64,000 bases of DNA from Subtercola boreus (lineage in GTDB: Bacteria > Actinomycetota > Actinomycetes > Actinomycetales > Microbacteriaceae): the NCBI RefSeq assembly GCF_003399635.1, contig NZ_NBXB01000011.1, forward strand, positions 248,001 through 312,000, read 5' to 3'. This document shows, piece by piece, positions 1 to 64,000 of this stretch. Each line of letters begins with the position of its first letter. The first letter of the stretch is position 1. A program made the translations under genes and the position numbers. The notes under the pieces were generated by a model. It had not been told where the DNA came from and searched no databases. It worked only from the letters and a program-made list of their open reading frames with translations.

Positions 1-915
1 TGGACGACCATGAACGAGCCGTGGTGCTCGGCATATCTCGGCTACGGATCCGGCGCCCACGCCCCGGGGATCATGTCCGCAGAGGGCGCCCTGAAGGCCG
101 TTCACCACCTGAATCTCGGCCACGGGCTGGCGGTGCTGGCGCTCCGCGAGGTCGTCACGAACGATCCGCAGTTCTCGATCACCCTGAACCTGCACAGCAT
201 CCGCGGCCACGGCCCCACCGGCGCGGAGGCGGCGCGCCAGATCAGCGCCCTCGCGAACCGCGCCTTCACCGGACCGCTCCTGAAGGGTGCCTACCCCGAC
301 GACCTGCTCGACGACACGAAGGACGTCACCGACTGGTCGTTCGTCAAGGACGGCGACCTTCCGGTCATCAACCAGCCGATCGATGTGCTGGGCGTCAACT
401 ACTACTCGACCGTGACCGTCACGGTGTGGGACGGTGTGAGCCCCCGCGAGAGTGCCGACGGTCACCAGAACGTGGGCGGTTCGCCTTGGCCGGGTGCCGA
501 GCGCGTCGAATTCCTGGTGCAGCCCGGGCCGTACACCGAGATGGGCTGGAACATCGACCCGTCGGGCCTCCTCGACCTGCTGACGTCTCTCCGCGACGAG
601 TTCCCGGACCAGGCGCTCATGATCACCGAGAACGGGGCGGCCTTCGCCGACACGGTGACGGATGGCGCAGTGCACGACGATCTGCGGATCGACTACCTCC
701 GCCGGCACGTCACCGCGGCGCACCGGGCGATCGAAGCGGGAGTCGACCTGCGGGGCTACTTCGTCTGGTCGCTGATGGACAACTTCGAGTGGAGCCTCGG
801 CTACTCCAAGCGGTTCGGCATCGTTCGCGTCGACTACGACACGCTCGAGCGGCTGCCGAAGGACAGCGCGCACTGGTACGCGGCTTTAGCGGGCACCAAC
901 GTCATTCCCGCGTGA
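1..915 (+). CDS. Family 1 beta-glucosidase, C-terminal two thirds (5' end outside window)
   Basis: The frame is open from base 1 and ends at TGA 913-915, giving about 304 codons, so the N-terminal third lies to the left of the window. The first residues read WTTMNEP, and the NEP glutamate is the general acid/base of glycoside hydrolase family 1. ITENG near codons 208-212 carries the catalytic nucleophile, and SLMDNFEW close to the C-terminus is the usual aglycone-pocket segment. The enzyme should release glucose from beta-glucosides. Localisation cannot be judged without the N-terminus. Substrate preference among GH1 members cannot be read from sequence. Confidence 0.93.
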   Translation, partial: WTTMNEPWCSAYLGYGSGAHAPGIMSAEGALKAVHHLNLGHGLAVLALREVVTNDPQFSITLNLHSIRGHGPTGAEAARQISALANRAFTGPLLKGAYPDDLLDDTKDVTDWSFVKDGDLPVINQPIDVLGVNYYSTVTVTVWDGVSPRESADGHQNVGGSPWPGAERVEFLVQPGPYTEMGWNIDPSGLLDLLTSLRDEFPDQALMITENGAAFADTVTDGAVHDDLRIDYLRRHVTAAHRAIEAGVDLRGYFVWSLMDNFEWSLGYSKRFGIVRVDYDTLERLPKDSAHWYAALAGTNVIPA

Positions 916-966
916 CGCGCAGGTAAATTCCCCGGCCGCCCTCTGGTCTGCCGACGAGGGCCGACG

Positions 967-972
967 TATGCT
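967..972 (+). promoter_or_regulatory. -10 box of a probable leaderless transcript
   Basis: TATGCT fits the actinobacterial TANNNT -10 consensus and ends 6 bases before the ATG at 979. No ribosome-binding site lies between them, so transcription probably starts at the start codon. Confidence 0.45.
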
Positions 973-978
973 CGGGGC

Positions 979-1710
979 ATGGGGATCGTCCGGGGAATCG
1001 GGTCAGGGGGCCGGCGCGCCAGGCTGCGCCTTCACCGGAATGTGCAGCTGAGCGTCTGCCTGGTCGTCGCTGTGGCCGGCACTGCCACGCTCTGCGGCCT
1101 GGCGCTCGATCGCACCGCTCCGCGCCAGCCCGCCGTTCAGGCATCAGTCGATGTGGCGGCGACGGCGGGTGCGGTGCCGGATGCCGGAGTGGGTGGCGCG
1201 GGGGGTTCCTCGACCGCTCTGCAGTCCGAGGCCGGGGCGGCGAGTGGTTCGACCGGCGCGGGTTCGGGAGCCGCTGCTGTGCCCTCCGGTGTTGTCGATA
1301 CTGCTGGTGGCGGGCAGGATGCCGCACCGTCCGCCAGCGGGTCGACGACGGCCTCGGGATTCTCGGCCACCGACTTCACCTCAGGCGCCGGCTCGGACAG
1401 CGGAGCGGGAAGCGCGGATTCCGGATCCGCGGGGGAGGCGACACCGGGCGACGGAGCCCTGCCGGAGCCGGTGTCCGCCGATCCTCAGCCCGCCGATCCC
1501 GCTCCCGCCGACCCTGCACCGGCCGACCCTGCACCGTCTGATCCCGGCGCCTCCGACCCGCTCCCCTTCGATCCCGCACCGGCCGAGCCTGTGCCGGCCG
1601 ACCCGCTCCCGTTCGATCCGGCGCCGCCGTCAGATCCGGCACCGCAATCGGACCCGGCGCCGGTCGACCCCGCACCCTCGGCGGTCTCGCCGACCGATCC
1701 GGTGGCCTGA
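979..1710 (+). CDS. Membrane-anchored protein with Asp-Pro-Ala repeat stalk, function unknown
   Basis: The 243-residue product has a basic N-terminus (residues 1-21), one hydrophobic segment at about 22-43 acting as signal anchor or uncleaved signal, and a low-complexity exterior. Residues 60-150 are Gly/Ser/Ala-rich. From about 160 to the end the chain is built of DPAPA and DPLPF-type repeats, giving an acidic, extended, Pro-rich stalk. I recognise no catalytic domain. Such stalks usually span the cell wall. The gene stands alone, with its own -10 box at 967, between the beta-glucosidase and the G6PD-like gene. Confidence 0.6.
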   Translation: MGIVRGIGSGGRRARLRLHRNVQLSVCLVVAVAGTATLCGLALDRTAPRQPAVQASVDVAATAGAVPDAGVGGAGGSSTALQSEAGAASGSTGAGSGAAAVPSGVVDTAGGGQDAAPSASGSTTASGFSATDFTSGAGSDSGAGSADSGSAGEATPGDGALPEPVSADPQPADPAPADPAPADPAPSDPGASDPLPFDPAPAEPVPADPLPFDPAPPSDPAPQSDPAPVDPAPSAVSPTDPVA

Positions 1711-1747
1711 ACCGCGTCGCCTCACGCGGCCTCCCGGCGCCGTGATC

Positions 1748-1753
1748 TAGGGT
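1748..1753 (+). promoter_or_regulatory. -10 box for the G6PD-like gene, leaderless
   Basis: TAGGGT matches TANNNT and ends 6 bases before the ATG at 1760. There is no Shine-Dalgarno sequence in the spacer. Confidence 0.45.
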
Positions 1754-1759
1754 GAGCAC

Positions 1760-3133
1760 ATGAGTCAGTTGATCGGCACCCTCGTCATTCTCGGAGCATC
1801 CGGAGACCTATCGGCACGGCTGCTGTTGCCCGGCCTCGCACAGCTGTTGACCTCCGAACCCGACCGCCGCCTGACCCTCATCGGAGCCGGCGCCGAAGCC
1901 TGGACCGATGAGGAGTGGCACAAGGTCGTCACCACCTCCTTCGCAGAAGTGAATGCCTCGGGCGAGACGGTCGCGGGCATCCTGAAGGACTCGCACTATT
2001 TCCAGGCCGACGTCACGAAACCGGATGACCTGCAGAAGATCCTCGATGCCTGCGACGGCGTGCCCGCGATCTATTTCGCGCTGCCACCGGCCGTCGCGGC
2101 GCTGGCCTGTGAGGCTCTGGCCTCGGTGAAGCGGCCCGACGGTCTCACCCTCGCCCTCGAGAAGCCGTTCGGCACCGACGAGCAGAGCGCGATCGCCCTG
2201 AACGAACTGCTGCTGAAGCTGGTGCCCGAGGAGCAGGTGCACCGGGTCGACCACTTCCTCGGACGCTCCACTGTGCTGAACCTTCTGGGCCTCCGTTTCG
2301 CGAACCGCATCTTCGAGCCGGTCTGGAATGCCGAGCACATCGAGAAGATCGAGATCATCTACGACGAGCAGCTGGCGCTCGAGGGCCGCGCGCGCTACTA
2401 CGACAAGGCGGGTGCGCTGGTCGACATGATCCAGAGCCATCTGTTGCAGGTGATGGCGGTCGTGGCGATGGAGCCGCCGTCGACACTGCAGTCGAACGAC
2501 CTGCGCGACGCCAAGCAGCTCGTGCTGCGGGCGACACAGGTCTGGCAGGGAGACGCGATCGCGGCGTCCAGGCGCGCCCGGTACACGTCGGGGGAGGTGC
2601 AGGGGCGGCAGCTGCCGTCGTACGTCGACGAGACGGGCGTCGACCCGAGCCGTGAGACCGAGACGCTGGCCGAGGTCACCTTCGAGGTGAACACGTGGCG
2701 CTGGGCGGGCATCCCGTTCACGTTGCGCTCGGGCAAGGCGCTGGCGGAGCGGCGCCGTGAGATCGTGATCACGTTCCGGCCGGCGAGGCAGCTGCCGGTG
2801 GGGCTGAAAGGGCACAACGACCCCACGGTGCTGCGCGTGTTCCTGGCACCGGATGAGATGTCGCTCGAGATCAACATCAACGGCCCGGGCGACCCATACG
2901 AGCTGGAACGCATCAGCCTCGACGCGCACTTCGGCGACGGGCAGCTGCTGGCGTACCGCGAGGTGCTGGCGGGCATCCTCGACGGCGACTCATCGCTGTC
3001 GGTGCGCGGCGACTCCGCGGTCGAGGGCTGGCGCATCGTGGCACCCATCGTCGAGGCGTGGAAGCACGACGAGGTGCCGATCGACGACTACCGCGCCGGC
3101 ACAGAGGGCCCGACCTTCTGGCCGCGGATCTGA
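1760..3133 (+). CDS. zwf: Glucose-6-phosphate dehydrogenase, divergent form
   Basis: The 457-residue protein has the nucleotide-binding motif GASGDLS at residues 12-18, EKPFG at about 134-138, and RVDHFLG at 162-168, the counterpart of the RIDHYLGKE active-site signature of G6PD. The conserved aspartate and histidine of that motif are present, but Tyr is Phe and the GKE lysine is replaced (GRS). The protein is shorter than housekeeping G6PDs (about 490-515 residues). It should oxidise glucose 6-phosphate, or a related sugar phosphate, with NAD(P). No opcA, pgl, tkt or tal lies nearby, so this looks like a second, stand-alone zwf rather than the pentose-phosphate operon copy. The start follows a TAGGGT -10 box by 6 bases. 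Confidence 0.82.
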   Translation: MSQLIGTLVILGASGDLSARLLLPGLAQLLTSEPDRRLTLIGAGAEAWTDEEWHKVVTTSFAEVNASGETVAGILKDSHYFQADVTKPDDLQKILDACDGVPAIYFALPPAVAALACEALASVKRPDGLTLALEKPFGTDEQSAIALNELLLKLVPEEQVHRVDHFLGRSTVLNLLGLRFANRIFEPVWNAEHIEKIEIIYDEQLALEGRARYYDKAGALVDMIQSHLLQVMAVVAMEPPSTLQSNDLRDAKQLVLRATQVWQGDAIAASRRARYTSGEVQGRQLPSYVDETGVDPSRETETLAEVTFEVNTWRWAGIPFTLRSGKALAERRREIVITFRPARQLPVGLKGHNDPTVLRVFLAPDEMSLEININGPGDPYELERISLDAHFGDGQLLAYREVLAGILDGDSSLSVRGDSAVEGWRIVAPIVEAWKHDEVPIDDYRAGTEGPTFWPRI

Positions 3134-3187
3134 GGTCTGGCGGGCACGGGGCCGCCTGGCTGGCACGAGGCGCCTTTCGCCCGTCGC

Positions 3188-3249
3188 CAATTCAGGCTGG
3201 ATGTCCGGCGGAGGCCCATCTGGGCCCCGTGTCGCGCCTGACCTGAATA
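3188..3249. repeat. Intergenic dyad element, class A copy 1 (62 bp)
   Basis: The ends are caattcagg (3188-3196) and cctgaata (3242-3249), with an inner ggccca/tgggcc stem. It lies between the convergent G6PD gene and the hypothetical gene ending at 3291. The same outer ends recur at 15343 and 34047. Confidence 0.65.
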
Positions 3250-3290
3250 AGGACCGGGGTGTGGCGCTTTTCGCCGCGCAGAGCAGTCGG

Positions 3291-3953
3291 TCAGCGGCCG
3301 GCTTCGACCAGGTGGGTGCGGACGGCCGCGACGGGCGCGGGAAGTGCGATCTCGCCGGTCTCGTCGAGAACGGTGAGAGCCGCGGCGAGATCGGCAGAGA
3401 CGGGCACGGCGACGATCGGCGCAAGCGGCGGTGCGAGCGTCGCCGCCGCGGGTGCGAGTTCAGGTGCGGGTGCGGGTGCGGGTGCGGGTGCGCTCAGCGT
3501 TGCGACCGGCACCGAGGTGACAACAAGCGCGGCGTGGTCGGCCTCAACCGCGAAGGGCAGAGCGGCGTGGCTCCCGACGCGAACGTCGACAGGAGCCTCA
3601 GCCGGGGCGACGAGGGGGTGTGCCGGCAGCGCGCGGGTCTCCGCGAACGCCGAGGTGGCGGCCACGAAGGAACCCCCGAGCGGCGCGGGCGCGACCAGCG
3701 GCACGGCCTGGTGGTTGATGAGGGTGCTGACGATGTCATGGGCGACCGAGGAGGCGAGCATCGTGTGGAAGATATCGTCGGTGTCGCTGTTCGCCCGCCG
3801 GGTGATCGCGTAGGAACCCAGGGGGCCGAAGTTCGCGTGGAGCGTCTGGTTCACCAGTTCGTAGAGCCGCTCTGACGACATCGGGCTCTGCACCGCCTGA
3901 GCCTCGAGCCGGGCTCGTTCCGCTCGTGCCTTGCGCCGCCAACCAATCATCAT
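3291..3953 (-). CDS. Conserved hypothetical protein with Ala/Pro-rich middle
   Basis: The 220-residue product starts at ATG 3953, behind a GAGAAGG ribosome-binding site. Residues 1-90 look folded: a charged helix, then a stretch that includes SSERLYELVNQ and NSDTDDIFHTMLAS. Residues 90-190 are rich in Ala, Pro and Val, with a PAPAPAPAP tract encoded by a gcgggt-type microsatellite near 3462-3495. No signal peptide or membrane segment is evident. I do not recognise the family. It is convergent with the G6PD gene. Confidence 0.55.
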   Translation of the reverse strand: MMIGWRRKARAERARLEAQAVQSPMSSERLYELVNQTLHANFGPLGSYAITRRANSDTDDIFHTMLASSVAHDIVSTLINHQAVPLVAPAPLGGSFVAATSAFAETRALPAHPLVAPAEAPVDVRVGSHAALPFAVEADHAALVVTSVPVATLSAPAPAPAPAPELAPAAATLAPPLAPIVAVPVSADLAAALTVLDETGEIALPAPVAAVRTHLVEAGR

Positions 3954-4043
3954 GAGCCCTTCTCACCGCACCGTTCCCCCAAGTGTGGCTGCTCCGCCGC
4001 CCGATCGCCGTCGGGACACGCCGGAAGGCAGGTTCAGGCCCCG

Positions 4044-4238
4044 CTACTTCTCGTTCAGCTCGCGGGCTTCGCGGTCATCCTGCTGCACACTGCCCACGGC
4101 CAGCGCCACGGTGAGGGCCCAGCTGACCCACATGAGCACGAGGCGCCAGTCGCGGGGCCCCCGTCGGGTGGTCTGGATCACGGCGAAGCCGCTCGCGATC
4201 GCGCCGATGATGCTGCTGTTGAAGATGAACTTGCGCAT
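4044..4238 (-). CDS. Small two-helix membrane protein, function unknown
   Basis: The 64-residue protein has hydrophobic segments at about residues 4-20 and 33-50 and a charged C-terminal tail (QQDDREARELNEK). On the coding strand a TAGGTT box ends 6 bases before the ATG, inside the end of the upstream isomerase gene (4248), suggesting its own leaderless transcript as well as read-through. I do not recognise the family. Confidence 0.55.
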   Translation of the reverse strand: MRKFIFNSSIIGAIASGFAVIQTTRRGPRDWRLVLMWVSWALTVALAVGSVQQDDREARELNEK

Positions 4239-4244
4239 GACACC

Positions 4245-4250
4245 AACCTA
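4245..4250 (-). promoter_or_regulatory. -10 box for the 64-residue membrane protein
   Basis: The minus strand reads TAGGTT, then GGTGTC, then the ATG at 4238. The box overlaps the 3' end of the isomerase gene. Confidence 0.35.
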
Positions 4251-5135
4251 CTTGTTCGAGGCGTCCCTTGCCCGAGCCTTGACAGCCTTCCTGTCGGCCT
4301 TCTCGACCTTCTTCTGCGTGCGCTTCTTCAGCGGCTTCGGCGTCTGCTCCCAGGCCTCCTGTCGGCCGAACGCGAGCGTCTCCCTGAGCATCCGGAGCCG
4401 TTCCTCCTCAGTCTTCGCCTTGCGGGTGTTCACCTCGGCGACGACGCTGCCGTCCCAATCGTTCGCCGAGAGGAACGCGAGTACCTCCTGCACCGGCTGC
4501 CCGCCGTACCCCGGCAGGAGGTGTTCGTCGAAGACCCGGCCCTCATCGAGCGAACCCGATCCGTCGCAGAGGTGCACGTGCCGCAGGCGCGGTCCGAGCG
4601 CTTCGGCCATCTCGAGCGAGTCGCGACCCGACAGGGCCGCGTGTGAGAAGTCGAGGGTGACGGCGGCGCAGTCCATCACCACCGGGTCCCAGCCGGGGGA
4701 GTAGGCCGCAAGGCTCGAGCCCTTGACCTTCCAGGGGAACATGTTCTCGACCGCGATCTCGACGCCGTAGGTCTCGGTCGTCTCCTGCACGATGCGGAGG
4801 AAGTTCTCTGCGTACCCCGACTGCCAGCGGAACGGTGGATGCACGACCACCGCGCTCGCACCGACCGCTCTGGCGAGGTCGGCCGACTTCTCGAGCTTCA
4901 CCTTCGGATCCCTGCCCCAGACGAAGTGCGTGAGCAGCAGCACCGGGGCGTGGATCGAGAGGATCGGCATCCCGTACTTCTCGCTGAGAGCGAGCAGGGT
5001 GTCGGGGGACTGGGTGACCTCATCGCGGGTGACCATGACTTCGACGCCGTCATAACCCGCCAGGCTCGCAAAACGGAAGCCCTCTTCGACCCCCAGCGGA
5101 TAGACGCACGAAGTGCTCATGCCGATTCGGATCAT
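4248..5135 (-). CDS. TIM-barrel sugar phosphate isomerase/epimerase
   Basis: The 295-residue protein belongs to the xylose isomerase-like TIM-barrel (AP endonuclease 2) superfamily. Strand-end motifs with likely metal ligands are ILSIHAP (58-64), VVVHPP (96-101), AVENMF (E130), LDFSHA (D162, H165), RHVHLCDG (186-192) and VVAEVN (E234). The last 30 residues (PLKKRTQKKVEKADRK onward) form a basic tail outside the barrel. The substrate cannot be assigned; relatives act on inositols, ketohexoses or sugar phosphates. It is divergent from otsA. The minus strand has TATCGT 7 bases before the ATG. Confidence 0.8.
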   Translation of the reverse strand: MIRIGMSTSCVYPLGVEEGFRFASLAGYDGVEVMVTRDEVTQSPDTLLALSEKYGMPILSIHAPVLLLTHFVWGRDPKVKLEKSADLARAVGASAVVVHPPFRWQSGYAENFLRIVQETTETYGVEIAVENMFPWKVKGSSLAAYSPGWDPVVMDCAAVTLDFSHAALSGRDSLEMAEALGPRLRHVHLCDGSGSLDEGRVFDEHLLPGYGGQPVQEVLAFLSANDWDGSVVAEVNTRKAKTEEERLRMLRETLAFGRQEAWEQTPKPLKKRTQKKVEKADRKAVKARARDASNK

Positions 5136-5142
5136 GGGGCTG

Positions 5143-5148
5143 ACGATA
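5143..5148 (-). promoter_or_regulatory. -10 box for the sugar isomerase
   Basis: TATCGT on the minus strand ends 7 bases before the ATG at 5135, and no ribosome-binding site is visible between them. Confidence 0.4.
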
Positions 5149-5210
5149 GTCGCCCGACCTGAACACTGCGCCAGTTCTCGGCGATCCTCCGCGAAATTTG
5201 TGGCGGCTGG

Positions 5211-5216
5211 TACCGT
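5211..5216 (+). promoter_or_regulatory. -10 box for otsA
   Basis: TACCGT ends 5 bases before the otsA ATG at 5222, again leaving no room for a leader. Confidence 0.4.
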
Positions 5217-5221
5217 AAAGA

Positions 5222-6952
5222 ATGACCGCCCGCGGGCATCCTCCCGCCGACAATCGAACGGATCCTGTCATCTCCTCTGCCAGCGCATCGGCGCGAACCG
5301 GCCAGTACGACCTCGTCGTGGTCTCCAATCGACTGCCTGTCGACAAAGTGATCGCCGACGACGGCACCGAGACCTGGCGCGGCTCGCCCGGGGGCCTCGT
5401 CACGGCGCTCGAACCGATCATGCGTGCCAGCGAAGGCGCCTGGGTCGGCTGGGCGGGGGTCGCCGACGACGCTTCGGAACCCTTCGAACACGACGGCATC
5501 TCGATCGTCCCCGTGACACTCAGTGCCGACGAGGTCGAGCTCTACTACGAAGGTTTCTCGAACGACACCCTCTGGCCGCTCTACCACGACGTGATCGCCC
5601 CGCCCACGTACCACCGGGACTGGTGGGAGTCGTACCTCGAGGTGAACCAGCGATTCGCGGATGCGGCGGCCACCGCGGCCGCCGACGGGGCCACGGTGTG
5701 GGTGCAGGACTACCAGCTGCAGCTCGTTCCGAAAATGCTGCGGGAGATCCGCCCCGACCTCGTGATCGGCTTCTTCAATCACATTCCGTTTCCGGCATAC
5801 GGGATCTTCTCGCAGCTGCCATGGCGCACCCAGATCATCGAGGGCCTGCTCGGGGCCGATGTCATCGGCTTCCAGCGAGTGGCGGATGCCGGCAACTTCA
5901 GCCGCGCGGTGCGCCGCCTCCTGGGGTTCTCGACCAAGGGCACCACCATCGAGGTGCCGATCGTGGACGCCGCCGAGGTCGAGGGTCGACCGAACCGCAC
6001 GCGCGTCTCCCGCCGGGGGCACCACGTGCGAACGGTCACGGCCCGCGCGTTCCCGATCTCCATCGACACCGAGAGTTTCGTCGAACTCGCCCACCGGCCC
6101 GACGTGCAGGCCCGCGCGAAGGAGATCCGGCAGGAGCTCGGAAATCCCGACGTGGTGATGCTCGGCGTCGACAGGCTCGATTACACCAAGGGCATCGGCC
6201 ACCGGCTGAAGGCCTACGGCGAGCTGCTCGAAGACGGCAAGATCGACGTCGCGCACGCCAGTCTCATCCAGGTGGCCAGCCCCAGCCGCGAGCGGGTCAA
6301 GACGTACATGCAGCTCAGGGATGAGATCGAACTCACCGTCGGGCGGATCAACGGCGACTTCTCGACCATCAGCCATTCGGCGATCAGCTACTTGCACCAG
6401 GGCCGGCCCCGCGAGGAGATGGCGGCGCTCTACCTCGCCGCCGACATCATGCTCGTCACGGCCCTCCGCGACGGTATGAACCTGGTCGCGAAGGAGTATG
6501 TCGCCTCCCGGTTCGACAATGGCGGCGTGCTGGTGCTGAGCGAGTTCGCGGGAGCCGCCGACGAGCTGAAGCAGGCGCTGCTCGTCAACCCGCACGACAT
6601 CCATGGCCTGAAGGAGGCGATCATGAAGGCGATCGCCATGCCGCAGAGTGAGAGATCCCGGCGCATGCGCGCCCTCCGCAAGCGGGTGATCGAGTTCGAT
6701 GTCGCGAGATGGTCGAAGTCCTTCCTCGACGAGCTCGCCGATCTGACGCACGCCCGGAGCGCGAGCGAGGCCTCCGATGCGGCCGACGCTCTGTCTGACG
6801 CGGCCGACGACGAGGCCAAGGCCAACGCGTCGTCGAGTGTGCGAACGGCCCGCACGGCCCAACCGGATGCCCGGGCGAATCCGACTGGCACCGAGAATCC
6901 GACCGGCACCGTGAATCCAGTCGGCGCCGAAGCGGGTGAACCCCAGAAGTGA
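5222..6952 (+). CDS. otsA: Alpha,alpha-trehalose-phosphate synthase (UDP/GDP-glucose)
   Basis: The 576-residue GT20 enzyme joins NDP-glucose and glucose 6-phosphate to form trehalose 6-phosphate in the cytoplasm. Diagnostic blocks are VVSNRLP (33-39), DWWESY, WVQDYQLQLVP, FFNHIPFP, DRLDYTKGIGHRLKAY, LRDGMNLVAKEY and LSEFAGAADEL. After about residue 490 the catalytic fold ends and a low-complexity tail follows: Ala/Ser/Asp-rich, then NPTGT-type repeats. Typical OtsA proteins are 470-500 residues, so the tail is an addition. The stop overlaps the otsB start (GTGA at 6949-6952), indicating a translationally coupled operon. Confidence 0.95.
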   Translation: MTARGHPPADNRTDPVISSASASARTGQYDLVVVSNRLPVDKVIADDGTETWRGSPGGLVTALEPIMRASEGAWVGWAGVADDASEPFEHDGISIVPVTLSADEVELYYEGFSNDTLWPLYHDVIAPPTYHRDWWESYLEVNQRFADAAATAAADGATVWVQDYQLQLVPKMLREIRPDLVIGFFNHIPFPAYGIFSQLPWRTQIIEGLLGADVIGFQRVADAGNFSRAVRRLLGFSTKGTTIEVPIVDAAEVEGRPNRTRVSRRGHHVRTVTARAFPISIDTESFVELAHRPDVQARAKEIRQELGNPDVVMLGVDRLDYTKGIGHRLKAYGELLEDGKIDVAHASLIQVASPSRERVKTYMQLRDEIELTVGRINGDFSTISHSAISYLHQGRPREEMAALYLAADIMLVTALRDGMNLVAKEYVASRFDNGGVLVLSEFAGAADELKQALLVNPHDIHGLKEAIMKAIAMPQSERSRRMRALRKRVIEFDVARWSKSFLDELADLTHARSASEASDAADALSDAADDEAKANASSSVRTARTAQPDARANPTGTENPTGTVNPVGAEAGEPQK

Positions 6953-7764
6953 GCGGCATCATCGACGCAGAGACCGACGAACTCGTCGCGAAGCTCACGG
7001 AGCTCGCCGAGACCCGGCAGTTGCTCATCGCCCTCGACTTCGACGGCACGCTGGCGCCCGAAGTGGATGACCCCCAGCACGCTCGCGCCCTGCCCGAGGC
7101 CCGCGCCGCGGTGCTGAGACTGCTCGCCCTCCCCGCCACGCGGGTCGCCCTCATCTCGGGCCGCGCCATGGAGAGCCTCGAGCACGTGGCGAACCTGCCG
7201 GATTCCGTGCTGCTGGTCGGGTCGCACGGCGTCGAGTTCCGGCTCGACACCCCCGACGCGACGGTCGACCTCGACACGGCCGAGCTCGAACAGGTGGATG
7301 TGCTGAGCGAGCTGCTCGAAGACGTCGCGGCGGGCCTCGACCAGGTCTGGATCGAGCCGAAGCCCGCGGGCTTCGCCCTGCACACCCGGCTCGCGACCGA
7401 GCGGGACTCCCGCATCGCCCACCTTCAGGCGCTCAGCGAGACCCGCGCGGAGATCGCCGGGCTCACCGTTCGCGAAGGCAAGAACGTTCTCGAGTTCTCG
7501 GTGCGGAGCGCTACGAAGGGTGAGGCCCTGCTGCACCTGAAGGAGTACGCCAAGGCGACGGCTGTGCTCTACGCGGGCGACGACGTCACCGACGAGGATG
7601 CCTTCGCGGTGCTCGACTCGCGCGACTTCGGGTTGAAGAGCGGGCCGGGAAAGACGATCGCCGAGTTCCGGGTGGCCGATCCGCGCGAGGTGGCCGGCGT
7701 GCTCACGCTGCTCGCCGACCTGCGGGCGAAGGCGTTCGAGTCCGGTGCGCCCGGCCGGGCCTGA
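6949..7764 (+). CDS. otsB: Trehalose-6-phosphate phosphatase
   Basis: The 271-residue HAD-family phosphatase removes the phosphate from the OtsA product to give trehalose. The nucleophile motif LDFDGTLAP is at about 29-37. ALISGRAMESL is HAD motif II, and YAGDDVTDEDAF near 204-215 is the metal-binding motif III/IV. The GTG start overlaps the otsA stop by four bases, which fixes the start. After the stop the same frame stays open to 8018, encoding what looks like a gene remnant. Confidence 0.94.
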   Translation: MSGIIDAETDELVAKLTELAETRQLLIALDFDGTLAPEVDDPQHARALPEARAAVLRLLALPATRVALISGRAMESLEHVANLPDSVLLVGSHGVEFRLDTPDATVDLDTAELEQVDVLSELLEDVAAGLDQVWIEPKPAGFALHTRLATERDSRIAHLQALSETRAEIAGLTVREGKNVLEFSVRSATKGEALLHLKEYAKATAVLYAGDDVTDEDAFAVLDSRDFGLKSGPGKTIAEFRVADPREVAGVLTLLADLRAKAFESGAPGRA

Positions 7765-7769
7765 TCCGC

Positions 7770-7814
7770 GACGCTGCCTGGTCCGAGACACTGCCTGATC
7801 GCAATACTGCCCGA
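7770..7814. repeat. Three imperfect 16-17 bp tandem repeats
   Basis: The units gacgctgcctggtc, gacactgcctgatc and aatactgcccgatc follow one another between otsB and ilvD. Confidence 0.6.
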
Positions 7815-7994
7815 TCCGCGCACGGCACTCGGCATCGACGGGCTCCCCGCCGCGGTGCTCCTCGGAACGGATCGGAGAGTCGCCGCAGGCCCCGTGCTCG
7901 GGCCCGACGAGATCGAAGCCCTGGTCGGCGGTATCGGCGAGGCGCTGGCCCAGAACGGCTGGGCCGACCGCCAAAAAGTGCTCGTTCGAGGTTC

Positions 7995-8000
7995 TAAACT
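7995..8000 (+). promoter_or_regulatory. -10 box for ilvD
   Basis: TAAACT ends 6 bases before the ilvD ATG (8007), with no Shine-Dalgarno sequence, so ilvD is probably leaderless. Confidence 0.5.
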
Positions 8001-8006
8001 CGTAAC

Positions 8007-9701
8007 ATGCCCGAAATAGACATGAAGCCGCGTTCGCGCGTCGTCACCGACGGAATCGAAGCCACGACCTCACGCGGAATGCTCCGTGCGGTCGGTATGG
8101 GCGACGCCGACTGGGACAAGCCGCAGATCGGCATTGCGAGCTCATGGAACGAGATCACCCCCTGCAACCTGTCGCTCGACAGGCTCGCGCAGGCCTCCAA
8201 GGAGGGTGTGCACTCGGGCGGGGGATACCCCCTGCAGTTCGGCACCATCTCCGTCTCCGACGGCATCTCGATGGGCCACGAGGGCATGCACTTCTCGCTC
8301 GTCTCGCGTGAGGTCATCGCCGACAGCGTCGAGACCGTCATGCAGGCCGAGCGCCTCGACGGCAGCGTGTTGCTGGCCGGCTGCGACAAGTCGCTGCCCG
8401 GCATGCTGATGGCCGCGGCCCGCCTCGACCTCGCGAGCGTGTTCCTCTACGCCGGCTCGATCGCGCCGGGCTGGGTCAAGCTCAGCGACGGCACCGAGAA
8501 GGACATCACGATCATCGACTCCTTCGAGGCCGTCGGCGGCGTCAAGGCCGGCACGATGAGCGTCGAGGATGCCAAGCGCATCGAGTGCGCCTTTGCCCCG
8601 GGCGAGGGTGCCTGCGGAGGCATGTACACCGCCAACACGATGGCCTCCGTCGCCGAGGCCCTCGGCATGAGCCTGCCGGGCAGCGCGTCGCCGGCATCGG
8701 CCGACCGCCGCCGCGACTTCTTCGCGCACCGCTCGGGCGAGGCCGTCGTGAACATGCTTCGCCTGGGCATCACGACCCGCGACATCCTCACCAAAGACGC
8801 GTTCGAGAACGCGATCGCCGTCGCCATGGCCCTCGGTGGATCGACAAACGTCATCCTGCACCTGCTCGCGATCGCCTACGAGGCCGAGGTCGACCTCACG
8901 ATCGACGACTTCAACCGCATCGGTGATACGATCCCGCATCTCGCCGACATGAAGCCGTTCGGCAAATATGTGATGAACGACCTCGACCGGCAGGGCGGAC
9001 TCCCGGTGCTGATGAAGGCGCTGCTGGATGCCGGACTGATGCACGGCGACGCGCTCACCGTCACGGGCAAGACCCTCGCCGAGAATCTCGCGGAGATCAA
9101 TCCGCCGACGCTCGACGGCAAGGTGCTCCGCACGCTCGACAACCCGATCCACCCCACGGGCGGCCTCACCGTGTTGAAGGGCACGCTGGCCCCCGAGGGC
9201 GGCGTCGTCAAGACCGCCGGATTCGACGCGAGTGTGTTCGAGGGCCCCGCGAAGGTCTTCGAGCGTGAGCGCGCGGCGATGGATGCGCTCACCAACGGTG
9301 AGATCCAGCACGGCGACGTGGTGGTCATCCGCTACGAGGGTCCGAAGGGCGGCCCCGGCATGCGGGAGATGCTCGCGATCACCGCGGCCATCAAGGGCGC
9401 CGGGCTCGGCAAAGATGTACTACTCTTGACAGACGGCAGATTCTCAGGCGGCACAACCGGCCTGTGTATCGGCCACATAGCACCCGAAGCGGTCGACGCA
9501 GGTCCGATTGCCTTCGTGCGCGATGGTGATCTGATTCGGGTCGATATCGCAGCTCGCTCGCTCGACCTACTCGTCGAACCCGCAGAGCTCGCAGCCCGCC
9601 GTGACGGCTGGGCTCCGCTCCCCCCGCGCTATACCCGTGGCGTCCTGGCCAAATACTCGAAGCTCGTGCATTCAGCTGCAGAAGGCGCGATCACCGGGTA
9701 A
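8007..9701 (+). CDS. ilvD: Dihydroxy-acid dehydratase
   Basis: The 564-residue enzyme dehydrates 2,3-dihydroxy acids to 2-keto acids, the third step of valine/isoleucine synthesis. Fe-S ligand candidates are C53 (TPCN), C126 (AGCDKSLPG) and C203 ([12 protein letters not shown]), the three-cysteine pattern of the family. [10 protein letters not shown] near residues 476-485 is the conserved C-terminal active-site loop. From about base 9410 onward codon choice shifts (TAC-TAC-TCT-TTG-like runs, GAT, ATT, GCA), unlike the first 470 codons, although the protein stays canonical. It lies upstream of ilvB with a 75-bp gap. Confidence 0.96.
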
Positions 9702-9776
9702 GGCACCTCCGTCCGGTCCAACCGCCCCCGTCTCCGGGCGCACAGGCCGGTCACCATCGTCAAAGGATCCCCTCTT

Positions 9777-11612
9777 ATGTCCACGGAATCACTTCCCGTG
9801 CCGTCCAACCTCCGAACTCCCGGCCGCCCCGCGGCGGCCAGAGTCGAGCCCGAGATCCTCACCGGATCGGGAGCGATACTCCGCTCGCTCGAGCTGTTGG
9901 GGGTGAAAGACGTCTTCGGCCTCCCCGGGGGCGCGATCATCCCGTTCTACGACGAACTGATGGCATCGACGGCCATCCGCCACATCCTGGTGCGCCACGA
10001 GCAGGGTGCCGGTCACGCTGCCGAGGGCTACGCCTCCTCCACCGGCAAGGTCGGCGTCGCGATCGCGACATCCGGTCCCGGTGCGACGAACCTGGTCACG
10101 GCGATCGCCGACGCCTACATGGACTCGGTGCCGACGCTCTTCATCACCGGCCAGATCTTCTCGCACCTGATCGGAACCGACGGCTTCCAGGAGGTCGACA
10201 TCGTCGGAATCACGATGCCGATCACAAAGCACTCCTTCCTGGTGCGGGACGCCGCGGACATCCCGGCCACGCTCGCCGCCGCCCACCTCATCGCCTCCAC
10301 CGGTCGCCCCGGCCCGGTGCTCGTCGACATCACGAAGGACGCGCAGCAGAACTCCGCGCCGTTCGTCTGGCCGTCGAAGGTCGACCTGCCCGGCTACCGT
10401 CCCGTCGTGAAGGCGCACGGCAAGCAGATCCAGGCCGCCGCGTCGCTGTTGGCCGTTGCGAAGCGCCCGGTGTTCTACGTCGGTGGTGGTGTCATCCGGG
10501 CATCCGCGTCAGCCGAACTGCTGAAGCTCGCAGAACTCACCGGCGTGCCCGTCGTCACCACGCTGATGGCGCGTGGGGCGTTCCCCGACTCGCACCCGCA
10601 GGCGCTCGGGATGCCCGGTATGCACGGCACGGTGCCCGCCGTGCTGGCGCTTCAGGAGAGCGACCTGCTCATCTCCCTCGGTGCGCGGTTCGACGACCGG
10701 GTGACCGGCAAGGTGAGCGAGTTCGCGCCCGACGCCAAGGTCGTGCACGTCGACATCGATCCCGCCGAGATCTCGAAGATCCGCCTGGCCGATGTGCCGA
10801 TCGTGGGCGACGCGCGCGACGTCATCGTCGACCTCACCGCGGCCTACGCCGACGCTGTCGCGTCCGCGGTCGAGGTGGGTGCCGGTAAGCCCGACATCTC
10901 CGAGTGGTGGGCGCGCCTGAACGATCTGAAGAAGCAGTTTCCGCTCGGCTACGACGAGCCCGACGACGGCCTCATCTCTCCGCAGTACGTGATCGAACGC
11001 ATCGGCCAGATCACCGGCCCCGAGGGCATCTACGCCTCGGGAGTCGGCCAGCACCAGATGTGGGCGGCGCAGTTCATCAAGTACGAACGCCCCAACGCGT
11101 GGCTGAACTCCGGCGGCGCCGGCACCATGGGCTACGGCGTGCCCGCTGCGATGGGTGCCAAGGTGGCTAACCCCGACCGCACGGTCTGGGCGATCGACGG
11201 TGACGGCTGCTTTCAGATGACCAACCAGGAGCTCGCGACCTGCACGATCAACAACATCCCGATCAAGGTCGCGATCATCAACAACTCCTCCCTCGGCATG
11301 GTGCGCCAGTGGCAGACGCTGTTCTACGACGGCCGTCACTCGTTCACCGACCTGAACACCGGGGACGGCACGATCATGATCCCGGACTTCGTGAAGCTGG
11401 CCGACGCCTACGGTGCCCTCGGCATCCGGGTCACGAAGAAAGAAGACGTCGACGCTGCCATCAAGCTGGCGATCGAGACCAACGACCGGCCCGTCGTCAT
11501 CGACTTCGTGGTGAGCCGCGACTCGATGGTCTGGCCGATGGTTCCCCAGGGAGTCGGGAACTCGTCGGTGCAGTACGCCCGCGAGCACGCCCCCGAGTGG
11601 GAAGAGGAGTAG
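9777..11612 (+). CDS. ilvB: Acetolactate synthase, catalytic subunit
   Basis: The 611-residue ThDP enzyme condenses pyruvate with pyruvate or 2-ketobutyrate, the committed step of branched-chain amino acid synthesis. The N-terminal Pyr domain carries [14 protein letters not shown] with the cofactor-activating Glu at about 75. The ThDP motif [12 protein letters not shown] with downstream NN lies near 476-505, and FAD-site sequence lies between them. An AAAGGA site precedes the ATG at 9777. The stop at 11610-11612 is followed by ilvN after 4 bases, with the ilvN ribosome-binding site (gaggag) inside the ilvB end. Confidence 0.96.
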
Positions 11613-11616
11613 ACCC

Positions 11617-12123
11617 GTGAGCCACGTCCTGTCACTGCTTGTCGAAGACAAACCGGGTCTGCTGACCCGCGTCGCCGGCCTGTTCGCCCGCCGCGGCTTC
11701 AACATCGAGTCTCTCGCGGTCGGTGCGAGCGAGATCGAGGGTCTCTCCCGCATCACCGTTGTCGTCGACGTCGAGGAACTGCCGCTCGAGCAGGTCACCA
11801 AGCAGCTCAACAAGCTCGTCAACGTGATCAAGATCGTCGAGCTCGACCCCAACCAGTCGGTGCAGCGCGAACACCTCCTCATCAAGGTGAAGGTCGACAA
11901 CGTCACCCGGTCGCAGGTGCTCGAAGCGGTCACGCTCTTCAGGGCGCGGGTTGTGGATGTCGCGACCGATGCCCTCGTCATCGAGGTCACCGGCGACAGT
12001 GGCAAGACCACCGCGTTCCTCCGTGTGCTCGAGCCGTACGGCATCAAGGAGATGGCCCAGTCGGGCCTCCTCGCGATCGGCCGCGGCAGCAAGTCGATCA
12101 CCGAGCGCGTCTATAAAAATTGA
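11617..12123 (+). CDS. ilvN: Acetolactate synthase, regulatory small subunit
   Basis: The 168-residue protein has an N-terminal ACT domain (residues 2-75, beginning SHVLSLLVEDKPGLLTRVAGLF) and the ALS_ss_C domain in the second half. It binds valine and confers feedback inhibition on IlvB. The GTG start lies 4 bases behind ilvB, so the two subunits are coupled. A GC-rich hairpin follows at 12143-12161 before ilvC. Confidence 0.96.
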   Translation: MSHVLSLLVEDKPGLLTRVAGLFARRGFNIESLAVGASEIEGLSRITVVVDVEELPLEQVTKQLNKLVNVIKIVELDPNQSVQREHLLIKVKVDNVTRSQVLEAVTLFRARVVDVATDALVIEVTGDSGKTTAFLRVLEPYGIKEMAQSGLLAIGRGSKSITERVYKN

Positions 12124-12140
12124 CTGCTCGAAAGAACTGA

Positions 12141-13420
<1,280 letters not shown>

Positions 13421-13623
13421 GAACGCGGCGGGTGCCCTCAACGGGCATCCGTTCCCGACGCGGCGGAGCCCTCGCGCCGCAAGCGCACGCCGCCCCCGGT
13501 TGCGGGTTTCGGACCCCCCCACCCCGTGTGGCGGGGGATCCGTCGTTGTTGGGGTACGCAGAGCGCCCTTGTCCGACGCTCCGCCGTGGGCCAGCCCTTC
13601 GTCGCGTCTCATTGGTGCGCGCT

Positions 13624-13683
13624 ACGGAATGCGCTGGAGCAATCCATCTCGTATGCGCCGACGATCGACCCAGCGCATTCCGT
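13624..13683. repeat. Intergenic dyad element (60 bp)
   Basis: The outer arms acggaatgcgctgg (13624-13637) and ccagcgcattccgt (13670-13683) are perfect 14-bp complements. Pairing continues imperfectly towards the centre. It lies between ilvC and the convergent frameshifted gene at 13715. Confidence 0.7.
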
Positions 13684-13714
13684 GGGCCGCTCCGGCGGGC
13701 GGCCTCGGCGGGGG

Positions 13715-14091
13715 TCAGGGGTGGTGCACCGCGTTCGTGAGGATGCGGGCGTTCGTCAGGGCCGTGCCGACGGCCTGGTCGAGCTCGGTGAAGACGTCGG
13801 CGGAGCGGGCCACGCCGATCGCGCCGCCGAGCATCCCGGCTCCGGATGACCGGCCGAGGCGTGCGATGAGCTCTCCGTTCTGCTCGAAGAACTCAAGGCG
13901 GTACTCCAGCCGTTGCTTCTCGCGGCCGGCGAACGCCCCGAGCAGGGCGGTCGTCGTGGCGCTGCCGCGCGTCACATCCCAGCCGCCGAGCGGAGACGTC
14001 GCCACCTCGAAACCCTGCGACCGCAGCGCGTCGGCCAGCACCTGGCGGCCGCGTCATGGTCACCGGCGATGAAGTAGTCGACTGCGCTCAT
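13715..14091 (-). pseudogene. Small hypothetical gene with a frameshift near its start
   Basis: A natural start, ATG 14091, follows a TAGGAT box by 6 bases and encodes MSAVDYFIAGDHDAAAR, after which the frame runs out of register. One base shifted near 14041-14055 restores the long frame QVLADALRSQGFEVATSPLGG onward, ending at 13715. The joined product would be about 125 residues. The long frame also has a GTG at 14041, but it lacks a promoter or ribosome-binding site. The family is not recognised. The lesion may be real or a sequencing error. Confidence 0.5.
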
Positions 14092-14097
14092 GCCGCC

Positions 14098-14103
14098 ATC
14101 CTA
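14098..14103 (-). promoter_or_regulatory. -10 box of the frameshifted gene
   Basis: TAGGAT on the minus strand ends 6 bases before the ATG at 14091. This supports that ATG as the ancestral start. Confidence 0.35.
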
Positions 14104-14199
14104 GTGACGGCGAGCCCGTCGACCACGGGCTCCGCGCGACGGGCGCGCGACGGGTGCGTGATGGCGCGCGGGTTTGTGGGCGGGAGTCGGGGCTGCCGG

Positions 14200-14205
14200 T
14201 AATCT
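14200..14205 (+). promoter_or_regulatory. -10 box, leaderless, for the 227-residue membrane protein
   Basis: TAATCT ends 6 bases before the ATG at 14212. Confidence 0.45.
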
Positions 14206-14211
14206 GGAACC

Positions 14212-14895
14212 ATGGCACGCGATCCCGACGACGACGCACTCAGCTGGGGCGACGAGAACGACCCCACCTATGCCGCCCCCCATCCCGAGGCCCTCGACGA
14301 GGACGACCTCGAGGAAGACATTCCCATCGTCGACGCGTTCAGCTCGTCGGCACCCGCTCCGCCACTCGCGCCGCTCTCGCCCCACGCATCGAGCCGCGCT
14401 GTCGCGGTCGAGTCGCTCGGCGAAGCATCCGCCCAGCATCCGGCCCCGGCGACCACCCCGGCGGCCCCGGCAACCACGTCCGTCGCCCCGACAATGACGT
14501 CCGCCCCTGAGGCAGCAGCCACCGCCCCGACCCGCACCGTCGAGGAGGAGGCGGACGCCGCAGAAGACGCAGCCGCCGAACGTGACCTCGCCGCGGCCGA
14601 GAAGGAGGCCGAGCCGCTCAGTTCCGCCGGGCTCATCGCCTTCGGGCTCTTCGGCGGAATCTTCCTGTTGTACACGGTCGGCTGGCTCGTGACGTTCATC
14701 CGCAATCCCGTGGCCGACACCTCGCTGGCCGGGATCGTGCAGTCCGCGCAGAACATCCTCGCCATCGCGGCGCCGGCGCTCTGGCTCATCGTCACGCTGC
14801 TGGTCGGCGCGAAGAGGCGCGTTCCGGTGCGGGTGGTCTGGCTCCTCATCGGCGTCGTCGTGCTGCTTCCCTGGCCCTTTCTGACGGGATACTGA
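14212..14895 (+). CDS. Conserved membrane protein with acidic, Ala/Pro-rich cytoplasmic head
   Basis: The 227-residue protein starts MARDPDDDALSWGDENDP, an acidic head continuing as disordered Ala/Pro/Thr-rich sequence to about residue 125. Three hydrophobic segments follow at about 140-162, 178-200 and 206-224. No enzyme motif is visible. It is followed after 4 bases by another small membrane protein gene at 14900, suggesting a two-gene operon. Function unknown. Confidence 0.65.
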   Translation: MARDPDDDALSWGDENDPTYAAPHPEALDEDDLEEDIPIVDAFSSSAPAPPLAPLSPHASSRAVAVESLGEASAQHPAPATTPAAPATTSVAPTMTSAPEAAATAPTRTVEEEADAAEDAAAERDLAAAEKEAEPLSSAGLIAFGLFGGIFLLYTVGWLVTFIRNPVADTSLAGIVQSAQNILAIAAPALWLIVTLLVGAKRRVPVRVVWLLIGVVVLLPWPFLTGY

Positions 14896-14899
14896 ACCT

Positions 14900-15331
14900 G
14901 TGACTTCTGAATCCGCACAGTCTGGCGCCGGCCGGCCTTCTCTTCGGAAGCCTGCCCGGCCCGGCACGGCCACCTCCGGGCCGACGAAGAACGCGCGCCC
15001 GACCAAGCGCGTGCGCGGCCGCGCCGGCTGGATCGTCGCCATCGTCTTCGCGTTCCTGTACGCGCTCGACGCCTTCCAGGGCCTCTCGAACCTGATCGGT
15101 CTTACGCAGTCGTTCGCCAGCGTGGATGTCGCGATGCCCGGCAACGCGGTCTTCACGCTGGTCGGGCTGATCGTCGTGCCGATCCTCGTCTATGCGCTCA
15201 TCCTGTGGGGCACCCGCCGGCTTCGGGCAGGATCCGCCCTGCTCGTGTTCCTGGTCGGCTTCGCGGTCGTCGCCGTCATCACGCTCGACCTGCAGAGCCT
15301 CTACCGCAGCATCGTGCCGTTCGTCATCTGA
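14900..15331 (+). CDS. Small conserved membrane protein, three to four helices
   Basis: The 143-residue product starts at GTG 14900. Residues 1-42 are basic and Pro-rich (RPTKRVRGRAGW). Hydrophobic segments lie at about 43-65, 82-105, 108-116 and 115-135. It is co-transcribed with the 227-residue membrane protein upstream. I do not recognise a family or function. Confidence 0.6.
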   Translation: MTSESAQSGAGRPSLRKPARPGTATSGPTKNARPTKRVRGRAGWIVAIVFAFLYALDAFQGLSNLIGLTQSFASVDVAMPGNAVFTLVGLIVVPILVYALILWGTRRLRAGSALLVFLVGFAVVAVITLDLQSLYRSIVPFVI

Positions 15332-15342
15332 GCCTCCGCCCA

Positions 15343-15405
15343 CAATTCAGGAGAGAGGCGCCGCCAGCCCGCATTCCGACGCGGCGACCCACTATGCCTG
15401 AATTG
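15343..15405. repeat. Intergenic dyad element, class A copy 2 (63 bp)
   Basis: The ends caattcagg and cctgaattg are perfect 9-bp complements, with an inner gcgccgc/gcggcg stem. The core gcattccgacgcggc is nearly repeated in the copy at 34047. It lies between convergent genes. Confidence 0.75.
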
Positions 15406-15481
15406 TGCACGGATGGCGCGCACCCAGGTATCCGGCGCCCGAGCGCGCCAGCCCAGCCCCGGGCATCCGGAGCCCCGCCCC

Positions 15482-15880
15482 TCAGCCCAGCCCGGCGAAC
15501 AGCACCAGCGCGATCAGCAGCACCTGACCCGCCGCCCGCGGCACCAGCGGGATCGCCAGCGCCCCGAACTTCTCACGCCGCCCGGCCGCATACGCGTTCG
15601 CCGGGAACACCGCCACGAGGAACACCGCGAGCGCCACGGCAGCCGCCAGACGGAGCACTGGCACGAGCAGCCCGATCCCGCCCGCCACCTCGCAGAGCCC
15701 CGTCAGGTACACGAGCGCACGCGGGTTCAGGATGCCCGGCCGCCGCATCGCGGGCGGGATCATCGCGGCCATGGTGCGCACCGACGACGGCACGAAGTGG
15801 TTCAGCCCCATCAGCAGGAACACGGCCGCCAGTACGATCGTCACAACGAGATGGATGACGCTGTGTGTCCCGGATTCCAT
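15482..15880 (-). CDS. DoxX-family integral membrane protein
   Basis: The 132-residue protein has four hydrophobic segments, with VYLTGLCEVAGGIGLLVPVLR and FPANAYAAG matching the DoxX/DoxD-like pattern. Relatives act in membrane redox or detoxification complexes, but the role here is not known. The start ATG 15880 is preceded on the minus strand by CAGAAT plus GGGAG, so either leaderless or weakly SD-led initiation is possible. It is divergent from serA. Confidence 0.75.
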   Translation of the reverse strand: MESGTHSVIHLVVTIVLAAVFLLMGLNHFVPSSVRTMAAMIPPAMRRPGILNPRALVYLTGLCEVAGGIGLLVPVLRLAAAVALAVFLVAVFPANAYAAGRREKFGALAIPLVPRAAGQVLLIALVLFAGLG

Positions 15881-15963
15881 GCTCCCATTCTGCAGGCACT
15901 AAAGTTGAGGGGCTACGTCGCCCGCGAGCCCGCCGCCGGCGCTTCACCGTAAGGAATCCCTTC

Positions 15964-17553
15964 GTGTCAAAACCGGTCGTGCTGATCGCAGAAGAACTTT
16001 CCCCCGCCACCGTCGAGGCCCTCGGCCCCGACTTCGACGTGGTCAACATCGACGGCACGGACCGCCCCGCACTGCTCGCGGCGCTCGCCACGGCAGACGC
16101 GATCCTGGTGCGCTCGGCGACGAAGGTCGACGAGGAGGCCATCGCCGCGGCTCCGTCGCTGAAGGTCATCGCGCGCGCCGGTGTCGGCCTCGACAACGTC
16201 GACATCAAGGCCGCGACCACCGCCGGCGTGATGGTCGTCAACGCCCCCACGTCGAACATCGTCTCGGCCGCCGAGCTCACGGTGGGACACATCCTGAGCC
16301 TTGCACGGCACATTCCCGCGGCGCACAGTGCGCTCGCCCAGGGCCAGTGGAAGCGTTCGAAGTACACCGGCACCGAGATCTTCGAGAAGACGGTCGGCAT
16401 CATCGGCCTCGGCCGGATCGGCGCGCTGATCACGGCCCGCATGCAGGCGTTCGGCACGAACGTCGTCGCCTACGACCCCTACATCACGTCGGCCCGCGCC
16501 CAGCAGCTCGGCGTCACCCTGCTGACTCTGGATGAACTGCTCGCCCAGAGCGACTTCATCACGATCCACATGCCGAAGACGCCCGAGACGACCGGCATGA
16601 TCAGCGACGAGCAGCTCGCGCTGATGAAGCCGACCGCCTACATCGTGAACGTCGCGCGCGGCGGGCTCATCGATGAGGACGCGCTGTTCCGCGCGCTGAC
16701 CTCCGGCGTGATCGCGGGCGCCGGTCTCGACGTGTTCGTCAGCGAACCGCCCACCGACCACAAACTGCTCGGCCTCGAGAATGTCGTCGTCACCCCGCAC
16801 CTCGGTGCGTCGACCGACGAGGCACAGGAGAAGGCCGGTGTCTCCGTCGCGAAGTCGGTGCGGCTCGCGCTGTCGGGCGAATTGGTTCCGGATGCCGTGA
16901 ATGTCGCCGGCGGAGTGATCGACCCCTCGGTGCGACCGGGTATCGCCCTCGTCGAGAAGCTCGGCCAGGTGTTCGCCGGTCTCGCGGGCAGCCCGCTGAC
17001 GTCGGTGGATGTCGTCATCCGCGGAGAGATCGCCGCCTTCGACGTGAGCGTGCTGAAGCTCGCCGCACTCAAGGGCATCTTCACCAATGTGGTCAGTGAG
17101 ACCGTGTCGTATGTGAACGCTCCGTTGCTCGCCGAGCAGCGCGGGGTCACGGTCCGCCTGATCACGGATGCGGTCTCCGAGGAGTACCGCAACGTCATCT
17201 CGCTCACAGGCGCCCTCAGCGACGGATCGCAGATCTCGGTCTCGGGTACGCTCACCGGCACGAAGCAGATCGAGAAGATCGTGGAGATCAACGGCTACGA
17301 CGTGGAGGTTCCGTTCGCGGAGCACCTGCTCGTGATGATCTACGACGACCGCCCCGGCATCGTCGCGGTGTACGGCAAGGAGTTCGGCGACGCATCCATC
17401 AACATCGCCGGCATGCAGATCGCGCGCACGGCTGCGGGCGGCAAGGCCCTCAGCGTGCTGACGATCGACTCGCCGGCGCCCGAGGAGCTCATGGAGCGCC
17501 TGCGCGTCGCGATCGCGGCCGACGTGCTGACCGAGATCGACATCACCGACTGA
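15964..17553 (+). CDS. serA: D-3-phosphoglycerate dehydrogenase
   Basis: The 529-residue long-form enzyme carries out the first step of serine synthesis. The protein starts at GTG 15964 behind an AAGGA site and reads MSKPVVLIAEELSP. The longer frame reaching back to 15865 has no homology-like sequence. The NAD motif GLGRIG is at 148-153, the catalytic region includes NVARGGLIDEDAL and VTPHLGAST, and the C-terminal half has the intervening (ASB) and ACT domains ending in LLVMIYDDRPGIV. Serine probably regulates it through the ACT domain. It is transcribed alone; the next gene is convergent. Confidence 0.95.
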   Translation: MSKPVVLIAEELSPATVEALGPDFDVVNIDGTDRPALLAALATADAILVRSATKVDEEAIAAAPSLKVIARAGVGLDNVDIKAATTAGVMVVNAPTSNIVSAAELTVGHILSLARHIPAAHSALAQGQWKRSKYTGTEIFEKTVGIIGLGRIGALITARMQAFGTNVVAYDPYITSARAQQLGVTLLTLDELLAQSDFITIHMPKTPETTGMISDEQLALMKPTAYIVNVARGGLIDEDALFRALTSGVIAGAGLDVFVSEPPTDHKLLGLENVVVTPHLGASTDEAQEKAGVSVAKSVRLALSGELVPDAVNVAGGVIDPSVRPGIALVEKLGQVFAGLAGSPLTSVDVVIRGEIAAFDVSVLKLAALKGIFTNVVSETVSYVNAPLLAEQRGVTVRLITDAVSEEYRNVISLTGALSDGSQISVSGTLTGTKQIEKIVEINGYDVEVPFAEHLLVMIYDDRPGIVAVYGKEFGDASINIAGMQIARTAAGGKALSVLTIDSPAPEELMERLRVAIAADVLTEIDITD

Positions 17554-17595
17554 GTCGCGCGACGCTCGGGCGTGCGATGGTGGCGCAGTCGGCGG

Positions 17596-18174
17596 TCAGG
17601 CGCGGGCGCGCGCCGCGACCAGGGTGTTGACGAGGGCGATGACCTCGTCCATGTCGTCGCTCTTCGGGTCGAGCTCGCCGAGCCCGCCGGGGAGCAGCGC
17701 GGAGTTGTAGTACAGGCCGTCGCCGATCAGCATGATGGTGCGGGCGAGGGCCCGGTCGCCCACGACCTCGACGATCACGTCGAACCAGGAGACCTGCATC
17801 TCCTTGAGGGCGTCGCGCGCCTGCGGGTGCGAACCCTGCGCCAGACGTGTGGTCGCGATGATCGCGCGGTCGAGGTCGCTCTCGAGGTTGAGCGAGCTGC
17901 GGAGGAAGTAGTCGATCGGCCCCGTCTCCGCCGTGCGGATGCGCTCTACATCGACCTCGACGAGCTCGACCAGCCGCGCCAGCAGCCCCTCGACCAGAGC
18001 GTCCTTCGAGCCGAAGTGGTAGAGCAGCCCGCCCTTACTGACCCCGGCCTCCGCGGCGGTCGCCTCGAGGGTGGCCGCCCGTTCGCCCTGCGAGATCAGG
18101 ATGCTCTCGAACGCATCGAGCACCCGGTCGCGGGCGGAGGGGGCTGGCGCTGAGGCTGGCGGCGCGGAAGGCAT
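17596..18174 (-). CDS. TetR-family repressor of the adjacent exporter
   Basis: The 192-residue product starts at ATG 18174. The HTH lies at about residues 20-62 (RVLDAFESILISQGERAATLEA then TAAEAGVSKGGLLYHFGSKDAL), followed by an all-helical ligand-binding half. An Ala/Pro/Ser-rich leader of 15 residues precedes the domain. It is divergent from the MFS exporter gene, with a taccg...cggta operator-like dyad in the 111-bp gap, so local control of the exporter and itself is the likely role. Confidence 0.85.
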   Translation of the reverse strand: MPSAPPASAPAPSARDRVLDAFESILISQGERAATLEATAAEAGVSKGGLLYHFGSKDALVEGLLARLVELVEVDVERIRTAETGPIDYFLRSSLNLESDLDRAIIATTRLAQGSHPQARDALKEMQVSWFDVIVEVVGDRALARTIMLIGDGLYYNSALLPGGLGELDPKSDDMDEVIALVNTLVAARARA

Positions 18175-18200
18175 GTGCCCATCGTACCGGCTTGCCACTG

Positions 18201-18216
18201 TACCGGCTGGACGGTA
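18201..18216. promoter_or_regulatory. Operator-like palindrome between tetR and the MFS gene
   Basis: taccggctggacggta has 5-bp arms taccg/cggta. A partial second copy, gtaccgg, lies just upstream at 18184. The palindrome overlaps GTATACT, a plausible -10 for the exporter. Confidence 0.5.
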
Positions 18217-18285
18217 TACTGAAGCCACAACCCGAACGCATCCGACACCGGATGCCCGGGCAACGCCTTCAGCCAGAAACGAATC

Positions 18286-19851
18286 ATGACCAGCTACACC
18301 CGCCCCATCGGCCTGCCCTCGCACTCCGGCAAGGGCCTCGGTGCAGCCGAACCCGCCGACCTCCGGGTCGGCCGCCGTGGCTGGCTCGCGCTCGCCGTGC
18401 TCATGCTGCCGGTGCTGCTCATCTCCGTCGACAACACGGTGCTGAGCTTTGCACTGCCGATCATCTCCGAGACCCTGCAGCCGACCGCGACCGCGCAGCT
18501 CTGGATCATCGACACCTACCCGCTCGTGCTCGCCGGCCTTCTTGTCGCGATGGGTAACCTCGGCGACAGGGTCGGCCGCCGCAAGCTGCTGATGATCGGT
18601 GCTGTCGGCTTCGGCGTGCTCTCCATCGTCGCCGCCTTCGCTCCGACCGCAGAAGCATTGATCGTCTGCCGCGGAGCGCTCGCGTTCTTCGGTGCCATGC
18701 TCATGCCGTCGACTCTCTCGCTTCTCCGCAGCATCTTCGCCGACCGTCGCCAGCGCCGCCTCGCGATCGCCATCTGGTCTGCGGGATTCGCCGCGGGCGC
18801 CGCCCTCGGCCCGATCGTCGGTGGCGTGCTGCTGCAGCACTTCTGGTGGGGCAGCGTGTTCCTCATCGCCGTGCCCGTGCTGGTCCCTCTGCTGGTGCTC
18901 GGCCCGTTCCTCCTCCCCGAGTCGAAGGATCCGAACCCGGGCCGCCTCGACCTCATCGGCATCGGACTCTCGATGGTGATGCTCGTGCCCGTCGTCTTCG
19001 CCATCAAGTCGGTTGCAACCGAGGGCGCGAGCTGGAGCGATCTCGGGCTTGTCGCGCTCAGCGCCCTGGCGGGCATCCTGTTCGTGCGCCGCCAGCTCGC
19101 CTCACCGAACCCGATGCTCGACATGCGGCTGTTCCGGGTGGGTGCGTTCAGCGGTGCGGTGCTCGTGAACCTGCTGAGCGTCGTCGCGCTGGTGGGCTTT
19201 CTGTTCTTCGTCTCGCAGCACCTGCAGCTGGTGCTGGCGATGCAGCCGATCGATGCAGCTCTCGCCCTCGTCCCCGGTCTCATCGTGATGGTCGTGGCCG
19301 GCCTTGCCGTCGTGCCGCTGGTGCGTTGGGTGCGTCCGAACCTCGTCGTGGCCGGAGGGCTCGTGCTCTCGGCGACCGCGTACATCATCGTGATGCTCAC
19401 CGGCCAGAACGCCACGGCGACCACTCTCGCGATCGCCTTCGTGGTGCTCGCGATCGGGATCGGGGCGGCGGAGACGATCTCGAACGACCTGATCATCTCC
19501 GTGGTGCCCGAGCACAAGGCCGGGGCAGCCTCCGCGGTCTCCGAGACGGCCTACGAGCTCGGTGCGGTGCTCGGCACCGCCGTGCTCGGGAGCATCCTGA
19601 CCGCCTTCTACCGGTCGAGCCTGGTGTTGCCGGCCGGCCTCTCCGAATCGCAGGCGACGGCTTCGACCGAGACCCTCGGCGGCGCGGTGAGCGTGGCCGG
19701 CGACCTGCCGTACAGTCTCGGACAGGCGCTGCTGCACTCGGCCCGCGAAGCCTTCGACAGCGGAGTGGTCGTGACCAGCGGCATCGGTGCGGCCCTGATG
19801 GTGGCGGCCACCGTGCTCGCGCTCATCACCCTGCGGAAGGCGCGCGGCTAG
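18286..19851 (+). CDS. MFS drug exporter of the DHA2 (QacA/EmrB) type
   Basis: The 521-residue protein has about 14 hydrophobic segments. [14 protein letters not shown] is the MFS loop 2-3 signature (motif A), and [20 protein letters not shown] is motif C of proton antiporters. [14 protein letters not shown] with its membrane aspartate is typical of QacA/SmvA relatives. It probably expels cationic or lipophilic compounds using the proton gradient. Control is most likely by the divergent TetR gene. No ribosome-binding site is obvious before ATG 18286. Confidence 0.88.
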
Positions 19852-19922
19852 CCACCCCGCCTCCCGCCCGGCGGCGGGTTGTACTGTGGAGGAATCAATC
19901 CCGACCCAGTGCTGGAGCCGCC

Positions 19923-21011
19923 ATGTCTCGCGTCATTCGTCTTGCCGTCATTCCCGGGGACGGCATCGGCCCCGAGGTCGTCGCTGAGGCGCTGAAGGTT
20001 CTCGACGCGGTCGCACCGGGCGCCGGCGTGACGATCGAGAAGACGCCGTTCGAGCTGGGTGCTGCCCGCTTTCTCGCCACCGGCGATGTGCTCACCGACG
20101 ACGACCTGGCGTCGATCGCCTCGCACGACGCCATCCTGCTCGGAGCGGTCGGCGGCGTGCCCGGCGACCCGCGCCTGAAGGATGCGAACATCGAGCGCGG
20201 GCTGCTGTTGAAGCTGCGCTTCGCCCTCGACCACTACGTGAACCTCCGGCCTACCACGATCTTCCCCGGTGTGGTCAGCCCGCTCGCGAACCCCGGAGAC
20301 GTCGACTTCGTCGTCGTGCGCGAGGGCACCGAGGGCCCGTACGTCGGCAACGGCGGTGCGATCCGTGTCGGCACACCGCACGAGATCGCGAACGAAGTGT
20401 CGGTCAACACGGCGTTCGGCGTGGAACGTGTCGTGCGATTCGCCTTCGACCTCGCGAACAGCAGGCCGCGCAAGAAACTCACGCTGGTGCACAAGAACAA
20501 CGTGCTCGTCTTCAGCGGCAACCTCTGGATGCGCACAGTCAACGCCGTGGCCACCGAGTACCCCGACGTGGCCGTCGACTACCTGCACGTGGATGCCGCG
20601 ACGATCTTCTTCGTGACGAATCCTGCTACGCTTGACACCATCGTCACGGACAACCTCTTCGGCGACATCCTGACCGATCTGGCCGGCGCAATCAGCGGTG
20701 GCATCGGTATGGCCTCCTCGGGAAACATCAACCCGACGGGCGCCTTCCCCAGCATGTTCGAGCCGGTTCACGGTTCCGCTCCCGACATCGCAGGCCAGCA
20801 GATCGCCGACCCGACGGCCGCGATCCTCTCCGTCGCCCTCCTCCTCGACCAGCAGGGTCTGCCCGAGGCGGCAACGAGGATCCGCACCGCCGTCACCAGC
20901 GATCTCGCGGGCCGAACCGCCACCTCCGGCCGCCGCACAACCGCCGAAGTGGGCGACGCCATCGTCAATCTGCTCAGTTCAGAGCTCGTTTCCCAGGAGA
21001 CAACATCATGA
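19923..21011 (+). CDS. leuB: 3-isopropylmalate dehydrogenase
   Basis: The 362-residue enzyme carries out the NAD-dependent third step of leucine synthesis. The start at ATG 19923 is supported by the [20 protein letters not shown] beginning. Substrate residues lie in [29 protein letters not shown] holds the catalytic region, and [20 protein letters not shown] and [13 protein letters not shown] are the metal- and NAD-binding signatures. The frame continues far upstream into the MFS gene as a shadow. The stop overlaps the ilvE start (ATGA at 21008-21011). Confidence 0.96.
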
Positions 21012-22123
21012 CTGCCACGGCCCCTGCCGCCACATCCTTTCCGCTGAAGTTCGCGCTCACCCCGTCGACGGATGCCCGCGCAGAGCTCGAGCGCGAGGCG
21101 ATCCTCGCCGACCCCGGTTTCGGCAAGCACTTCACCGACCACATGGTCTCGATCGAGTGGACGCTCGACGGCGGCTGGCACGACGCTCAGGTGCTGCCCT
21201 ACGGCCCGATCTCGCTCGACCCCGCGGCATCCGTGCTGCACTATGCCCAGGAGATCTTCGAGGGCCTGAAGGCATACCGTCACGCCGACGGCTCGATCCA
21301 CACGTTCAGGCCCGAGGCGAATGCGGCCCGCCTGCAACGGTCGGCCCAGCGGCTCGCGCTGCCGGAACTCTCGACCGAGGACTTCATCGAGTCGCTGAAG
21401 CAGCTCGTCGCGGTCGACGGATCCTGGGTGCCCGACGCCGCCGAGACGAGCCTCTACCTCCGCCCGTTCATGTTCGCGACCGAGAGCTTCCTCGGTGTGC
21501 GTTCGGCGCAGAAGGTCGGCTACTACCTCATCGCGTCCCCTGCCGGTGCGTACTTCTCGAACGGTGTGGCACCCGTGAACATCTGGCTTTCGGCTGACTA
21601 CAACCGGGCAGGGCGGGGAGGCATGGGCGCCGCCAAGACGGGCGGCAACTACGCCTCCTCCCTGCTTCCGCAGGAGCTCGCCTATGAGAAGGGCTGCGCG
21701 CAGGTGCTGTTCCTCGACTCGCAGGAGGGCAAGTACCTCGAGGAGCTCGGTGGCATGAACCTGTTCCTCGTCTACAAGGACGGCACGTTGGTCACGCCAG
21801 AATCCGACAGCATCCTCTCGGGGATCACCCGCGACAGCATCATGACGCTGGCGCGTGACCGCGGACACAACGTCGAGTACCGCAGGGTGGAGATCGAGGA
21901 GTGGAAAGCCGGTGCGGCATCCGGCGACATCGTCGAGGTGTTCGCCTGCGGCACGGCGGCGGTCATCACGCCCGTCGCGCAGCTGCTCGCCGACGACTTC
22001 GCGCTCGGTTCGGCGGATGCCCCCGCCGGGGAGCTCACGATGTCGCTCCGGCAGGAGCTGACCGACATCCAGTACGGCCGCATCCCCGACACGCACAATT
22101 GGCTGACCCGCCTCGACGGCTAG
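21008..22123 (+). CDS. ilvE: Branched-chain amino acid aminotransferase
   Basis: The 371-residue fold-IV PLP enzyme performs the last step of Leu/Ile/Val synthesis and the first of their breakdown. The PLP lysine is expected at K210 in [35 protein letters not shown] and the phosphate-cup segment [11 protein letters not shown] agree with the family. It is coupled to leuB by a four-base overlap. Its TAG stop is also the start of the TAGGCT box in front of the next gene. Confidence 0.95.
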
Positions 22124-22126
22124 GCT
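22121..22126 (+). promoter_or_regulatory. -10 box for the FAH gene, overlapping the ilvE stop
   Basis: TAGGCT begins with the ilvE stop codon and ends 7 bases before GTG 22134. It could give the hydrolase gene its own leaderless start. Confidence 0.3.
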
Positions 22127-22133
22127 TGCCAGC

Positions 22134-22892
22134 GTGAAGATTGCGCGATTCAGCACAGGCGAAGACCCCCGGTACGGCATCATCGACGGCGACGAGATCG
22201 TGGTGCTGCAGGGCGATCCGATGTTCCAGGGGTTCGTCACGACCGAGGAGCGTGTGCCGCTCGCCACCGCGAAGCTGCTGGCCCCGGTCATCCCGCGCTC
22301 GAAGGTGGTCGCAGTCGGCAAGAACTACGCTGATCACGCGAAAGAGATGGGCGGGGTGGTGCCGGAGCGGCCGCTGCTGTTCCTGAAGCCGAACACGTCG
22401 GTGATCGGCACCGGCGACATGATCGTGCTGCCGCCGGACAGCCAGCAGATCGAGCACGAGGCGGAGTTGGCGATCGTGATCGGCAGCGTGGCGAAGAACG
22501 TGCGGGCGCAAGATTTCGCTGATGTGATCTTCGGCTACACGATCGCGAACGACGTGACGGCCCGCGACCTGCAGAAGCTCGACGGCCAGTGGGCCAGGGC
22601 GAAGGGGTTCGACACGTTCTGCCCGCTCGGCCCCTACATCGAGACCGAGTTCAACTGGCGGGATGCCTTGATCGAGGCTCGCGTCGACGGGGAGCTTCGC
22701 CAGGAGGGCAACCTCTCTGAGATGATCTTCACCGTTCCCGAGATCGTCGCATACGCCTCGCGCGCCTTCACACTGCTGCCGGGCGACGTGATCCTCACGG
22801 GTACGCCCGCCGGGGTCTCACCGTTCACCTCGGGCCAGACGGTCGACATCTCGATCGCCGGCCTCGGTACCCTCTCGAACCGGGCTCGCTGA
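22134..22892 (+). CDS. Fumarylacetoacetate hydrolase-family protein
   Basis: The 252-residue enzyme has the FAH core. VVAVGKNYADHAKEM is the entry motif, EHEAELAIVIG supplies the metal-binding Glu pair, and GYTIANDVTARDLQ and DVILTGTPAGVSPF are family blocks. An N-terminal 70-residue region matches the short FAH isomerase/hydrolase subgroup (acylpyruvases, oxaloacetate decarboxylases, HpcE-like). It sits directly behind leuB-ilvE and ahead of gltX, a position often kept in related actinobacteria. The exact substrate is unknown. Confidence 0.85.
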   Translation: MKIARFSTGEDPRYGIIDGDEIVVLQGDPMFQGFVTTEERVPLATAKLLAPVIPRSKVVAVGKNYADHAKEMGGVVPERPLLFLKPNTSVIGTGDMIVLPPDSQQIEHEAELAIVIGSVAKNVRAQDFADVIFGYTIANDVTARDLQKLDGQWARAKGFDTFCPLGPYIETEFNWRDALIEARVDGELRQEGNLSEMIFTVPEIVAYASRAFTLLPGDVILTGTPAGVSPFTSGQTVDISIAGLGTLSNRAR

Positions 22893-22916
22893 GCGCTCGT
22901 CGCCCACCGTGCACAC

Positions 22917-22984
22917 GTTCCGCGCACGTTTGTCGCTTCCGCGCCTGCGCGCGCATCGGCGTAAGCGACAAACCGTAGCGGAAC
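22917..22984. repeat. Intergenic dyad element (68 bp, 34+34)
   Basis: The whole element folds on itself: gttccgc...tttgtcgctt at 22917-22938 faces aagcgacaaa...gcggaac at 22963-22984, with about 26 of 34 positions paired and no loop. It lies between the convergent FAH and VOC genes. Confidence 0.75.
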
Positions 22985-23038
22985 CCGCGGGGCGCGGGGC
23001 GGCGACGGCGCGGGGCGGCGACGGCTGGGCGCGGGCGG

Positions 23039-23416
23039 TCAGGCCTGGATGACCGCGATCACGTTGCCCGCCGGGTCACGGAACCATGCGATGTCGGGCC
23101 CGTTTCCCCGCATGATGCCCTTCTCGTCGACCGGCATCCCGCCCCCCGCGTAGATGTTCGTGTCGACGCCGCGGCTCCGCAGGTCATCCACCGCAGTGTC
23201 GATGTTCGGCACGGGGAAGTTCAGCATCGTGTACGACGCCGGCTCGTGATTCGGCTTGGGGTAGGCGAGCACGGTGCCGCCGCTCGCCAGGTGCAGTTCG
23301 ATGAACCCCATGGCGTTGTCGGTCACGGTGAGGCCGAGTGTCTCGCCGTAGAATCGTCGTGCTGCGGGGATGTCGTCGACGGAGAATCCGCTGAAGGCGC
23401 CGGTCGTGGTGAACAT
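23039..23416 (-). CDS. VOC-family (glyoxalase-like) protein
   Basis: The 125-residue product starts at ATG 23416 behind a GAGGAG site. It reads MFTTTGAFSGFSVDDIPAAR then RFYGETLGLTV, and it ends WFRDPAGNVIAVIQA, the paired beta-alpha-beta-beta-beta modules of the vicinal-oxygen-chelate fold. Function cannot be assigned. It is divergent from a TetR gene whose promoter region it shares, so it may be the regulator's target. Confidence 0.8.
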   Translation of the reverse strand: MFTTTGAFSGFSVDDIPAARRFYGETLGLTVTDNAMGFIELHLASGGTVLAYPKPNHEPASYTMLNFPVPNIDTAVDDLRSRGVDTNIYAGGGMPVDEKGIMRGNGPDIAWFRDPAGNVIAVIQA

Positions 23417-23495
23417 GTGCACTCCTCGCTGAAAAGATAATGTGTACAATGTCAACAATCGCATGCGACAGTCGTGTTGTCTAGGGGAGTGGCCG
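23417..23495. promoter_or_regulatory. Shared control region of the VOC and TetR genes
   Basis: This AT-rich island contains TACAAT on the plus strand (23445-23450) and TTGACA on the minus strand, interleaved around the dyad-like tgttgacattgtaca. It is a likely site for TetR control of both genes. Confidence 0.4.
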
Positions 23496-24161
23496 GTGAG
23501 TGGTCAGCTGAACGCAGGTGAGGCGACCGGTTCGGCGCGAACGACCTACCGTCACGGTGATCTACGCGGGTCCTTGGTCGGTGCGGGAGTCGAGATGGCC
23601 CAGCTGGGCGGGCCCGACGCCGTCGTGCTCCGAGAGGCCACCCGCCGCGCAGGCGTCTCACCGAACGCCGCCTACCGCCACTTCGCCGACAGGGGGGCGC
23701 TGCTGCGAGCCGTGTCCGACATCGCCCAGGGGCGGGCCGCAGACGCCATGGAGGTCGAGGTCGCTTGCGTGAGCGGAGCATCGGGCACCGGAGACGCGGC
23801 GACGGATGCCCGGGCCATGCTCCGCGCGGTCGGCACCGGCTACCTCGCCTTCGCCCGCGACGAGCCCGGACTGTTCCGCACCGCCTTCTCGGTGCCCGAC
23901 CAGCTCGCCAACAGCTTCGATGCAGCCAAGGCCGGTGCGGCCGGGCGCACCCCGTTCCAGATCCTCAGCGCGGCGCTCGACGCCTGGGCCGCGGCCGGGA
24001 TTCTCCCACCCGAGCGTCGGGCGAACGCGGAGCTCTACGCGTGGTCGGCCGTACACGGTCTCGGGATGCTCGTGATCGACGGCCCGCTCCGGGGCCTCAG
24101 CGCGCAGATGATCGACGGCGCGACCGCGCGGGTGCTCGACATGGTGGAACGCGGGCTCTGA
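23496..24161 (+). CDS. TetR-family regulator
   Basis: The 221-residue product starts at GTG 23496, behind AGGGGAG at 23483; the extension to 23442 has no support. The HTH lies at about residues 20-65 ([20 protein letters not shown] onward; [28 protein letters not shown] is the recognition region). The second half resembles the TetR_C 13/WHG-type ligand domain. It is divergent from the VOC gene and precedes gltX, which has its own promoter. Confidence 0.85.
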
Positions 24162-24247
24162 GTCGAAGCCCGCGCCCCAACGCGGGCCCTGAGCCGAAGC
24201 CCGCGCCCAGCACGGCCGTGCCTCCGCACCGTAGAATTGGCAGCAGT

Positions 24248-25888
24248 ATGCCATCTACAGAACTCCCTCCCTTCTCCACGGCCACCGGCACCGACGTGCG
24301 CGTGCGGTTCTGCCCGTCGCCGACCGGAACCCCACACGTCGGGCTGATCCGCACCGCCCTCTTCAACTGGGCGTACGCCAGGCACAACGGCGGAAAACTT
24401 GTCTTTCGCATCGAAGACACCGACGCCGCCCGCGACTCCGAGGAGAGCTACGAGCAGCTGCTCGACGGTCTCCGCTGGCTCCGCATCGACTGGGACGAGG
24501 GCATCGACGTCGGCGGGCCGAACGGCCCCTACCGCCAGTCCCAGCGCTCCGGCATCTACCTCGACCTCATCGAGAAACTGAAGGCGAGCGGACACCTCTA
24601 CGAGAGCTACTCGACAGCCGAGGAGATAGACGCCCGGAACGCCGCGGCGGGACGTGCAAAGCAGCTCGGCTACGACAACTTTGACCGCGGGCTGACCGAG
24701 GCCGAGCGCCAGGCCTTCCGCGACGAGGGTCGCATGCCGGCCTTACGTCTGCGAGTCCCCGACACCGATCTGAGCTTCGATGACCTGGTTCGGGGTGAGA
24801 TCACCTTCCCGGCCGGCTCGTTCGTCGACTTCGTCGTCGTGCGCCCGAATGGCGCCCCGCTCTACACGTTCGTGAACCCCGTCGACGATGCGCTGATGGG
24901 TATCACGCACGTGCTGCGGGGCGAAGACCTCCTCTCGTCCACACCCCGCCAGATCGCGCTCTACAGTGCATTGGTCGAGATCGGCGTCACCACGTTCATC
25001 CCGCGCTTCGGCCACCTGCCCTATGTGATGGGCGACGGCAACAAGAAGCTGAGCAAGCGCGATCCTGAGGCGAACCTGTTCCACCACCGGGACCGCGGTT
25101 TCATCCCCGAAGGTCTCGTCAACTACCTGGCGCTGCTCGGCTGGTCGCTCACCCACGACCGCGACGTGTTCTCGATCGACGAGATGGTCGCCGCCTTCGA
25201 CGTTGTCGACGTGAACCCGAACCCTGCCCGGTTCGACCTGAAGAAGGCCGAATCGATCAACGGCGACCACATCCGGCTGCTCGCCGTCGAGGACTTCGCA
25301 GCACGTACCCTTCCGTACCTGGAGTCCGCGGGCATCCTGACGCTGCCGGCGACGGATGCGCAACTCGCCACCCTCGCAGAGGCAGCCCCGCTCGTGCAGG
25401 AGCGCATGGCGCTGCTGGGGGAGGCGCCGGCGATGCTCGGGTTCCTGTTTGAGACGGCCGCTTCGCTCGACTACCAGCCGGATGCCCTGGCCACCCTGCC
25501 CGAGAACTCGGGTGTGATCCTGGCCGCGGCCGTCGGTGCCCTTGAGCTGATCGAGCTCTCGGAGTTCACGCACGAGCGCATCAAGGACGATCTCGCAGCA
25601 GCTCTGATCGAGGGCCTCGGCCTCAAGCCGCGGATCGCCTACGGCCCCCTCCGGGTGGCGCTCTCGGGTCGCAAGATCTCGCCGCCGCTGTTCGAGTCGA
25701 TGCAGATCCTCGGCAAGGAGGAGACGCTCGCGCGGCTCGTGCGCCTCTCGGCGATGCACGCCGGCGCGGGTGCCGGCGCGGGTGCGGCGGGCGGTTCGGG
25801 TGCGGGTGCGGGTGCGACGGGCGGTTCGGGTACGGGTGCGGCGGGCGGTTCGCCGTCGGCTCCGGATGCTGCGGCTCACGCGTCATAA
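24248..25888 (+). CDS. gltX: Glutamyl-tRNA synthetase
   Basis: The 546-residue class I synthetase charges tRNA-Glu, and in actinobacteria probably also tRNA-Gln for later amidation. [10 protein letters not shown] (24-33) is the HIGH motif and NKKLSKRD near residue 265 is KMSKS. The start at ATG 24248 follows TAGAAT by 10 bases; the frame open from 23765 is a shadow of the TetR gene. The last 45 residues ([13 protein letters not shown] repeats) are a low-complexity tail encoded by a GGTGCGGGC-type microsatellite and are not part of the normal enzyme. tRNA-Gln(CTG) follows 2.1 kb downstream and tRNA-Glu(CTC) at 34854. Confidence 0.95.
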
Positions 25889-25890
25889 CG

Positions 25891-27135
25891 ATGGGACGAC
25901 TGATCCGTTCCGACGCGGTCGCCGCCGCCGTCGGTGAGATAACAGAGGCGGCGCTCGCAGCTGCCCGCACGCAGGCGGCTGATGCTGCCGCGACCGCAGC
26001 TGCCGAGCCCCCTGCGAAACCGCCCGTCGTCACCTTCGGGCCCGCGAAGAGCGCCCGCCGACACGGCCCCGCGTCGGGGCTCCTTCCCGATCGGGCATCC
26101 GGAGCCGACGGCTCGTCGCCCGCCGCGGACGACCGCCTGACTGCAGAACCCGACCCGGACGAGGTGTTCGACGTGGTCATCATCGGCGCCGGCCCCGCCG
26201 GGCTGAGCGCCGGCCTGAACCTCGTGCGCGCACGGCGGCGCGTGCTGATGCTCGACAGCAACCGACCCCGGCACTCGGCCACGCTCCGTTCGCACGGCTT
26301 CCTCACCCGCGACGGTGTCTCGCCGCTCGAACTCCGGAAGCTCGGCCGCGAGGAGTTCGAGCACTACCCGGAGGCCAGCTTCCACCAGGCGCTGGTCACG
26401 GGCATCGAGCGCATGGAGGAGCCCTCCGCCACACCCACCACCACGACACCCACCCCCGCAGCACCCACCCCTCCCGGGGGCGAACTCTTCGTCGTACGCT
26501 CGAAGGGCATCCGCGGTTCGGGCGACCGCACCGCGACGACCCGTGCGGTGCTCATCGCCACCGGGCTCTCCGAGACGCTGCCGGCCCTTCCGGGCATCCG
26601 TACCTACTACGGAACCGACCTGCACAGCTGCACCGAGTGCGACGGATACGAGCAGTCCGACGCGCCCCTCGCCCTAATCGGCGAGACCGACGACCTCGCC
26701 GAGCGCGCGCTGCTGCTCTCTCAGTGGTCCAACGACCTGATCGTGTTCACGAACGGGGTCGCCGAGCTCGACGCGGGCGACGAAGCGGCTCTGGATGCCC
26801 GGGGCATCGGCGTCGAACGACGCCCGATCGCGAGCATCGAGGGTGACCGCGGCGGTATGACAGGCGTGGCGCTCGCAGACGGATCGGTCATCCTGAGGAG
26901 CGGCGGCTTCATCCGCCCGGTGTGGACGCCCGCGCTCGACTACGTCGGCATGCTCGGCGTCGCCACCGACGATGACGGCCTGCTCGTGACGGATCCGCTC
27001 GGCCGCACGTCAGTGCCCGGTGTGTTCGCGGCGGGCGACTCGACCCCGCCCGGTGCGCAGCAGCTCGTCGTCGCCGCGGGCGAGGGCGCCAAGGTGGCTG
27101 CGGCGATCAACCGCCACCTGATGGGCATCCTCTAG
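25891..27135 (+). CDS. Thioredoxin-reductase-like FAD oxidoreductase with long N-terminal extension
   Basis: The 414-residue protein starts 2 bases after gltX. Residues 1-90 are Ala/Pro-rich and unrelated to the family. The FAD motif VVIIGAGPAGLSAGLN begins at about 95. The redox pair C247-T-E-C250 (SCTECDG) matches the CxxC of thioredoxin reductases, and VPGVFAAGDSTPPGAQQLV is the C-terminal FAD signature. A Thr/Pro linker (TTTTPTPAAPTPP) interrupts the FAD domain at about 180. No NADPH-type GxGxxA is clear, so the electron donor is uncertain. Its TAG stop opens a hexanucleotide array. Confidence 0.8.
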   Translation: MGRLIRSDAVAAAVGEITEAALAAARTQAADAAATAAAEPPAKPPVVTFGPAKSARRHGPASGLLPDRASGADGSSPAADDRLTAEPDPDEVFDVVIIGAGPAGLSAGLNLVRARRRVLMLDSNRPRHSATLRSHGFLTRDGVSPLELRKLGREEFEHYPEASFHQALVTGIERMEEPSATPTTTTPTPAAPTPPGGELFVVRSKGIRGSGDRTATTRAVLIATGLSETLPALPGIRTYYGTDLHSCTECDGYEQSDAPLALIGETDDLAERALLLSQWSNDLIVFTNGVAELDAGDEAALDARGIGVERRPIASIEGDRGGMTGVALADGSVILRSGGFIRPVWTPALDYVGMLGVATDDDGLLVTDPLGRTSVPGVFAAGDSTPPGAQQLVVAAGEGAKVAAAINRHLMGIL

Positions 27136-27180
27136 CTCTAGCTGTAGCTGTAGCTGTAGCTGTAGCTGTAGCTGTAGCTC
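27133..27180. repeat. Hexanucleotide microsatellite (tagctg/tagctc, 8 units)
   Basis: One tagctc, six perfect tagctg and a final tagctc run from the stop codon of the FAD oxidoreductase. Copy number changes here would not alter the protein. The rest of the 27181-27463 gap holds the dyad at 27246 and the ribosome-binding site of the VOC gene. Confidence 0.85.
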
Positions 27181-27245
27181 CAGCCTCCGCCTGGCGGCCT
27201 GACCGCGACAGCTGTCCTGCACGCCGCTCCCGCCGAATGCACCGC

Positions 27246-27314
27246 CGGAACGGACACGGTTCCAGTAATCCGCCGCCGTATCTGGCGAGGATACGCAGAA
27301 TGGTGTCCGTTCCG
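27246..27314. repeat. Intergenic dyad element (69 bp)
   Basis: Perfect 12-bp outer arms, cggaacggacac (27246-27257) and gtgtccgttccg (27303-27314), have imperfect pairing inside. It lies between two co-directional genes. Confidence 0.7.
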
Positions 27315-27463
27315 CCTGCTGCGGGCCGAAGCGAGCCTGCAGCAGATCCCACTGCTCGCTTGGTGAACGTCCGCGCACGAATTGCTTGCTGCGAGAGGCT
27401 CGCCTGCGCCACACTGGGCGCACGGGCGTTCGGGGGAGCCCACCACCCGACAGGAGACGCACC

Positions 27464-27880
27464 ATGACCATTCTCAGCCCGTACATCGGCTTCAGGGGCG
27501 ACGCCCGCGCGGCGCTCGACTTCTACCAGAACGTGTTCGGTGGGGAGATCATCCGGAGCACCTTCGGCGAAATGCACGCGAGTGAGGATCCGGCCGAGGC
27601 CGACCTGATCATGCACTCGCAGCTCACGACGCCCGGCGGGCTCACGCTGATGGCGTCGGACACGCCGAAGTCCATGCCGTACAACCCCGGCGACACCATC
27701 TCGGTGTCCCTGTCGGGCGGACCGGCCGACGAGGCCGAACTCACCGGGTTCTGGCAGGCGCTCTCGGGCGACGGCGGCACCGTGACCGTGCCGCTGATGA
27801 AGGCGCCCTGGGGCGATCAGTTCGGCATGTGCGCCGACCGGTTCGGCATCAACTGGCTGGTGAACATCGCTGGCGCATGA
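27464..27880 (+). CDS. VOC-family protein, PhnB-like
   Basis: The 138-residue product starts at ATG 27464 behind CAGGAGA. It has the PhnB/YjdN pattern: IGFRGDARAALDFYQNVFGG, IMHSQLTTPGGLTLMASD, VSLSGGP and WGDQFGMCADRFGINWLVN. The family has the glyoxalase/dioxygenase fold with unassigned activity. The gene is monocistronic; tRNA-Gln with its own promoter follows. Confidence 0.85.
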   Translation: MTILSPYIGFRGDARAALDFYQNVFGGEIIRSTFGEMHASEDPAEADLIMHSQLTTPGGLTLMASDTPKSMPYNPGDTISVSLSGGPADEAELTGFWQALSGDGGTVTVPLMKAPWGDQFGMCADRFGINWLVNIAGA

Positions 27881-27924
27881 CCGGCGGCTGGATGCCCGGG
27901 GTGTGGATGCCCGGTGCCTCGGTT

Positions 27925-27952
27925 TTGGCAGAGGGCGAACGTAGGCTAAAGT
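27925..27952 (+). promoter_or_regulatory. Promoter of tRNA-Gln
   Basis: The -35 box TTGGCA (27925-27930), a 16-base spacer and the -10 box TAAAGT (27947-27952) are followed by the tRNA at 27987. Confidence 0.6.
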
Positions 27953-27986
27953 AGACCGTCGGCCCGAGATCGTGGGGCCACGCCCT

Positions 27987-28058
27987 TGGGGTATGGTGTA
28001 ATTGGCAACACGGAAGATTCTGATTCTTTTGTTCTTGGTTCGAGTCCAGGTACCCCAG
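27987..28058 (+). tRNA. tRNA-Gln, anticodon CTG
   Basis: A 72-nt cloverleaf. The acceptor TGGGGTA pairs with TACCCCA, the anticodon stem is GAAGA/TCTTT with loop TTCTGAT (anticodon CTG), and the T-arm is around GGTTCGAGTCC. The discriminator base is G. The 3' CCA is not encoded. A T-run terminator follows. Confidence 0.93.
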
Positions 28059-28073
28059 CGCTTGTATTTCAAG

Positions 28074-28103
28074 AAAGGCCCGGTGATCCCGGGTCTTTTT
28101 TTG
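28074..28103 (+). terminator. Rho-independent terminator after tRNA-Gln
   Basis: A stem of about 10 bp (aaaggcccgg / ccgggtcttt, loop tgatc) runs into a T7 tract. Confidence 0.85.
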
Positions 28104-28274
28104 TTGCCTCGCGTGACGCGATCTTCTGCCCGGTCGCAACGGCCCGAAGGGCCTGGGCGCACGGCGGGTAGAAGCCCCCGGTCTCGCGGCGTCACGCTGC
28201 GTCACCTCCCGACATGTTCGGCGTTCCGGCGTGCCGCGCGCATAGTGTTGCGGCCATCGACCGGAAGGAACACC

Positions 28275-29588
28275 GTGACCCTCACGAATGACGCACCCAC
28301 CGCAGCATCCCGTGCCGCCAGCGCGGCCGACACGACCAGCACCACGGCCAGCGCCGCGGCCAACGCAGCCGGGCTCACCGACCGCTGGCGGGGCGCCGCC
28401 CGCCCCGAGACCAGCGCCGACTGGATCGCCAGGGCCGGGGAGGTGGCCGACATCCTGCGCATCGATGCTCTCGAACGGGACCGCGAGGGCGCGGCCCCGC
28501 ACGCCGAGGTGGCGCTGTTGAAGGCCTCCGGCCTGGTCACGCTCCTCGGCCCGGCAGCGTTCGGCGGCGGTGGGCAGACGTGGGAGACGGCCTACACGGT
28601 GATCCGCACGGTCGCCCGCGGCGACGGATCCATCGGCCAGCTGCTCGGCTACCACTACCTGTGGGCGTGGGCCGCGCGGCTCGTGGCAACGGAGGAGCAG
28701 ATCGCCGCCGTCGAGCAGCTCTACACCGAGAACACCCTGTTGTTCGGGGGAGCCGTCAACCCGCGCGACTCCGACCTCACCATCGTCGAAGACGGCGACC
28801 AGCTCGTCTTCACCGGCCACAAGTCCTTCTCGACCGGCGGTGTCGTCAGCGACCTGACCGTGCTCGAAGGAGTGCTGCAGGGCACGGAGACGCACATCTT
28901 CGCGATCGTGCCGACCGACCAGCCCGGCATCGTGTTCGGAAACGACTGGGACAGCCTCGGCCAGCGGCTCACCGAGTCGGGGTCGGTCGAGATCCGCGAC
29001 GTGCGCGTGGACTGGGCGTCCGCGGCCGGCTTCGTCGGCAGGGTCTTCCAGCCGCTCGTCTACAACACGCTGAACGTGCCGACCATCCAGCTGGTCTTCG
29101 CGAACTTCTACCAGGGTATCGCTGAGGGTGCGCTGCAGGCGGCATCGGCGTACACCCGCACGAACTCACGGGCCTGGCCGTACGGCGGCGACAACAAGCA
29201 GCGCGCCAGCGAGGAGGCGTACGTGCTCGACGGCTACGGCGAACTGGCCTCGAAGCTGTGGGCGGATGAGGCACTTCTCGATGCCGTCGGTCGCGAGATC
29301 AGCGAGGTGCTGCACGCGCCACGCGAGGAGCTCACCGAGCGTCGGCGCGGCGAGATCGCCGTGCGAATCGCCGCGGCGAAACTGCGGATCATCGAAGACG
29401 GGCTCGAGACCGCGACGAAGGTCTTCGAGCTGACGGGTGCCCGGGCATCCGCGAGTTCCGTCGGGCTCGACATCTTCTGGCGGAACCTCCGCACGCACAG
29501 CCTGCACGACCCGGTGGCGTACAAGAAGCGCGAGGTCGGCCAGTATGTGCTGCTGAACGAGGTTCCCGAGCCCAGCTGGTACACCTGA
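28275..29588 (+). CDS. Flavin-dependent monooxygenase of the DszC/SfnB type (acyl-CoA dehydrogenase fold)
   Basis: The 437-residue product starts at GTG 28275 after GGAAGGA; longer frames upstream run through the tRNA terminator and are rejected. After an Ala/Thr-rich leader of 35 residues it shows the acyl-CoA dehydrogenase fold: GDGSIGQLLGYHYLW, FTGHKSFSTGG, DWDSLGQRLTESGSVEI and RNLRTHSLHDPVAYKKREVG. The HDPVAYK end is characteristic of the FMNH2-dependent desulfurisation branch, not of fatty-acid dehydrogenases. It probably attacks an organosulfur or similar compound with a separate flavin reductase. None is adjacent. Confidence 0.8.
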   Translation: MTLTNDAPTAASRAASAADTTSTTASAAANAAGLTDRWRGAARPETSADWIARAGEVADILRIDALERDREGAAPHAEVALLKASGLVTLLGPAAFGGGGQTWETAYTVIRTVARGDGSIGQLLGYHYLWAWAARLVATEEQIAAVEQLYTENTLLFGGAVNPRDSDLTIVEDGDQLVFTGHKSFSTGGVVSDLTVLEGVLQGTETHIFAIVPTDQPGIVFGNDWDSLGQRLTESGSVEIRDVRVDWASAAGFVGRVFQPLVYNTLNVPTIQLVFANFYQGIAEGALQAASAYTRTNSRAWPYGGDNKQRASEEAYVLDGYGELASKLWADEALLDAVGREISEVLHAPREELTERRRGEIAVRIAAAKLRIIEDGLETATKVFELTGARASASSVGLDIFWRNLRTHSLHDPVAYKKREVGQYVLLNEVPEPSWYT

Positions 29589-29611
29589 TCCTCGGGAAGC
29601 GAGGCATCTCG

Positions 29612-29617
29612 TAAACT
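29612..29617 (+). promoter_or_regulatory. -10 box for the histidine phosphatase
   Basis: TAAACT ends 7 bases before the ATG at 29625. The spacer GGGAGGG could alternatively serve as a ribosome-binding site. Confidence 0.4.
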
Positions 29618-29624
29618 GGGAGGG

Positions 29625-30287
29625 ATGAGACTCCTCCTGATCAGACACGGCCAGACGCTTGACAATGTGAACGGCGCCATCGGTGCCGTCGTACCCGGGC
29701 CAGGGCTCACGGAGCTCGGCCAGAAGCAGGCGGCGGCCATCCCCGCGGCGCTGTCGGGTGAACGCCTGGCAGCGATCTACGTGTCGACGATGAAGCGCAC
29801 CCACGAGACGGCGCGGCCGCTCGCGAACGAGCGCGGGCTCGAGGTGCGACAGGTCGAGGGGCTCGAGGAGATCACCTCCGGAGACCTGGAGCAGCGATCC
29901 GACGAAGAGGCGATCACGATCTACATGTCCACGGTCTTCTCGTGGTGGACGAGCCTCGACGGGCGGATCCCGGGCGGGGAGGACGGCCACGAGTTCTACC
30001 GGCGGTACACCGGGGCGATCGCGGGCATTGCTGCCGAGCATCCGGATTCCACCGTCGCGGTCTTCAGCCACGGGGCGGCGATCCGGGCGTGGAGTTCCTA
30101 CGCCGCAGCCAACATCGACCCCGACTTCAGTCGCACCCACCCGCTGCACAACACGGCGGTCGTGGTGCTCGAGGGTTCACCCACCGACGGCTGGAATGTC
30201 ACCTACTGGGCCGGAGAGCCGATCGGTGGCGCCCAGCTCGAAGACGTGCTCGCCCCTGACCCGACGGCTGACGCGCTCGGCGACTAG
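29625..30287 (+). CDS. Histidine phosphatase superfamily protein
   Basis: The 220-residue protein has the catalytic RHG at residues 7-9 (LLLIRHGQTLDNV), the second histidine in VFSHGAAIRAW near 149, and conserved arginines in STMKRTHETARPL. It belongs to the phosphoglycerate mutase-like phosphatases; the substrate is unknown. Its TAG stop lies in the first copy of a 23-bp tandem duplication, whose second copy holds the stop of the convergent transglycosylase gene. Confidence 0.87.
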   Translation: MRLLLIRHGQTLDNVNGAIGAVVPGPGLTELGQKQAAAIPAALSGERLAAIYVSTMKRTHETARPLANERGLEVRQVEGLEEITSGDLEQRSDEEAITIYMSTVFSWWTSLDGRIPGGEDGHEFYRRYTGAIAGIAAEHPDSTVAVFSHGAAIRAWSSYAAANIDPDFSRTHPLHNTAVVVLEGSPTDGWNVTYWAGEPIGGAQLEDVLAPDPTADALGD

Positions 30288-30318
30288 TACCAGCCGCGCT
30301 CGGCGACTAGTACCAGCC
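30273..30318. repeat. Exact 23-bp tandem duplication carrying two stop codons
   Basis: The unit (gcgctcggcgactagtaccag plus cc) occurs at 30273-30295 and 30296-30318 without mismatch. Copy 1 contains the plus-strand TAG of the phosphatase; copy 2 contains the minus-strand TAG of the transglycosylase. Confidence 0.95.
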
Positions 30319-31014
30319 GGCTGACTGGCTGTGCGCCCAGGCACCGCACGGGGTGCCATAGCGGCCCGCGATGTAGCCGAGGCCCCAGGTGATCTGCGTG
30401 GCCGGGTTCGTGGCCCAGTCGGCGCCCGCACTGGCCATCTTGCTGCCCGGGAGAGCCTGCGGAATACCCGTCGCACCCGACCCCGCGTTGTAGGCGTTGA
30501 CGCGCCAGCCCGACTCGCGGTTCCAGAGGGAGACGAGGCACGAGTACTGGTCGTCACCCATTCCGCGGTCGGCGAGCATCGCCTTCGCGATGGCCTGGGC
30601 CGAACCGGGGTTCGGAGTCGCTGCGGCGGGCGCACCCGAACTGCTGCTCGAGGACGACGACGACGATGACGACGAGGATGAGCTCGACGCGTTCTGCGCG
30701 GCCGTCTTGGCGGCGAGATCTGCTGCGGCCTTGGCTGCGGCAGCAGCTGCAACAGCCGCCTTCTGCGCGGCGAGCACGGCGGGATCGGTGGCGATGTAGT
30801 CGTCACGCTGGGCGGCAATGGCTCCAGCGGCCTGGCCGTCGAAGCTCTGGCCGACGGCCATCGCGTTCTGCGTGGGGGTGAAGGCGAAGGATGCGTTCTG
30901 CATCGTGGAGGCGTTTGCGAAAGGAATGGCCACTGTGCCGGCAAGGCCCAGTGCGCAACTCACGGCGAGGGCCTGTACCAGGCGGCGACGCACGGTTCCG
31001 TTCAGCAAATTCAT
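30307..31014 (-). CDS. Secreted transglycosylase-like protein with serine linker
   Basis: The 235-residue protein starts at ATG 31014 behind GAGGA, which fits better than GTG 31038. A signal peptide covers about residues 1-36 (RRRLVQALAVSCALGLAGTV). A helical Ala/Lys region (60-105), a run of 17 serines (about 109-125) and a C-terminal SLT-like domain follow: NRESGWRVNAYNAGSGATGI, then GLGYIAGRYGTPCGAWAHSQ. The domain resembles aggregation-promoting/lysozyme-like cell-wall hydrolases, with the Glu of NRESGW as the likely catalytic acid. The Ser tract is encoded by a gac/gat microsatellite on the plus strand. Confidence 0.78.
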   Translation of the reverse strand: MNLLNGTVRRRLVQALAVSCALGLAGTVAIPFANASTMQNASFAFTPTQNAMAVGQSFDGQAAGAIAAQRDDYIATDPAVLAAQKAAVAAAAAAKAAADLAAKTAAQNASSSSSSSSSSSSSSSSSGAPAAATPNPGSAQAIAKAMLADRGMGDDQYSCLVSLWNRESGWRVNAYNAGSGATGIPQALPGSKMASAGADWATNPATQITWGLGYIAGRYGTPCGAWAHSQSAGWY

Positions 31015-31090
31015 CCAGTTATCCTCTGTTTCGATCACGAATGCGTAACGACCCTACCCCGCCTTGCTTCACAACTCAATGCGCGAGGGG

Positions 31091-31903
31091 TCAGGGAGTG
31101 GCGGTGGGGGTCCGTGTCGAGCCGTTCGCAGGCTGGTCGGCAGAACCCGGAAGGGCCTTCAAGTAGGTGAGCGTGCCGAGCTGCGCCCCGTACATCGACC
31201 GGATCACCATCGTCGGCCCGTCGAGCACGGCCGACGAGGCGAGGTTCAGCCAGGTCACGACACCCTCACAGGTGCGGCTCGTGATCGCGAGCTTGCCGAA
31301 CGAGACGGAGCCGTCTTCGGCGAACCGCCAGGTGCTCGTGAAGTCGTTGCAGCCGTCGTTGCCCTTCACCGTGCCGTCGTCGTTCATCGTGAGTTGCAGG
31401 AGCCGGTCGCGCCCCGGTTCGGTGTTCGTCCAGAGACCGACCACCACGGTGGTTCCGCGGGCGACGGCCTTCTCGGTCATGGTGCGCTTGTGCACCTTCA
31501 CCAGTTCGCTGCCGTCGTGGCCCACCAGGGTGAGGTCGCTGCCGTCGAAGCGTGCCGAGACCGAATCGATCAGGAAGAGAGGGAGGTGTGCGCCGTCACA
31601 GTAGATCTGCGTCTGCGGTCCCGACGTCGTGGTGAGCACGCCCGCCAGGTCCATCGACCAGGTGCCCGTGGAGTCGTTGCAGCCGTCGGAGCCCGTCCAG
31701 GAGCCGTCCCGCTCGAAGGTGAGGAAGGGCTGGTCGGGCGACGAGTAGGTGTCCGCGATGATCCAGGTGCCGGGGAGGGTGCTCGTCGACGCGGGCGTGT
31801 ACTGCGGAGCATCCGGAACCGGCGTGGCGGGCGCGGAACAGCCCGTCACGGCGAGGGCGACAGCGCCCACGACGGCCAGTGCGAGGAGTCGGATGGTCGG
31901 CAC
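31091..31903 (-). CDS. Lipoprotein with two META (HslJ-like) domains
   Basis: The 270-residue product starts at GTG 31903 and has a lipoprotein signal (LLALAVVGAVALAVTGCSA; the lipobox Cys is at about 23). Two META repeats follow, recognisable by GTWIIAD...GSDGCNDSTGTW and GLWTN...GNDGCNDFTSTWRF. HslJ relatives are stress-linked outer or secreted proteins of unclear mechanism. The upstream extension of the frame to 32257 is a shadow of the next gene. Confidence 0.82.
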   Translation of the reverse strand: MPTIRLLALAVVGAVALAVTGCSAPATPVPDAPQYTPASTSTLPGTWIIADTYSSPDQPFLTFERDGSWTGSDGCNDSTGTWSMDLAGVLTTTSGPQTQIYCDGAHLPLFLIDSVSARFDGSDLTLVGHDGSELVKVHKRTMTEKAVARGTTVVVGLWTNTEPGRDRLLQLTMNDDGTVKGNDGCNDFTSTWRFAEDGSVSFGKLAITSRTCEGVVTWLNLASSAVLDGPTMVIRSMYGAQLGTLTYLKALPGSADQPANGSTRTPTATP

Positions 31904-31971
31904 AGTCTTCTTTCGTTTCGTTCTGCACCCCCCACGATACTGAACGTGGCTGTCGGATGACCGGGCTTGTG

Positions 31972-32295
31972 TCAGCTCGAGAGCGCGATGCCGAGCAGCA
32001 CAGCGAGTTGCAGAACGGTCAGCGTGTACGAGATGTAGAAGCCCGCGGTGGCGATCCCTGCCCCGGATGCACCGGTCCGGGCGATCTGCCGGAGTGACAG
32101 GTGCGAGAACAGGATGCCCACCGGCGACGCGAGCACGCCGAACAGCAGCGCCATGCCGGCGAGGAAGTTCGAACCGACATCGGGGTCGGTGGCCGCTGCT
32201 GCCCGCCGGGTCTGGCGGTAGCCGAGAACCGCCAGAGGAGCCAGAACGAGCAGGCACAGCGCGAAGACGAGGATCGCGGAGGTGGCGGGGGTCAC
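31972..32295 (-). CDS. DUF4190-like small membrane protein
   Basis: The 107-residue protein has three hydrophobic segments (about 5-26, 42-62 and 80-103), with GVLASPVGILFSHLSLRQIARTG matching the DUF4190 pattern of two helices around a conserved HISLRQI-like loop. The GTG start lies 6 bases behind TACAGT on the minus strand. Function unknown. Confidence 0.72.
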   Translation of the reverse strand: MTPATSAILVFALCLLVLAPLAVLGYRQTRRAAAATDPDVGSNFLAGMALLFGVLASPVGILFSHLSLRQIARTGASGAGIATAGFYISYTLTVLQLAVLLGIALSS

Positions 32296-32301
32296 GAGCA
32301 G

Positions 32302-32307
32302 ACTGTA
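32302..32307 (-). promoter_or_regulatory. -10 box for the DUF4190-like gene
   Basis: TACAGT on the minus strand, then CTGCTC, then the GTG at 32295. Confidence 0.4.
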
Positions 32308-32347
32308 GCGGTTCGAGGTGAACGGGCCTCCGGCCCCCGCCCCCGCC

Positions 32348-32983
32348 TCACAGGTCCAGCGTGTCGCCCGGCGCCAGCGGGAAGAACTCGCCGCCGCCCT
32401 GCTCGGTCGCCCACTGGAGGCGTTCGTTCCCGATACCCTTGCCGGCCGCCGAGAGCGTCATCTCGTGCGTCGGGAACGCGCGTTTCGGTGCCACGGCCAG
32501 AACGAAGTCCATCGCGTCGCCGATCTTCAGCCACGGTGCGCCGACCGGCGCGGCCAGCACGTCGACATCGACACCCGGAACCGTGTACGAGTCACCAGGG
32601 TAATAGAGAGTGTCGTTGACGAGCACACCGACGTTGTCGATGACCGGCAGGGTCTCGTGGATGACCGCGTGCTTCTCACCGAAGAACCGCAGGGTGAACG
32701 GCTCGACCGTCACCTCGTCGCCCGCCCGGACGACGGTGATGTCGAAGTCGGGCGCAGCCGCAGCAACACCCGACGGCGCGAAGACCGGGATGCCGGGGTT
32801 CTGGCCGAGGATGCGGTTCAGCTGGTCGGCGTTCCAGTGGTCGCCGTGTTCGTGGGTGATCACGATCGCGACTGTGCCCGTGGCGTCGGCCAGCGGCGCG
32901 GTGAACCCGCCGGGATCGACGACCAGCTTTCGTCCGGACTTCTCGAGCAACAGGGTGGCGTGTTCCAACTTCGTGAGTCTCAT
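32348..32983 (-). CDS. Metallo-beta-lactamase-fold hydrolase (UlaG-like)
   Basis: The 211-residue product starts MRLTKLEHATLLLEKSG at ATG 32983. The zinc motif ITHEHGDHW (42-50) and a downstream His/Asp set (KHAVIHE, YYPGDSY, FPTHEM) place it among the single-domain MBL-fold hydrolases of the UlaG/YcjY type. The substrate is unknown. It is divergent from a lipid-kinase-like gene with an 87-bp gap. Confidence 0.85.
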   Translation of the reverse strand: MRLTKLEHATLLLEKSGRKLVVDPGGFTAPLADATGTVAIVITHEHGDHWNADQLNRILGQNPGIPVFAPSGVAAAAPDFDITVVRAGDEVTVEPFTLRFFGEKHAVIHETLPVIDNVGVLVNDTLYYPGDSYTVPGVDVDVLAAPVGAPWLKIGDAMDFVLAVAPKRAFPTHEMTLSAAGKGIGNERLQWATEQGGGEFFPLAPGDTLDL

Positions 32984-33058
32984 ATTCGGTAGCCAACACC
33001 TCAGCGGACGCTGCTGCAAGTCGGCGCGCTCCGCGCGGCATGGATGACCGGGGTGAGC

Positions 33059-33064
33059 GATAAT
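33059..33064 (+). promoter_or_regulatory. -10 box for the lipid kinase gene
   Basis: GATAAT ends 6 bases before GTG 33071. This is the reason for preferring that start over ATG 33044. Confidence 0.4.
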
Positions 33065-33070
33065 CGGGAG

Positions 33071-33979
33071 GTGTCCGAATCCCAGAGCCGGCGACTCGTG
33101 GTCGCGATCAATCCGACAGCATCGTTCGGGAGCACCAGCGGCCTCGGTGCGCGCGTCGTCGAGGAGCTGCGCCGGGACGGGCACGACATCACCGAACTGC
33201 GCGCGCAGGACTTCGGGTCTCTGACGGCTGCGGCACGGTCGGCCCTCGCCGATCATCCGGATGCCCTCATCGTGGTGGGCGGCGACGGCATGGTCAGCCT
33301 CGGCGTGAATCTCGTGGGAGGCACGTCGACTCCGCTCGGCATCGTGCCCACCGGCACGGGAAACGATTCGGCGCTGGGCCTCGGCATCCCGCTCGAGTTC
33401 GACGCGGCCCTCGCTGCACTCCGGTCGGCGCTCCTCAGGGAGCCCCGCACCATCGACCTCGGCTACCTCAGCCACGCGGGCGGCGAGCTCTGGTTCGCCT
33501 CCGCGCTGTCTGCGGGCTTCGATGCTCGGGTCAACGAGCGGGCGAACCACATGAAGCGGCCGCGCGGTGCCTCCCGCTACACGATCGCGCTGCTCATCGA
33601 GCTGCTGCGGCTCCGTTCCCGCCGGTACACGCTCGAGGTCGACGGGCAGACGCGAACCGTCGACTCGGTACTGCTCGCCGTCGCCAATAACCGCTCGATC
33701 GGCGGCGGCATGCTGATAGCTCCGGATGCCCGGCTCGACGACGGCCTGCTCGACCTGTTCATCGTGGCCCCGCTCTCCCGGGTGCGGTTCCTGAGGCTGT
33801 TCCCGAAGGTGTTCAAGGGCACCCACGCCGGTCTGCCGGTCGTGTCACTGTCGCACGTTTCGTCGGTGACGGTCTCGGAGGCGTCGGGTGACATCGTGGC
33901 GTACGCCGACGGCGAGCGGGTCGGCCCGCTGCCGGTGACCGTCTCGGTGCGCCCGGGCGCGCTCCGCGTGCTGGCGTAG
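33071..33979 (+). CDS. Diacylglycerol/sphingosine kinase-family lipid kinase
   Basis: The 302-residue protein (from GTG 33071; ATG 33044 would add 9 residues) has the DAGK catalytic block: VVAINPTASFG, LIVVGGDGMVSLGVNL with the GGDG nucleotide loop near 75, and IVPTGTGNDSALGLG. The C-terminal half has GGGMLIAPDARLDDGLLDLFIV, typical of YegS/DgkB-like enzymes. It probably phosphorylates a diacylglycerol-type lipid at the membrane face. Confidence 0.87.
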   Translation: MSESQSRRLVVAINPTASFGSTSGLGARVVEELRRDGHDITELRAQDFGSLTAAARSALADHPDALIVVGGDGMVSLGVNLVGGTSTPLGIVPTGTGNDSALGLGIPLEFDAALAALRSALLREPRTIDLGYLSHAGGELWFASALSAGFDARVNERANHMKRPRGASRYTIALLIELLRLRSRRYTLEVDGQTRTVDSVLLAVANNRSIGGGMLIAPDARLDDGLLDLFIVAPLSRVRFLRLFPKVFKGTHAGLPVVSLSHVSSVTVSEASGDIVAYADGERVGPLPVTVSVRPGALRVLA

Positions 33980-34046
33980 CCCCGCTCGCCCGCCCCGAGC
34001 GCCCCGGCGCCCCGGCACCCTCCCCCGGGAGCGGCAACGGCGTGCG

Positions 34047-34109
34047 CAATTCAGGCGTAGCGTGCCGGCAGGCAGCATCTCGACGCGGCATGGTTCCTGT
34101 CCTGAGTTG
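34047..34109. repeat. Intergenic dyad element, class A copy 3 (63 bp)
   Basis: The ends are caattcagg and cctgagttg, with core gcatctcgacgcggc almost identical to the copy at 15343. It lies in the 33980-34316 gap between convergent genes; the rest of the gap shows no gene. Confidence 0.75.
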
Positions 34110-34302
34110 CGTACGGGGCGGCGGTCACGGGCCGGCGCCGGGCGCGCGGGCGATGAGCACCGATCCGAGACCGATGCGGAACACGGTCTGGGCGAGTACG
34201 GCAGTGGGAGTGGGCGGTGAGGCGGGCACGGCGGTCTCCTTCAGGAAGCAGACTGCTCCTCCCACTCTGCGACCTCCAGATTTCTCGCGTGTGAGCAAGA
34301 CC

Positions 34303-34331
34303 ACGGCGTCACCTCACTACGGCGTCACCTC
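34303..34331. repeat. 16-bp-period tandem duplication at a stop codon
   Basis: acggcgtcacctc occurs at 34303 and 34319 around the minus-strand TAG (34317-34319) of the lipoprotein gene. The inner copy encodes the C-terminal EVTP. Confidence 0.7.
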
Positions 34332-34778
34332 CAGGTCGAAGGTCAGCACCTCACCCGTGTCGGAATCGGTGACGCTCACGCTGGTTCCGCCGACAGCGAG
34401 CGGCTGGATGCCCGGATTGAACGTCGCGCTCCCGTCATCCTTTCCGGCGACGAACTCGGCCACCTTGGGGTCGGAGACCGAACCCGTCCAGACCGTGACC
34501 TTCACGTCGCCGCTCTCGAGCACGACCACGTTGTCCAGGGGAACGGTGACAGTGCTGCCGTCGATGGAGGAGAGGTCGGCGATGACCGGGGCGACGACCC
34601 CTGAACCGGCGTTGCCGTTGCCGTTGGCGTTGCTGCCGCCGCCCTGGTCTCCGGTCTGGCCACCGGTGCGACCGTTGTCGCCATCCGAGCCGCCGGTGAA
34701 CGTGCATCCGGTGACCGCGAGCCCCGCCAGGGCGACGGTGACCCCGGTTCGAAGGAGCCTCGAATGGTGCATGCGCAT
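34317..34778 (-). CDS. Small lipoprotein with Gly/Asn linker, function unknown
   Basis: The 153-residue product starts at ATG 34778 behind GAGGGAG. The signal peptide ends in the lipobox LAVTGCT (Cys at about 26). A linker rich in Gly, Asn, Asp and Gln (TGGSDGDNGRTGG onward) leads to a C-terminal beta-rich domain of about 85 residues (STVTVPLDNVVVL, then SGDVKVTVWTG). No catalytic motif is seen. The exported domain resembles a small Ig-like fold, which is inference. The stop lies in a tandem duplication. Confidence 0.65.
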   Translation of the reverse strand: MRMHHSRLLRTGVTVALAGLAVTGCTFTGGSDGDNGRTGGQTGDQGGGSNANGNGNAGSGVVAPVIADLSSIDGSTVTVPLDNVVVLESGDVKVTVWTGSVSDPKVAEFVAGKDDGSATFNPGIQPLAVGGTSVSVTDSDTGEVLTFDLEVTP

Positions 34779-34806
34779 GCCGACTCCCTCGCCGAACGGC
34801 GCCGAA

Positions 34807-34836
34807 TTGGCGGCCACCCTGAACGTATGGCATACT
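34807..34836 (+). promoter_or_regulatory. Promoter of tRNA-Glu
   Basis: TTGGCG (34807-34812), an 18-base spacer and CATACT (34831-34836) precede the tRNA at 34854. Confidence 0.45.
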
Positions 34837-34853
34837 CATTGAGTTGTCTATTC

Positions 34854-34926
34854 GGCCCCATCGTTTAGCGGCCTAGGACATCGCCCTCTCACGGCGGTAA
34901 CACCGGTTCGAATCCGGTTGGGGTCA
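34854..34926 (+). tRNA. tRNA-Glu, anticodon CTC
   Basis: A 73-nt cloverleaf. The acceptor GGCCCCA pairs with TGGGGTC, the anticodon stem is CGCC/GGCG around CTCTCAC (anticodon CTC), and the T-arm is CCGGTTCGAATCCGG. The discriminator is A; CCA is not encoded. It is charged by the GltX at 24248. Confidence 0.93.
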
Positions 34927-34942
34927 CATCGAATCAGCTGAC

Positions 34943-34983
34943 AAGCCCGGTTCCCCTGTAAAAGAGGGAACCGGGCTTTTTTT
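34943..34983 (+). terminator. Rho-independent terminator after tRNA-Glu
   Basis: A perfect 13-bp stem aagcccggttccc/gggaaccgggctt with a 10-base loop runs into a T7 tract. Confidence 0.92.
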
Positions 34984-34989
34984 GTCTGT

Positions 34990-35598
34990 TTAGTGCCCGA
35001 GGTGCACGACATCGACGATGCTGAGGAGTTCATCCGGATTCATGGTTGCGTCAGCGCGGCGGAGAGCGTCGAAGTACACGGGCTTGTCGCTCCAGTCGAA
35101 GATCTGGTTTCCCGTCATGGCCAACAACAGAACATCGGCATAGAGCCGGGTGACACGACCATTGCCGTCAGTGAACGGATGGATCTTCACCAGGTGGTGG
35201 TGAGCGCCCATCGCAATGAATTCGGGGGCGAGTCCGACCTCATCGCCGTGTTCGATCTGCCAGGTGAGTTGGTCGAGCTCACTGTAGAGCGCCTCGCGGA
35301 TGTTCTCGGGCGCGACGCCGATACTGAGCTCTCGTGACCGGATCATCCCTGCCCATGCCCAGATGCTTCCGTAACATGCGGCATGGATGTCGATCAGCGC
35401 GTACGGTGACGTGAGATCGGCAGCGGTCAATTCGCCGGAACTGATGCCGGCATAAAGCTGGTTGCGGGCGTCGGTGAGGGCCTGGGCCTCGGCGGCGTAC
35501 AGTTCAGCTTTCGAGCTAAAGCTCACGCCGGGAACGAACGCCCCCCCGTCTTCGGGATCGACGGGGGTGTCGTTGTACGGGCTCAGGAATTCAGCCAA
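34990..35598 (-). CDS. fic: Fic-domain AMP-transferase toxin
   Basis: The 202-residue Fic protein contains the full catalytic motif HPFTDGNGRVTRL at 140-152 (H140, D144 and the GNGR anion loop). The upstream part has the flap region (LSIGVAPENIREAL). Fic enzymes transfer AMP from ATP to target hydroxyls; relatives modify gyrase and topoisomerase IV. The start appears to be TTG 35598, overlapping the stop of a 58-residue antitoxin gene by 8 bp. No inhibitory helix is found within Fic itself, as expected for class I. The module lies directly behind the tRNA-Glu terminator and has lower GC than its neighbours. Confidence 0.87.
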   Translation of the reverse strand: MAEFLSPYNDTPVDPEDGGAFVPGVSFSSKAELYAAEAQALTDARNQLYAGISSGELTAADLTSPYALIDIHAACYGSIWAWAGMIRSRELSIGVAPENIREALYSELDQLTWQIEHGDEVGLAPEFIAMGAHHHLVKIHPFTDGNGRVTRLYADVLLLAMTGNQIFDWSDKPVYFDALRRADATMNPDELLSIVDVVHLGH

Positions 35599-35767
35599 CC
35601 GAGCGGGGGGAATGCGACTTCAGCACACGCACCAGGTTGCCGGTACTGATGATTCGGATGATGGGTTCACGGTCGGGTAGCCGGCCTTCGATCTTCATCG
35701 TTTTCATTGTCGATTCGATGATCGTCTGGTTGAGGCGCTCAGCGCTGACTATTGTCTTCGGCGTCAT
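35591..35767 (-). CDS. Fic antitoxin (class I, VbhA/FicA-like)
   Basis: This 58-residue ORF, too short for routine ORF calling, starts at ATG 35767 with GGAGAAGGGAG upstream and stops at 35591 inside the fic start. It reads MTPKTIVSAERLNQTIIEST, then MKTMKIEGRLPDREP. T-M-K-I-E-G fits the class I Fic inhibitory motif [S/T]xxxE[G/N], whose Glu blocks ATP binding in the toxin. Overlap and order (antitoxin first) match known antitoxin-Fic pairs. The C-terminal part (IIRIISTGNLVRVL) is probably not part of the inhibitory helix. Confidence 0.8.
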   Translation of the reverse strand: MTPKTIVSAERLNQTIIESTMKTMKIEGRLPDREPIIRIISTGNLVRVLKSHSPRSVG

Positions 35768-35864
35768 TGTGCTCCCTTCTCCGCTATCCAGTGGGGCCGT
35801 GTTATCTACAAGCTGATTCTAGCTTCGCGAATAAAATTCGTCCGGTCTCGTTCGCTGCTGACTT

Positions 35865-36263
35865 TCAGCGGCCGAGCTCCGCGTCGGTCACGTGCTCGAG
35901 CCAGACGGTGGTCGCCGCGGGGCCGTCAGCCGACTCGAGCATGGCGATGTGCTCCATGAAGCCGTCGGCGGGGGCGGCGTGGAAGCGATCTTCGCCCGGC
36001 GGCGTGTAGAGCGTCTCGCCGGTACGCACCTCGATGATGTTGCCTTCGCGGCCGCCGAAGCCGGCCGTGCCCTGGGTGATGCGAAGGTACTGCCCGCGGG
36101 CGTGCGAGTGCCAGGCGGTGCGGGCGCCGGGGGCGAAGCGGACGGTGGCCACGGTCATCCGCTGGTCTGCTTCGTGGGGTGCGGCGATCACGTCGAGCCA
36201 CACGTCCCCGGCGAACTGCTCGGGTGGATTCTTGACGGTGGGCCCCTGGGGTTCGATGTTCAT
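35865..36263 (-). CDS. Cupin-domain protein
   Basis: The 132-residue single cupin starts at ATG 36263 behind AAGGAGA. Metal-binding motif 1 is TAWHSHARGQYLRITQG, and motif 2 is YTPPGEDRFHAAP. It resembles small cupins annotated with carboxymuconolactone decarboxylases or quercetin-like enzymes. The reaction is not assignable. It stands alone beyond the fic module. Confidence 0.85.
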   Translation of the reverse strand: MNIEPQGPTVKNPPEQFAGDVWLDVIAAPHEADQRMTVATVRFAPGARTAWHSHARGQYLRITQGTAGFGGREGNIIEVRTGETLYTPPGEDRFHAAPADGFMEHIAMLESADGPAATTVWLEHVTDAELGR

Positions 36264-36335
36264 GGTTCTCCTTCGTGTCTGCAACCCCCCGCTAGGCCGA
36301 GCCGATCGGCGGAGGGAGGCACTGGCACACCCCGT

Positions 36336-36375
36336 GACGGCCCAGCTCTCGGGAAGACGGCCTAGCTCTCGTGAA
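36336..36375. repeat. 20-bp tandem duplication upstream of terD
   Basis: gacggcccagctctcgggaa and gacggcctagctctcgtgaa are adjacent, with 18 of 20 bases identical. The surrounding 36264-36514 gap otherwise shows only the terD ribosome-binding site. Confidence 0.75.
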
Positions 36376-36514
36376 CATGTGGAGCCGCACATCCGCCACC
36401 TCGTTCTGCACGCCGCCGCTGACCGTCATCTCAGGCAGCACGTCCATAATGGAGTGATCGATTCCGTGGCCTGAACGGCCCGCCGGCACAGGATCCAGAA
36501 GGAGCATCGACGCG

Positions 36515-37093
36515 ATGGCAGGACTCAGCCTCTCCAAAGGCACCAATCTCTCGCTCACGAAGACCAGCCCGGGGCTGACGATTGCGACAGTAGGTCTCGG
36601 TTGGGATCCGCGCACCACAGCCGGCGAGCAGTTCGACCTGGATGCCTCCGCCATGCTGGTGGCGGCGAACGGCAAGATCCGGTCGAGTGACGACTTCATC
36701 TTCTACAACCAGATGTCGACGCCCGACGGCTCCGTCGTGCACCAAGGCGACAACCGCACGGGCGAGGGCGACGGCGACGACGAGCAGATCGTGATCGACC
36801 TCGCCGCGGTCGCCCCGGACGTGGAACGGATCATCATCGCGGTCTCGATCCACGACGCAGACAACCGTCGCCAGAACTTCGGCCAGGTGCGTTCCGCCTT
36901 CTGCCGGGTGCTCGACCAGGACCTGGAGGAGATCGTGCGCTACGACCTCACCGAAGACGCGGCGCGCGAGACGGCGATGCTCTTCGCGGAGATCTACCGC
37001 AACAACGGCGAATGGAAGTTCCGTGCCGTCGGTCAGGGCTACGAGACCGGCCTCGCCGGCATCGCGAAGGACTTCGGCGTCCCCCTGGACTGA
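36515..37093 (+). CDS. terD: TerD-family tellurium/stress protein
   Basis: The 192-residue protein matches the TerD fold: MAGLSLSKGTNLSLTK, IATVGLGWDPR, GEQFDLDASAMLV, FIFYNQMSTPDGSV, GDDEQIVIDLAAV and the Ca-binding IHDADNRRQNFGQV. TerD proteins bind calcium and appear in stress-response (tellurite, phage, DNA damage) clusters. Here it is a single gene without terC, terB or terZ. The start is ATG 36515 behind AAGGAG. It is convergent with the next gene, only 17 bp apart. Confidence 0.92.
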   Translation: MAGLSLSKGTNLSLTKTSPGLTIATVGLGWDPRTTAGEQFDLDASAMLVAANGKIRSSDDFIFYNQMSTPDGSVVHQGDNRTGEGDGDDEQIVIDLAAVAPDVERIIIAVSIHDADNRRQNFGQVRSAFCRVLDQDLEEIVRYDLTEDAARETAMLFAEIYRNNGEWKFRAVGQGYETGLAGIAKDFGVPLD

Positions 37094-37110
37094 CCCCGGT
37101 CTCCTCCGGG

Positions 37111-37791
37111 TCACCACTTCTCGTTGATGACGCGGAGCCAGGCGCGGAACGCCGGCCAGCGGCCGTGCAGGGCGTAGGCCACGCCGACGAGCGCGAGCAG
37201 CGGGAACACCGCGGTGCTGAACCGCACTCCGACGAGGGCGATCTCCTGGACCGGCACGAAGAGCAGCGCCAGCCCCACGGCCCAGACGACGGGCACCGGC
37301 AGGAGCACCCACCGCGCCGGCCCGTGCAGGATGCCCGCCCGCACGATGGCGACGGCAGCGACCGCGGAGGCGACGAGCCCCAGGATGCCGACCGACTGGA
37401 ACACCCAGCCGCCGAAGATCGCTGCGGGAGTGCCCGCCGCAGCCACAACCGCTGACGGGTCGGAGGCGACCGGGGTCACGATGCCTGCGATTCCGAGCAC
37501 GAGGTCGTGGATGCCGAAGACGAACAGCGCCACCCGCCCCACGCCGGAGTCGCCGACGATGCTGCGCTCGCCGGGCACGCCGAAGGCGAGGATGCCACAG
37601 GCGACGGCGAACACCATCCACACCACCAGCTGCGCGCCGGGGATGCGCGGCCAGCCCGGATCGATGGTGCCGACCAGCGGGTAGAGCATGGCCAGCACGA
37701 TGCCGAGCCCGCCGAGGAGGGTGGTGCGGGCCGTGCCTGTGACGCCGGCCGAGCTGGCGGCGCGGATGCCCTGCGGTGCTTCTCGGCTCAC
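37111..37791 (-). CDS. Integral membrane protein, about six helices, function unknown
   Basis: The 226-residue protein has hydrophobic segments at about 24-42, 55-72, 86-108, 124-150, 155-175 and 178-200. It starts at GTG 37791 behind GAGGGAG. No family motif is recognised. The gene is convergent with terD. Confidence 0.65.
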   Translation of the reverse strand: MSREAPQGIRAASSAGVTGTARTTLLGGLGIVLAMLYPLVGTIDPGWPRIPGAQLVVWMVFAVACGILAFGVPGERSIVGDSGVGRVALFVFGIHDLVLGIAGIVTPVASDPSAVVAAAGTPAAIFGGWVFQSVGILGLVASAVAAVAIVRAGILHGPARWVLLPVPVVWAVGLALLFVPVQEIALVGVRFSTAVFPLLALVGVAYALHGRWPAFRAWLRVINEKW

Positions 37792-38053
37792 AACGTGCTC
37801 CCTCGTGTCGACCCTGACGCCCCCAGCGTAGGGGATCGAGGGCCGGGCGCGGAGGGCGGCCGCCGCTCGGGGCTACGCTGTCGCGGCGCGGGGGCAGCCG
37901 GCCGGGCGGCGACGCGCCCGCGCGAATGCCGCAACGCCTTCGGCGAAAGGGCGGGGCAGGGAACGGAGCAGGTGGGATCCTTCCTGGGTCGTCGGATGAC
38001 CGGGGCGAGCGTCATCCGGAGCGAGGGCGCGCGCCGCAGACGGCCCGGCAGCC

Positions 38054-38230
38054 TCAGCCGCGCAGGCCTTCGCCGGTCGCGCGGATGCTATCGAGTTCGT
38101 CCTGCAGCTCGCGCTTCGCGGGATCCGGCGCTGGATCGGGCGCCGGCGCGGAGGCGGGCGTCGACGCCGACTCGGTGTCGGTGTGGGCGTCGGTGTTGGT
38201 GTCGGTTTCGGTCGGCTCGGGGTCTGTCAT
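38054..38230 (-). CDS. Small acidic protein, 58 residues
   Basis: This short ORF starts at ATG 38230 behind GAGAGGA and ends at 38054. It begins MTDPEPTETDTNTDAHTDTE, continues Ala/Pro-rich and ends PAKRELQDELDSIRATGEGLRG. The charged amphipathic C-terminal segment looks like a short helix. TAGCGT lies further upstream on the same strand. Function unknown. The remaining 37792-38053 and 38231-38336 sequence shows no gene. Confidence 0.5.
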   Translation of the reverse strand: MTDPEPTETDTNTDAHTDTESASTPASAPAPDPAPDPAKRELQDELDSIRATGEGLRG

Positions 38231-38336
38231 CGGAGTTCCTCTCGTCGCGGGCGGCGCGAAAGCCGCATTCGCACCACGCTACGCCGCATCGCGACAGCAT
38301 CGCAGGGGGGTTGCACGGCAGCCGGCCGAGCTCAGC

Positions 38337-39377
38337 TCAGCGCGCCGTCGCGTACAGCGTCGCGTCTGACGGCTCGAACGAGAACCAGACGCTCGACCCC
38401 GGCGTGACGTCGAGGTCGGCGACCAGTGCTGGGGCGACATCCGCTGCCAGGTCGTCGGTGCCGAGGCGCACCAGATCGCCGCGGGGTTCGAGATCACGCA
38501 CCACGCGTCGCAGGGAGTTCGCGGTGCCAGCGGGACGTTCGCCTGAGACGCGGATGCCCGACGGCCGGATCGCAGCCGTGCAGGCGGTGCCGGGCGTGAC
38601 GCCCGTCGGCCCGGGCAGCTGCAACTCGTCGCCGGCTGCCGTGCGCATCCCTCGGGCGGTCCGGATGCCCGCCAGCACGTTCAGCCCGGCGATCCCGGCC
38701 GTGAAGGGGTCCCGCGGTTGCTCGAGCACGCTGCGGGTGGGGCCGTCTTCGACGACGTGCCCCCTGTCGATGACGATCACGCGGTCGGCGAGGGTGAAGG
38801 CGTCGAGCACGTCGTGCGTGACGATGATGGCCGTGCGGGATTCGAGAACGCGGCGGAGCATCCGGCGGATCGCGGGCGCGACGGCCACATCGAGGGCGGC
38901 CATCGGCTCGTCGAGGAGCAGCAGCCGTGGTTCCGCGGCGAGGGCGCGTGCCACCGCGATTCGTTGAGCCTGGCCGCCGGAGAGCTGCGCGGGCTTGCGG
39001 GTCTCGAACTCCGAGGCATCCACCTCGGCCAGCCACCGCCTGGCGGTGCGAAAAGCGTCCGCGCGTTTCACGCCGGCGCTGGTCGGGCCAAATGCCACGT
39101 TGTTCAGCACGCTGAGATGCGGGAAGAGAAGGGCCTCCTGGGCGAGCAGCGAGATGCCTCGCGCGTGCGGCGGGGTGAAGACGCGACCCCGGAACAGCGT
39201 CTCGCCGCCCAGCACCGCCTCGCCAGCATCCGGCGTGATCAGTCCCGCGATGAGGTTCAGCAGCGTCGACTTGCCGGCCCCGTTCGGGCCGAGCACCGCG
39301 AGCGTCTCGCCTTCTGCCAGCTCGAACGAGACGTCGAATCCGCGGCGGGCGACGGTCGCGCTGAAGGTGAACCTCAC
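38337..39377 (-). CDS. modC: Molybdate ABC transporter, ATP-binding subunit
   Basis: The 346-residue protein has Walker [10 protein letters not shown] (30-38), signature LSGGQAQR (132-139), Walker B RLLLLDEP (151-158) and H-loop TAIIVTHD. After about residue 280 a TOBE-like domain ([17 protein letters not shown] onward) binds oxyanion or regulates transport. It energises ModB. The start overlaps the modB stop by four bases. Fourth gene of modE-modA-modB-modC. Confidence 0.9.
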
Positions 39378-40192
39378 AGCAGCCCACCTCCCGCGCGGGT
39401 GCGGGAGCCCGCCTGGTGGGCGAGGCCGACGACGAGAACGGCGACGGCGACCAGCACGAGGGCGAGGGCGACGGCGGTGTCCGGATCGGTCTCCCGCTGC
39501 AGATAGATCTCGAGTGGCAGGGTGCGGGTGACGCCCTGCAGGCTGCCGGCGAAGGTGAGGGTGGCCCCGAACTCACCCAGGGCCCGGGCGAACGAGAGCA
39601 CCGATCCTGAGACGAGCGCGGGCAGCACGAGGGGGAGCGTGATGCGCCGCAGTACCGTCGTCGGGCCGGCCCCGAGCGTGGCAGCGACGGCTTCGTACCG
39701 CGTGCCGACCGTACGGAGCGCCCCTTCGAGGCTGAGCACGAGAAAGGGCAGGGCGACGAAGGTCTGGGCGAGCACCACGGCAGTCGTCGAGAAGGCGATC
39801 TGGATGCCGAGAACGTTCATCGGCTCACGCAGCAGCCCCTGGCGGCCGAAGGTGTAGAGCAGCGCGATGCCGCCCACCACGGGAGGCAGCACGAGGGGCA
39901 GGAGCACCAGGGAGCGCGCGATCCGCTGCCCCGGGAAGGAGGTGCGGGCCAGCACCAGTGCCATCGGCACGCCGAAGACGATGCAGAGTGCTGTCGCGGC
40001 CGCGCTCGTCCGGAGGCTGAGCAGCAGGGCATCCACTGACGACTCGGAGGTGATCAGCGGGATGAACTCACCCCAGTTGACACGCACGACCATCGCCACC
40101 AGCGGCAGCACCACGAAGAGGGCGCCGATGATGGCGATGGCGAGGATCCAGCGGGGAACGGACCCCGGGCCCGAGGATGCGATGCGCGGCAC
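39374..40192 (-). CDS. modB: Molybdate ABC transporter, permease
   Basis: The 272-residue protein has about six membrane helices and the EAA loop [28 protein letters not shown], which docks onto the ATPase. The [18 protein letters not shown] and [16 protein letters not shown] segments are typical of ModB. It begins 9 bases after modA. Confidence 0.92.
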
Positions 40193-40201
40193 GGGCAGCC
40201 G

Positions 40202-41044
40202 TTACGGCTTGCCGAACCCGGCAGTGGTGAGCACGGCCTGGCCGTCGGTGCCGGTCACGTAGTCGATGAACGCCTGGGCGAGCTCGGGGCTCTTCGTGGC
40301 GCTGAGAGCAGCGATCGGGTACGTGTTCACGGCTGTGCTCGACTCGGCGAAGGGGACGCCCTCGACGGTGTTGCCAGCGCCCTGCACATCGGTCGCGTAG
40401 ACGAGACCGGCATCGGCCTCGCCCGAGCTGACCTTGCCGAGCACGTCGGTGACGGCCGACTCCTCGCTCACAGCGGGGATGGTGACGCCGGTCGCGGTCT
40501 CGATGGTGACCGTCGCCGCACCGCACGGCACGGCCGGAGCGCAGATCACGGTCGTGATGTCGGGGTTCGCAAGATCCTGGAACGTCTTCACCCCGGCCGG
40601 GTTGCCGGGTGGGGTCGCGATCTCGAGGATGTTCGTGGCGAAGTTCACCGGGGTGCCGCTCACCAGCGTGGTGGTGGTGAGCTTGGTCATGTTCTTGGTG
40701 TCGGCCGAGGCGAACACGTCGGCTGGGGCGCCGCCGGTGATCTGCGTGACGAGGTCGGAGGAGCCGGCGAAGCTGAAGGTCACCGTCGTGCCCGGGTTCG
40801 CGGCCTCGAAGTCGGTGCCGAGCTTCGTGAAGGTCGCCTTCAGCGAGGCGGCGGCGAAGACCGTGATGGTGCCGGCGGGTGCGGTCGTCGCGGCGGCGCT
40901 CGCCGAAGCACCCGGTGTGCTCGTGCCGGCTGCGGTTCCCGCGGACGTGCCGGCGCAGGCCGCTTCACCTGTCAGAACGGCTGCCGCCATCACGAGGGCT
41001 GCGAGGTTTCGCAGGGAGCTTCTTCTCGTCGCTGTGCTTCTCAC
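40202..41044 (-). CDS. modA: Molybdate-binding lipoprotein
   Basis: The 280-residue protein has a lipoprotein signal ending VLTGEAAC (Cys at about 30), a Thr/Ser/Ala spacer and the ModA domain: ITVFAAASLKATFTKLG, FSFAGSSDLVTQI, PADVFASADTKNM and VSSGEADAGLVYATDV. It captures molybdate or tungstate outside the membrane for ModBC. The GTG start overlaps the regulator's TGA by four bases. Confidence 0.92.
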   Translation of the reverse strand: MRSTATRRSSLRNLAALVMAAAVLTGEAACAGTSAGTAAGTSTPGASASAAATTAPAGTITVFAAASLKATFTKLGTDFEAANPGTTVTFSFAGSSDLVTQITGGAPADVFASADTKNMTKLTTTTLVSGTPVNFATNILEIATPPGNPAGVKTFQDLANPDITTVICAPAVPCGAATVTIETATGVTIPAVSEESAVTDVLGKVSSGEADAGLVYATDVQGAGNTVEGVPFAESSTAVNTYPIAALSATKSPELAQAFIDYVTGTDGQAVLTTAGFGKP

Positions 41045-41454
41045 GTGTTCTGAACCTTCCCTGAGGGGGTTTCAACGATCACCGTGGTGGCTTTCACCAC
41101 GGCTACAGCAATGGAGCCGAGTTCGAGACCCAATTCCCGGACGGCCTCGCTCGACATGAGCGAGACCACCCGGTGGGGCCCGCACTGGAGCTCCACCTGG
41201 GCCATCACCCTGTCCATGGTGATCTCGGTGACGAGACCCACGAAGCGGTTGCGGGCCGAGCGGCCGATGTCGGAGGGGTCTTCGGGCAGCACCGCGTTCT
41301 TCCGGGCGAGCTGCGCCAGCTCGAAGCCGTCGACGACGGTGCGCGCCGACTCGTCCCTGCTGCTGGTGAGAACCCCGTTCTCGATCCAGCGGCGAACAGT
41401 GTCATCGCTCACCCCGAGGTAGTGGGCGGCATCCCGTATCCGTATCTGCGACAT
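41041..41454 (-). CDS. Molybdenum-responsive regulator: MerR-type HTH fused to a Mop/TOBE domain
   Basis: The 137-residue protein has an N-terminal excisionase/MerR-like HTH (MSQIRIRDAAHYLGVSDDTV then RRWIENGVL) and a C-terminal single Mop/TOBE domain (SARNRFVGLVTEITMDRVMA, then VELQCGPHRVVSLMSSEAV). The second domain is the molybdate-binding module of ModE, here on a different HTH from E. coli ModE. It heads the mod operon and is coupled to modA. The ATG at 41454 lies 7 bases behind TAGAAT on the minus strand; an ATG at 41463 would overlap that box. Confidence 0.85.
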   Translation of the reverse strand: MSQIRIRDAAHYLGVSDDTVRRWIENGVLTSSRDESARTVVDGFELAQLARKNAVLPEDPSDIGRSARNRFVGLVTEITMDRVMAQVELQCGPHRVVSLMSSEAVRELGLELGSIAVAVVKATTVIVETPSGKVQNT

Positions 41455-41461
41455 AGAAACC

Positions 41462-41467
41462 ATTCTA
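41462..41467 (-). promoter_or_regulatory. -10 box of the mod operon
   Basis: TAGAAT on the minus strand ends 7 bases before the regulator's ATG at 41454, which suggests leaderless initiation. Confidence 0.45.
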
Positions 41468-41571
41468 TTTCCGCAAAGACGGATGGCGGGCCACTTCTCG
41501 GGCACGTCTACCGGTCGGCGCCGATCGTGTACACCCCGTGCGCGGATATACGCCCGAACAAAGGACGCAGC

Positions 41572-41577
41572 TATACT
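41572..41577 (+). promoter_or_regulatory. -10 box for the 112-residue small protein gene
   Basis: TATACT, the best -10 match in this region, lies 70 bases upstream of ATG 41648, leaving a leader of about 65 bases. Confidence 0.45.
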
Positions 41578-41647
41578 TCTACCGCTCAGCGAACACAACC
41601 TGTCTGGGTCATCCGGACGCAGCCGGCACCGTCGAAATGGAGCGTTC

Positions 41648-41986
41648 ATGGGAACCTTCACCTACAACACAGGCCTCAAGGTCGACTTTGACGACCGCGT
41701 GCTGGCGCACATCCAGATCGTCGTCGGGGCGAAGCTCCGCCGGGGTGAGCCGCTCTACTTCAGCTGGCGGGATGACGACGGGGTCGGCGACGGACGCACG
41801 ACGGTGTGGCTCCACCCGTCGATGCCGCTCGTCTACAAGTACTTCGGCAGCAAGATGCCGCGCATCAATCCGTCCTGGGTCGAGATACTCGCGGAATCCG
41901 CGAACACCGCAGGCGGGCTGCGGCTGCTGCCCGAACCCGAGGTTCCCTCCGCGGCCGCCTCGCCCCTGAAGGTGCACGCTTCCTGA
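41648..41986 (+). CDS. Conserved small protein (DUF7882-like)
   Basis: The 112-residue soluble protein begins MGTFTYNTGLKVDFDDRVLA and contains LYFSWRDDDGVGDGRTTVWL and INPSWVEILAESANT. I associate this pattern with small proteins recurrent in Microbacteriaceae (sometimes mislabelled as ligase fragments). The family link is from memory and uncertain. No activity is known. Its stop overlaps the next start (TGATG), so the two are co-translated. Confidence 0.65.
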   Translation: MGTFTYNTGLKVDFDDRVLAHIQIVVGAKLRRGEPLYFSWRDDDGVGDGRTTVWLHPSMPLVYKYFGSKMPRINPSWVEILAESANTAGGLRLLPEPEVPSAAASPLKVHAS

Positions 41987-42246
41987 TGAAACGCATCAAC
42001 ATCATCTACGGCGGCGAGACCTACAGCATCGGCGACCGCGAACTCGACGATGTGCTCGCCGACATCGCTTCCGGCCTCGCCGCAACCGAACCCCAGTGGC
42101 TGTCAGTGAACTATGGCGAGGGCGTGCCCCGCAAGGCGCTGCTGCTGCTCACGGCGGGCGTCGACATCGCGGTCATCCCGGTTCCCGGGTTCAACGAGGA
42201 TGCGAACCAGGTCTCCGACGAGCCGCCGCCGCCGCGCGCCCGCTGA
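41986..42246 (+). CDS. Small conserved protein, partner of the DUF7882-like gene
   Basis: The 86-residue protein reads MKRINIIYGGETYSIGDREL, then DDVLADIASG, and ends in a Pro/Arg tail (DEPPPPRAR). The start shares one base with the upstream stop. No recognised domain; a short beta-rich fold is likely. A pyrimidine-rich repeat follows immediately. Confidence 0.6.
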   Translation: MKRINIIYGGETYSIGDRELDDVLADIASGLAATEPQWLSVNYGEGVPRKALLLLTAGVDIAVIPVPGFNEDANQVSDEPPPPRAR

Positions 42247-42255
42247 GCCCCCCTT

Positions 42256-42297
42256 CGCTCCTCTCTTACCGCTCCTCTCTTACCGCTCCTCTCTCAC
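42256..42297. repeat. 14-bp tandem repeat (3 units) in a pyrimidine tract
   Basis: cgctcctctcttac occurs twice exactly and once as cgctcctctctcac, followed by more C/T sequence to 42325. The tract abuts the truncated SDR gene. Confidence 0.85.
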
Positions 42298-42328
42298 TCC
42301 TTCTCTTTCTCCCTGTCTCACCCTGTGA

Positions 42329-42733
42329 GAAGCGCTCGTCGCATTGGCGGTCGAGGCCGGCGGCCAGCTCGACGCCTTCATCGCGAACGCCGGCATCGCC
42401 CAGGTCGAGTCGCTGCTCGACTACAGAAGCTCCGACTTCGACACGATCTTCGACGTGAACGTGAAGGGCGCGTTCAACAGCTACCGCGCGGCGGCCCGTC
42501 AGCTCATCGCGCAGGGTTCCAGCGGCAAGATCGTGGGCGCGGCATCCATCGTCGCGTTCCGTCCGTTCGCGTTCCTGGGGCCGTACTCGGCCACCAAGTG
42601 GGCCGTGCGCGGCCTGACGCAGGCGGCCGCCATGGAGTGGGCCGAGCACAGGATCACGGTGAACGCCTACAGCCCGGGCATCGTCGGTACGGCCATGTGG
42701 GACCTCATCGACGGCGGGATCCAGTTCTCGTAG
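42329..42733 (+). pseudogene. Short-chain dehydrogenase remnant lacking its N-terminus
   Basis: The frame opens directly after a stop (TGA 42326) and reads [17 protein letters not shown], then IANAG, with the SDR NAG motif, the catalytic tetrad as N ([12 protein letters not shown]), S (GAASIVAF) and YSATK, and [12 protein letters not shown]. The Rossmann GxxxGIG region (about 80 residues) is missing, and the C-terminus stops about 50 residues early after IQFS. The best start is TTG 42344 with no ribosome-binding site. It is almost certainly inactive. It resembles acetoin/diacetyl reductase-type SDRs. Confidence 0.8.
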
Positions 42734-42770
42734 CCGCCCGCCACCTCTTACACGCCCGCCACCTCCTCTT

Positions 42771-42832
42771 GTGAGACAGTTGCGGACACGTGAGACTCAT
42801 GTGCGAGTCTCACGTGTCCGCAGCTGTCTCAC
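42771..42832. repeat. Intergenic dyad element, near-perfect (62 bp)
   Basis: Two 28-bp arms (starting gtgagacagttgcggacac) pair with a single mismatch around a 6-base loop (atgtgc). It lies between the convergent SDR remnant and the Eis gene. It is the most stable hairpin in the window. Confidence 0.9.
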
Positions 42833-42881
42833 GAAGGGGGCGAGGGCGAGGGCGGGGGCGGAGGGAGGGGAGCGGCAGGGA

Positions 42882-44192
42882 TCAGAAGTGGGTGATGCCG
42901 TAGACGGGGGCGACCGGGGCGAGCAGGGTGCCGAGGCGGCGGGCGGCGCCGGGGGTGTGCTCGGTGAGGCGTCCGGCCGCGAGGAGCGTGAGAGGGTCGA
43001 CCCCGCCGAGGTACAGCGAGCCGAGTTCCGGGGCGTCGAGCGTGAGGTCGGGGTCGGGGTCGGGGCCGGCGACCCGCGTGACCTCGGCCCGGGCATCCGC
43101 GACCCGCAGGCGGAATGTGCCCGCCGCGTACCCGAGCGCATCCGTGACCCGCAGCACGACCTCGCCTGAGGCGCTGGGCAGGTAGCCGCGCGCTTCGAAG
43201 GCGGCGGGAACGTCGAGCACGCGGAGCCAGAGCCAGTCCTCGACGAAGGTCTGCGTGACCGAACGCCAGTCGGCGAGGGCCCAGCGGAGGGGATCGTTGG
43301 CGGGGGCGGTCTCCCAGTCGACGCGGCCGGAGAGGTCGATGGAGGCGAGGAAGTCCCAGAGGCCGAGGTAGGCGCTGTCGGTGGTCGCGACGAGGTCGAG
43401 AACCTCGAGCGTGCGCGGGCTGCCGTTCTCGCGCGACCGGTAGGAGACGTAGCCGTCGGGGTTGCCGGAGTCGTCGTAGTGCGCGGCGGCGTAGACGGAG
43501 AGGTCGGGCTGGCCGCTGTCGGTGAGTTCTCCGGAGTTCCGCGGCCAGGTGGCGGCGTGACGGTCGACAGAGCCCGGGTTTGCGGCGTGGAAGCGGGCGA
43601 AGACCGCGGGGGCGAGGCGGGCGAGCTCGGGCAGGTCGATGTACTCCGAGCGTCCTGCCGGGGGAACGAGCATCCGGAACCGCTCGTCGGTGCTCACGGT
43701 CACGTGGGAGACGGTCGAGGCCACGCCGAAACCGAAACGGCGGTAGATGGTGGCCTCGGAGACGGTGAGCGCGGCGAGCGGGAAGCCGGCGTCGGATGCC
43801 CGGCGGAGGTTCTCGGTCATCATCGCGCGCAGCAGGCCGCGGCGGCGGTGCGTCGGCCGCACGGTCACGTTCGAGATGAGGTGGGTGGGCAGCAGGTCGG
43901 CCGCGCCGACGTTGAGGGTCGCGGTGTAGGAGGCGAAGGTGGCGACAGGCGAGGGGGTGGCCGCGGCTTCCGTCAGGTCGGCCGGGTGTCCAGCCAGGTA
44001 CGCGCCGGTGAGCTGTCGCCCGTCGGCCACCAGGCGGGCCGCGGCGGCCGAGGTGCCCGCCGAATCGAGCCTGTTGTCGTGGAAGCCCCGGCGCTCGGCG
44101 TCGAGCCAGACAGCCGTGTCGGGTTCGGCCGATCCGTCGGCGGCGACAGCGGCGGGGAAGGTGCGGAACGTGTACTCGTCGGTGGTGCCCAT
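42882..44192 (-). CDS. Eis-like GNAT N-acetyltransferase
   Basis: The 436-residue protein has the three-part Eis architecture: an N-terminal GNAT domain with the acetyl-CoA loop VRPTHRRRGLLRAMM (111-125), a second GNAT-like domain, and a C-terminal SCP2-like domain. It ends in Phe (ITHF), as Eis proteins do, where the terminal carboxylate is catalytic. Relatives acetylate aminoglycosides, lysines or other amines. A TAGCCT box on the minus strand ends 6 bases before the ATG, inside the end of the upstream DUF2207-like gene. Confidence 0.87.
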   Translation of the reverse strand: MGTTDEYTFRTFPAAVAADGSAEPDTAVWLDAERRGFHDNRLDSAGTSAAAARLVADGRQLTGAYLAGHPADLTEAAATPSPVATFASYTATLNVGAADLLPTHLISNVTVRPTHRRRGLLRAMMTENLRRASDAGFPLAALTVSEATIYRRFGFGVASTVSHVTVSTDERFRMLVPPAGRSEYIDLPELARLAPAVFARFHAANPGSVDRHAATWPRNSGELTDSGQPDLSVYAAAHYDDSGNPDGYVSYRSRENGSPRTLEVLDLVATTDSAYLGLWDFLASIDLSGRVDWETAPANDPLRWALADWRSVTQTFVEDWLWLRVLDVPAAFEARGYLPSASGEVVLRVTDALGYAAGTFRLRVADARAEVTRVAGPDPDPDLTLDAPELGSLYLGGVDPLTLLAAGRLTEHTPGAARRLGTLLAPVAPVYGITHF

Positions 44193-44198
44193 CTCTTC

Positions 44199-44204
44199 AG
44201 GCTA
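44199..44204 (-). promoter_or_regulatory. -10 box for the eis-like gene
   Basis: TAGCCT on the minus strand, then GAAGAG, then ATG 44192. The box overlaps the stop of the DUF2207-like gene. Confidence 0.35.
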
Positions 44205-45629
44205 GCGCGCGGGCTTCGCCGCTTTCTGCCCTTCGGCGCGCGTCCGCCGGGTCAGCACGAGCCCGGCCGTGCCCGCCACCGCGGCGACGAGGGCCGAGAT
44301 ACCGAGTTTCGCGAAGTCGGGATGGTCGGCCGGCATGTCGATCGTCATCCAGATGAACAGGATGATCGTGGCCAGGGCCGCGGCCGGCGCGAGCCAGCGC
44401 ACGAGGTCGCGGAGGATGCCCGGGGTGAACACCCGCGGCCGGCGCGCGATGCCGAACCAGGTGCCCAGTGCGCCGAAGACGAGCGCGAGCGCGGCGAGGA
44501 GGAGCACCACGAGCACCGGCACGACCGCGGCGAGCTGGGCCTGGCGGAGGGCGCCGGAATCGGGGCCGGCGAATGTTCCGGCGGGAAAGTCGAGGGTCGC
44601 CCCGGTGCCGTCGACGGTGAGGTCGAAGGGGTAGCCGCCCTCGTCGTCTCCGCCCCGCAGGTCGAGGACGTGCGAGACGGTGCCGTCGGCGGCCGTGGTG
44701 GTGATGCTCGTCGTGTCGCGAGCGGTGCTGCCTGTGCGGCCTGCGCCGGTTCCGGCGCCAGTTCCGGCCCCGGATGCCGCACCGCCGCCTCCCGCACCAG
44801 CACCACCCGCGTACTCCGCCGCATCGAACGGCACCACCGCCGGCGGCCACTCGCGAGGACTGTCGGAGGCATCGGTGTCGAGCGTGTTCCAGCCCGCCGT
44901 CGCCGCCAGCGAGGCGAGCTCCCCGGGCACACGCAGCTCGATCCGCAGCGGATCCGGCGCGGGCGCATCACCCCACGCGGAGTCGTAGTCCCAGCCGTCG
45001 AGCAGGGTCGTCCAGCGGATCCGGTCGACGACAGCACCGCCACCGCCACCGCCACCGCCACCGCCACCGCCACCGCCACCGCCAGTCCCCGTCTCCGCCC
45101 GAACCCCCGCCACGTCGGCCGCCACCGCCGCAGATTCGAGCGCGTAGTTCACCTGCAGGTCGTGCTCGCCGCTCAACACGTCGCCGAGGGTCGTCTTCAG
45201 CAGAACGGTCTCCGCCAGCTCCTGGGTGGCGAACGGCACGTCGGCCCCGTCGATCGTGATCGACTGCACGGTGAGCCCGAGGCTCTGCCCGTTCAGGATG
45301 CTCGGCCACTCCTGCACGAACTGGGGCACCCGCGAGCCTTCGTCACCGAACATGACCGTGAGCTTCTCGGTCACGGCCAGGCGCGCGTGGCCGTCGGCGG
45401 TGCGGGAGACGTCGGCGACAGCATCCAGAGCCGTCACCTTGGTGAAGAGCGTGCCCGGCACGTCGCCCGAGAACGAGAGGAAGTCATTGCCGCGTTCGTA
45501 CGGATTGGGCAGCACGGCGACCGCCACGATCGTGCCGACGACGAGCAGCACCGAGAGCGCCCGCAGCATCAGTCGCGGCCAGGTGAGGAACGACGGGGTG
45601 CGCCAGTCGCCGCCTTCGGCACCCGTCAC
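44202..45629 (-). CDS. DUF2207-like membrane protein with polyglycine tract
   Basis: The 475-residue product starts at GTG 45629, which overlaps the stop of the preceding related ORF (GTGA). A hydrophobic segment at about 18-38 is followed by an exterior beta-rich domain (LAVTEKLTVMFGDEGSRVPQ onward) resembling the N-terminal domain of DUF2207 proteins. A run of about 17 Gly (from a caccgc microsatellite at 45035-45083) and a Gly/Ala/Thr linker follow. Three membrane helices lie near the C-terminus, with a basic end. Function unknown. Confidence 0.65.
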   Translation of the reverse strand: MTGAEGGDWRTPSFLTWPRLMLRALSVLLVVGTIVAVAVLPNPYERGNDFLSFSGDVPGTLFTKVTALDAVADVSRTADGHARLAVTEKLTVMFGDEGSRVPQFVQEWPSILNGQSLGLTVQSITIDGADVPFATQELAETVLLKTTLGDVLSGEHDLQVNYALESAAVAADVAGVRAETGTGGGGGGGGGGGGGGGGAVVDRIRWTTLLDGWDYDSAWGDAPAPDPLRIELRVPGELASLAATAGWNTLDTDASDSPREWPPAVVPFDAAEYAGGAGAGGGGAASGAGTGAGTGAGRTGSTARDTTSITTTAADGTVSHVLDLRGGDDEGGYPFDLTVDGTGATLDFPAGTFAGPDSGALRQAQLAAVVPVLVVLLLAALALVFGALGTWFGIARRPRVFTPGILRDLVRWLAPAAALATIILFIWMTIDMPADHPDFAKLGISALVAAVAGTAGLVLTRRTRAEGQKAAKPAR

Positions 45630-46186
45630 CCCGCCCTGTTCACCGGAAGCCAGCTCGACGATCTGTTCACCCGCAGCACGGGGCGGGGCGACGGATCCAG
45701 TGCGTGGCCCCGGTACTCGGTGGCGAGCACGCGTTGAATGCCCGGCTCGTCGGTTCCGCTCGGGAAGAGCGCGCCGATCCTCTCCTCCACATGCGCCACC
45801 AGGGTGCCGTCGGTGGCGCGTTCGACGTGGTAATCGACGGCGAAGCTGCGGGCGATCCAACGGTCGGTCGCCGTGTCGGACGAGCTCGTGATGTCGTCGA
45901 GAGTGAGCGGCGGGTTGATCACGGGGCCGAACAGCAGCACGGCGCCGCCGCGGGCGACGATGGCCCAGAAGGCGCGGAGGCCGAGGCGGAGGCGCCTGCC
46001 GCCGTGCGAACGGAGCCACACCTCGAGGCCGAGGAGCCAGCGCGACAACCACACCCAGAGCGGCGACGGCGTCGGGTACGGGGCGGGGATCCGATCAGGC
46101 CCGCCCGGCCTGCCCGGGCGCGCCCGATCCGTCGCCGCTGCCCGCGCCGCCCACACCCTCTGTACCCATCCAAACCCCCTGCCCAT
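45626..46186 (-). CDS. Truncated DUF2207-like protein in front of its paralogue
   Basis: From ATG 46186 (GTG 46156 is an alternative) the 186-residue frame has a basic region, a hydrophobic segment near 75-95 and the start of a DUF2207-type exterior domain: FAVDYHVERATDGTLVAHVE, ERIGALF, GIQRVLATEYRGHALDPS. The domain then breaks off and 20 unrelated residues follow. Moving one frame at DPS continues as VAPPRAAGEQIVELASGEQ into the next gene's frame, so a frameshift or fusion breakpoint is likely. The stop overlaps the next start as GTGA. Confidence 0.5.
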   Translation of the reverse strand: MGRGFGWVQRVWAARAAATDRARPGRPGGPDRIPAPYPTPSPLWVWLSRWLLGLEVWLRSHGGRRLRLGLRAFWAIVARGGAVLLFGPVINPPLTLDDITSSSDTATDRWIARSFAVDYHVERATDGTLVAHVEERIGALFPSGTDEPGIQRVLATEYRGHALDPSPRPVLRVNRSSSWLPVNRAG

Positions 46187-46220
46187 GATAAGTCCCCGTG
46201 TTCTCGTCCGCGCAGCGCAT

Positions 46221-46277
46221 CGAGAGGACGCAAAATGCGGCCCCGGCGCCGTCATTCCCGCAGATTGCGTCCTCTCG
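46221..46277. repeat. Intergenic dyad element, class D copy 1 (57 bp)
   Basis: The arms cgagaggacgcaa and ttgcgtcctctcg are perfect 13-bp complements, extending to about 20 bp with two mismatches. It shares aggacgcaaa and attcccgcag with the copy at 59355. It lies between divergent genes. Confidence 0.75.
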
Positions 46278-46416
46278 GCGGCGGCGGCGGCGGGGCGGGC
46301 GTGGGGGCGCGGGCGTGGGGCGCGGGCGGCGCGGGGCGCGGGCGGCGCGGGGCAGGCGGCGCGGGCGCGACACCCGGCGTGCGGCTGCGCGCCACCTGCC
46401 GTTCGCCTTGGGCGCC

Positions 46417-46422
46417 TAGCGT
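46417..46422 (+). promoter_or_regulatory. -10 box for the 90-residue gene
   Basis: TAGCGT ends 6 bases before GTG 46429 and no ribosome-binding site lies between, so the transcript is probably leaderless. Confidence 0.45.
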
Positions 46423-46428
46423 GGGGGT

Positions 46429-46701
46429 GTGCTGAACGGGAATCCCACGCTTTCTGACATCGACCTGCCCGCCGACCTCGACGCCCGGGTCGACTTCTGG
46501 ACGAACCACCGCAAGTACACCCTGCTGCACCACCGGCAGGACACCTGGTGCCTCTTCGCCGTCGAGAAATCGAGGCCGCAGATGACGCATGTGTTGGATG
46601 CCCGCGGCACGGAGTGGGTGGCGTCGCCGATCGATCTCGGCGGCGGCCGCGCCGTGCACGCGCCGGACTGGCGGGGCGCCCTCCGCCGCGTCGTCGTCTG
46701 A
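46429..46701 (+). CDS. Conserved hypothetical protein, 90 residues
   Basis: A soluble small protein read from GTG 46429. It contains LPADLDARVDFWTNHRKYTL and DTWCLFAVEKSRPQMTHVLD. It has the length and composition of a single-domain alpha/beta protein. I recognise no family. It is convergent with kdpE, with a 67-bp dyad in the gap. Confidence 0.55.
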   Translation: MLNGNPTLSDIDLPADLDARVDFWTNHRKYTLLHHRQDTWCLFAVEKSRPQMTHVLDARGTEWVASPIDLGGGRAVHAPDWRGALRRVVV

Positions 46702-46770
46702 TCCGCAGCCCTGTCGTCGCCCGGGCGCGCCGCGGGCCCCTCACCGGCGGCCAGAGCCCGATCCCGACAC

Positions 46771-46837
46771 CGAATCGGCGGCCACAGGCCGATCCGACGC
46801 GAGGAGCACGGCGGATCAGCCGAGGGCCGCCGATTCG
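46771..46837. repeat. Intergenic dyad element (67 bp)
   Basis: The arms (cgaatcggcggcc... and ...ggccgccgattcg) pair over 29 bp with five mismatches and a 9-base loop. It lies between the convergent 90-residue gene and kdpE. Confidence 0.8.
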
Positions 46838-46841
46838 GCGA

Positions 46842-47630
46842 TCACGGGGCGGCCGGCGCGGGCGGGGCGGCCGGCGCGGGCGGGGCGGGCGGGGCGGGCG
46901 GGGCGGGCGAGGTGGCGTCGTCGCCGGGTGCGGCCGAGGCGACGCGGTCGGGGTTGAAACGGTAGCCCATCCCCGATTCCGTGAGCAGGTAGCGGGGCTG
47001 CGAGGGGGAGGGTTCGAGCTTCTTCCGCAGCTGCGCGATGTAGACACGCAGGTAGCCGGTGTCGTTGGTGTGGAAGGGCCCCCACACCTCGGTCAGCAGT
47101 GCATCGCGGGTGACGAGCCGGCCGGGGTTCCGCAGCAGCACCTCGAGGATCGCCCACTCGGTGGGCGTGAGCCGGATCGTCTGCGGTTCGGCGGCCGTGC
47201 CGTGGTACACGTGTTTGCCGACCAGGTCGACGGTGACCGTTCCGAAGCTGATCACCGGGGCGTCGTCCACGGTGAGCACCCGGCGGGTGAGGGCCCGGAT
47301 GCGCGCCAGCAGTTCGTCGATGCTGAACGGTTTCGTGACGTAGTCGTCGGCGCCGGCATCCAGAGCCTCGACCTTGTCGGCCTCACCGGTGCGGCCGGAG
47401 ACCACGAGGATCGGCACCTCGCTCCAGCCGCGGATGCCGTGGATCACGTCGATGCCGTCGAGGTTCGGCATGCCGAGGTCGAGCATCACCAGATCGGGGT
47501 GGTGCTCGATGGCCTGGTTCAGGGCTCCCGCACCGTCGGCCGCGGTGACGATGTCGTAGCCCCTGGCGCGGAGGGTGACGGTGAGGGCGCGGATGATCTG
47601 GGGATCGTCGTCGGCGACGAGAATCTTCAC
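46842..47630 (-). CDS. kdpE: KdpE response regulator
   Basis: The 262-residue OmpR-type regulator has the receiver-domain acid pocket ADDD (6-9), phospho-acceptor Asp in LVMLDLGMPNLDG (about 52), LVVSGR and the lysine in DDYVTKPF. The winged-helix DNA-binding domain ends GMGYRFNPD. It activates kdpFABC when phosphorylated by KdpD. A Pro/Ala tail of about 30 residues after position 230 is unusual. The start overlaps the kdpD stop by four bases. Confidence 0.94.
   Translation of the reverse strand: MKILVADDDPQIIRALTVTLRARGYDIVTAADGAGALNQAIEHHPDLVMLDLGMPNLDGIDVIHGIRGWSEVPILVVSGRTGEADKVEALDAGADDYVTKPFSIDELLARIRALTRRVLTVDDAPVISFGTVTVDLVGKHVYHGTAAEPQTIRLTPTEWAILEVLLRNPGRLVTRDALLTEVWGPFHTNDTGYLRVYIAQLRKKLEPSPSQPRYLLTESGMGYRFNPDRVASAAPGDDATSPAPPAPPAPPAPAAPPAPAAP
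46846..46912. repeat. GC-rich microsatellite encoding the KdpE tail
   Basis: ggcgggcggg/ggcggccggcgc-type repeats are read on the minus strand as PAPPAPPAPPAPAAPP at the KdpE C-terminus. Confidence 0.75.
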
Positions 47631-50164
47631 GGGGCTGTCTCCGGCATCGGTTCGGGGGTGGGGGAGGGTTCGGGGATGGATGCTGCGGGAAGCGCGATGA
47701 CCATGGTCAGGCCGCCGCCGGGGGTGTCGTCGGCCTCAAGGGTGCCGCCCATGCCTTCGACGAACCCCTTCGAGAGGGCGAGCCCGAGGCCGAGGCCGGT
47801 GAGGTTGTCGGTGTCGCCGAGGCGCTGGAAGGGCACGAAGATCTCTTCGCGGCGGCCTGGGGCGACACCGGGGCCCCGGTCGGCGATGCGGATCTCGACG
47901 GTGCCCGCGAATTCGCTCGTGGAGATCAGCACGCGGGCACCGGGGGGTGAGAAGCGCACGGCGTTCGAGAGCAGGTTGACGATGACCCGTTCGAGCAGGC
48001 CGTGGTCTGCCGTGACCGGGCGGGTCGACTCCGGCAGGTCGAGTTCGATGGTGTCGGGGCCGAGTCCGAGCTCATCGATGGCCGGCAGCACGATGTCCTC
48101 CACGTCGACGGGGCTGAGGAAGACGGCCAGGGCGCCGGCCTGCAACCGGGTGACGTCGAGCAGGTTCGTGACCAGTAGGGAGAGGGTGTCGAGGCTCTCG
48201 CCGGCGGTGGCCAGAAGCTCATCGCGGTCGGCCGCCGAGAGGGTGACGTCGGTGGCGCGGAGCCCGCCGACGGCGGCCGTGGCAGCGGTGAGGGGTCGCC
48301 GGAGGTCGTGGCCGACCGCGGCGAGCAGGGCGCTCCGCACCCGGTCGGCCTGGGCGAGCGGCCCGACCTCCCCCGCGGTCTCGGCGAGGTCGCTGTACTC
48401 GAGGGCGGCGTCGAGCTGGCTGGCGATGACGGCGAGCAGCCGGCGCTCCGAGGCGGCGAGGTCGCCGCCGTGCAGCTCGAGTTCGGCATGATCGCCCACG
48501 GGGATGCGCGTGATGCGCTCGGACGAGGAAGGGGAGGAGTCATCCACGGCCCCGGCGGTGTTCGTCACTGCGCCATCGACGACCAGCCGCACCGCCGACA
48601 GCGTGAACGCCTCACGCGTGCGGTCGACGAGCGCCTGCAGGGCATCCTGGCCGCGCACCACGCTGCCCGCGACCGTGGCGAGCAGCTCCGACTCGCCGGT
48701 GGCGCGGGCCGCCCGGCGCGAACGCCTCGCCGCCTGGTCGACGACCACGCTGACGAGCACGGCGTTCAGAACGTAGAGCCCCAGCGCGAAGAGGTGGATG
48801 GGCTCCGTCACCGTGATCGTGTAGAAGGGGGCCACGAAGAAGAAGTCGAGCGTGAGCCCGGAGAGGAGGGCGGCGAACAGCGCCGGCCCGAAACCGCCGA
48901 TCAGGGCCACGACCACCACGAGCAGCTGGTAGGTCAGCACGTCAGTGGTGATCGAGTCGTCGGAGCGCAGCGCGACGAGCAGCCAGGTGACGAGGGGGCC
49001 GCCGACGAGCGCTACGGCGAGGCCGAGCATCCGGCGCCGGAGCGAGAGCGCCCCGCCGAGTCTCGGCAGCGCGAACCGGCCGCCGGCCGCGGCATGGGTG
49101 ACGATGTGCACGTCGATGTCACCGGATTCACGGATGACCGTGGCACCGATTCCCGGTCCGGTGAGTGCCGCGCTCAACCGGCTGCGGCGACTGACACCGA
49201 TCACCAGCTGGGTGGCGTTCTCGGCACGGGCGAACTCGACGAGCCCGTGCGGGATGTCGTCGCTGATGACCTGGTGGTACGAGCCACCGAGCGAGTCGAC
49301 GAGTTTCCGCTGGGCGAGGAGTGCCCCGGGGTTGGCATTCCGCAGCCCGTCGTTGCTCGAGACGTGCACGGCCAGCAGCTGGCCGCCGGACGATCGCGCG
49401 GCGATGCGGGCCCCGCGGCGGATGAGCGTCTCGCCCTCGGAGCCCCCGGTCAGGGCGACGACGACCCTTTCCCGGGCCTCCCACTTGTTCTGGATGCCGT
49501 GCTCACGCCGGTAGTCCTTCAGGGCGCTGTCGACCTCGTCGGCCAGCCAGAGCAGCGCGAGTTCCCGGAGCGCAGTGAGGTTTCCGAGGCGGAAGTAGTT
49601 CGAGAGGGCCGCGTCGATGCGCGTCGCCGGGTAGACGAACCCGCCCGCAAGACGGTCGCGGAGGGCCTGCGGAGCGAGGTCGACGACCTCTATCTGCTCG
49701 GCGGAGCGGAGCACGCTGTCGGGCACGGTCTCCCGTTGGGGTGCGCCGGTGATCTGTTCGACCACATCGGTGAGGGAGTCGATGTGCTGGATGTTGACGG
49801 TCGAGATGACGCTGATGCCGGCATCCAGCAGCGTCTCGACGTCCTGCCAGCGCTTCTCGTTCTGCGAGCCGGGGGCGTTGGTGTGGGCGAGCTCGTCGAC
49901 CAGGGCGATCATCGGGCGCCGGGCGAGAACGGCGGCGAGATCCATCTCCTCCAGCTCGACCCCGCGGTGCACGGTGACAGTGCGGGGAACGGTCTCGAGA
50001 CCCAGCAGCATGCTCGCCGTACCGCGCCGACCGTGGGTCTCGACGACCGCGACGACAACGTCTTTGCCCTCACCCTTCAGCCGGCGGCCCTCTTCGAGCA
50101 TGGTGTAGGTCTTGCCGACCCCGGGCGCTGCACCCAGCAGCACCCGGAACGTTCCCCGCTTCAT
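47627..50164 (-). CDS. kdpD: KdpD osmosensitive potassium-channel histidine kinase
   Basis: The 845-residue sensor contains, in order, the KdpD domain with Walker A GAAPGVGKTYT (11-21) and VDELAHTNAPGS, a USP-like domain, four membrane helices (about 390-490), a GAF-like region and the kinase with H-box VGHDLRRPLTAATA near 620 and ATP motifs NLLSNAVRFSPPG, DRGPGV and GLGLGLALSKG. It senses K+ or turgor and phosphorylates KdpE. It follows kdpC by 12 bases. Confidence 0.95.
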   Translation of the reverse strand: MKRGTFRVLLGAAPGVGKTYTMLEEGRRLKGEGKDVVVAVVETHGRRGTASMLLGLETVPRTVTVHRGVELEEMDLAAVLARRPMIALVDELAHTNAPGSQNEKRWQDVETLLDAGISVISTVNIQHIDSLTDVVEQITGAPQRETVPDSVLRSAEQIEVVDLAPQALRDRLAGGFVYPATRIDAALSNYFRLGNLTALRELALLWLADEVDSALKDYRREHGIQNKWEARERVVVALTGGSEGETLIRRGARIAARSSGGQLLAVHVSSNDGLRNANPGALLAQRKLVDSLGGSYHQVISDDIPHGLVEFARAENATQLVIGVSRRSRLSAALTGPGIGATVIRESGDIDVHIVTHAAAGGRFALPRLGGALSLRRRMLGLAVALVGGPLVTWLLVALRSDDSITTDVLTYQLLVVVVALIGGFGPALFAALLSGLTLDFFFVAPFYTITVTEPIHLFALGLYVLNAVLVSVVVDQAARRSRRAARATGESELLATVAGSVVRGQDALQALVDRTREAFTLSAVRLVVDGAVTNTAGAVDDSSPSSSERITRIPVGDHAELELHGGDLAASERRLLAVIASQLDAALEYSDLAETAGEVGPLAQADRVRSALLAAVGHDLRRPLTAATAAVGGLRATDVTLSAADRDELLATAGESLDTLSLLVTNLLDVTRLQAGALAVFLSPVDVEDIVLPAIDELGLGPDTIELDLPESTRPVTADHGLLERVIVNLLSNAVRFSPPGARVLISTSEFAGTVEIRIADRGPGVAPGRREEIFVPFQRLGDTDNLTGLGLGLALSKGFVEGMGGTLEADDTPGGGLTMVIALPAASIPEPSPTPEPMPETAP

Positions 50165-50176
50165 CCGGTGCGTCGC

Positions 50177-50827
50177 CTATCCGGCAGCCGGGGACGACCC
50201 GGCAGCCGCGGCACCCGACGAGCCCAGCCCGGCCAGCGCGATGTTCAGCTGCAGTACGTTCACCGTCGGTTCGCCGAGGTAGCCGAGGTCACGCGACTGC
50301 GTGGCGTTGTCGACCAATCTCTGTACCTCTTCTGTGGAGAGCCCGCGGGTCGTGGCGATCCGTTCGACCTGAAGCTGAGCGTACTCGGGACCGATGTGCG
50401 GATCGAGTCCCGACGCAGAGGCGGTGACGGCATCGGCCGGGATCTGGTCGGGGCTCACGCCGTCGGATTCCGCGATGGCGGCCTTCCGCTCGTCGATCGC
50501 GGCGAGCAGGTCGGCGTTCTCCGGCCCCCAGTTGCTGCCGCTGGAGGCCGCAGCGTCGTACCCGTCGCCCGCCGCGGAGGGCCGCGACTGGAACCACTCG
50601 GGCAGGGCATTGCCGTCGGCATCGGTGAACGACTGGCCGATGAGGGCCGAACCGACCACGGCATCGCCGGACTTCACCAGCGAGCCGTTCGCCTGGGCGG
50701 GGAAGGCGAGCTGCCCGATCCCGGTGATGAGCAGGGTGTAGGCGACGCCGAGAACGGCGGTGAAGACGATCATCGCGCGGAGGGCGACCCAGTACTGGCG
50801 CCCTGCGGTGCGTGAGGTGGTTGTCAT
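50177..50827 (-). CDS. kdpC: Potassium-transporting ATPase, KdpC subunit
   Basis: The 216-residue subunit has one N-terminal membrane helix (about 13-33) and an exterior domain: GSALIGQSFTDADGNALPEW, FQSRPSAAG, ASSGSNWGPENADL, ASGLDPHIGPEYAQLQVERI and LGEPTVNVLQLN. These are the standard KdpC blocks. It stabilises ATP binding to KdpB and the KdpFABC assembly. It is slightly longer than the E. coli subunit. Confidence 0.94.
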   Translation of the reverse strand: MTTTSRTAGRQYWVALRAMIVFTAVLGVAYTLLITGIGQLAFPAQANGSLVKSGDAVVGSALIGQSFTDADGNALPEWFQSRPSAAGDGYDAAASSGSNWGPENADLLAAIDERKAAIAESDGVSPDQIPADAVTASASGLDPHIGPEYAQLQVERIATTRGLSTEEVQRLVDNATQSRDLGYLGEPTVNVLQLNIALAGLGSSGAAAAGSSPAAG

Positions 50828-50838
50828 GATGGGCCTTT

Positions 50839-53001
<2,163 letters not shown>

Positions 53002-53006
53002 GAGTG

Positions 53007-54680
53007 TTACTGCAGCCCTTCGGCGAGCGGCCCGAGCGTGATGACCGGGAAGTAGGTGAGCGCGGTGATGATGACGGTGACGCCGACCAGCAGCCCGATG
53101 AACTGCGGGCGGTGGGTGGGCAGCGTGCCGGCGGTGGCGGGGATCTTGTCCTGGGCGGCGAGCGAGCCGGCGAGGGCCAGCACGAGCACGATCGGCAGGA
53201 ACCGGCCGAGCAGCATGGCGACGCCGAGCGCGGTGTTCAGCCAGGGGGTGTTCGCGGTGATGCCGGCGAAGGCCGATCCGTTGTTGTTCGCCGCGGAGGT
53301 GAACGCGTAGAGCACCTCGCTGAGGCCGTGCACGCCCGGGTTCCAGATCGACGTGGTCGTCACGTCGTCACGGATGCCCGGAATCGCGAAGCTCGCGGCG
53401 ATGCCGAGCAGCACGATCGTCGGCGTGACGAGGATGTAGAGGCTCGCCAGCTTGATCTCCCGCGGCCCGAGCTTCTTACCGAGGTACTCGGGCGTACGGC
53501 CCACCAGGAGACCGGCGATGAAGACGGCGATCACGGCGAGGATCAGCATTCCGTAGAGACCCGATCCGACGCCTCCCGGGGCGACCTCGCCGAGCATCAT
53601 GTTCAGCATCGGCATCATGCCGCCGAGGGCGGTGAACGAGTCGTGCATCGAGTTGACGGCGCCCGTCGAGGTGAGCGTGGAGGTCGTGGCGAACAGCGTC
53701 GATCCGAAGATCCCGAACCGGTCCTCTTTGCCTTCCATCGCCGAGCCCGCCGCCTGCGCGGCGGAACCGGCACCCGAGCTCTCGAAGAGCGTCAGGGCGG
53801 TGAACGACACGACGAAGATGGTCGACATGACCGCCAGGATCGCGTAACCCTGGCGGTTGTCGCCGACCATGCGGCCGAAGGTGCGGGGCAGGCTGAACGG
53901 GATGGCGAGCATCAGCACGATCTCGATCAGGTTCGTCCAGGCGGTCGGGTTCTCGAACGGATGCGACGAGTTCGCGTTGAAGAAGCCGCCACCGTTCGTG
54001 CCGAGCATCTTGATGGCCTCCTGCGAGGCGACCGGCCCGCCCGGGATCGACTGCGTGCCACCGGTGAGGGTGGTTACGTCGGTGAAGCCGTTGAAGTTCT
54101 GGATGACGCCGCCGGCGATGAGGACGATCGCGGTGAGGATCGCGAACGGAAGGAGCAGACGGAGGATGCCGCGGGTGAGGTCGACCCAGAAGTTGCCGAT
54201 CGTGCCCTCACGACGGCGGGCGAAGCCGCGCACCAGCGCGATGGCGACAGCGATGCCGACGGCGGCAGACACGAAGTTCTGCACGGCGAGGCCGGCCAGC
54301 TGCACGCTGTAGCCCATCGTCACGTCGGGGGAGTACGACTGCCAGTTCGTGTTGGTGACGAACGAGATCGCCGTGTTGAAGCTCAGGCCCTCGGGGATGG
54401 CGGGCATGCCGAGCGACTGGGGCAGCACCGCCTGCAGGCGCTGGATGGCATACAGGATGAGCACGCCGACGAGGGAGAACGCGAGCACGCTCCGGAGGTA
54501 GGCGCGCCAGGTCTGCTCGCTCTGGGAGTCGACCCCGATGACGCGGTAGAAGCCGCGTTCGACGCGGAGGTCTCGCTTCCCGGTGTAGATCATGGCCATG
54601 TAGTCGCCGAGCGGGCGGTGGATGAGCACGAGCAGAAGCACCAGGGAGGCGACCTGGAGGATGGCGAGGAAAGTGTCCAT
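53007..54680 (-). CDS. kdpA: Potassium-transporting ATPase, KdpA channel subunit
   Basis: The 557-residue SKT-superfamily membrane protein has about ten helices. The selectivity-filter loops are recognisable in [52 protein letters not shown] and [14 protein letters not shown], each holding a filter glycine. It conducts K+ into the complex. The start is ATG 54680, 6 bases after the kdpF stop. Confidence 0.96.
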
Positions 54681-54686
54681 GGGGGG

Positions 54687-54776
54687 TTAGAAACGCTCCG
54701 GTTTCACGAGGGCGTACACGAGGTAGCCGAGGGCGGCGACGGCGAGGACAGCCGCGATGATGCTGAAGACGATCAC
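54687..54776 (-). CDS. kdpF: Potassium-transporting ATPase, KdpF subunit
   Basis: This 29-residue single-helix peptide reads VIVFSIIAAVLAVAALGYLV then YALVKPERF; KPERF is the KdpF end. It stabilises the complex at the membrane. The GTG start at 54776 overlaps the stop of a 31-residue ORF by four bases. It is too short for routine ORF calling. Confidence 0.88.
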   Translation of the reverse strand: MIVFSIIAAVLAVAALGYLVYALVKPERF

Positions 54777-54868
54777 AGTTTCTCGACCCCCCTGGCCACG
54801 AGGGCAACGATCGCGAACAGCACGATGATGCCGGCTACGTAAAAGACGTCAAGCACGGGAGGCTCCAT
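54773..54868 (-). CDS. 31-residue membrane peptide heading the kdp operon
   Basis: The ATG at 54868 opens MEPPVLDVFYVAGIIVLFAI, then VALVARGVEKL, and stops at 54773 overlapping kdpF (GTGA). It has one membrane helix with a short acidic N-terminus and a basic C-terminus, the same size as KdpF but a different sequence. Coupling to kdpF implies a role in the Kdp complex or its assembly. I know of no function for it. Confidence 0.65.
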   Translation of the reverse strand: MEPPVLDVFYVAGIIVLFAIVALVARGVEKL

Positions 54869-54955
54869 CCGGGTGGTGGTGATGTGAGGTGGTGGCAGGA
54901 CTGCTACAGCACACGATTAGACACCTCGGAATGCGTCGTCTTCACGCTCTTCACG

Positions 54956-54989
54956 GTTCCCTAACGCTCCGGAGCGGGATCCTTACGCT
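54956..54989 (-). promoter_or_regulatory. Direct repeats upstream of kdp, possible KdpE site
   Basis: On the minus strand, AGCGTAAGGATC and AGCGTTAGGGAAC lie 21-22 bases apart, about two helical turns, roughly 90-120 bp before the first kdp ATG. This spacing suits a dimeric response regulator. The assignment is inference. Confidence 0.35.
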
Positions 54990-55100
54990 TCTCCTACGCC
55001 ACGGCAGAATTGCCCCGTCGACGGCGGGCTGCGGGCGGCGCGGCGCGCCTGTTCTACGCTCTGTAGACTGACCACCGGCGGACGATCTGCGGGAGGCCCC

Positions 55101-55742
55101 ATGAGCGACAGGATGGCGCGCACACTGCGCGGCCTCGTCGCGGCCTGCTTCGCGACCTTCGTCGCCGCCTTCTCGCACGTCGCCGTCGGTGGAACCGCCC
55201 CCGGCATCGTCGGCCTCGCACTCGGGATCGCCTTCGCGGTGCTGGCCTGTGTCGCTCTGGCCGGCCGCACGCTCTCCGTGCTGAGGATCAGCGTCGCCGT
55301 CGGCCTCAGCCAGCTCGTGTTCCACCTCGTGTTCAGCCTCGGCGGGCCGTCGGCCACGACCGCGGTGATGTCGGGCCACCACGGGGGCGCGGTGTCTTTC
55401 GTCACCGACTCCTCTGCGTCGCTGGCTGGCGGCGGCAGCGTCTCCATGGCCGGCGACGCTCTGATGCAGGGCCACTCGTGGATGTGGGCGGCGCACGCTG
55501 CGGCCGCGCTCCTCACCGTGCTGGCGCTCGTGCGCGGGGAGTCGAGCGTCCGCGGGCTCATCCGGAGTGCGACGCTCCGGCTCAGGATGCTCGTTGCCCT
55601 GCCTTTCGCCGAACCCCGCCCGGCGGGCGCCTCCGTCGAAGGGCGCATCCTGCCGGAGCCCTCGCACCTCCGCGATCTCGGCGTCTTCCTCGGTGCGATG
55701 CGGCACCGGGGGCCGCCGGCCCTGATCCCCGCCCCGGCCTGA
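55101..55742 (+). CDS. Membrane protein next to ycnI, possible copper-linked role
   Basis: The 213-residue product starts at ATG 55101 behind GGGAGG. It has hydrophobic segments at about 8-28, 33-53, 62-80 and 122-142, with a His/Met-containing exterior loop (SGHHGG, MAGDALMQGHSWMWAAHAA). The gene precedes ycnI in the same direction with an 82-bp gap. Loop residues and neighbour hint at copper handling, but I recognise no named family. Confidence 0.6.
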   Translation: MSDRMARTLRGLVAACFATFVAAFSHVAVGGTAPGIVGLALGIAFAVLACVALAGRTLSVLRISVAVGLSQLVFHLVFSLGGPSATTAVMSGHHGGAVSFVTDSSASLAGGGSVSMAGDALMQGHSWMWAAHAAAALLTVLALVRGESSVRGLIRSATLRLRMLVALPFAEPRPAGASVEGRILPEPSHLRDLGVFLGAMRHRGPPALIPAPA

Positions 55743-55824
55743 CGCTCCGCTTCGTGCGTTCGGTGTCGGTGGCGGTCTTTCTCACACCTGTTTCTTCACC
55801 CCCACCGTCAAGGACACCTTCACC

Positions 55825-56550
55825 ATGCAGAAACGCACCCTCATCCGCTACGCCACCGCTCTCACCGCGGCCGGCCTGCTCGCCCTCACCGCACCGCTCT
55901 CGGCCAGCGCGCACGTCAGGGTCACCCCCGACCAGGCCGTCGCCGGCAGCTACTCCACGCTCACCTTCAAGGTTCCGACCGAGTCGGCGACGGCATCCAC
56001 CACCAAGCTCGAAGTCGACCTGCCGACCAACACCCCGTTCGGCAGCGTCTCCTACCAGCCCCTCCCGGGCTGGAGCGTCGAGGTCATCACCTCGACCCTG
56101 CCGACCCCGGTCGTGACCGACGACGGAACCGTGACGGAGGCTCCCACGAAGATCGTGTGGACGGCAGACGCCGGCTCGGCCGTCTCACCGGGCGCCTTCC
56201 AGGTGTTCTCGATCTCGGCGGGCCCCGTTCCCGACACGGGCAGCATCGTGCTGCCGGCCCACCAGACGTACTCCGACGGGAGTGTCGTCGACTGGACAGA
56301 GGCGACACCGGCGTCGGGCGTGGAGCCGGAGTCGCCGGCCCCGACGCTCTACATCAACGACGCGCCGCCGGCCGAGACGGGTGCGGCAGGGGCGTCGGTG
56401 TCGGCGACCTCCGTGCCCACAACCGACGCGGCATCCGGCAGCACCGTGGCCATCGCGACCGGTGTCGGCATCGGCGGGCTCGCGGTCGGCGCGATCGCCC
56501 TCGTCGTGGCCGTCGTGGCGCTGACCCGCAAGCGCCCCGCCGGCCGGTAG
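55825..56550 (+). CDS. YcnI-like copper-associated exported protein (DUF1775)
   Basis: The 241-residue protein has a signal peptide (1-29, LLALTAPLSASA) and a mature end starting His30 (HVRVTPDQAVAGSYSTLTFK). The N-terminal histidine binds Cu(II) in YcnI relatives. The cupredoxin-like DUF1775 domain runs to about 165. After a Thr/Ser linker, a C-terminal helix (AIATGVGIGGLAVGAIALVV) and basic tail anchor it to the membrane. It probably takes part in copper delivery or tolerance. Confidence 0.87.
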   Translation: MQKRTLIRYATALTAAGLLALTAPLSASAHVRVTPDQAVAGSYSTLTFKVPTESATASTTKLEVDLPTNTPFGSVSYQPLPGWSVEVITSTLPTPVVTDDGTVTEAPTKIVWTADAGSAVSPGAFQVFSISAGPVPDTGSIVLPAHQTYSDGSVVDWTEATPASGVEPESPAPTLYINDAPPAETGAAGASVSATSVPTTDAASGSTVAIATGVGIGGLAVGAIALVVAVVALTRKRPAGR

Positions 56551-56658
56551 CCGCCCGACTCCCGACGCACCACGGTGAGCGGGCGTGCATCCCTCGACGC
56601 CCGCGCACCCTGCGCGCCCCTCTGTGAATCCGTACCCCGGTTCGGGAAGAAGGACCCG

Positions 56659-57349
56659 CGTGACCCACCGCGCCGACCCCGAGTTCCCCGAACAGCGACA
56701 CCTCACCTTCACCACCCACATGATCCAGCACAGGGGCTGATGATGTTCGTGCCTCCGCTGCTCGTGCTGGGGGCGCCGATCCTGCTCGCCCTCCGTGCCC
56801 TGCCGAAGCGGCACGACCACAGCAGAGGGCTTCGCGAATGGATGCTCGTCGTCGTGCACTCCCGGTTCTTCAAGGTGATCTCCTTTCCCGCACGTCTTCA
56901 TGTGCCTGCACTTCCTGGCCACCGGGTACCTGTTCTTCTGGGTGATCATCGGAGTCGACCCCGGACCCCAGCGGCCGAGCTACCCGCTCCGCATCATCCT
57001 GCTGCTGGCGACGCTGGCCTTCCACGCCTTCTTCGGGCTCGCCATCATGTCGTCGGACACGATCTTCGCCATCGACTGGTGGCACGCCCTCGGCTACACC
57101 GACGACGCGGCCCTCCTCGCCGACCAGCACGTCGGCGGCGGCATCGCCTGGGGCGCGGGGGAGCTGCCGGTGCTCTTCGTGACGCTCGCCGTCGTGCGGC
57201 AGTGGATCACCTCGGAGGAACGCGAGGCGAAACGCTACGACCGGAACGCCGCACGCACCGGCGATGCCGAGCTGCTCGCGTACAACGAGCGCCTCAGCAT
57301 CCTTGCGGCGCGGGACCGCGAGCGTGACGTCGAGCGCGACGTGTCCTGA
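56659..57349 (+). pseudogene. Broken CtaG (Caa3-type cytochrome oxidase assembly) gene
   Basis: Three pieces of one membrane protein lie in order in different frames. Piece 1 (56659-56739) ends HLTFTTHMIQHRG-stop. Piece 2 (56740-56890) reads MMFVPPLLVLGAPILLALRA up to FFKVISFP. Piece 3 (56891-57349) reads HVFMCLHFLATGYLFFWVII to RERDVERDVS. Together they match the HMIQHM...MMF and HxxFxxxHFLxTGxLFFW pattern of CtaG_Caa3. A one-base loss after MIQH, an internal deletion of about 30 codons and loss of the N-terminal helices make it nonfunctional. It sits behind the ycnI gene, a normal copper/oxidase context. Confidence 0.78.
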
Positions 57350-57450
57350 GGCGACGACCACCTTTCCGGCCCGTGTCGATTTCGCCGCAAGCCGTTCGAC
57401 GTCATAGTAGGAGGACGCATACTGCGGCCCGCACCGAAACGGAGAACCCC

Positions 57451-57876
57451 ATGAAGTACATGCTGATTATGCGAGCGACGGACGAAGCCAAGGCCGCCTA
57501 CGAGCAGGTCGACTTCGCTCAGGTCATCGAGAAGATGGGCGCCTACAACGAGACGCTCATCAAGGCGGGCGTGCTGCTCGCCGGCGAGGGTCTCGCCGAC
57601 AGCATGGCCGACAATTTCGTCGTCGACTTCGCTGGTGAGACCCCCGTCGTGACCGATGGTCCGTACGGCGAGACCCACGAACTGTTCAGCGGTTTCTGGA
57701 TCCTGGAGGTCGGCTCGAAGGAAGAGGCCGCGGCGTGGGCGTCCCGGGCACCACTCGGCGAGGGCTCGAAGCTCGAGGTGCGCCGGGTGACCGACATGAG
57801 CGACTTCGCCGAGTTCGCCGACACCGACGCGATGAAGAACGAGGCGGCCTGGCGCGAAGTGAACGGCCAGGCCTGA
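57451..57876 (+). CDS. DGPF (YCII-related) protein, partner of the ECF sigma factor
   Basis: The 141-residue product starts at ATG 57451. It contains KYMLIMRATDEAKAAYEQVD, then VVTDGPYGETHELFSGFWIL, in which TDGPYGE is the DGPF motif, with helices between. Genes of this family are typically linked to ECF42 sigma factors, as here, where the sigma gene starts 4 bases later. Their role is not established. Confidence 0.87.
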   Translation: MKYMLIMRATDEAKAAYEQVDFAQVIEKMGAYNETLIKAGVLLAGEGLADSMADNFVVDFAGETPVVTDGPYGETHELFSGFWILEVGSKEEAAAWASRAPLGEGSKLEVRRVTDMSDFAEFADTDAMKNEAAWREVNGQA

Positions 57877-57879
57877 ACC

Positions 57880-59301
57880 ATGCCGCGGGCTGAGGCGCGG
57901 CCGGCGGCCGGCGGGGCCGTGGATGCCGCAGCCGCGACCGCCGCCGCACAGCCAGCGCCCGGCGGCCCCGTCGACGCTGCTGCTGCCTCTTCCGCTGCCG
58001 CTGCCGCCGCGGCCCGCACGATCGATGCCGTGTGGCGCATCGAGAGCGCCCACATCGTGGGAACCCTCGCCCGCCTCACCGGCGACATCGGGCTCGCCGA
58101 AGACCTCGCGCATGAGGCAGTGGTCGACGCACTGTCCCAGTGGCCGGCGGCGGGCATCCCCGTGAATCCCGCCGCCTGGCTCACAGCGGTAGCGAAGCGC
58201 AAGGCGATCGACAGCTGGCGCCGACGGGAACGGTTGGATGACCGCTACCAGGCGATCGCCCACGACCTCCGTTCCGGGACCACTGCCGCATCCGGCGTCG
58301 CAACCGGTGCCGGTGCTGGCGGCGATCCCTCCGCTGGTGATCCGGCCGACGATCCCGCGTGGCAGCCGATCGGCGACGACGTGCTGCGCCTCGTCTTCAC
58401 CGCCTGCCACCCCGTGCTCGGGCGTGAGGCGCAGATCGCCTTGACCCTCCGCCTCGTCGGCGGTCTCACGACAGCGGAGATCGCGCGGCTGTTCCTCGTG
58501 CCGGTCGCGACCGTGCAGGCGCGCATCACCCGCGCCAAGAAGACCCTCTCGGCGGCACGGGTACCGTTCGAGGTTCCCGATCAGAGCGAATGGAAAGAGC
58601 GCCTCGGCTCGGTGCTCACCGTGCTGTACCTCATCTTCAGCGAAGGATATGCGGCGACATCCGGAGAGCACTGGATGCGCGTCGACCTCGCCAACGAGGC
58701 CCTCCGCCTCGGCCGTGTGCTCGCCGGTCTCGTGCCTCGGGAGCCCGAGGTACTGGCCCTCCTCGCGCTGATGGAACTGCAGGCCTCGCGCTTCGGGTCG
58801 CGGGTTCGCCGGGACGGCACTCCGGTGCTGCTCGCCGACCAGGACCGCGGCCGCTGGGACCGCACCCAGATCACACGGGGTCGGGCTGCGCTGGCGCGGT
58901 CGGATGCCCTCGGCCGGAGTCGTGGCAGCTACGCCCTGCAGGCCGCCATCGCTGAGTGCCACGCCACGGCGCCGAGCGTCTCCGACACGGACTGGTCCGG
59001 AATCGTGCTGCTGTACGAGGCGCTCGGGCAGCTCGCCCCGAACCCGGTTGTCGAGCTGAACCGCGCGGTCGCGGTCTCGATGGCGACCGGACCGGCGTCC
59101 GCGCTGCTGATCGTCGACGGGCTCGCCCGGGCCGGGGCGCTTGCCGGTTCGCATCTGCTGCCGAGCGTGCGCGGCGAGCTCCTCTCCCAGCTCGGACGCA
59201 CCGACGAGGCCCACGCAGAGCTCACCGCGGCGGCGGCGCTCGCCACCAACACGCGCGAGCGCGCCGTCCTCCTGGCGAAGGCCGCCGCTCTCGCCCCCTG
59301 A
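57880..59301 (+). CDS. ECF sigma factor of the ECF42 group with TPR-like C-terminus
   Basis: The 473-residue protein has an Ala/Pro-rich leader (1-48), sigma region 2 (RIESAHIVGTLARLTGDIGL, then AEDLAHEAVVDALSQWP), region 4 (ALTLRLVGGLTTAEIARLFL onward, VATVQARITRAKKTL) and a C-terminal helical domain of about 220 residues (SDTDWSGIVLLYEALGQLAP then NPVVELNRAVAVSM) that replaces an anti-sigma factor. The order with the DGPF gene is the known ECF42 arrangement. An Ala/Gly insert (TAASGVATGAGAGG) separates regions 2 and 4. Confidence 0.9.
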   Translation: MPRAEARPAAGGAVDAAAATAAAQPAPGGPVDAAAASSAAAAAAARTIDAVWRIESAHIVGTLARLTGDIGLAEDLAHEAVVDALSQWPAAGIPVNPAAWLTAVAKRKAIDSWRRRERLDDRYQAIAHDLRSGTTAASGVATGAGAGGDPSAGDPADDPAWQPIGDDVLRLVFTACHPVLGREAQIALTLRLVGGLTTAEIARLFLVPVATVQARITRAKKTLSAARVPFEVPDQSEWKERLGSVLTVLYLIFSEGYAATSGEHWMRVDLANEALRLGRVLAGLVPREPEVLALLALMELQASRFGSRVRRDGTPVLLADQDRGRWDRTQITRGRAALARSDALGRSRGSYALQAAIAECHATAPSVSDTDWSGIVLLYEALGQLAPNPVVELNRAVAVSMATGPASALLIVDGLARAGALAGSHLLPSVRGELLSQLGRTDEAHAELTAAAALATNTRERAVLLAKAAALAP

Positions 59302-59354
59302 CCCCTCCCGCCCCTCGCCCTCGCCCCACCCCCACGCCCCCCACCCCCCACCCG

Positions 59355-59430
59355 CGAACCGAATCGATAGGACGCAAACTGCTGCACCAGCGCGGTATTC
59401 CCGCAGTTCGGGTCCCATCGAATCCGTTCG
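59355..59430. repeat. Intergenic dyad element, class D copy 2 (76 bp)
   Basis: The arms start cgaaccgaatcgataggacg and pair over 28 bp with five mismatches around a 20-base centre. It shares aggacgcaaa and attcccgcag with the copy at 46221. It lies between co-directional genes; the rest of 59302-59583 shows only a GGGGGGAGA ribosome-binding site. Confidence 0.75.
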
Positions 59431-59583
59431 ATGCAGCGGCGGGGGTCGGCAGGGGTGCGGAGCGCGGGAGGGGAGGGCGACGCGGGAGTGTTCCGCACCG
59501 GATTCCCATGTTCGGATGGTTTGCTGGGCAGAGCGTGTGCCACCGCAGAGCGCACACCGAACGGCGACTGCCGGGGGGAGACC

Positions 59584-60108
59584 GTGAACGCCTCGAGCCA
59601 GCAAGCGCTCCGCCGGCCGGCGCCACGCCGCGTCGTCGTGCTGTTGGTGATGCTCGTCGCGTTCCTGTTCGCGGGGCTGATGGCGCGGCCGGCGGGTAGT
59701 GCACTGCAGCTTCCGGATGCCGCGACCTCCGCCGCAGCCGTCTCCAGCGCCGCGGCCACCGCGGCCGTCTCCGCAGCCGCCGCCGCACCCGTCTCCAGCG
59801 CCGAAACCTCCGACCGCTCGCTGACCGCAGCGCCCGATCGCGCGGCAAGCCCGACCCCAGACCACACCGTCCGCGCCGCGGCCGACCGCACCCACGTGCA
59901 GTCGCCGTGGCTCCGCGACGCGCGGGCCCGCCACCCCGCCGGCCCGGAGGCCGCCGCTGCCGCACCCGCGATCGCATCGGGCACGGTGTCAACCCTCGAC
60001 GCGCACGCGGCTCTCCGAGCATCCGCCGCCGCAGCCGCAGCCAACACCGATGGCGAGCGCCCCGCGGGCCGCACCGTCACACTCCTCCTCTCGATCAACC
60101 GCACCTGA
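59584..60108 (+). CDS. Ala-rich exported or anchored protein, function unknown
   Basis: The 174-residue product starts at GTG 59584. It has a basic N-terminus (RRPAPRR), one hydrophobic segment (about 16-36, VVVLLVMLVAFLFAGLMA) and a low-complexity Ala/Ser/Thr/Pro exterior with scattered charged residues. It ends VTLLLSINRT. No domain is recognised. It is 106 bp upstream of the penicillin-binding protein gene. Confidence 0.5.
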   Translation: MNASSQQALRRPAPRRVVVLLVMLVAFLFAGLMARPAGSALQLPDAATSAAAVSSAAATAAVSAAAAAPVSSAETSDRSLTAAPDRAASPTPDHTVRAAADRTHVQSPWLRDARARHPAGPEAAAAAPAIASGTVSTLDAHAALRASAAAAAANTDGERPAGRTVTLLLSINRT

Positions 60109-60214
60109 CCCGGGCACGGGGCCGCCCAGCGGCCGGAACGGAGCGGCCGCCGAGCGGCCGGCATCCGTCACCCCCCACTCACCCCAGCACCGATGCATCC
60201 GAGAGTCCGAGCAC

Positions 60215-62704
60215 ATGTCAGTGAACCCCAGTCCAGTGAACCCCAGGCCAGAGAACCCCAGGCCAGAGCACCGCGGGAACACGGCCCCCCGCACCTCCCC
60301 GACCTCCCGCGGCTCGGAGATCGGCCGCGCCGTGGGCACGAAAATCGGCGCCGCCGTCGGCCTCGTCGGCCTCAGTGCGATCGCCGGCCTGCTCGTGACC
60401 GCCATGGTCACGCCGGTGGTCGCCGTCGCGGGGGTGGGCGCGACCAGCACGCTGGGGGTGTTCGCGAGCCTGCCCGACTACATCCGGCCCGACCAGCTTC
60501 CGCAGAAGAGCAACATCTACGCGGTCGACGGCACCGGGGCGAACGTGCTGCTCGCCTCCGTCTTCGAGCAGGACAGGGAGGAGGTCGCCTGGACCCAGAT
60601 CTCCCCGTTCGCGAAGGATGCCGTGGTCTCCACCGAGGATCCGCGCTTCTACCAGCACGGCGGCGTCGACGCGGCGGCGACCGTGCGAGCGGCGCTCGGC
60701 AACGCGGCATCCGGCGGCGTCGAATCGGGGGCGTCGACGATCTCGATGCAGTACGTGAAGAACATCCTGGTGCAGCGCGCGGAGGCGATCACCGACGAGG
60801 CCGAGCGTACCCTCGCCTACCAGCAGGCCACGCAGACCTCGATCGACCGCAAGCTCAAGGAGATGAAGCTCGCGATCGGCCTCGAGAAACAGTTCTCGAA
60901 GAGCGACATCCTGCTCGGCTACCTGAACATCGCGAGCTTCGGCGGGGTGACGTACGGCATCCAGTCCGCCGCGAAACGCTACTACGGTGTGGATGCCGCG
61001 AACCTCAGCCTCGCGCAGGCCGCCAGCCTCATCGCCATCGTGAACGAGCCGAACGGGTTGCGGCTCGACGACCCCGACAACATCGCCTCGAACCAGGCGC
61101 GTCGGGACCTCGACATCCTGCCGGCGATGCTGAAGGCCAACACGATCACCCAGGCACAGTACGAGGAGGCTCTCGCCACGCCGGTCGCGCCGCAGATCAC
61201 GGAGGTGTCGACCGGATGCTCGACCGCCAACAGCCTCGGAGCCGGTTTCTTCTGCGACTATGTCGGCCGCCAGATCGTCAACAAAGCCCTGCTCGGAACA
61301 GACGAGGCGGGCGTCGCCAAGAACCTCGACCGCGGCGGTTACGACGTGTACACCACGCTCGATGTGGACCTGCAGACCGCCGCCCACGCGCAGCTCGACG
61401 AATACGTTCCGCGCTCGAGCGGCACGCTCGACCTCGGGGCCTCGCTGGTGACCGTCGAGCCCGGCACCGGCAAGGTGCTCGCGATGGCCCAGAACAAGGA
61501 GTACAACACCGACCCCGGCGCGGCGACTCCCGAGAGCACGGCAGTGAACTACGGCACCCGGTTCGACGACGGCGGATCAACCGGCTTCCAGGTCGGCTCG
61601 ACCTACAAGATCTTCACGCTCGCCGAGTGGCTGAAGCAGGGCAACGCTCTGAACGACCGGGTCAACGGCAATCAGCGCACGTTCACCATCTCGGACTTCG
61701 AGAACAGTTGCCAGGGCCCCGGGCCCGGCACCTATTCGTCGAAGAACGACGGCGGCGGCAACCCGGGCACGATCAGCGTGCTGAGCGCGACCGCGTCGAG
61801 TGTGAACAACGCCTACCTGACGATGGCCGAGCGCCTCGACCAGTGCGAGATCCGCAAGACCGCTGAGGCGTTCGGGGTGGCGCGGGCCGACGGCGACGAG
61901 CTGACCTCGTACCCCTCGGATGTGCTCGGCACCAACGAGATCGCCCCGCTCGACATGGCGGCGGCGTTCGCTGCCGTCGCCAACGAGGGCGTCTACTGCG
62001 CGCCCGTCCCGATCGCCCGCATCGTGGACTCCACGGGCGCCGAGCTCACGCTCCCGCCGGCCGCCTGCACCCCGGCCGTCTCGCCCGAGATCGCCGCGAC
62101 CATGGCCTACGCGCTCACCAGCGTCGTCACGAGTGGCACGGCCACGGCATCCAACCCTCGGAACGGCATCCCGCACTTCGGCAAGACGGGAACCACCAAC
62201 TCGGAGAAGGACACCTGGTTCGTCGGCTCGACGACCAACCTGACGACGGCGGTCTGGGTGGGCAACGTGGTCGGTGAGGTGTCGCTTCGCAACACGTCGA
62301 TCGACGGCACCAACGGGGCCAGCCTCCGGCACCTCGTCTGGCGCGGATACATGCTCGCCGCCGACGGCAAGTACGGCGGCGACGCGTTCCCGGCTCCCGA
62401 CCGCGCCCTGATGCAGGGCGTGCAGGTGTCGATCCCGTCGGTCGTCGGCCAGTCGTTCTCTGCGGCGCGCGCGGCCATCGAGGGTGCGGGCTTCGAGTTC
62501 CAGGACGGTGGATCCACGGCCTCCGACCAGCGTGCCGGCGCCGTCGCGCGCACCAACCCCTCGGGTTCGGCGGGCCACGGTTCGACGGTCACGGTCTACA
62601 CGAGCGACGGCAGCCAGGTGCCGGCCCCCGCGCCGGCCCCCGCCCCCGGCCAGGCGGCAGCGCCCCGCCCGGGCGCCACGGCGGGCCCAGCCCCCGCCGA
62701 CTGA
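60215..62704 (+). CDS. Class A penicillin-binding protein with PASTA domain
   Basis: The 829-residue bifunctional enzyme starts at ATG 60215; the first 20 residues come from a 15-bp repeat (NPRPE units). A membrane helix lies at about 45-75. The glycosyltransferase domain has VSTEDPRFYQHGGVD near 130 and IASFGGVTYGIQSAAKRYYG. The transpeptidase has the SxxK serine in GSTYKIF (about 462), SVN (about 528) and KTGTTN (about 656). One PASTA domain (IPSVVGQSFSAARAAIEGAG) and a PAPAP tail follow. It polymerises and cross-links peptidoglycan outside the membrane, like the PonA proteins. Confidence 0.93.
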   Translation: MSVNPSPVNPRPENPRPEHRGNTAPRTSPTSRGSEIGRAVGTKIGAAVGLVGLSAIAGLLVTAMVTPVVAVAGVGATSTLGVFASLPDYIRPDQLPQKSNIYAVDGTGANVLLASVFEQDREEVAWTQISPFAKDAVVSTEDPRFYQHGGVDAAATVRAALGNAASGGVESGASTISMQYVKNILVQRAEAITDEAERTLAYQQATQTSIDRKLKEMKLAIGLEKQFSKSDILLGYLNIASFGGVTYGIQSAAKRYYGVDAANLSLAQAASLIAIVNEPNGLRLDDPDNIASNQARRDLDILPAMLKANTITQAQYEEALATPVAPQITEVSTGCSTANSLGAGFFCDYVGRQIVNKALLGTDEAGVAKNLDRGGYDVYTTLDVDLQTAAHAQLDEYVPRSSGTLDLGASLVTVEPGTGKVLAMAQNKEYNTDPGAATPESTAVNYGTRFDDGGSTGFQVGSTYKIFTLAEWLKQGNALNDRVNGNQRTFTISDFENSCQGPGPGTYSSKNDGGGNPGTISVLSATASSVNNAYLTMAERLDQCEIRKTAEAFGVARADGDELTSYPSDVLGTNEIAPLDMAAAFAAVANEGVYCAPVPIARIVDSTGAELTLPPAACTPAVSPEIAATMAYALTSVVTSGTATASNPRNGIPHFGKTGTTNSEKDTWFVGSTTNLTTAVWVGNVVGEVSLRNTSIDGTNGASLRHLVWRGYMLAADGKYGGDAFPAPDRALMQGVQVSIPSVVGQSFSAARAAIEGAGFEFQDGGSTASDQRAGAVARTNPSGSAGHGSTVTVYTSDGSQVPAPAPAPAPGQAAAPRPGATAGPAPAD

Positions 62705-62779
62705 CGCCGACGTGCACCGCCCGGCGCACGGATCTCGCAAACTGCGTGCAGAATAGTTGTGCATAGGAAGTGTGCATGC

Positions 62780-62785
62780 GATACT
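62780..62785 (+). promoter_or_regulatory. -10 box for the ArsR-like regulator
   Basis: GATACT, preceded by TGC, ends 6 bases before ATG 62792 with no ribosome-binding site. Confidence 0.4.
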
Positions 62786-62791
62786 CGGGGC

Positions 62792-63379
62792 ATGACGCCT
62801 GAAGCCCCGTACACCGGCATGCAGCTCGACGAGCGGGCGGTGCGGGTGCTCGCGCATCCGCTCCGCTCGCGGATCCTCGGGCGCCTGCGCGTCGACGGGC
62901 CGCTCACCGCGACCGAGCTGGCGGGCATCCTCACGACCAACACGGGCGCCACGAGCTACCATCTCCGCGCGCTCGAGTCGGTCGGACTGGTCGCCGACAC
63001 CGGGGAGGGCGCGGGCCGGAGGCGGCTCTGGCGGGCATCCACCGACTTCCACAGCTGGAACAACTCCGATTTCGAGGGGAATGAGGATGCCCGCACAGCT
63101 CTCGGCTGGCTGCAGCGCGACTACGTGCGCCAGTTCGCGGCCCGGGCTGAGCAGTGGCTCGATGCCTCTGAGGGCTGGCCCGCTGAATGGGTCGACCAGC
63201 TGGGCCTTGCCGACACCTTCGTCGAGGCGACGCCCGAGCAGGCTGCCGCGCTGAAGGCCGACCTCGACGCCCTGTTCGAGCGGTACCGCATGATCGGCCG
63301 GGGCGATCCGCGGGCCCGCCGCATTCATCTGCACACGTTCGCGAGCCCCGTCGACCTGGCGGCTCCGGGCGCGGACTGA
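62792..63379 (+). CDS. ArsR/HTH_20-type transcriptional regulator
   Basis: The 195-residue protein begins MTPEAPYTGMQLDERAVRVL. The winged helix lies at about residues 12-80: AHPLRSRILGRLRVDGPLTA, then TELAGILTTNTGATSYHLRALESVG is the recognition helix. The C-terminal half is helical and charged. Its stop overlaps the start of the MFS gene (TGATG), so it probably controls, and is co-translated with, that transporter. ATG 62792 is favoured by the -10 box at 62780. Confidence 0.85.
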   Translation: MTPEAPYTGMQLDERAVRVLAHPLRSRILGRLRVDGPLTATELAGILTTNTGATSYHLRALESVGLVADTGEGAGRRRLWRASTDFHSWNNSDFEGNEDARTALGWLQRDYVRQFAARAEQWLDASEGWPAEWVDQLGLADTFVEATPEQAAALKADLDALFERYRMIGRGDPRARRIHLHTFASPVDLAAPGAD

Positions 63380-63404
63380 TGGATGCCCGGCTGATGGATG
63401 CCCG
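63375..63404. repeat. Exact 15-bp tandem duplication at the MFS start
   Basis: ctgatggatgcccgg occurs twice in a row, duplicating the start region of the transporter. Confidence 0.9.
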
Positions 63405-64000
63405 GCCGTTGTCGGCTCGGCAGGCCGAACGTAGATTCGTGCTGCTCACCGCCACGCGCTGGCTGCCGGTCGGAGTCGTCTTCGGACTCACCGTGCTGCT
63501 GCCGCTCGAACGCGGGCTCAGTGTGGCCGAGGTCGGGGTGCTGCTCTCGATCCAGGGCTTCGTCGTGCTCGGCCTCGAGCTGCCGACCGGCGGGCTCGCC
63601 GACACCATCGGACGGCGGCCGCTCCTCATCGTGTCGGGCCTTCTCGCCGTGGCGTCAACCGGACTGATGGTCGTCGCCAGCGGGTTCGGGATGTTCGCGC
63701 TCGCGCTCGCGCTGCAGGGGGTGTTCCGCGCACTCGACTCCGGCCCGCTCGAGGCCTGGTACGTCGACACGGTGCACGGTCACGACGCAGCGCACGACAC
63801 AGTGCACGGTCACGACGCAGTGCACGCGGCCGACGGCCGGAACATCGAGCACGGCCTCGCCCGCGCCGCCACCACCCTCGGGGTCGCTATCGCAGCGGGC
63901 GCCGTCGTCTCGGGGCTGCTGGTCGCGTGGCATCCACTCGGCTCGGGCTCCGCCCTCGTGCTGCCATTCGTGGTCGCGGGAACCCTGTACGCGGTGCACA
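63379..64000 (+). CDS. MFS transporter, N-terminal part (3' end outside window)
   Basis: The frame is open from ATG 63379 to the window edge (207 codons). The first residues (MDARLMDARPL) come from an exact 15-bp duplication at 63375-63404; ATG 63394 is an alternative start. Helices with ELPTGGLADTIGRRPLLIVS (MFS motif A) and LQGVFRALDSGPLEAWYVDT identify a major facilitator of the type paired with HTH_20 regulators. A His/Asp-rich loop (VHGHDAAHDT, VHGHDAVHAA) encoded by a 30-bp repeat follows the fourth helix. Confidence 0.85.
   Translation, partial: MDARLMDARPLSARQAERRFVLLTATRWLPVGVVFGLTVLLPLERGLSVAEVGVLLSIQGFVVLGLELPTGGLADTIGRRPLLIVSGLLAVASTGLMVVASGFGMFALALALQGVFRALDSGPLEAWYVDTVHGHDAAHDTVHGHDAVHAADGRNIEHGLARAATTLGVAIAAGAVVSGLLVAWHPLGSGSALVLPFVVAGTLYAVH
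63772..63820. repeat. 30-bp-period repeat encoding a His-rich loop
   Basis: gtgcacggtcacgacgcag occurs at 63772 and 63802 in frame inside the MFS gene. Confidence 0.85.

Follow-up and report, generated by a model that had tools for sequence, protein, structure and literature searches.

The ten dyads in the window, a 64,000-nucleotide stretch of the Subtercola boreus genome, are probably non-autonomous copies of palindrome families that spread within the genome, each family being served by its own nuclease gene. The families have a near-fixed length, conserved arms and a variable interior, and their copies are mainly intergenic, lying above all in gaps between convergent genes. The combination of repeat families with a bracketed homing-endonuclease-like gene suggests a mobile repeat-plus-nuclease system, which looks like an analogue of REPIN–RAYT built on an unrelated enzyme.

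All ten dyads lie within 1 bp of the starts given in the earlier note, are 57–76 bp long and have 7 or 8 of their outer 8 positions paired. Pairing over the whole length is weak in the elements at 3189 and 34048 (15/30 and 12/30). None of the ten is inside a called gene (our own simple caller was used, which missed some nuclease genes), and inspection of the flanks by eye on both strands shows no T-run directly after any of the hairpins. The window has 10 convergent gaps, of which 7 exceed 100 bp, and each of these 7 holds one element. Three are class A elements of 61 bp with AATTCAGG arms, at 3189..3249 (1 arm mismatch), 15344..15404 (exact arms) and 34048..34108 (1 arm mismatch, interior weakly paired). 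The other four are a class H' element downstream of ilvC at 13625..13682 (CGGAATGC arms, 58 bp), a class C element at 22917..22984 (68 bp in all, with a 44-bp TTTGTCGC core), a class F element at 42771..42832 (GTGAGAC-N12-GTGAGAC-N10-GTCTCAC-N12-GTCTCAC, 62 bp) and a class E element at 46770..46838 (ATCGGCGGCC arms, a 61-bp core in 69 bp). Co-directional gaps hold the class I element at 27246..27314 (CGGAACGGACA arms, 69 bp) and the class B-type element at 59355..59430 (CGATAGGACGCAAACTGC arms, 76 bp). The class B2 element at 46221..46277 (CGAGAGGACGCA arms, 57 bp) lies in a gap whose divergent status depends on a weak right-hand ORF, 46429-46701. The description of most arms as unrelated needs correction, as 3/10 elements share AATTCAGG and 2/10 are B-type.

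The predicted enrichment of dyads in convergent gaps holds beyond the window. In a 782-kb sample of this genome (gaps of 60–500 bp, dyads of 54–85 bp, 40 shuffles), 31 of 58 convergent gaps carry a dyad, compared to a mean of 4.75 and a maximum of 8 in shuffled sequence. The rule of one element per convergent gap, which applies to all 7 gaps over 100 bp in the window, is thus weaker outside it. In the same sample, dyads occur in 21/199 co-directional gaps (4.7 expected) and 5/90 divergent gaps (2.5 expected). Two relatives give 10/26 and 9/22 for convergent gaps (1.5 and 2.5 expected), 9/105 and 11/90 for co-directional gaps (2.3 and 3.95 expected), and 0/43 and 0/51 for divergent gaps.

The length of each family is tightly kept. 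All 31 copies with AATTCAGG arms, the exactness of which is set by the search pattern, are 61 bp long although 36–66 bp was permitted; among the 20 class A copies of 61 bp in the 782-kb sample, the arms are exact in 14. Class H copies measure 59 bp in 21 of 22 cases, and the spacing within class F is identical in 33/33 matches. Reversed-pattern controls for AATTCAGG, class H and class F returned 0 in all three cases. Covariation is visible at positions 9–12 and 14 of class A, where 14–21 of 31 copies are paired against 8.6–13.5 expected, and the mean folding energy of the class is –31.5 kcal/mol, compared to –24.2 kcal/mol for interior-shuffled sequences. The copy number of AATTCAGG is lineage-specific: 31 in one genome, 3 in another and 0 in 10 genomes. 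At the family level, AATTCAGG-N30-60-CCTGAATT occurs in 55/299 genomes and 28/85 genera (control 0). At the order level, 2/198 genomes are positive, both of the host's family, with 0/184 in other families.

An all-against-all comparison of the proteins adjacent to elements provided the lead to the nuclease, which belongs to the superfamily Pfam DUF559/MTES_1575 with a Vsr-like fold. In this genus, two palindromes of the same family bracket a gene of this superfamily at 33/51 loci, compared to 2/1158 other genes. These brackets score at least 17 and divide into 11/20 for group I and 22/31 for group II, with 2.2% of 548 in a swapped-flank control. At a score of at least 18, the counts are 5/20 for group I, 21/31 for group II and 0/1158 for other genes. 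A weak group has 3/10 at a score of at least 17, one of them on a GC-rich pair rather than its F element. No matched bracket was found at the threshold for 18/51 group I/II loci and 7/10 weak loci; the nuclease gene of G209 is without a bracket, and the A' and D brackets of the relative G003 were read by eye, their automatic scores being 11.0 and 13.0. An early bracket test (16/44 PF04480 loci, 0.67 expected) missed cases and is superseded by the later scoring. The bracketed unit is roughly 1.15 kb, with 27/33 units between 1080 and 1220 bp. The same arrangement is found in relatives from Arthrobacter and Tsukamurella and from a probable Agreia. Three of six plasmid relatives pass the threshold; the scores of the other three are 16.0, 15.0 and 13.5. 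For two Arthrobacter brackets, additional copies are essentially confined to the strain that carries them, and a search of phage records gave one match.

In this genome (G000), the families of six window elements each have members on either side of a nuclease gene. We had predicted beforehand that class A would have its own nuclease-family gene between two 61-bp AATTCAGG elements, and such a gene lies outside the window at G000:C34:125779-126657, with 2 and 1 arm mismatches in its brackets. The class H' partner gene is about 6 kb to the right of the window (G000:C11:318334-319281), that of class B2 is G000:C24:18069-19091, and that of class E is G000:C15:39005-39919, which has one in-frame stop. 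For classes C and F the nuclease gene in this genome is flanked on one side only: a class C element lies beside the nuclease-like gene G000:C41:94031 and a class F element, by eye, beside G000:C34:101440, while class F elements stand on both sides of G002:C24:229143. Elements similar to the B-type element at 59355 bracket the nuclease gene G001:C1:1311571 in a relative. No partner nuclease gene was found for class I (27246).

The C-terminal domain of the class A gene product, a group I protein, resembles the EDxHD-type homing endonuclease I-Bth0305I (PDB 3r3p), with a probability of 1.00 and a TM-score of 0.75 by target. Alignments of 13 and 12 members show the D/E/D/H/D residues without variation. 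The fold of this one group I protein and the conserved acidic and histidine residues point to a putative nuclease of the EDxHD/Vsr-like kind. It differs from I-Bth0305I in having an extra N-terminal part, and in standing between palindromes of a kind also found on their own. This N-terminal part has the fold of the AbiEi antitoxin (PDB 6y8q), here fused to a nuclease domain. Operator binding is known for the AbiEi fold. AbiEi models in PADLOC match the class A protein; a second protein matches two weak models, one of them a homing endonuclease, and a third has no PADLOC match. Two proteins have no match in NCBIfam, and group II lacks an AbiEi match in Pfam.

For most bracket arms, but not for all, the highest copy density is in the genome they come from. 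Counting both brackets per locus and keeping in the bracket loci within the panel, the arms of G000 brackets have 96.1 copies per Mb in G000, 28.5 in G003 and 20.0 in G001. Arms of G003 brackets have 54.4 in G003 against 8.5 and 12.5, and those of G001 brackets 25.0 in G001 against 9.7 and 15.5. The exceptions are the class E arms, whose 4 and 11 hits hardly exceed their own reversed control (6 and 4), the M and D2 arms of G000, which are commoner in G003, and the arms of three G001 loci, with no copy in the G001 stretch. Arms and nuclease diverge together: the comparison of arms against protein identity gives a Spearman coefficient of 0.46, although the pairs are not independent.

Comparison of relatives, with one genome per species, shows that elements of classes A, B, D, E, H and M are gained or lost between orthologous gaps, whole palindromes of 57–62 bp being present in some and absent in others. 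The class A element 15344..15404 has no counterpart in the same gap of G003. Elements related to class C 22917..22984 occur in the same gap of G003 and G002, and also in G001, there with a further gene following. An element similar to class I 27246..27314 is seen by eye in G002. Gap lengths often differ between species by more than an element, and the orthologous gaps are too diverged to fix borders. Neither an excision nor a target-site duplication nor a clean empty site was observed.

In the mechanism that we propose, the nuclease would mobilise the palindromes. Its N-terminal part, AbiEi-like in group I, would bind the palindrome arms, and the Vsr-like part would nick or cut at the hairpin or palindrome. 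Repair or rejoining of the break could then copy the hairpin elsewhere, as is thought for RAYT with REPINs. Surviving copies would accumulate where insertion is least harmful, at the 3' ends of genes, and might also serve both convergent transcripts as 3'-end hairpins, a possible secondary role.

The earlier note had offered a class of bidirectional terminator as one of two readings, and a primary function in bidirectional termination or mRNA 3'-end protection without a U-tract, the families being favoured terminator designs, would account for the strong enrichment in convergent gaps, the retention of class C at one gap in several species and the stable folding of class A. We consider it unlikely that this is what the elements mainly are. 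An ordinary terminator, identified by eye, is kept separately at ilvC, and the dyad beyond it varies between species; elsewhere, too, the elements come and go, and their arms track the nuclease genes. T-tailed hairpins occur in 6/31 convergent gaps with a dyad and 8/27 without one, so there is no clear replacement of terminators, and the fixed length and the nuclease brackets are left unexplained. Something other than transposition could also make the elements track the nuclease. The AbiEi-like N-terminus of group I and the resemblance to Vsr would suit a regulator or a defence or repair enzyme with incidentally scattered binding sites, and the elements themselves would then be immobile. This reading appears equally improbable, given the turnover of whole palindromes at orthologous gaps, the lineage-specific copy number of AATTCAGG and a nuclease gene number that differs between genomes, with stops and fragments.

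The suggestion of a REP-like family with several sequence classes stands insofar as the elements are multi-class, dispersed extragenic palindromes. PMC3116915 describes REPINs as short hairpins between genes, built of two inverted half-sites, with conserved ends, a less conserved middle and several families per genome; here, likewise, two inverted half-sites form one extragenic hairpin in many copies. The elements nevertheless fall outside the definition of REPs: the RAYT gene (PF01797) is found in 0/12 genomes, compared to 5/14 controls in the same search, and reading 18 class A copies and their 12-nt flanks by eye shows no consistent GTAG/CGTC foot. On this PF01797 search, the class A feet and the different fold of the nuclease encoded by the bracketed gene, movement by a RAYT (Y1) transposase, or an origin as MITEs of a DDE insertion sequence in the genome, appears very improbable. 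The likeness to REPIN–RAYT of Pseudomonas and others extends to the bracketed gene, as a gene bracketed by copies of one family is described in PMC3733652. The present system differs in its Vsr-like-fold putative nuclease in place of a Y1 HUH transposase, in the near-fixed length of each family and in its occurrence in Actinomycetota. According to the same paper, CGTC-tagged REPs measure 20–40 bp, carry a CGTC tag and lie mostly between convergent or co-directional genes, and that study did not find a dedicated transposase. Our dispersed palindromes share the preference for such gaps but are 57–76 bp long, lack the tag in class A and have a partner gene.

The preferred reading, mobile palindromes with a partner nuclease, could be extended to an undescribed class of mobile element, a proposal for and against which we see the balance as even. 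A nuclease of Vsr/EDxHD fold with its own DNA-binding part would mobilise palindromes of ~60 bp, specificity and arms would coevolve, and the arms would be renewed in each lineage across Actinomycetota. In Actinobacteria, the annotations ‘DUF559’ and ‘AbiEi family antitoxin domain’ occur widely, and the genes that bear them have, to our knowledge, no known role; a search of open-access literature by title and start of abstract returned nothing linking DUF559 to palindromic repeats. Partnership with dispersed hairpin families gives these genes a testable role. If the proposal is true, an unrelated enzyme would have solved the REPIN problem, the persistence of tiny non-coding repeats, a second time; the system would also provide a natural set of nuclease–target pairs for specificity studies and account for a large share of the hairpins between convergent genes in these genomes.

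A reading of AATTCAGG as an uptake sequence was rejected on the location of its 37 occurrences in 782 kb (6.6 expected): 28 are the arms of 14 exact pairs, 6 are intergenic and 3 lie in genes. Several of the 6 unpaired intergenic occurrences are visibly decayed copies.

Re-measurement confirmed that the ten palindromic dyads of 57–76 bp described in the earlier note are present at their positions in the window. Independent gene calls also bore out its claim that each convergent gap of more than 100 bp there holds one dyad (7/7). Beyond the window, dyads in real gaps were compared with those in dinucleotide-shuffled sequence for a 782-kb sample of the Subtercola boreus genome (G000; about one-fifth of its 3.85 Mb) and for samples of 386 and 400 kb from two relatives. 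The enrichment of convergent gaps is strong in all three genomes, but only about half of the convergent gaps in G000 are occupied (gaps of 60–500 bp, 782-kb sample). The location rule is therefore real but not absolute. In the same samples, dyads in co-directional gaps lie about three- to fourfold above shuffles, and divergent gaps show little or no enrichment (5/90 with a dyad vs 2.5 expected, 0/43 and 0/51). The 65 element places in fetched loci, a set that includes a few chance matches from other phyla, comprise 33 convergent, 18 co-directional and 4 divergent gaps, 5 places inside a called gene and 5 undecided.

Grouping the elements by arm yields repeated classes. Class A, with AATTCAGG arms, has 31 exact copies in G000, all 31 of them 61 bp long in a search allowing total lengths of 36–66 bp; the reversed pattern, used as a control, gives no match in this genome. 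Elsewhere in the genus (11 further genomes), exact copies occur only in G002 (three, all 61 bp). The 22 copies of class H (CGGGAGGAGC) are divided among the relative G003 (13), G001 (five) and G000 (four), with none in the nine other genomes, and 21 of the 22 are 59 bp long. Class F is built from four boxes, GTGAGAC-N12-GTGAGAC-N10-GTCTCAC-N12-GTCTCAC, and its spacing is identical in 33/33 matches to the first three boxes with gaps of 4–20 allowed. Within class A, the most conserved interior positions are G13, G15 and CGCC (19–22); positions 9–12 and 14 are variable and paired above expectation, and pairing at the centre is no higher than expected. Template switching within quasi-palindromes might be the source of this covariation, instead of selection.

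An all-versus-all comparison of element-adjacent proteins revealed a recurring nuclease-like protein, whose gene, in several genomes, lies between two elements of a single class. Pfam DUF559 is matched by 12/13 members of group I and 12/12 of group II. Members also match MTES_1575, the individually listed ones scoring under its curated cut-off. AbiEi_4 is matched by 5 of the 13 group I members and by none of the 12 in group II. A nuclease gene bracketed by class A elements in G000 was predicted beforehand and then found (G000:C34:125779-126657), with brackets of 61 and 61 bp carrying 2 and 1 arm mismatches. We searched 12 genomes with two alignments and scored 61 loci, short fragments being left out; a bracket score of at least 17 is reached by 11/20 loci of group I, 22/31 of group II and 3/10 of a weak group, where C34:101440 owes its score to a GC-rich pair, its F element having been recognised by eye. 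When left and right flanks were swapped between genomes, the same score was reached in 2.2% of 548 trials, and under identical scoring 2/1158 other genes (≥450 bp, three genomes) reached it. The element–gene–element unit measures 1080–1220 bp in 27 of 33 cases, and with the unit removed the neighbours are convergent at 27 of 47 assessable loci. Decayed nuclease copies, with a stop codon, internal loss or fragmentation (G000:C15:39005-39919, G011:C93:26316-26951 and G005:C1:3448697-3449296), fit gain and loss of units.

The structure that AlphaFold2 predicts for the class A gene product (pLDDT 83.6), with domains assigned from alignment lengths and a profile search, resembles the AbiEi antitoxin (6y8q) and, weakly, Rv2827c (1zel) in its N-terminal part. 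The C-terminal part resembles the catalytic domain of the homing endonuclease I-Bth0305I (3r3p), 3hrl and Vsr (1cw0), and 3r3p is the top hit of the profile search against solved structures (E 0.0034, residues 205–263 of the profile). The motif residues D, E, D, H and D, invariant in both alignments, are putatively catalytic.

Seven classes bracket a nuclease gene on both sides in G000: A (C34), B (C29:131224), B2 (C24), D2 (C29:28911), E (C15, where the gene has a stop), H' (C11) and M (C42). Class F (C34:101440) and class C (a nuclease-like gene at C41) flank one side only. For class I (window 27246) no partner nuclease was found in the sequences examined, and the element at window 59355 is similar to the brackets of G001:C1:1311571. 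Bracket arms are on the whole, not in every case, commonest in their own genome, by counts that take both brackets per locus and include bracket loci within the panel. The M and D2 arms of G000 have 0–1 and 0 copies there, fewer than within the G003 stretch (3 and 1), counts for class E arms are close to the reversed control, and the arms of three G001 loci have no copy within the G001 stretch. Arms also change with the gene. At the G003 locus of the class A gene (same upstream flank) the protein is 53% identical and the arms, read by eye, are AAAGAGG; AAAGAGG elements occupy three G003 gaps where G000 has class A elements, intact or decayed. The H locus is represented by four arm versions, three from different species with the gene at the same position and one from a further related gene, at 53–56% identity to the G000 gene. 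Arm similarity rises with nuclease identity, in pairs that are not independent.

Beyond the genus, two 61-bp AATTCAGG elements bracket an Agreia nuclease gene, and brackets of 85 and 84 bp flank that of G120, from another genus of the family; the nuclease gene of G209, also from another genus, has no bracket at its locus. Seven relatives on named plasmids were listed and six read for brackets. Three score 19 or more, Tsukamurella NZ_LR134454.1 (62/62 bp) and Arthrobacter NZ_AP024649.1 (57/57 bp) and NZ_CP012477.1 (63/65 bp); NZ_AP024648.1 (56/56 bp) scores 16, and two Tsukamurella plasmids (15.0 and 13.5) show no convincing bracket pair. Among 72,556 plasmid records, the Arthrobacter StoSoilB13 bracket occurs at 12 places including its own, confined to two replicons of that strain. 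The Arthrobacter ERGS1:01 bracket has 14 matches within its own record and also hits 16 others, none of which has a match spanning 80% of the query.

Across the family, AATTCAGG pairs occur in 55/299 genomes, with 268 matches summed from the table and none for the control; among the matches listed, interior and length vary by genus, about 61 or 73–75 bp being common. They are far denser in two stretches picked for density, in G120 (L174–L175; seven exact pairs of 72–85 bp in 40 kb) and G209 (L176–L177; four exact pairs of 64–75 bp plus several near copies within 35 kb). In G015, three 74-bp AATTCAGG elements share a single 688-bp convergent gap (L179, 8428–9008). A near-perfect 61-bp palindrome with AATTCAGG ends and an unrelated interior, in a convergent gap of Duganella flavida (L102:6977-7037), is probably due to chance and possibly belongs to another system.

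The earlier note had proposed, as one of two readings, that the dyads are bidirectional terminators without a U-tract. A published study (PMC1590033) reports a preference of hairpins for convergent gaps in all bacteria that it covered. Orthologous gaps of G000 and G003, whose median protein identity is 96.3%, share class C elements, along with some hairpins that are short and symmetrical; elements of classes A, B, D, E, H and M mostly occur in just one of the two species, or the gap is filled by a different class. At one gap with a 61-bp element in both species, the arms differ in 11/30 pairs, changed on both sides with pairing kept. At ilvC an ordinary terminator, identified by eye, is kept in four species, and the dyad past it varies or is absent. 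This turnover, together with the separate conserved terminator, argues against a plain terminator. The dyads form real families of fixed geometry, co-distributed and co-diverging with the nuclease gene that they bracket. The nuclease would recognise the arms and act on the palindrome or hairpin, and this action would spread the palindrome. Elements may survive at 3' ends where they do least harm, through a benefit as 3'-end hairpins, or both. The closest known systems are REPINs in architecture (PMC3116915) and REPs with GTAG or CGTC tags in location (PMC3733652). No gene for RAYT, the REPIN transposase, was found in the 12 genomes of the genus and no GTAG or CGTC tag was seen in class A copies, so neither system matches by membership. 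The system seems akin to the known kind in its apparent working, with an enzyme of another fold, and may amount to a new class of mobile element.

Downstream of ilvC (window 13245–13714, and the corresponding gap in G003, G007 and G006), repeated CTTCGGTGCCGCT...GGTGCGCCGGCC units form a separate repeat family that adjoins an ordinary terminator in some species. At about 27136–27190 of the window, a run of CTGTAG hexamers directly follows the upstream gene's stop codon.
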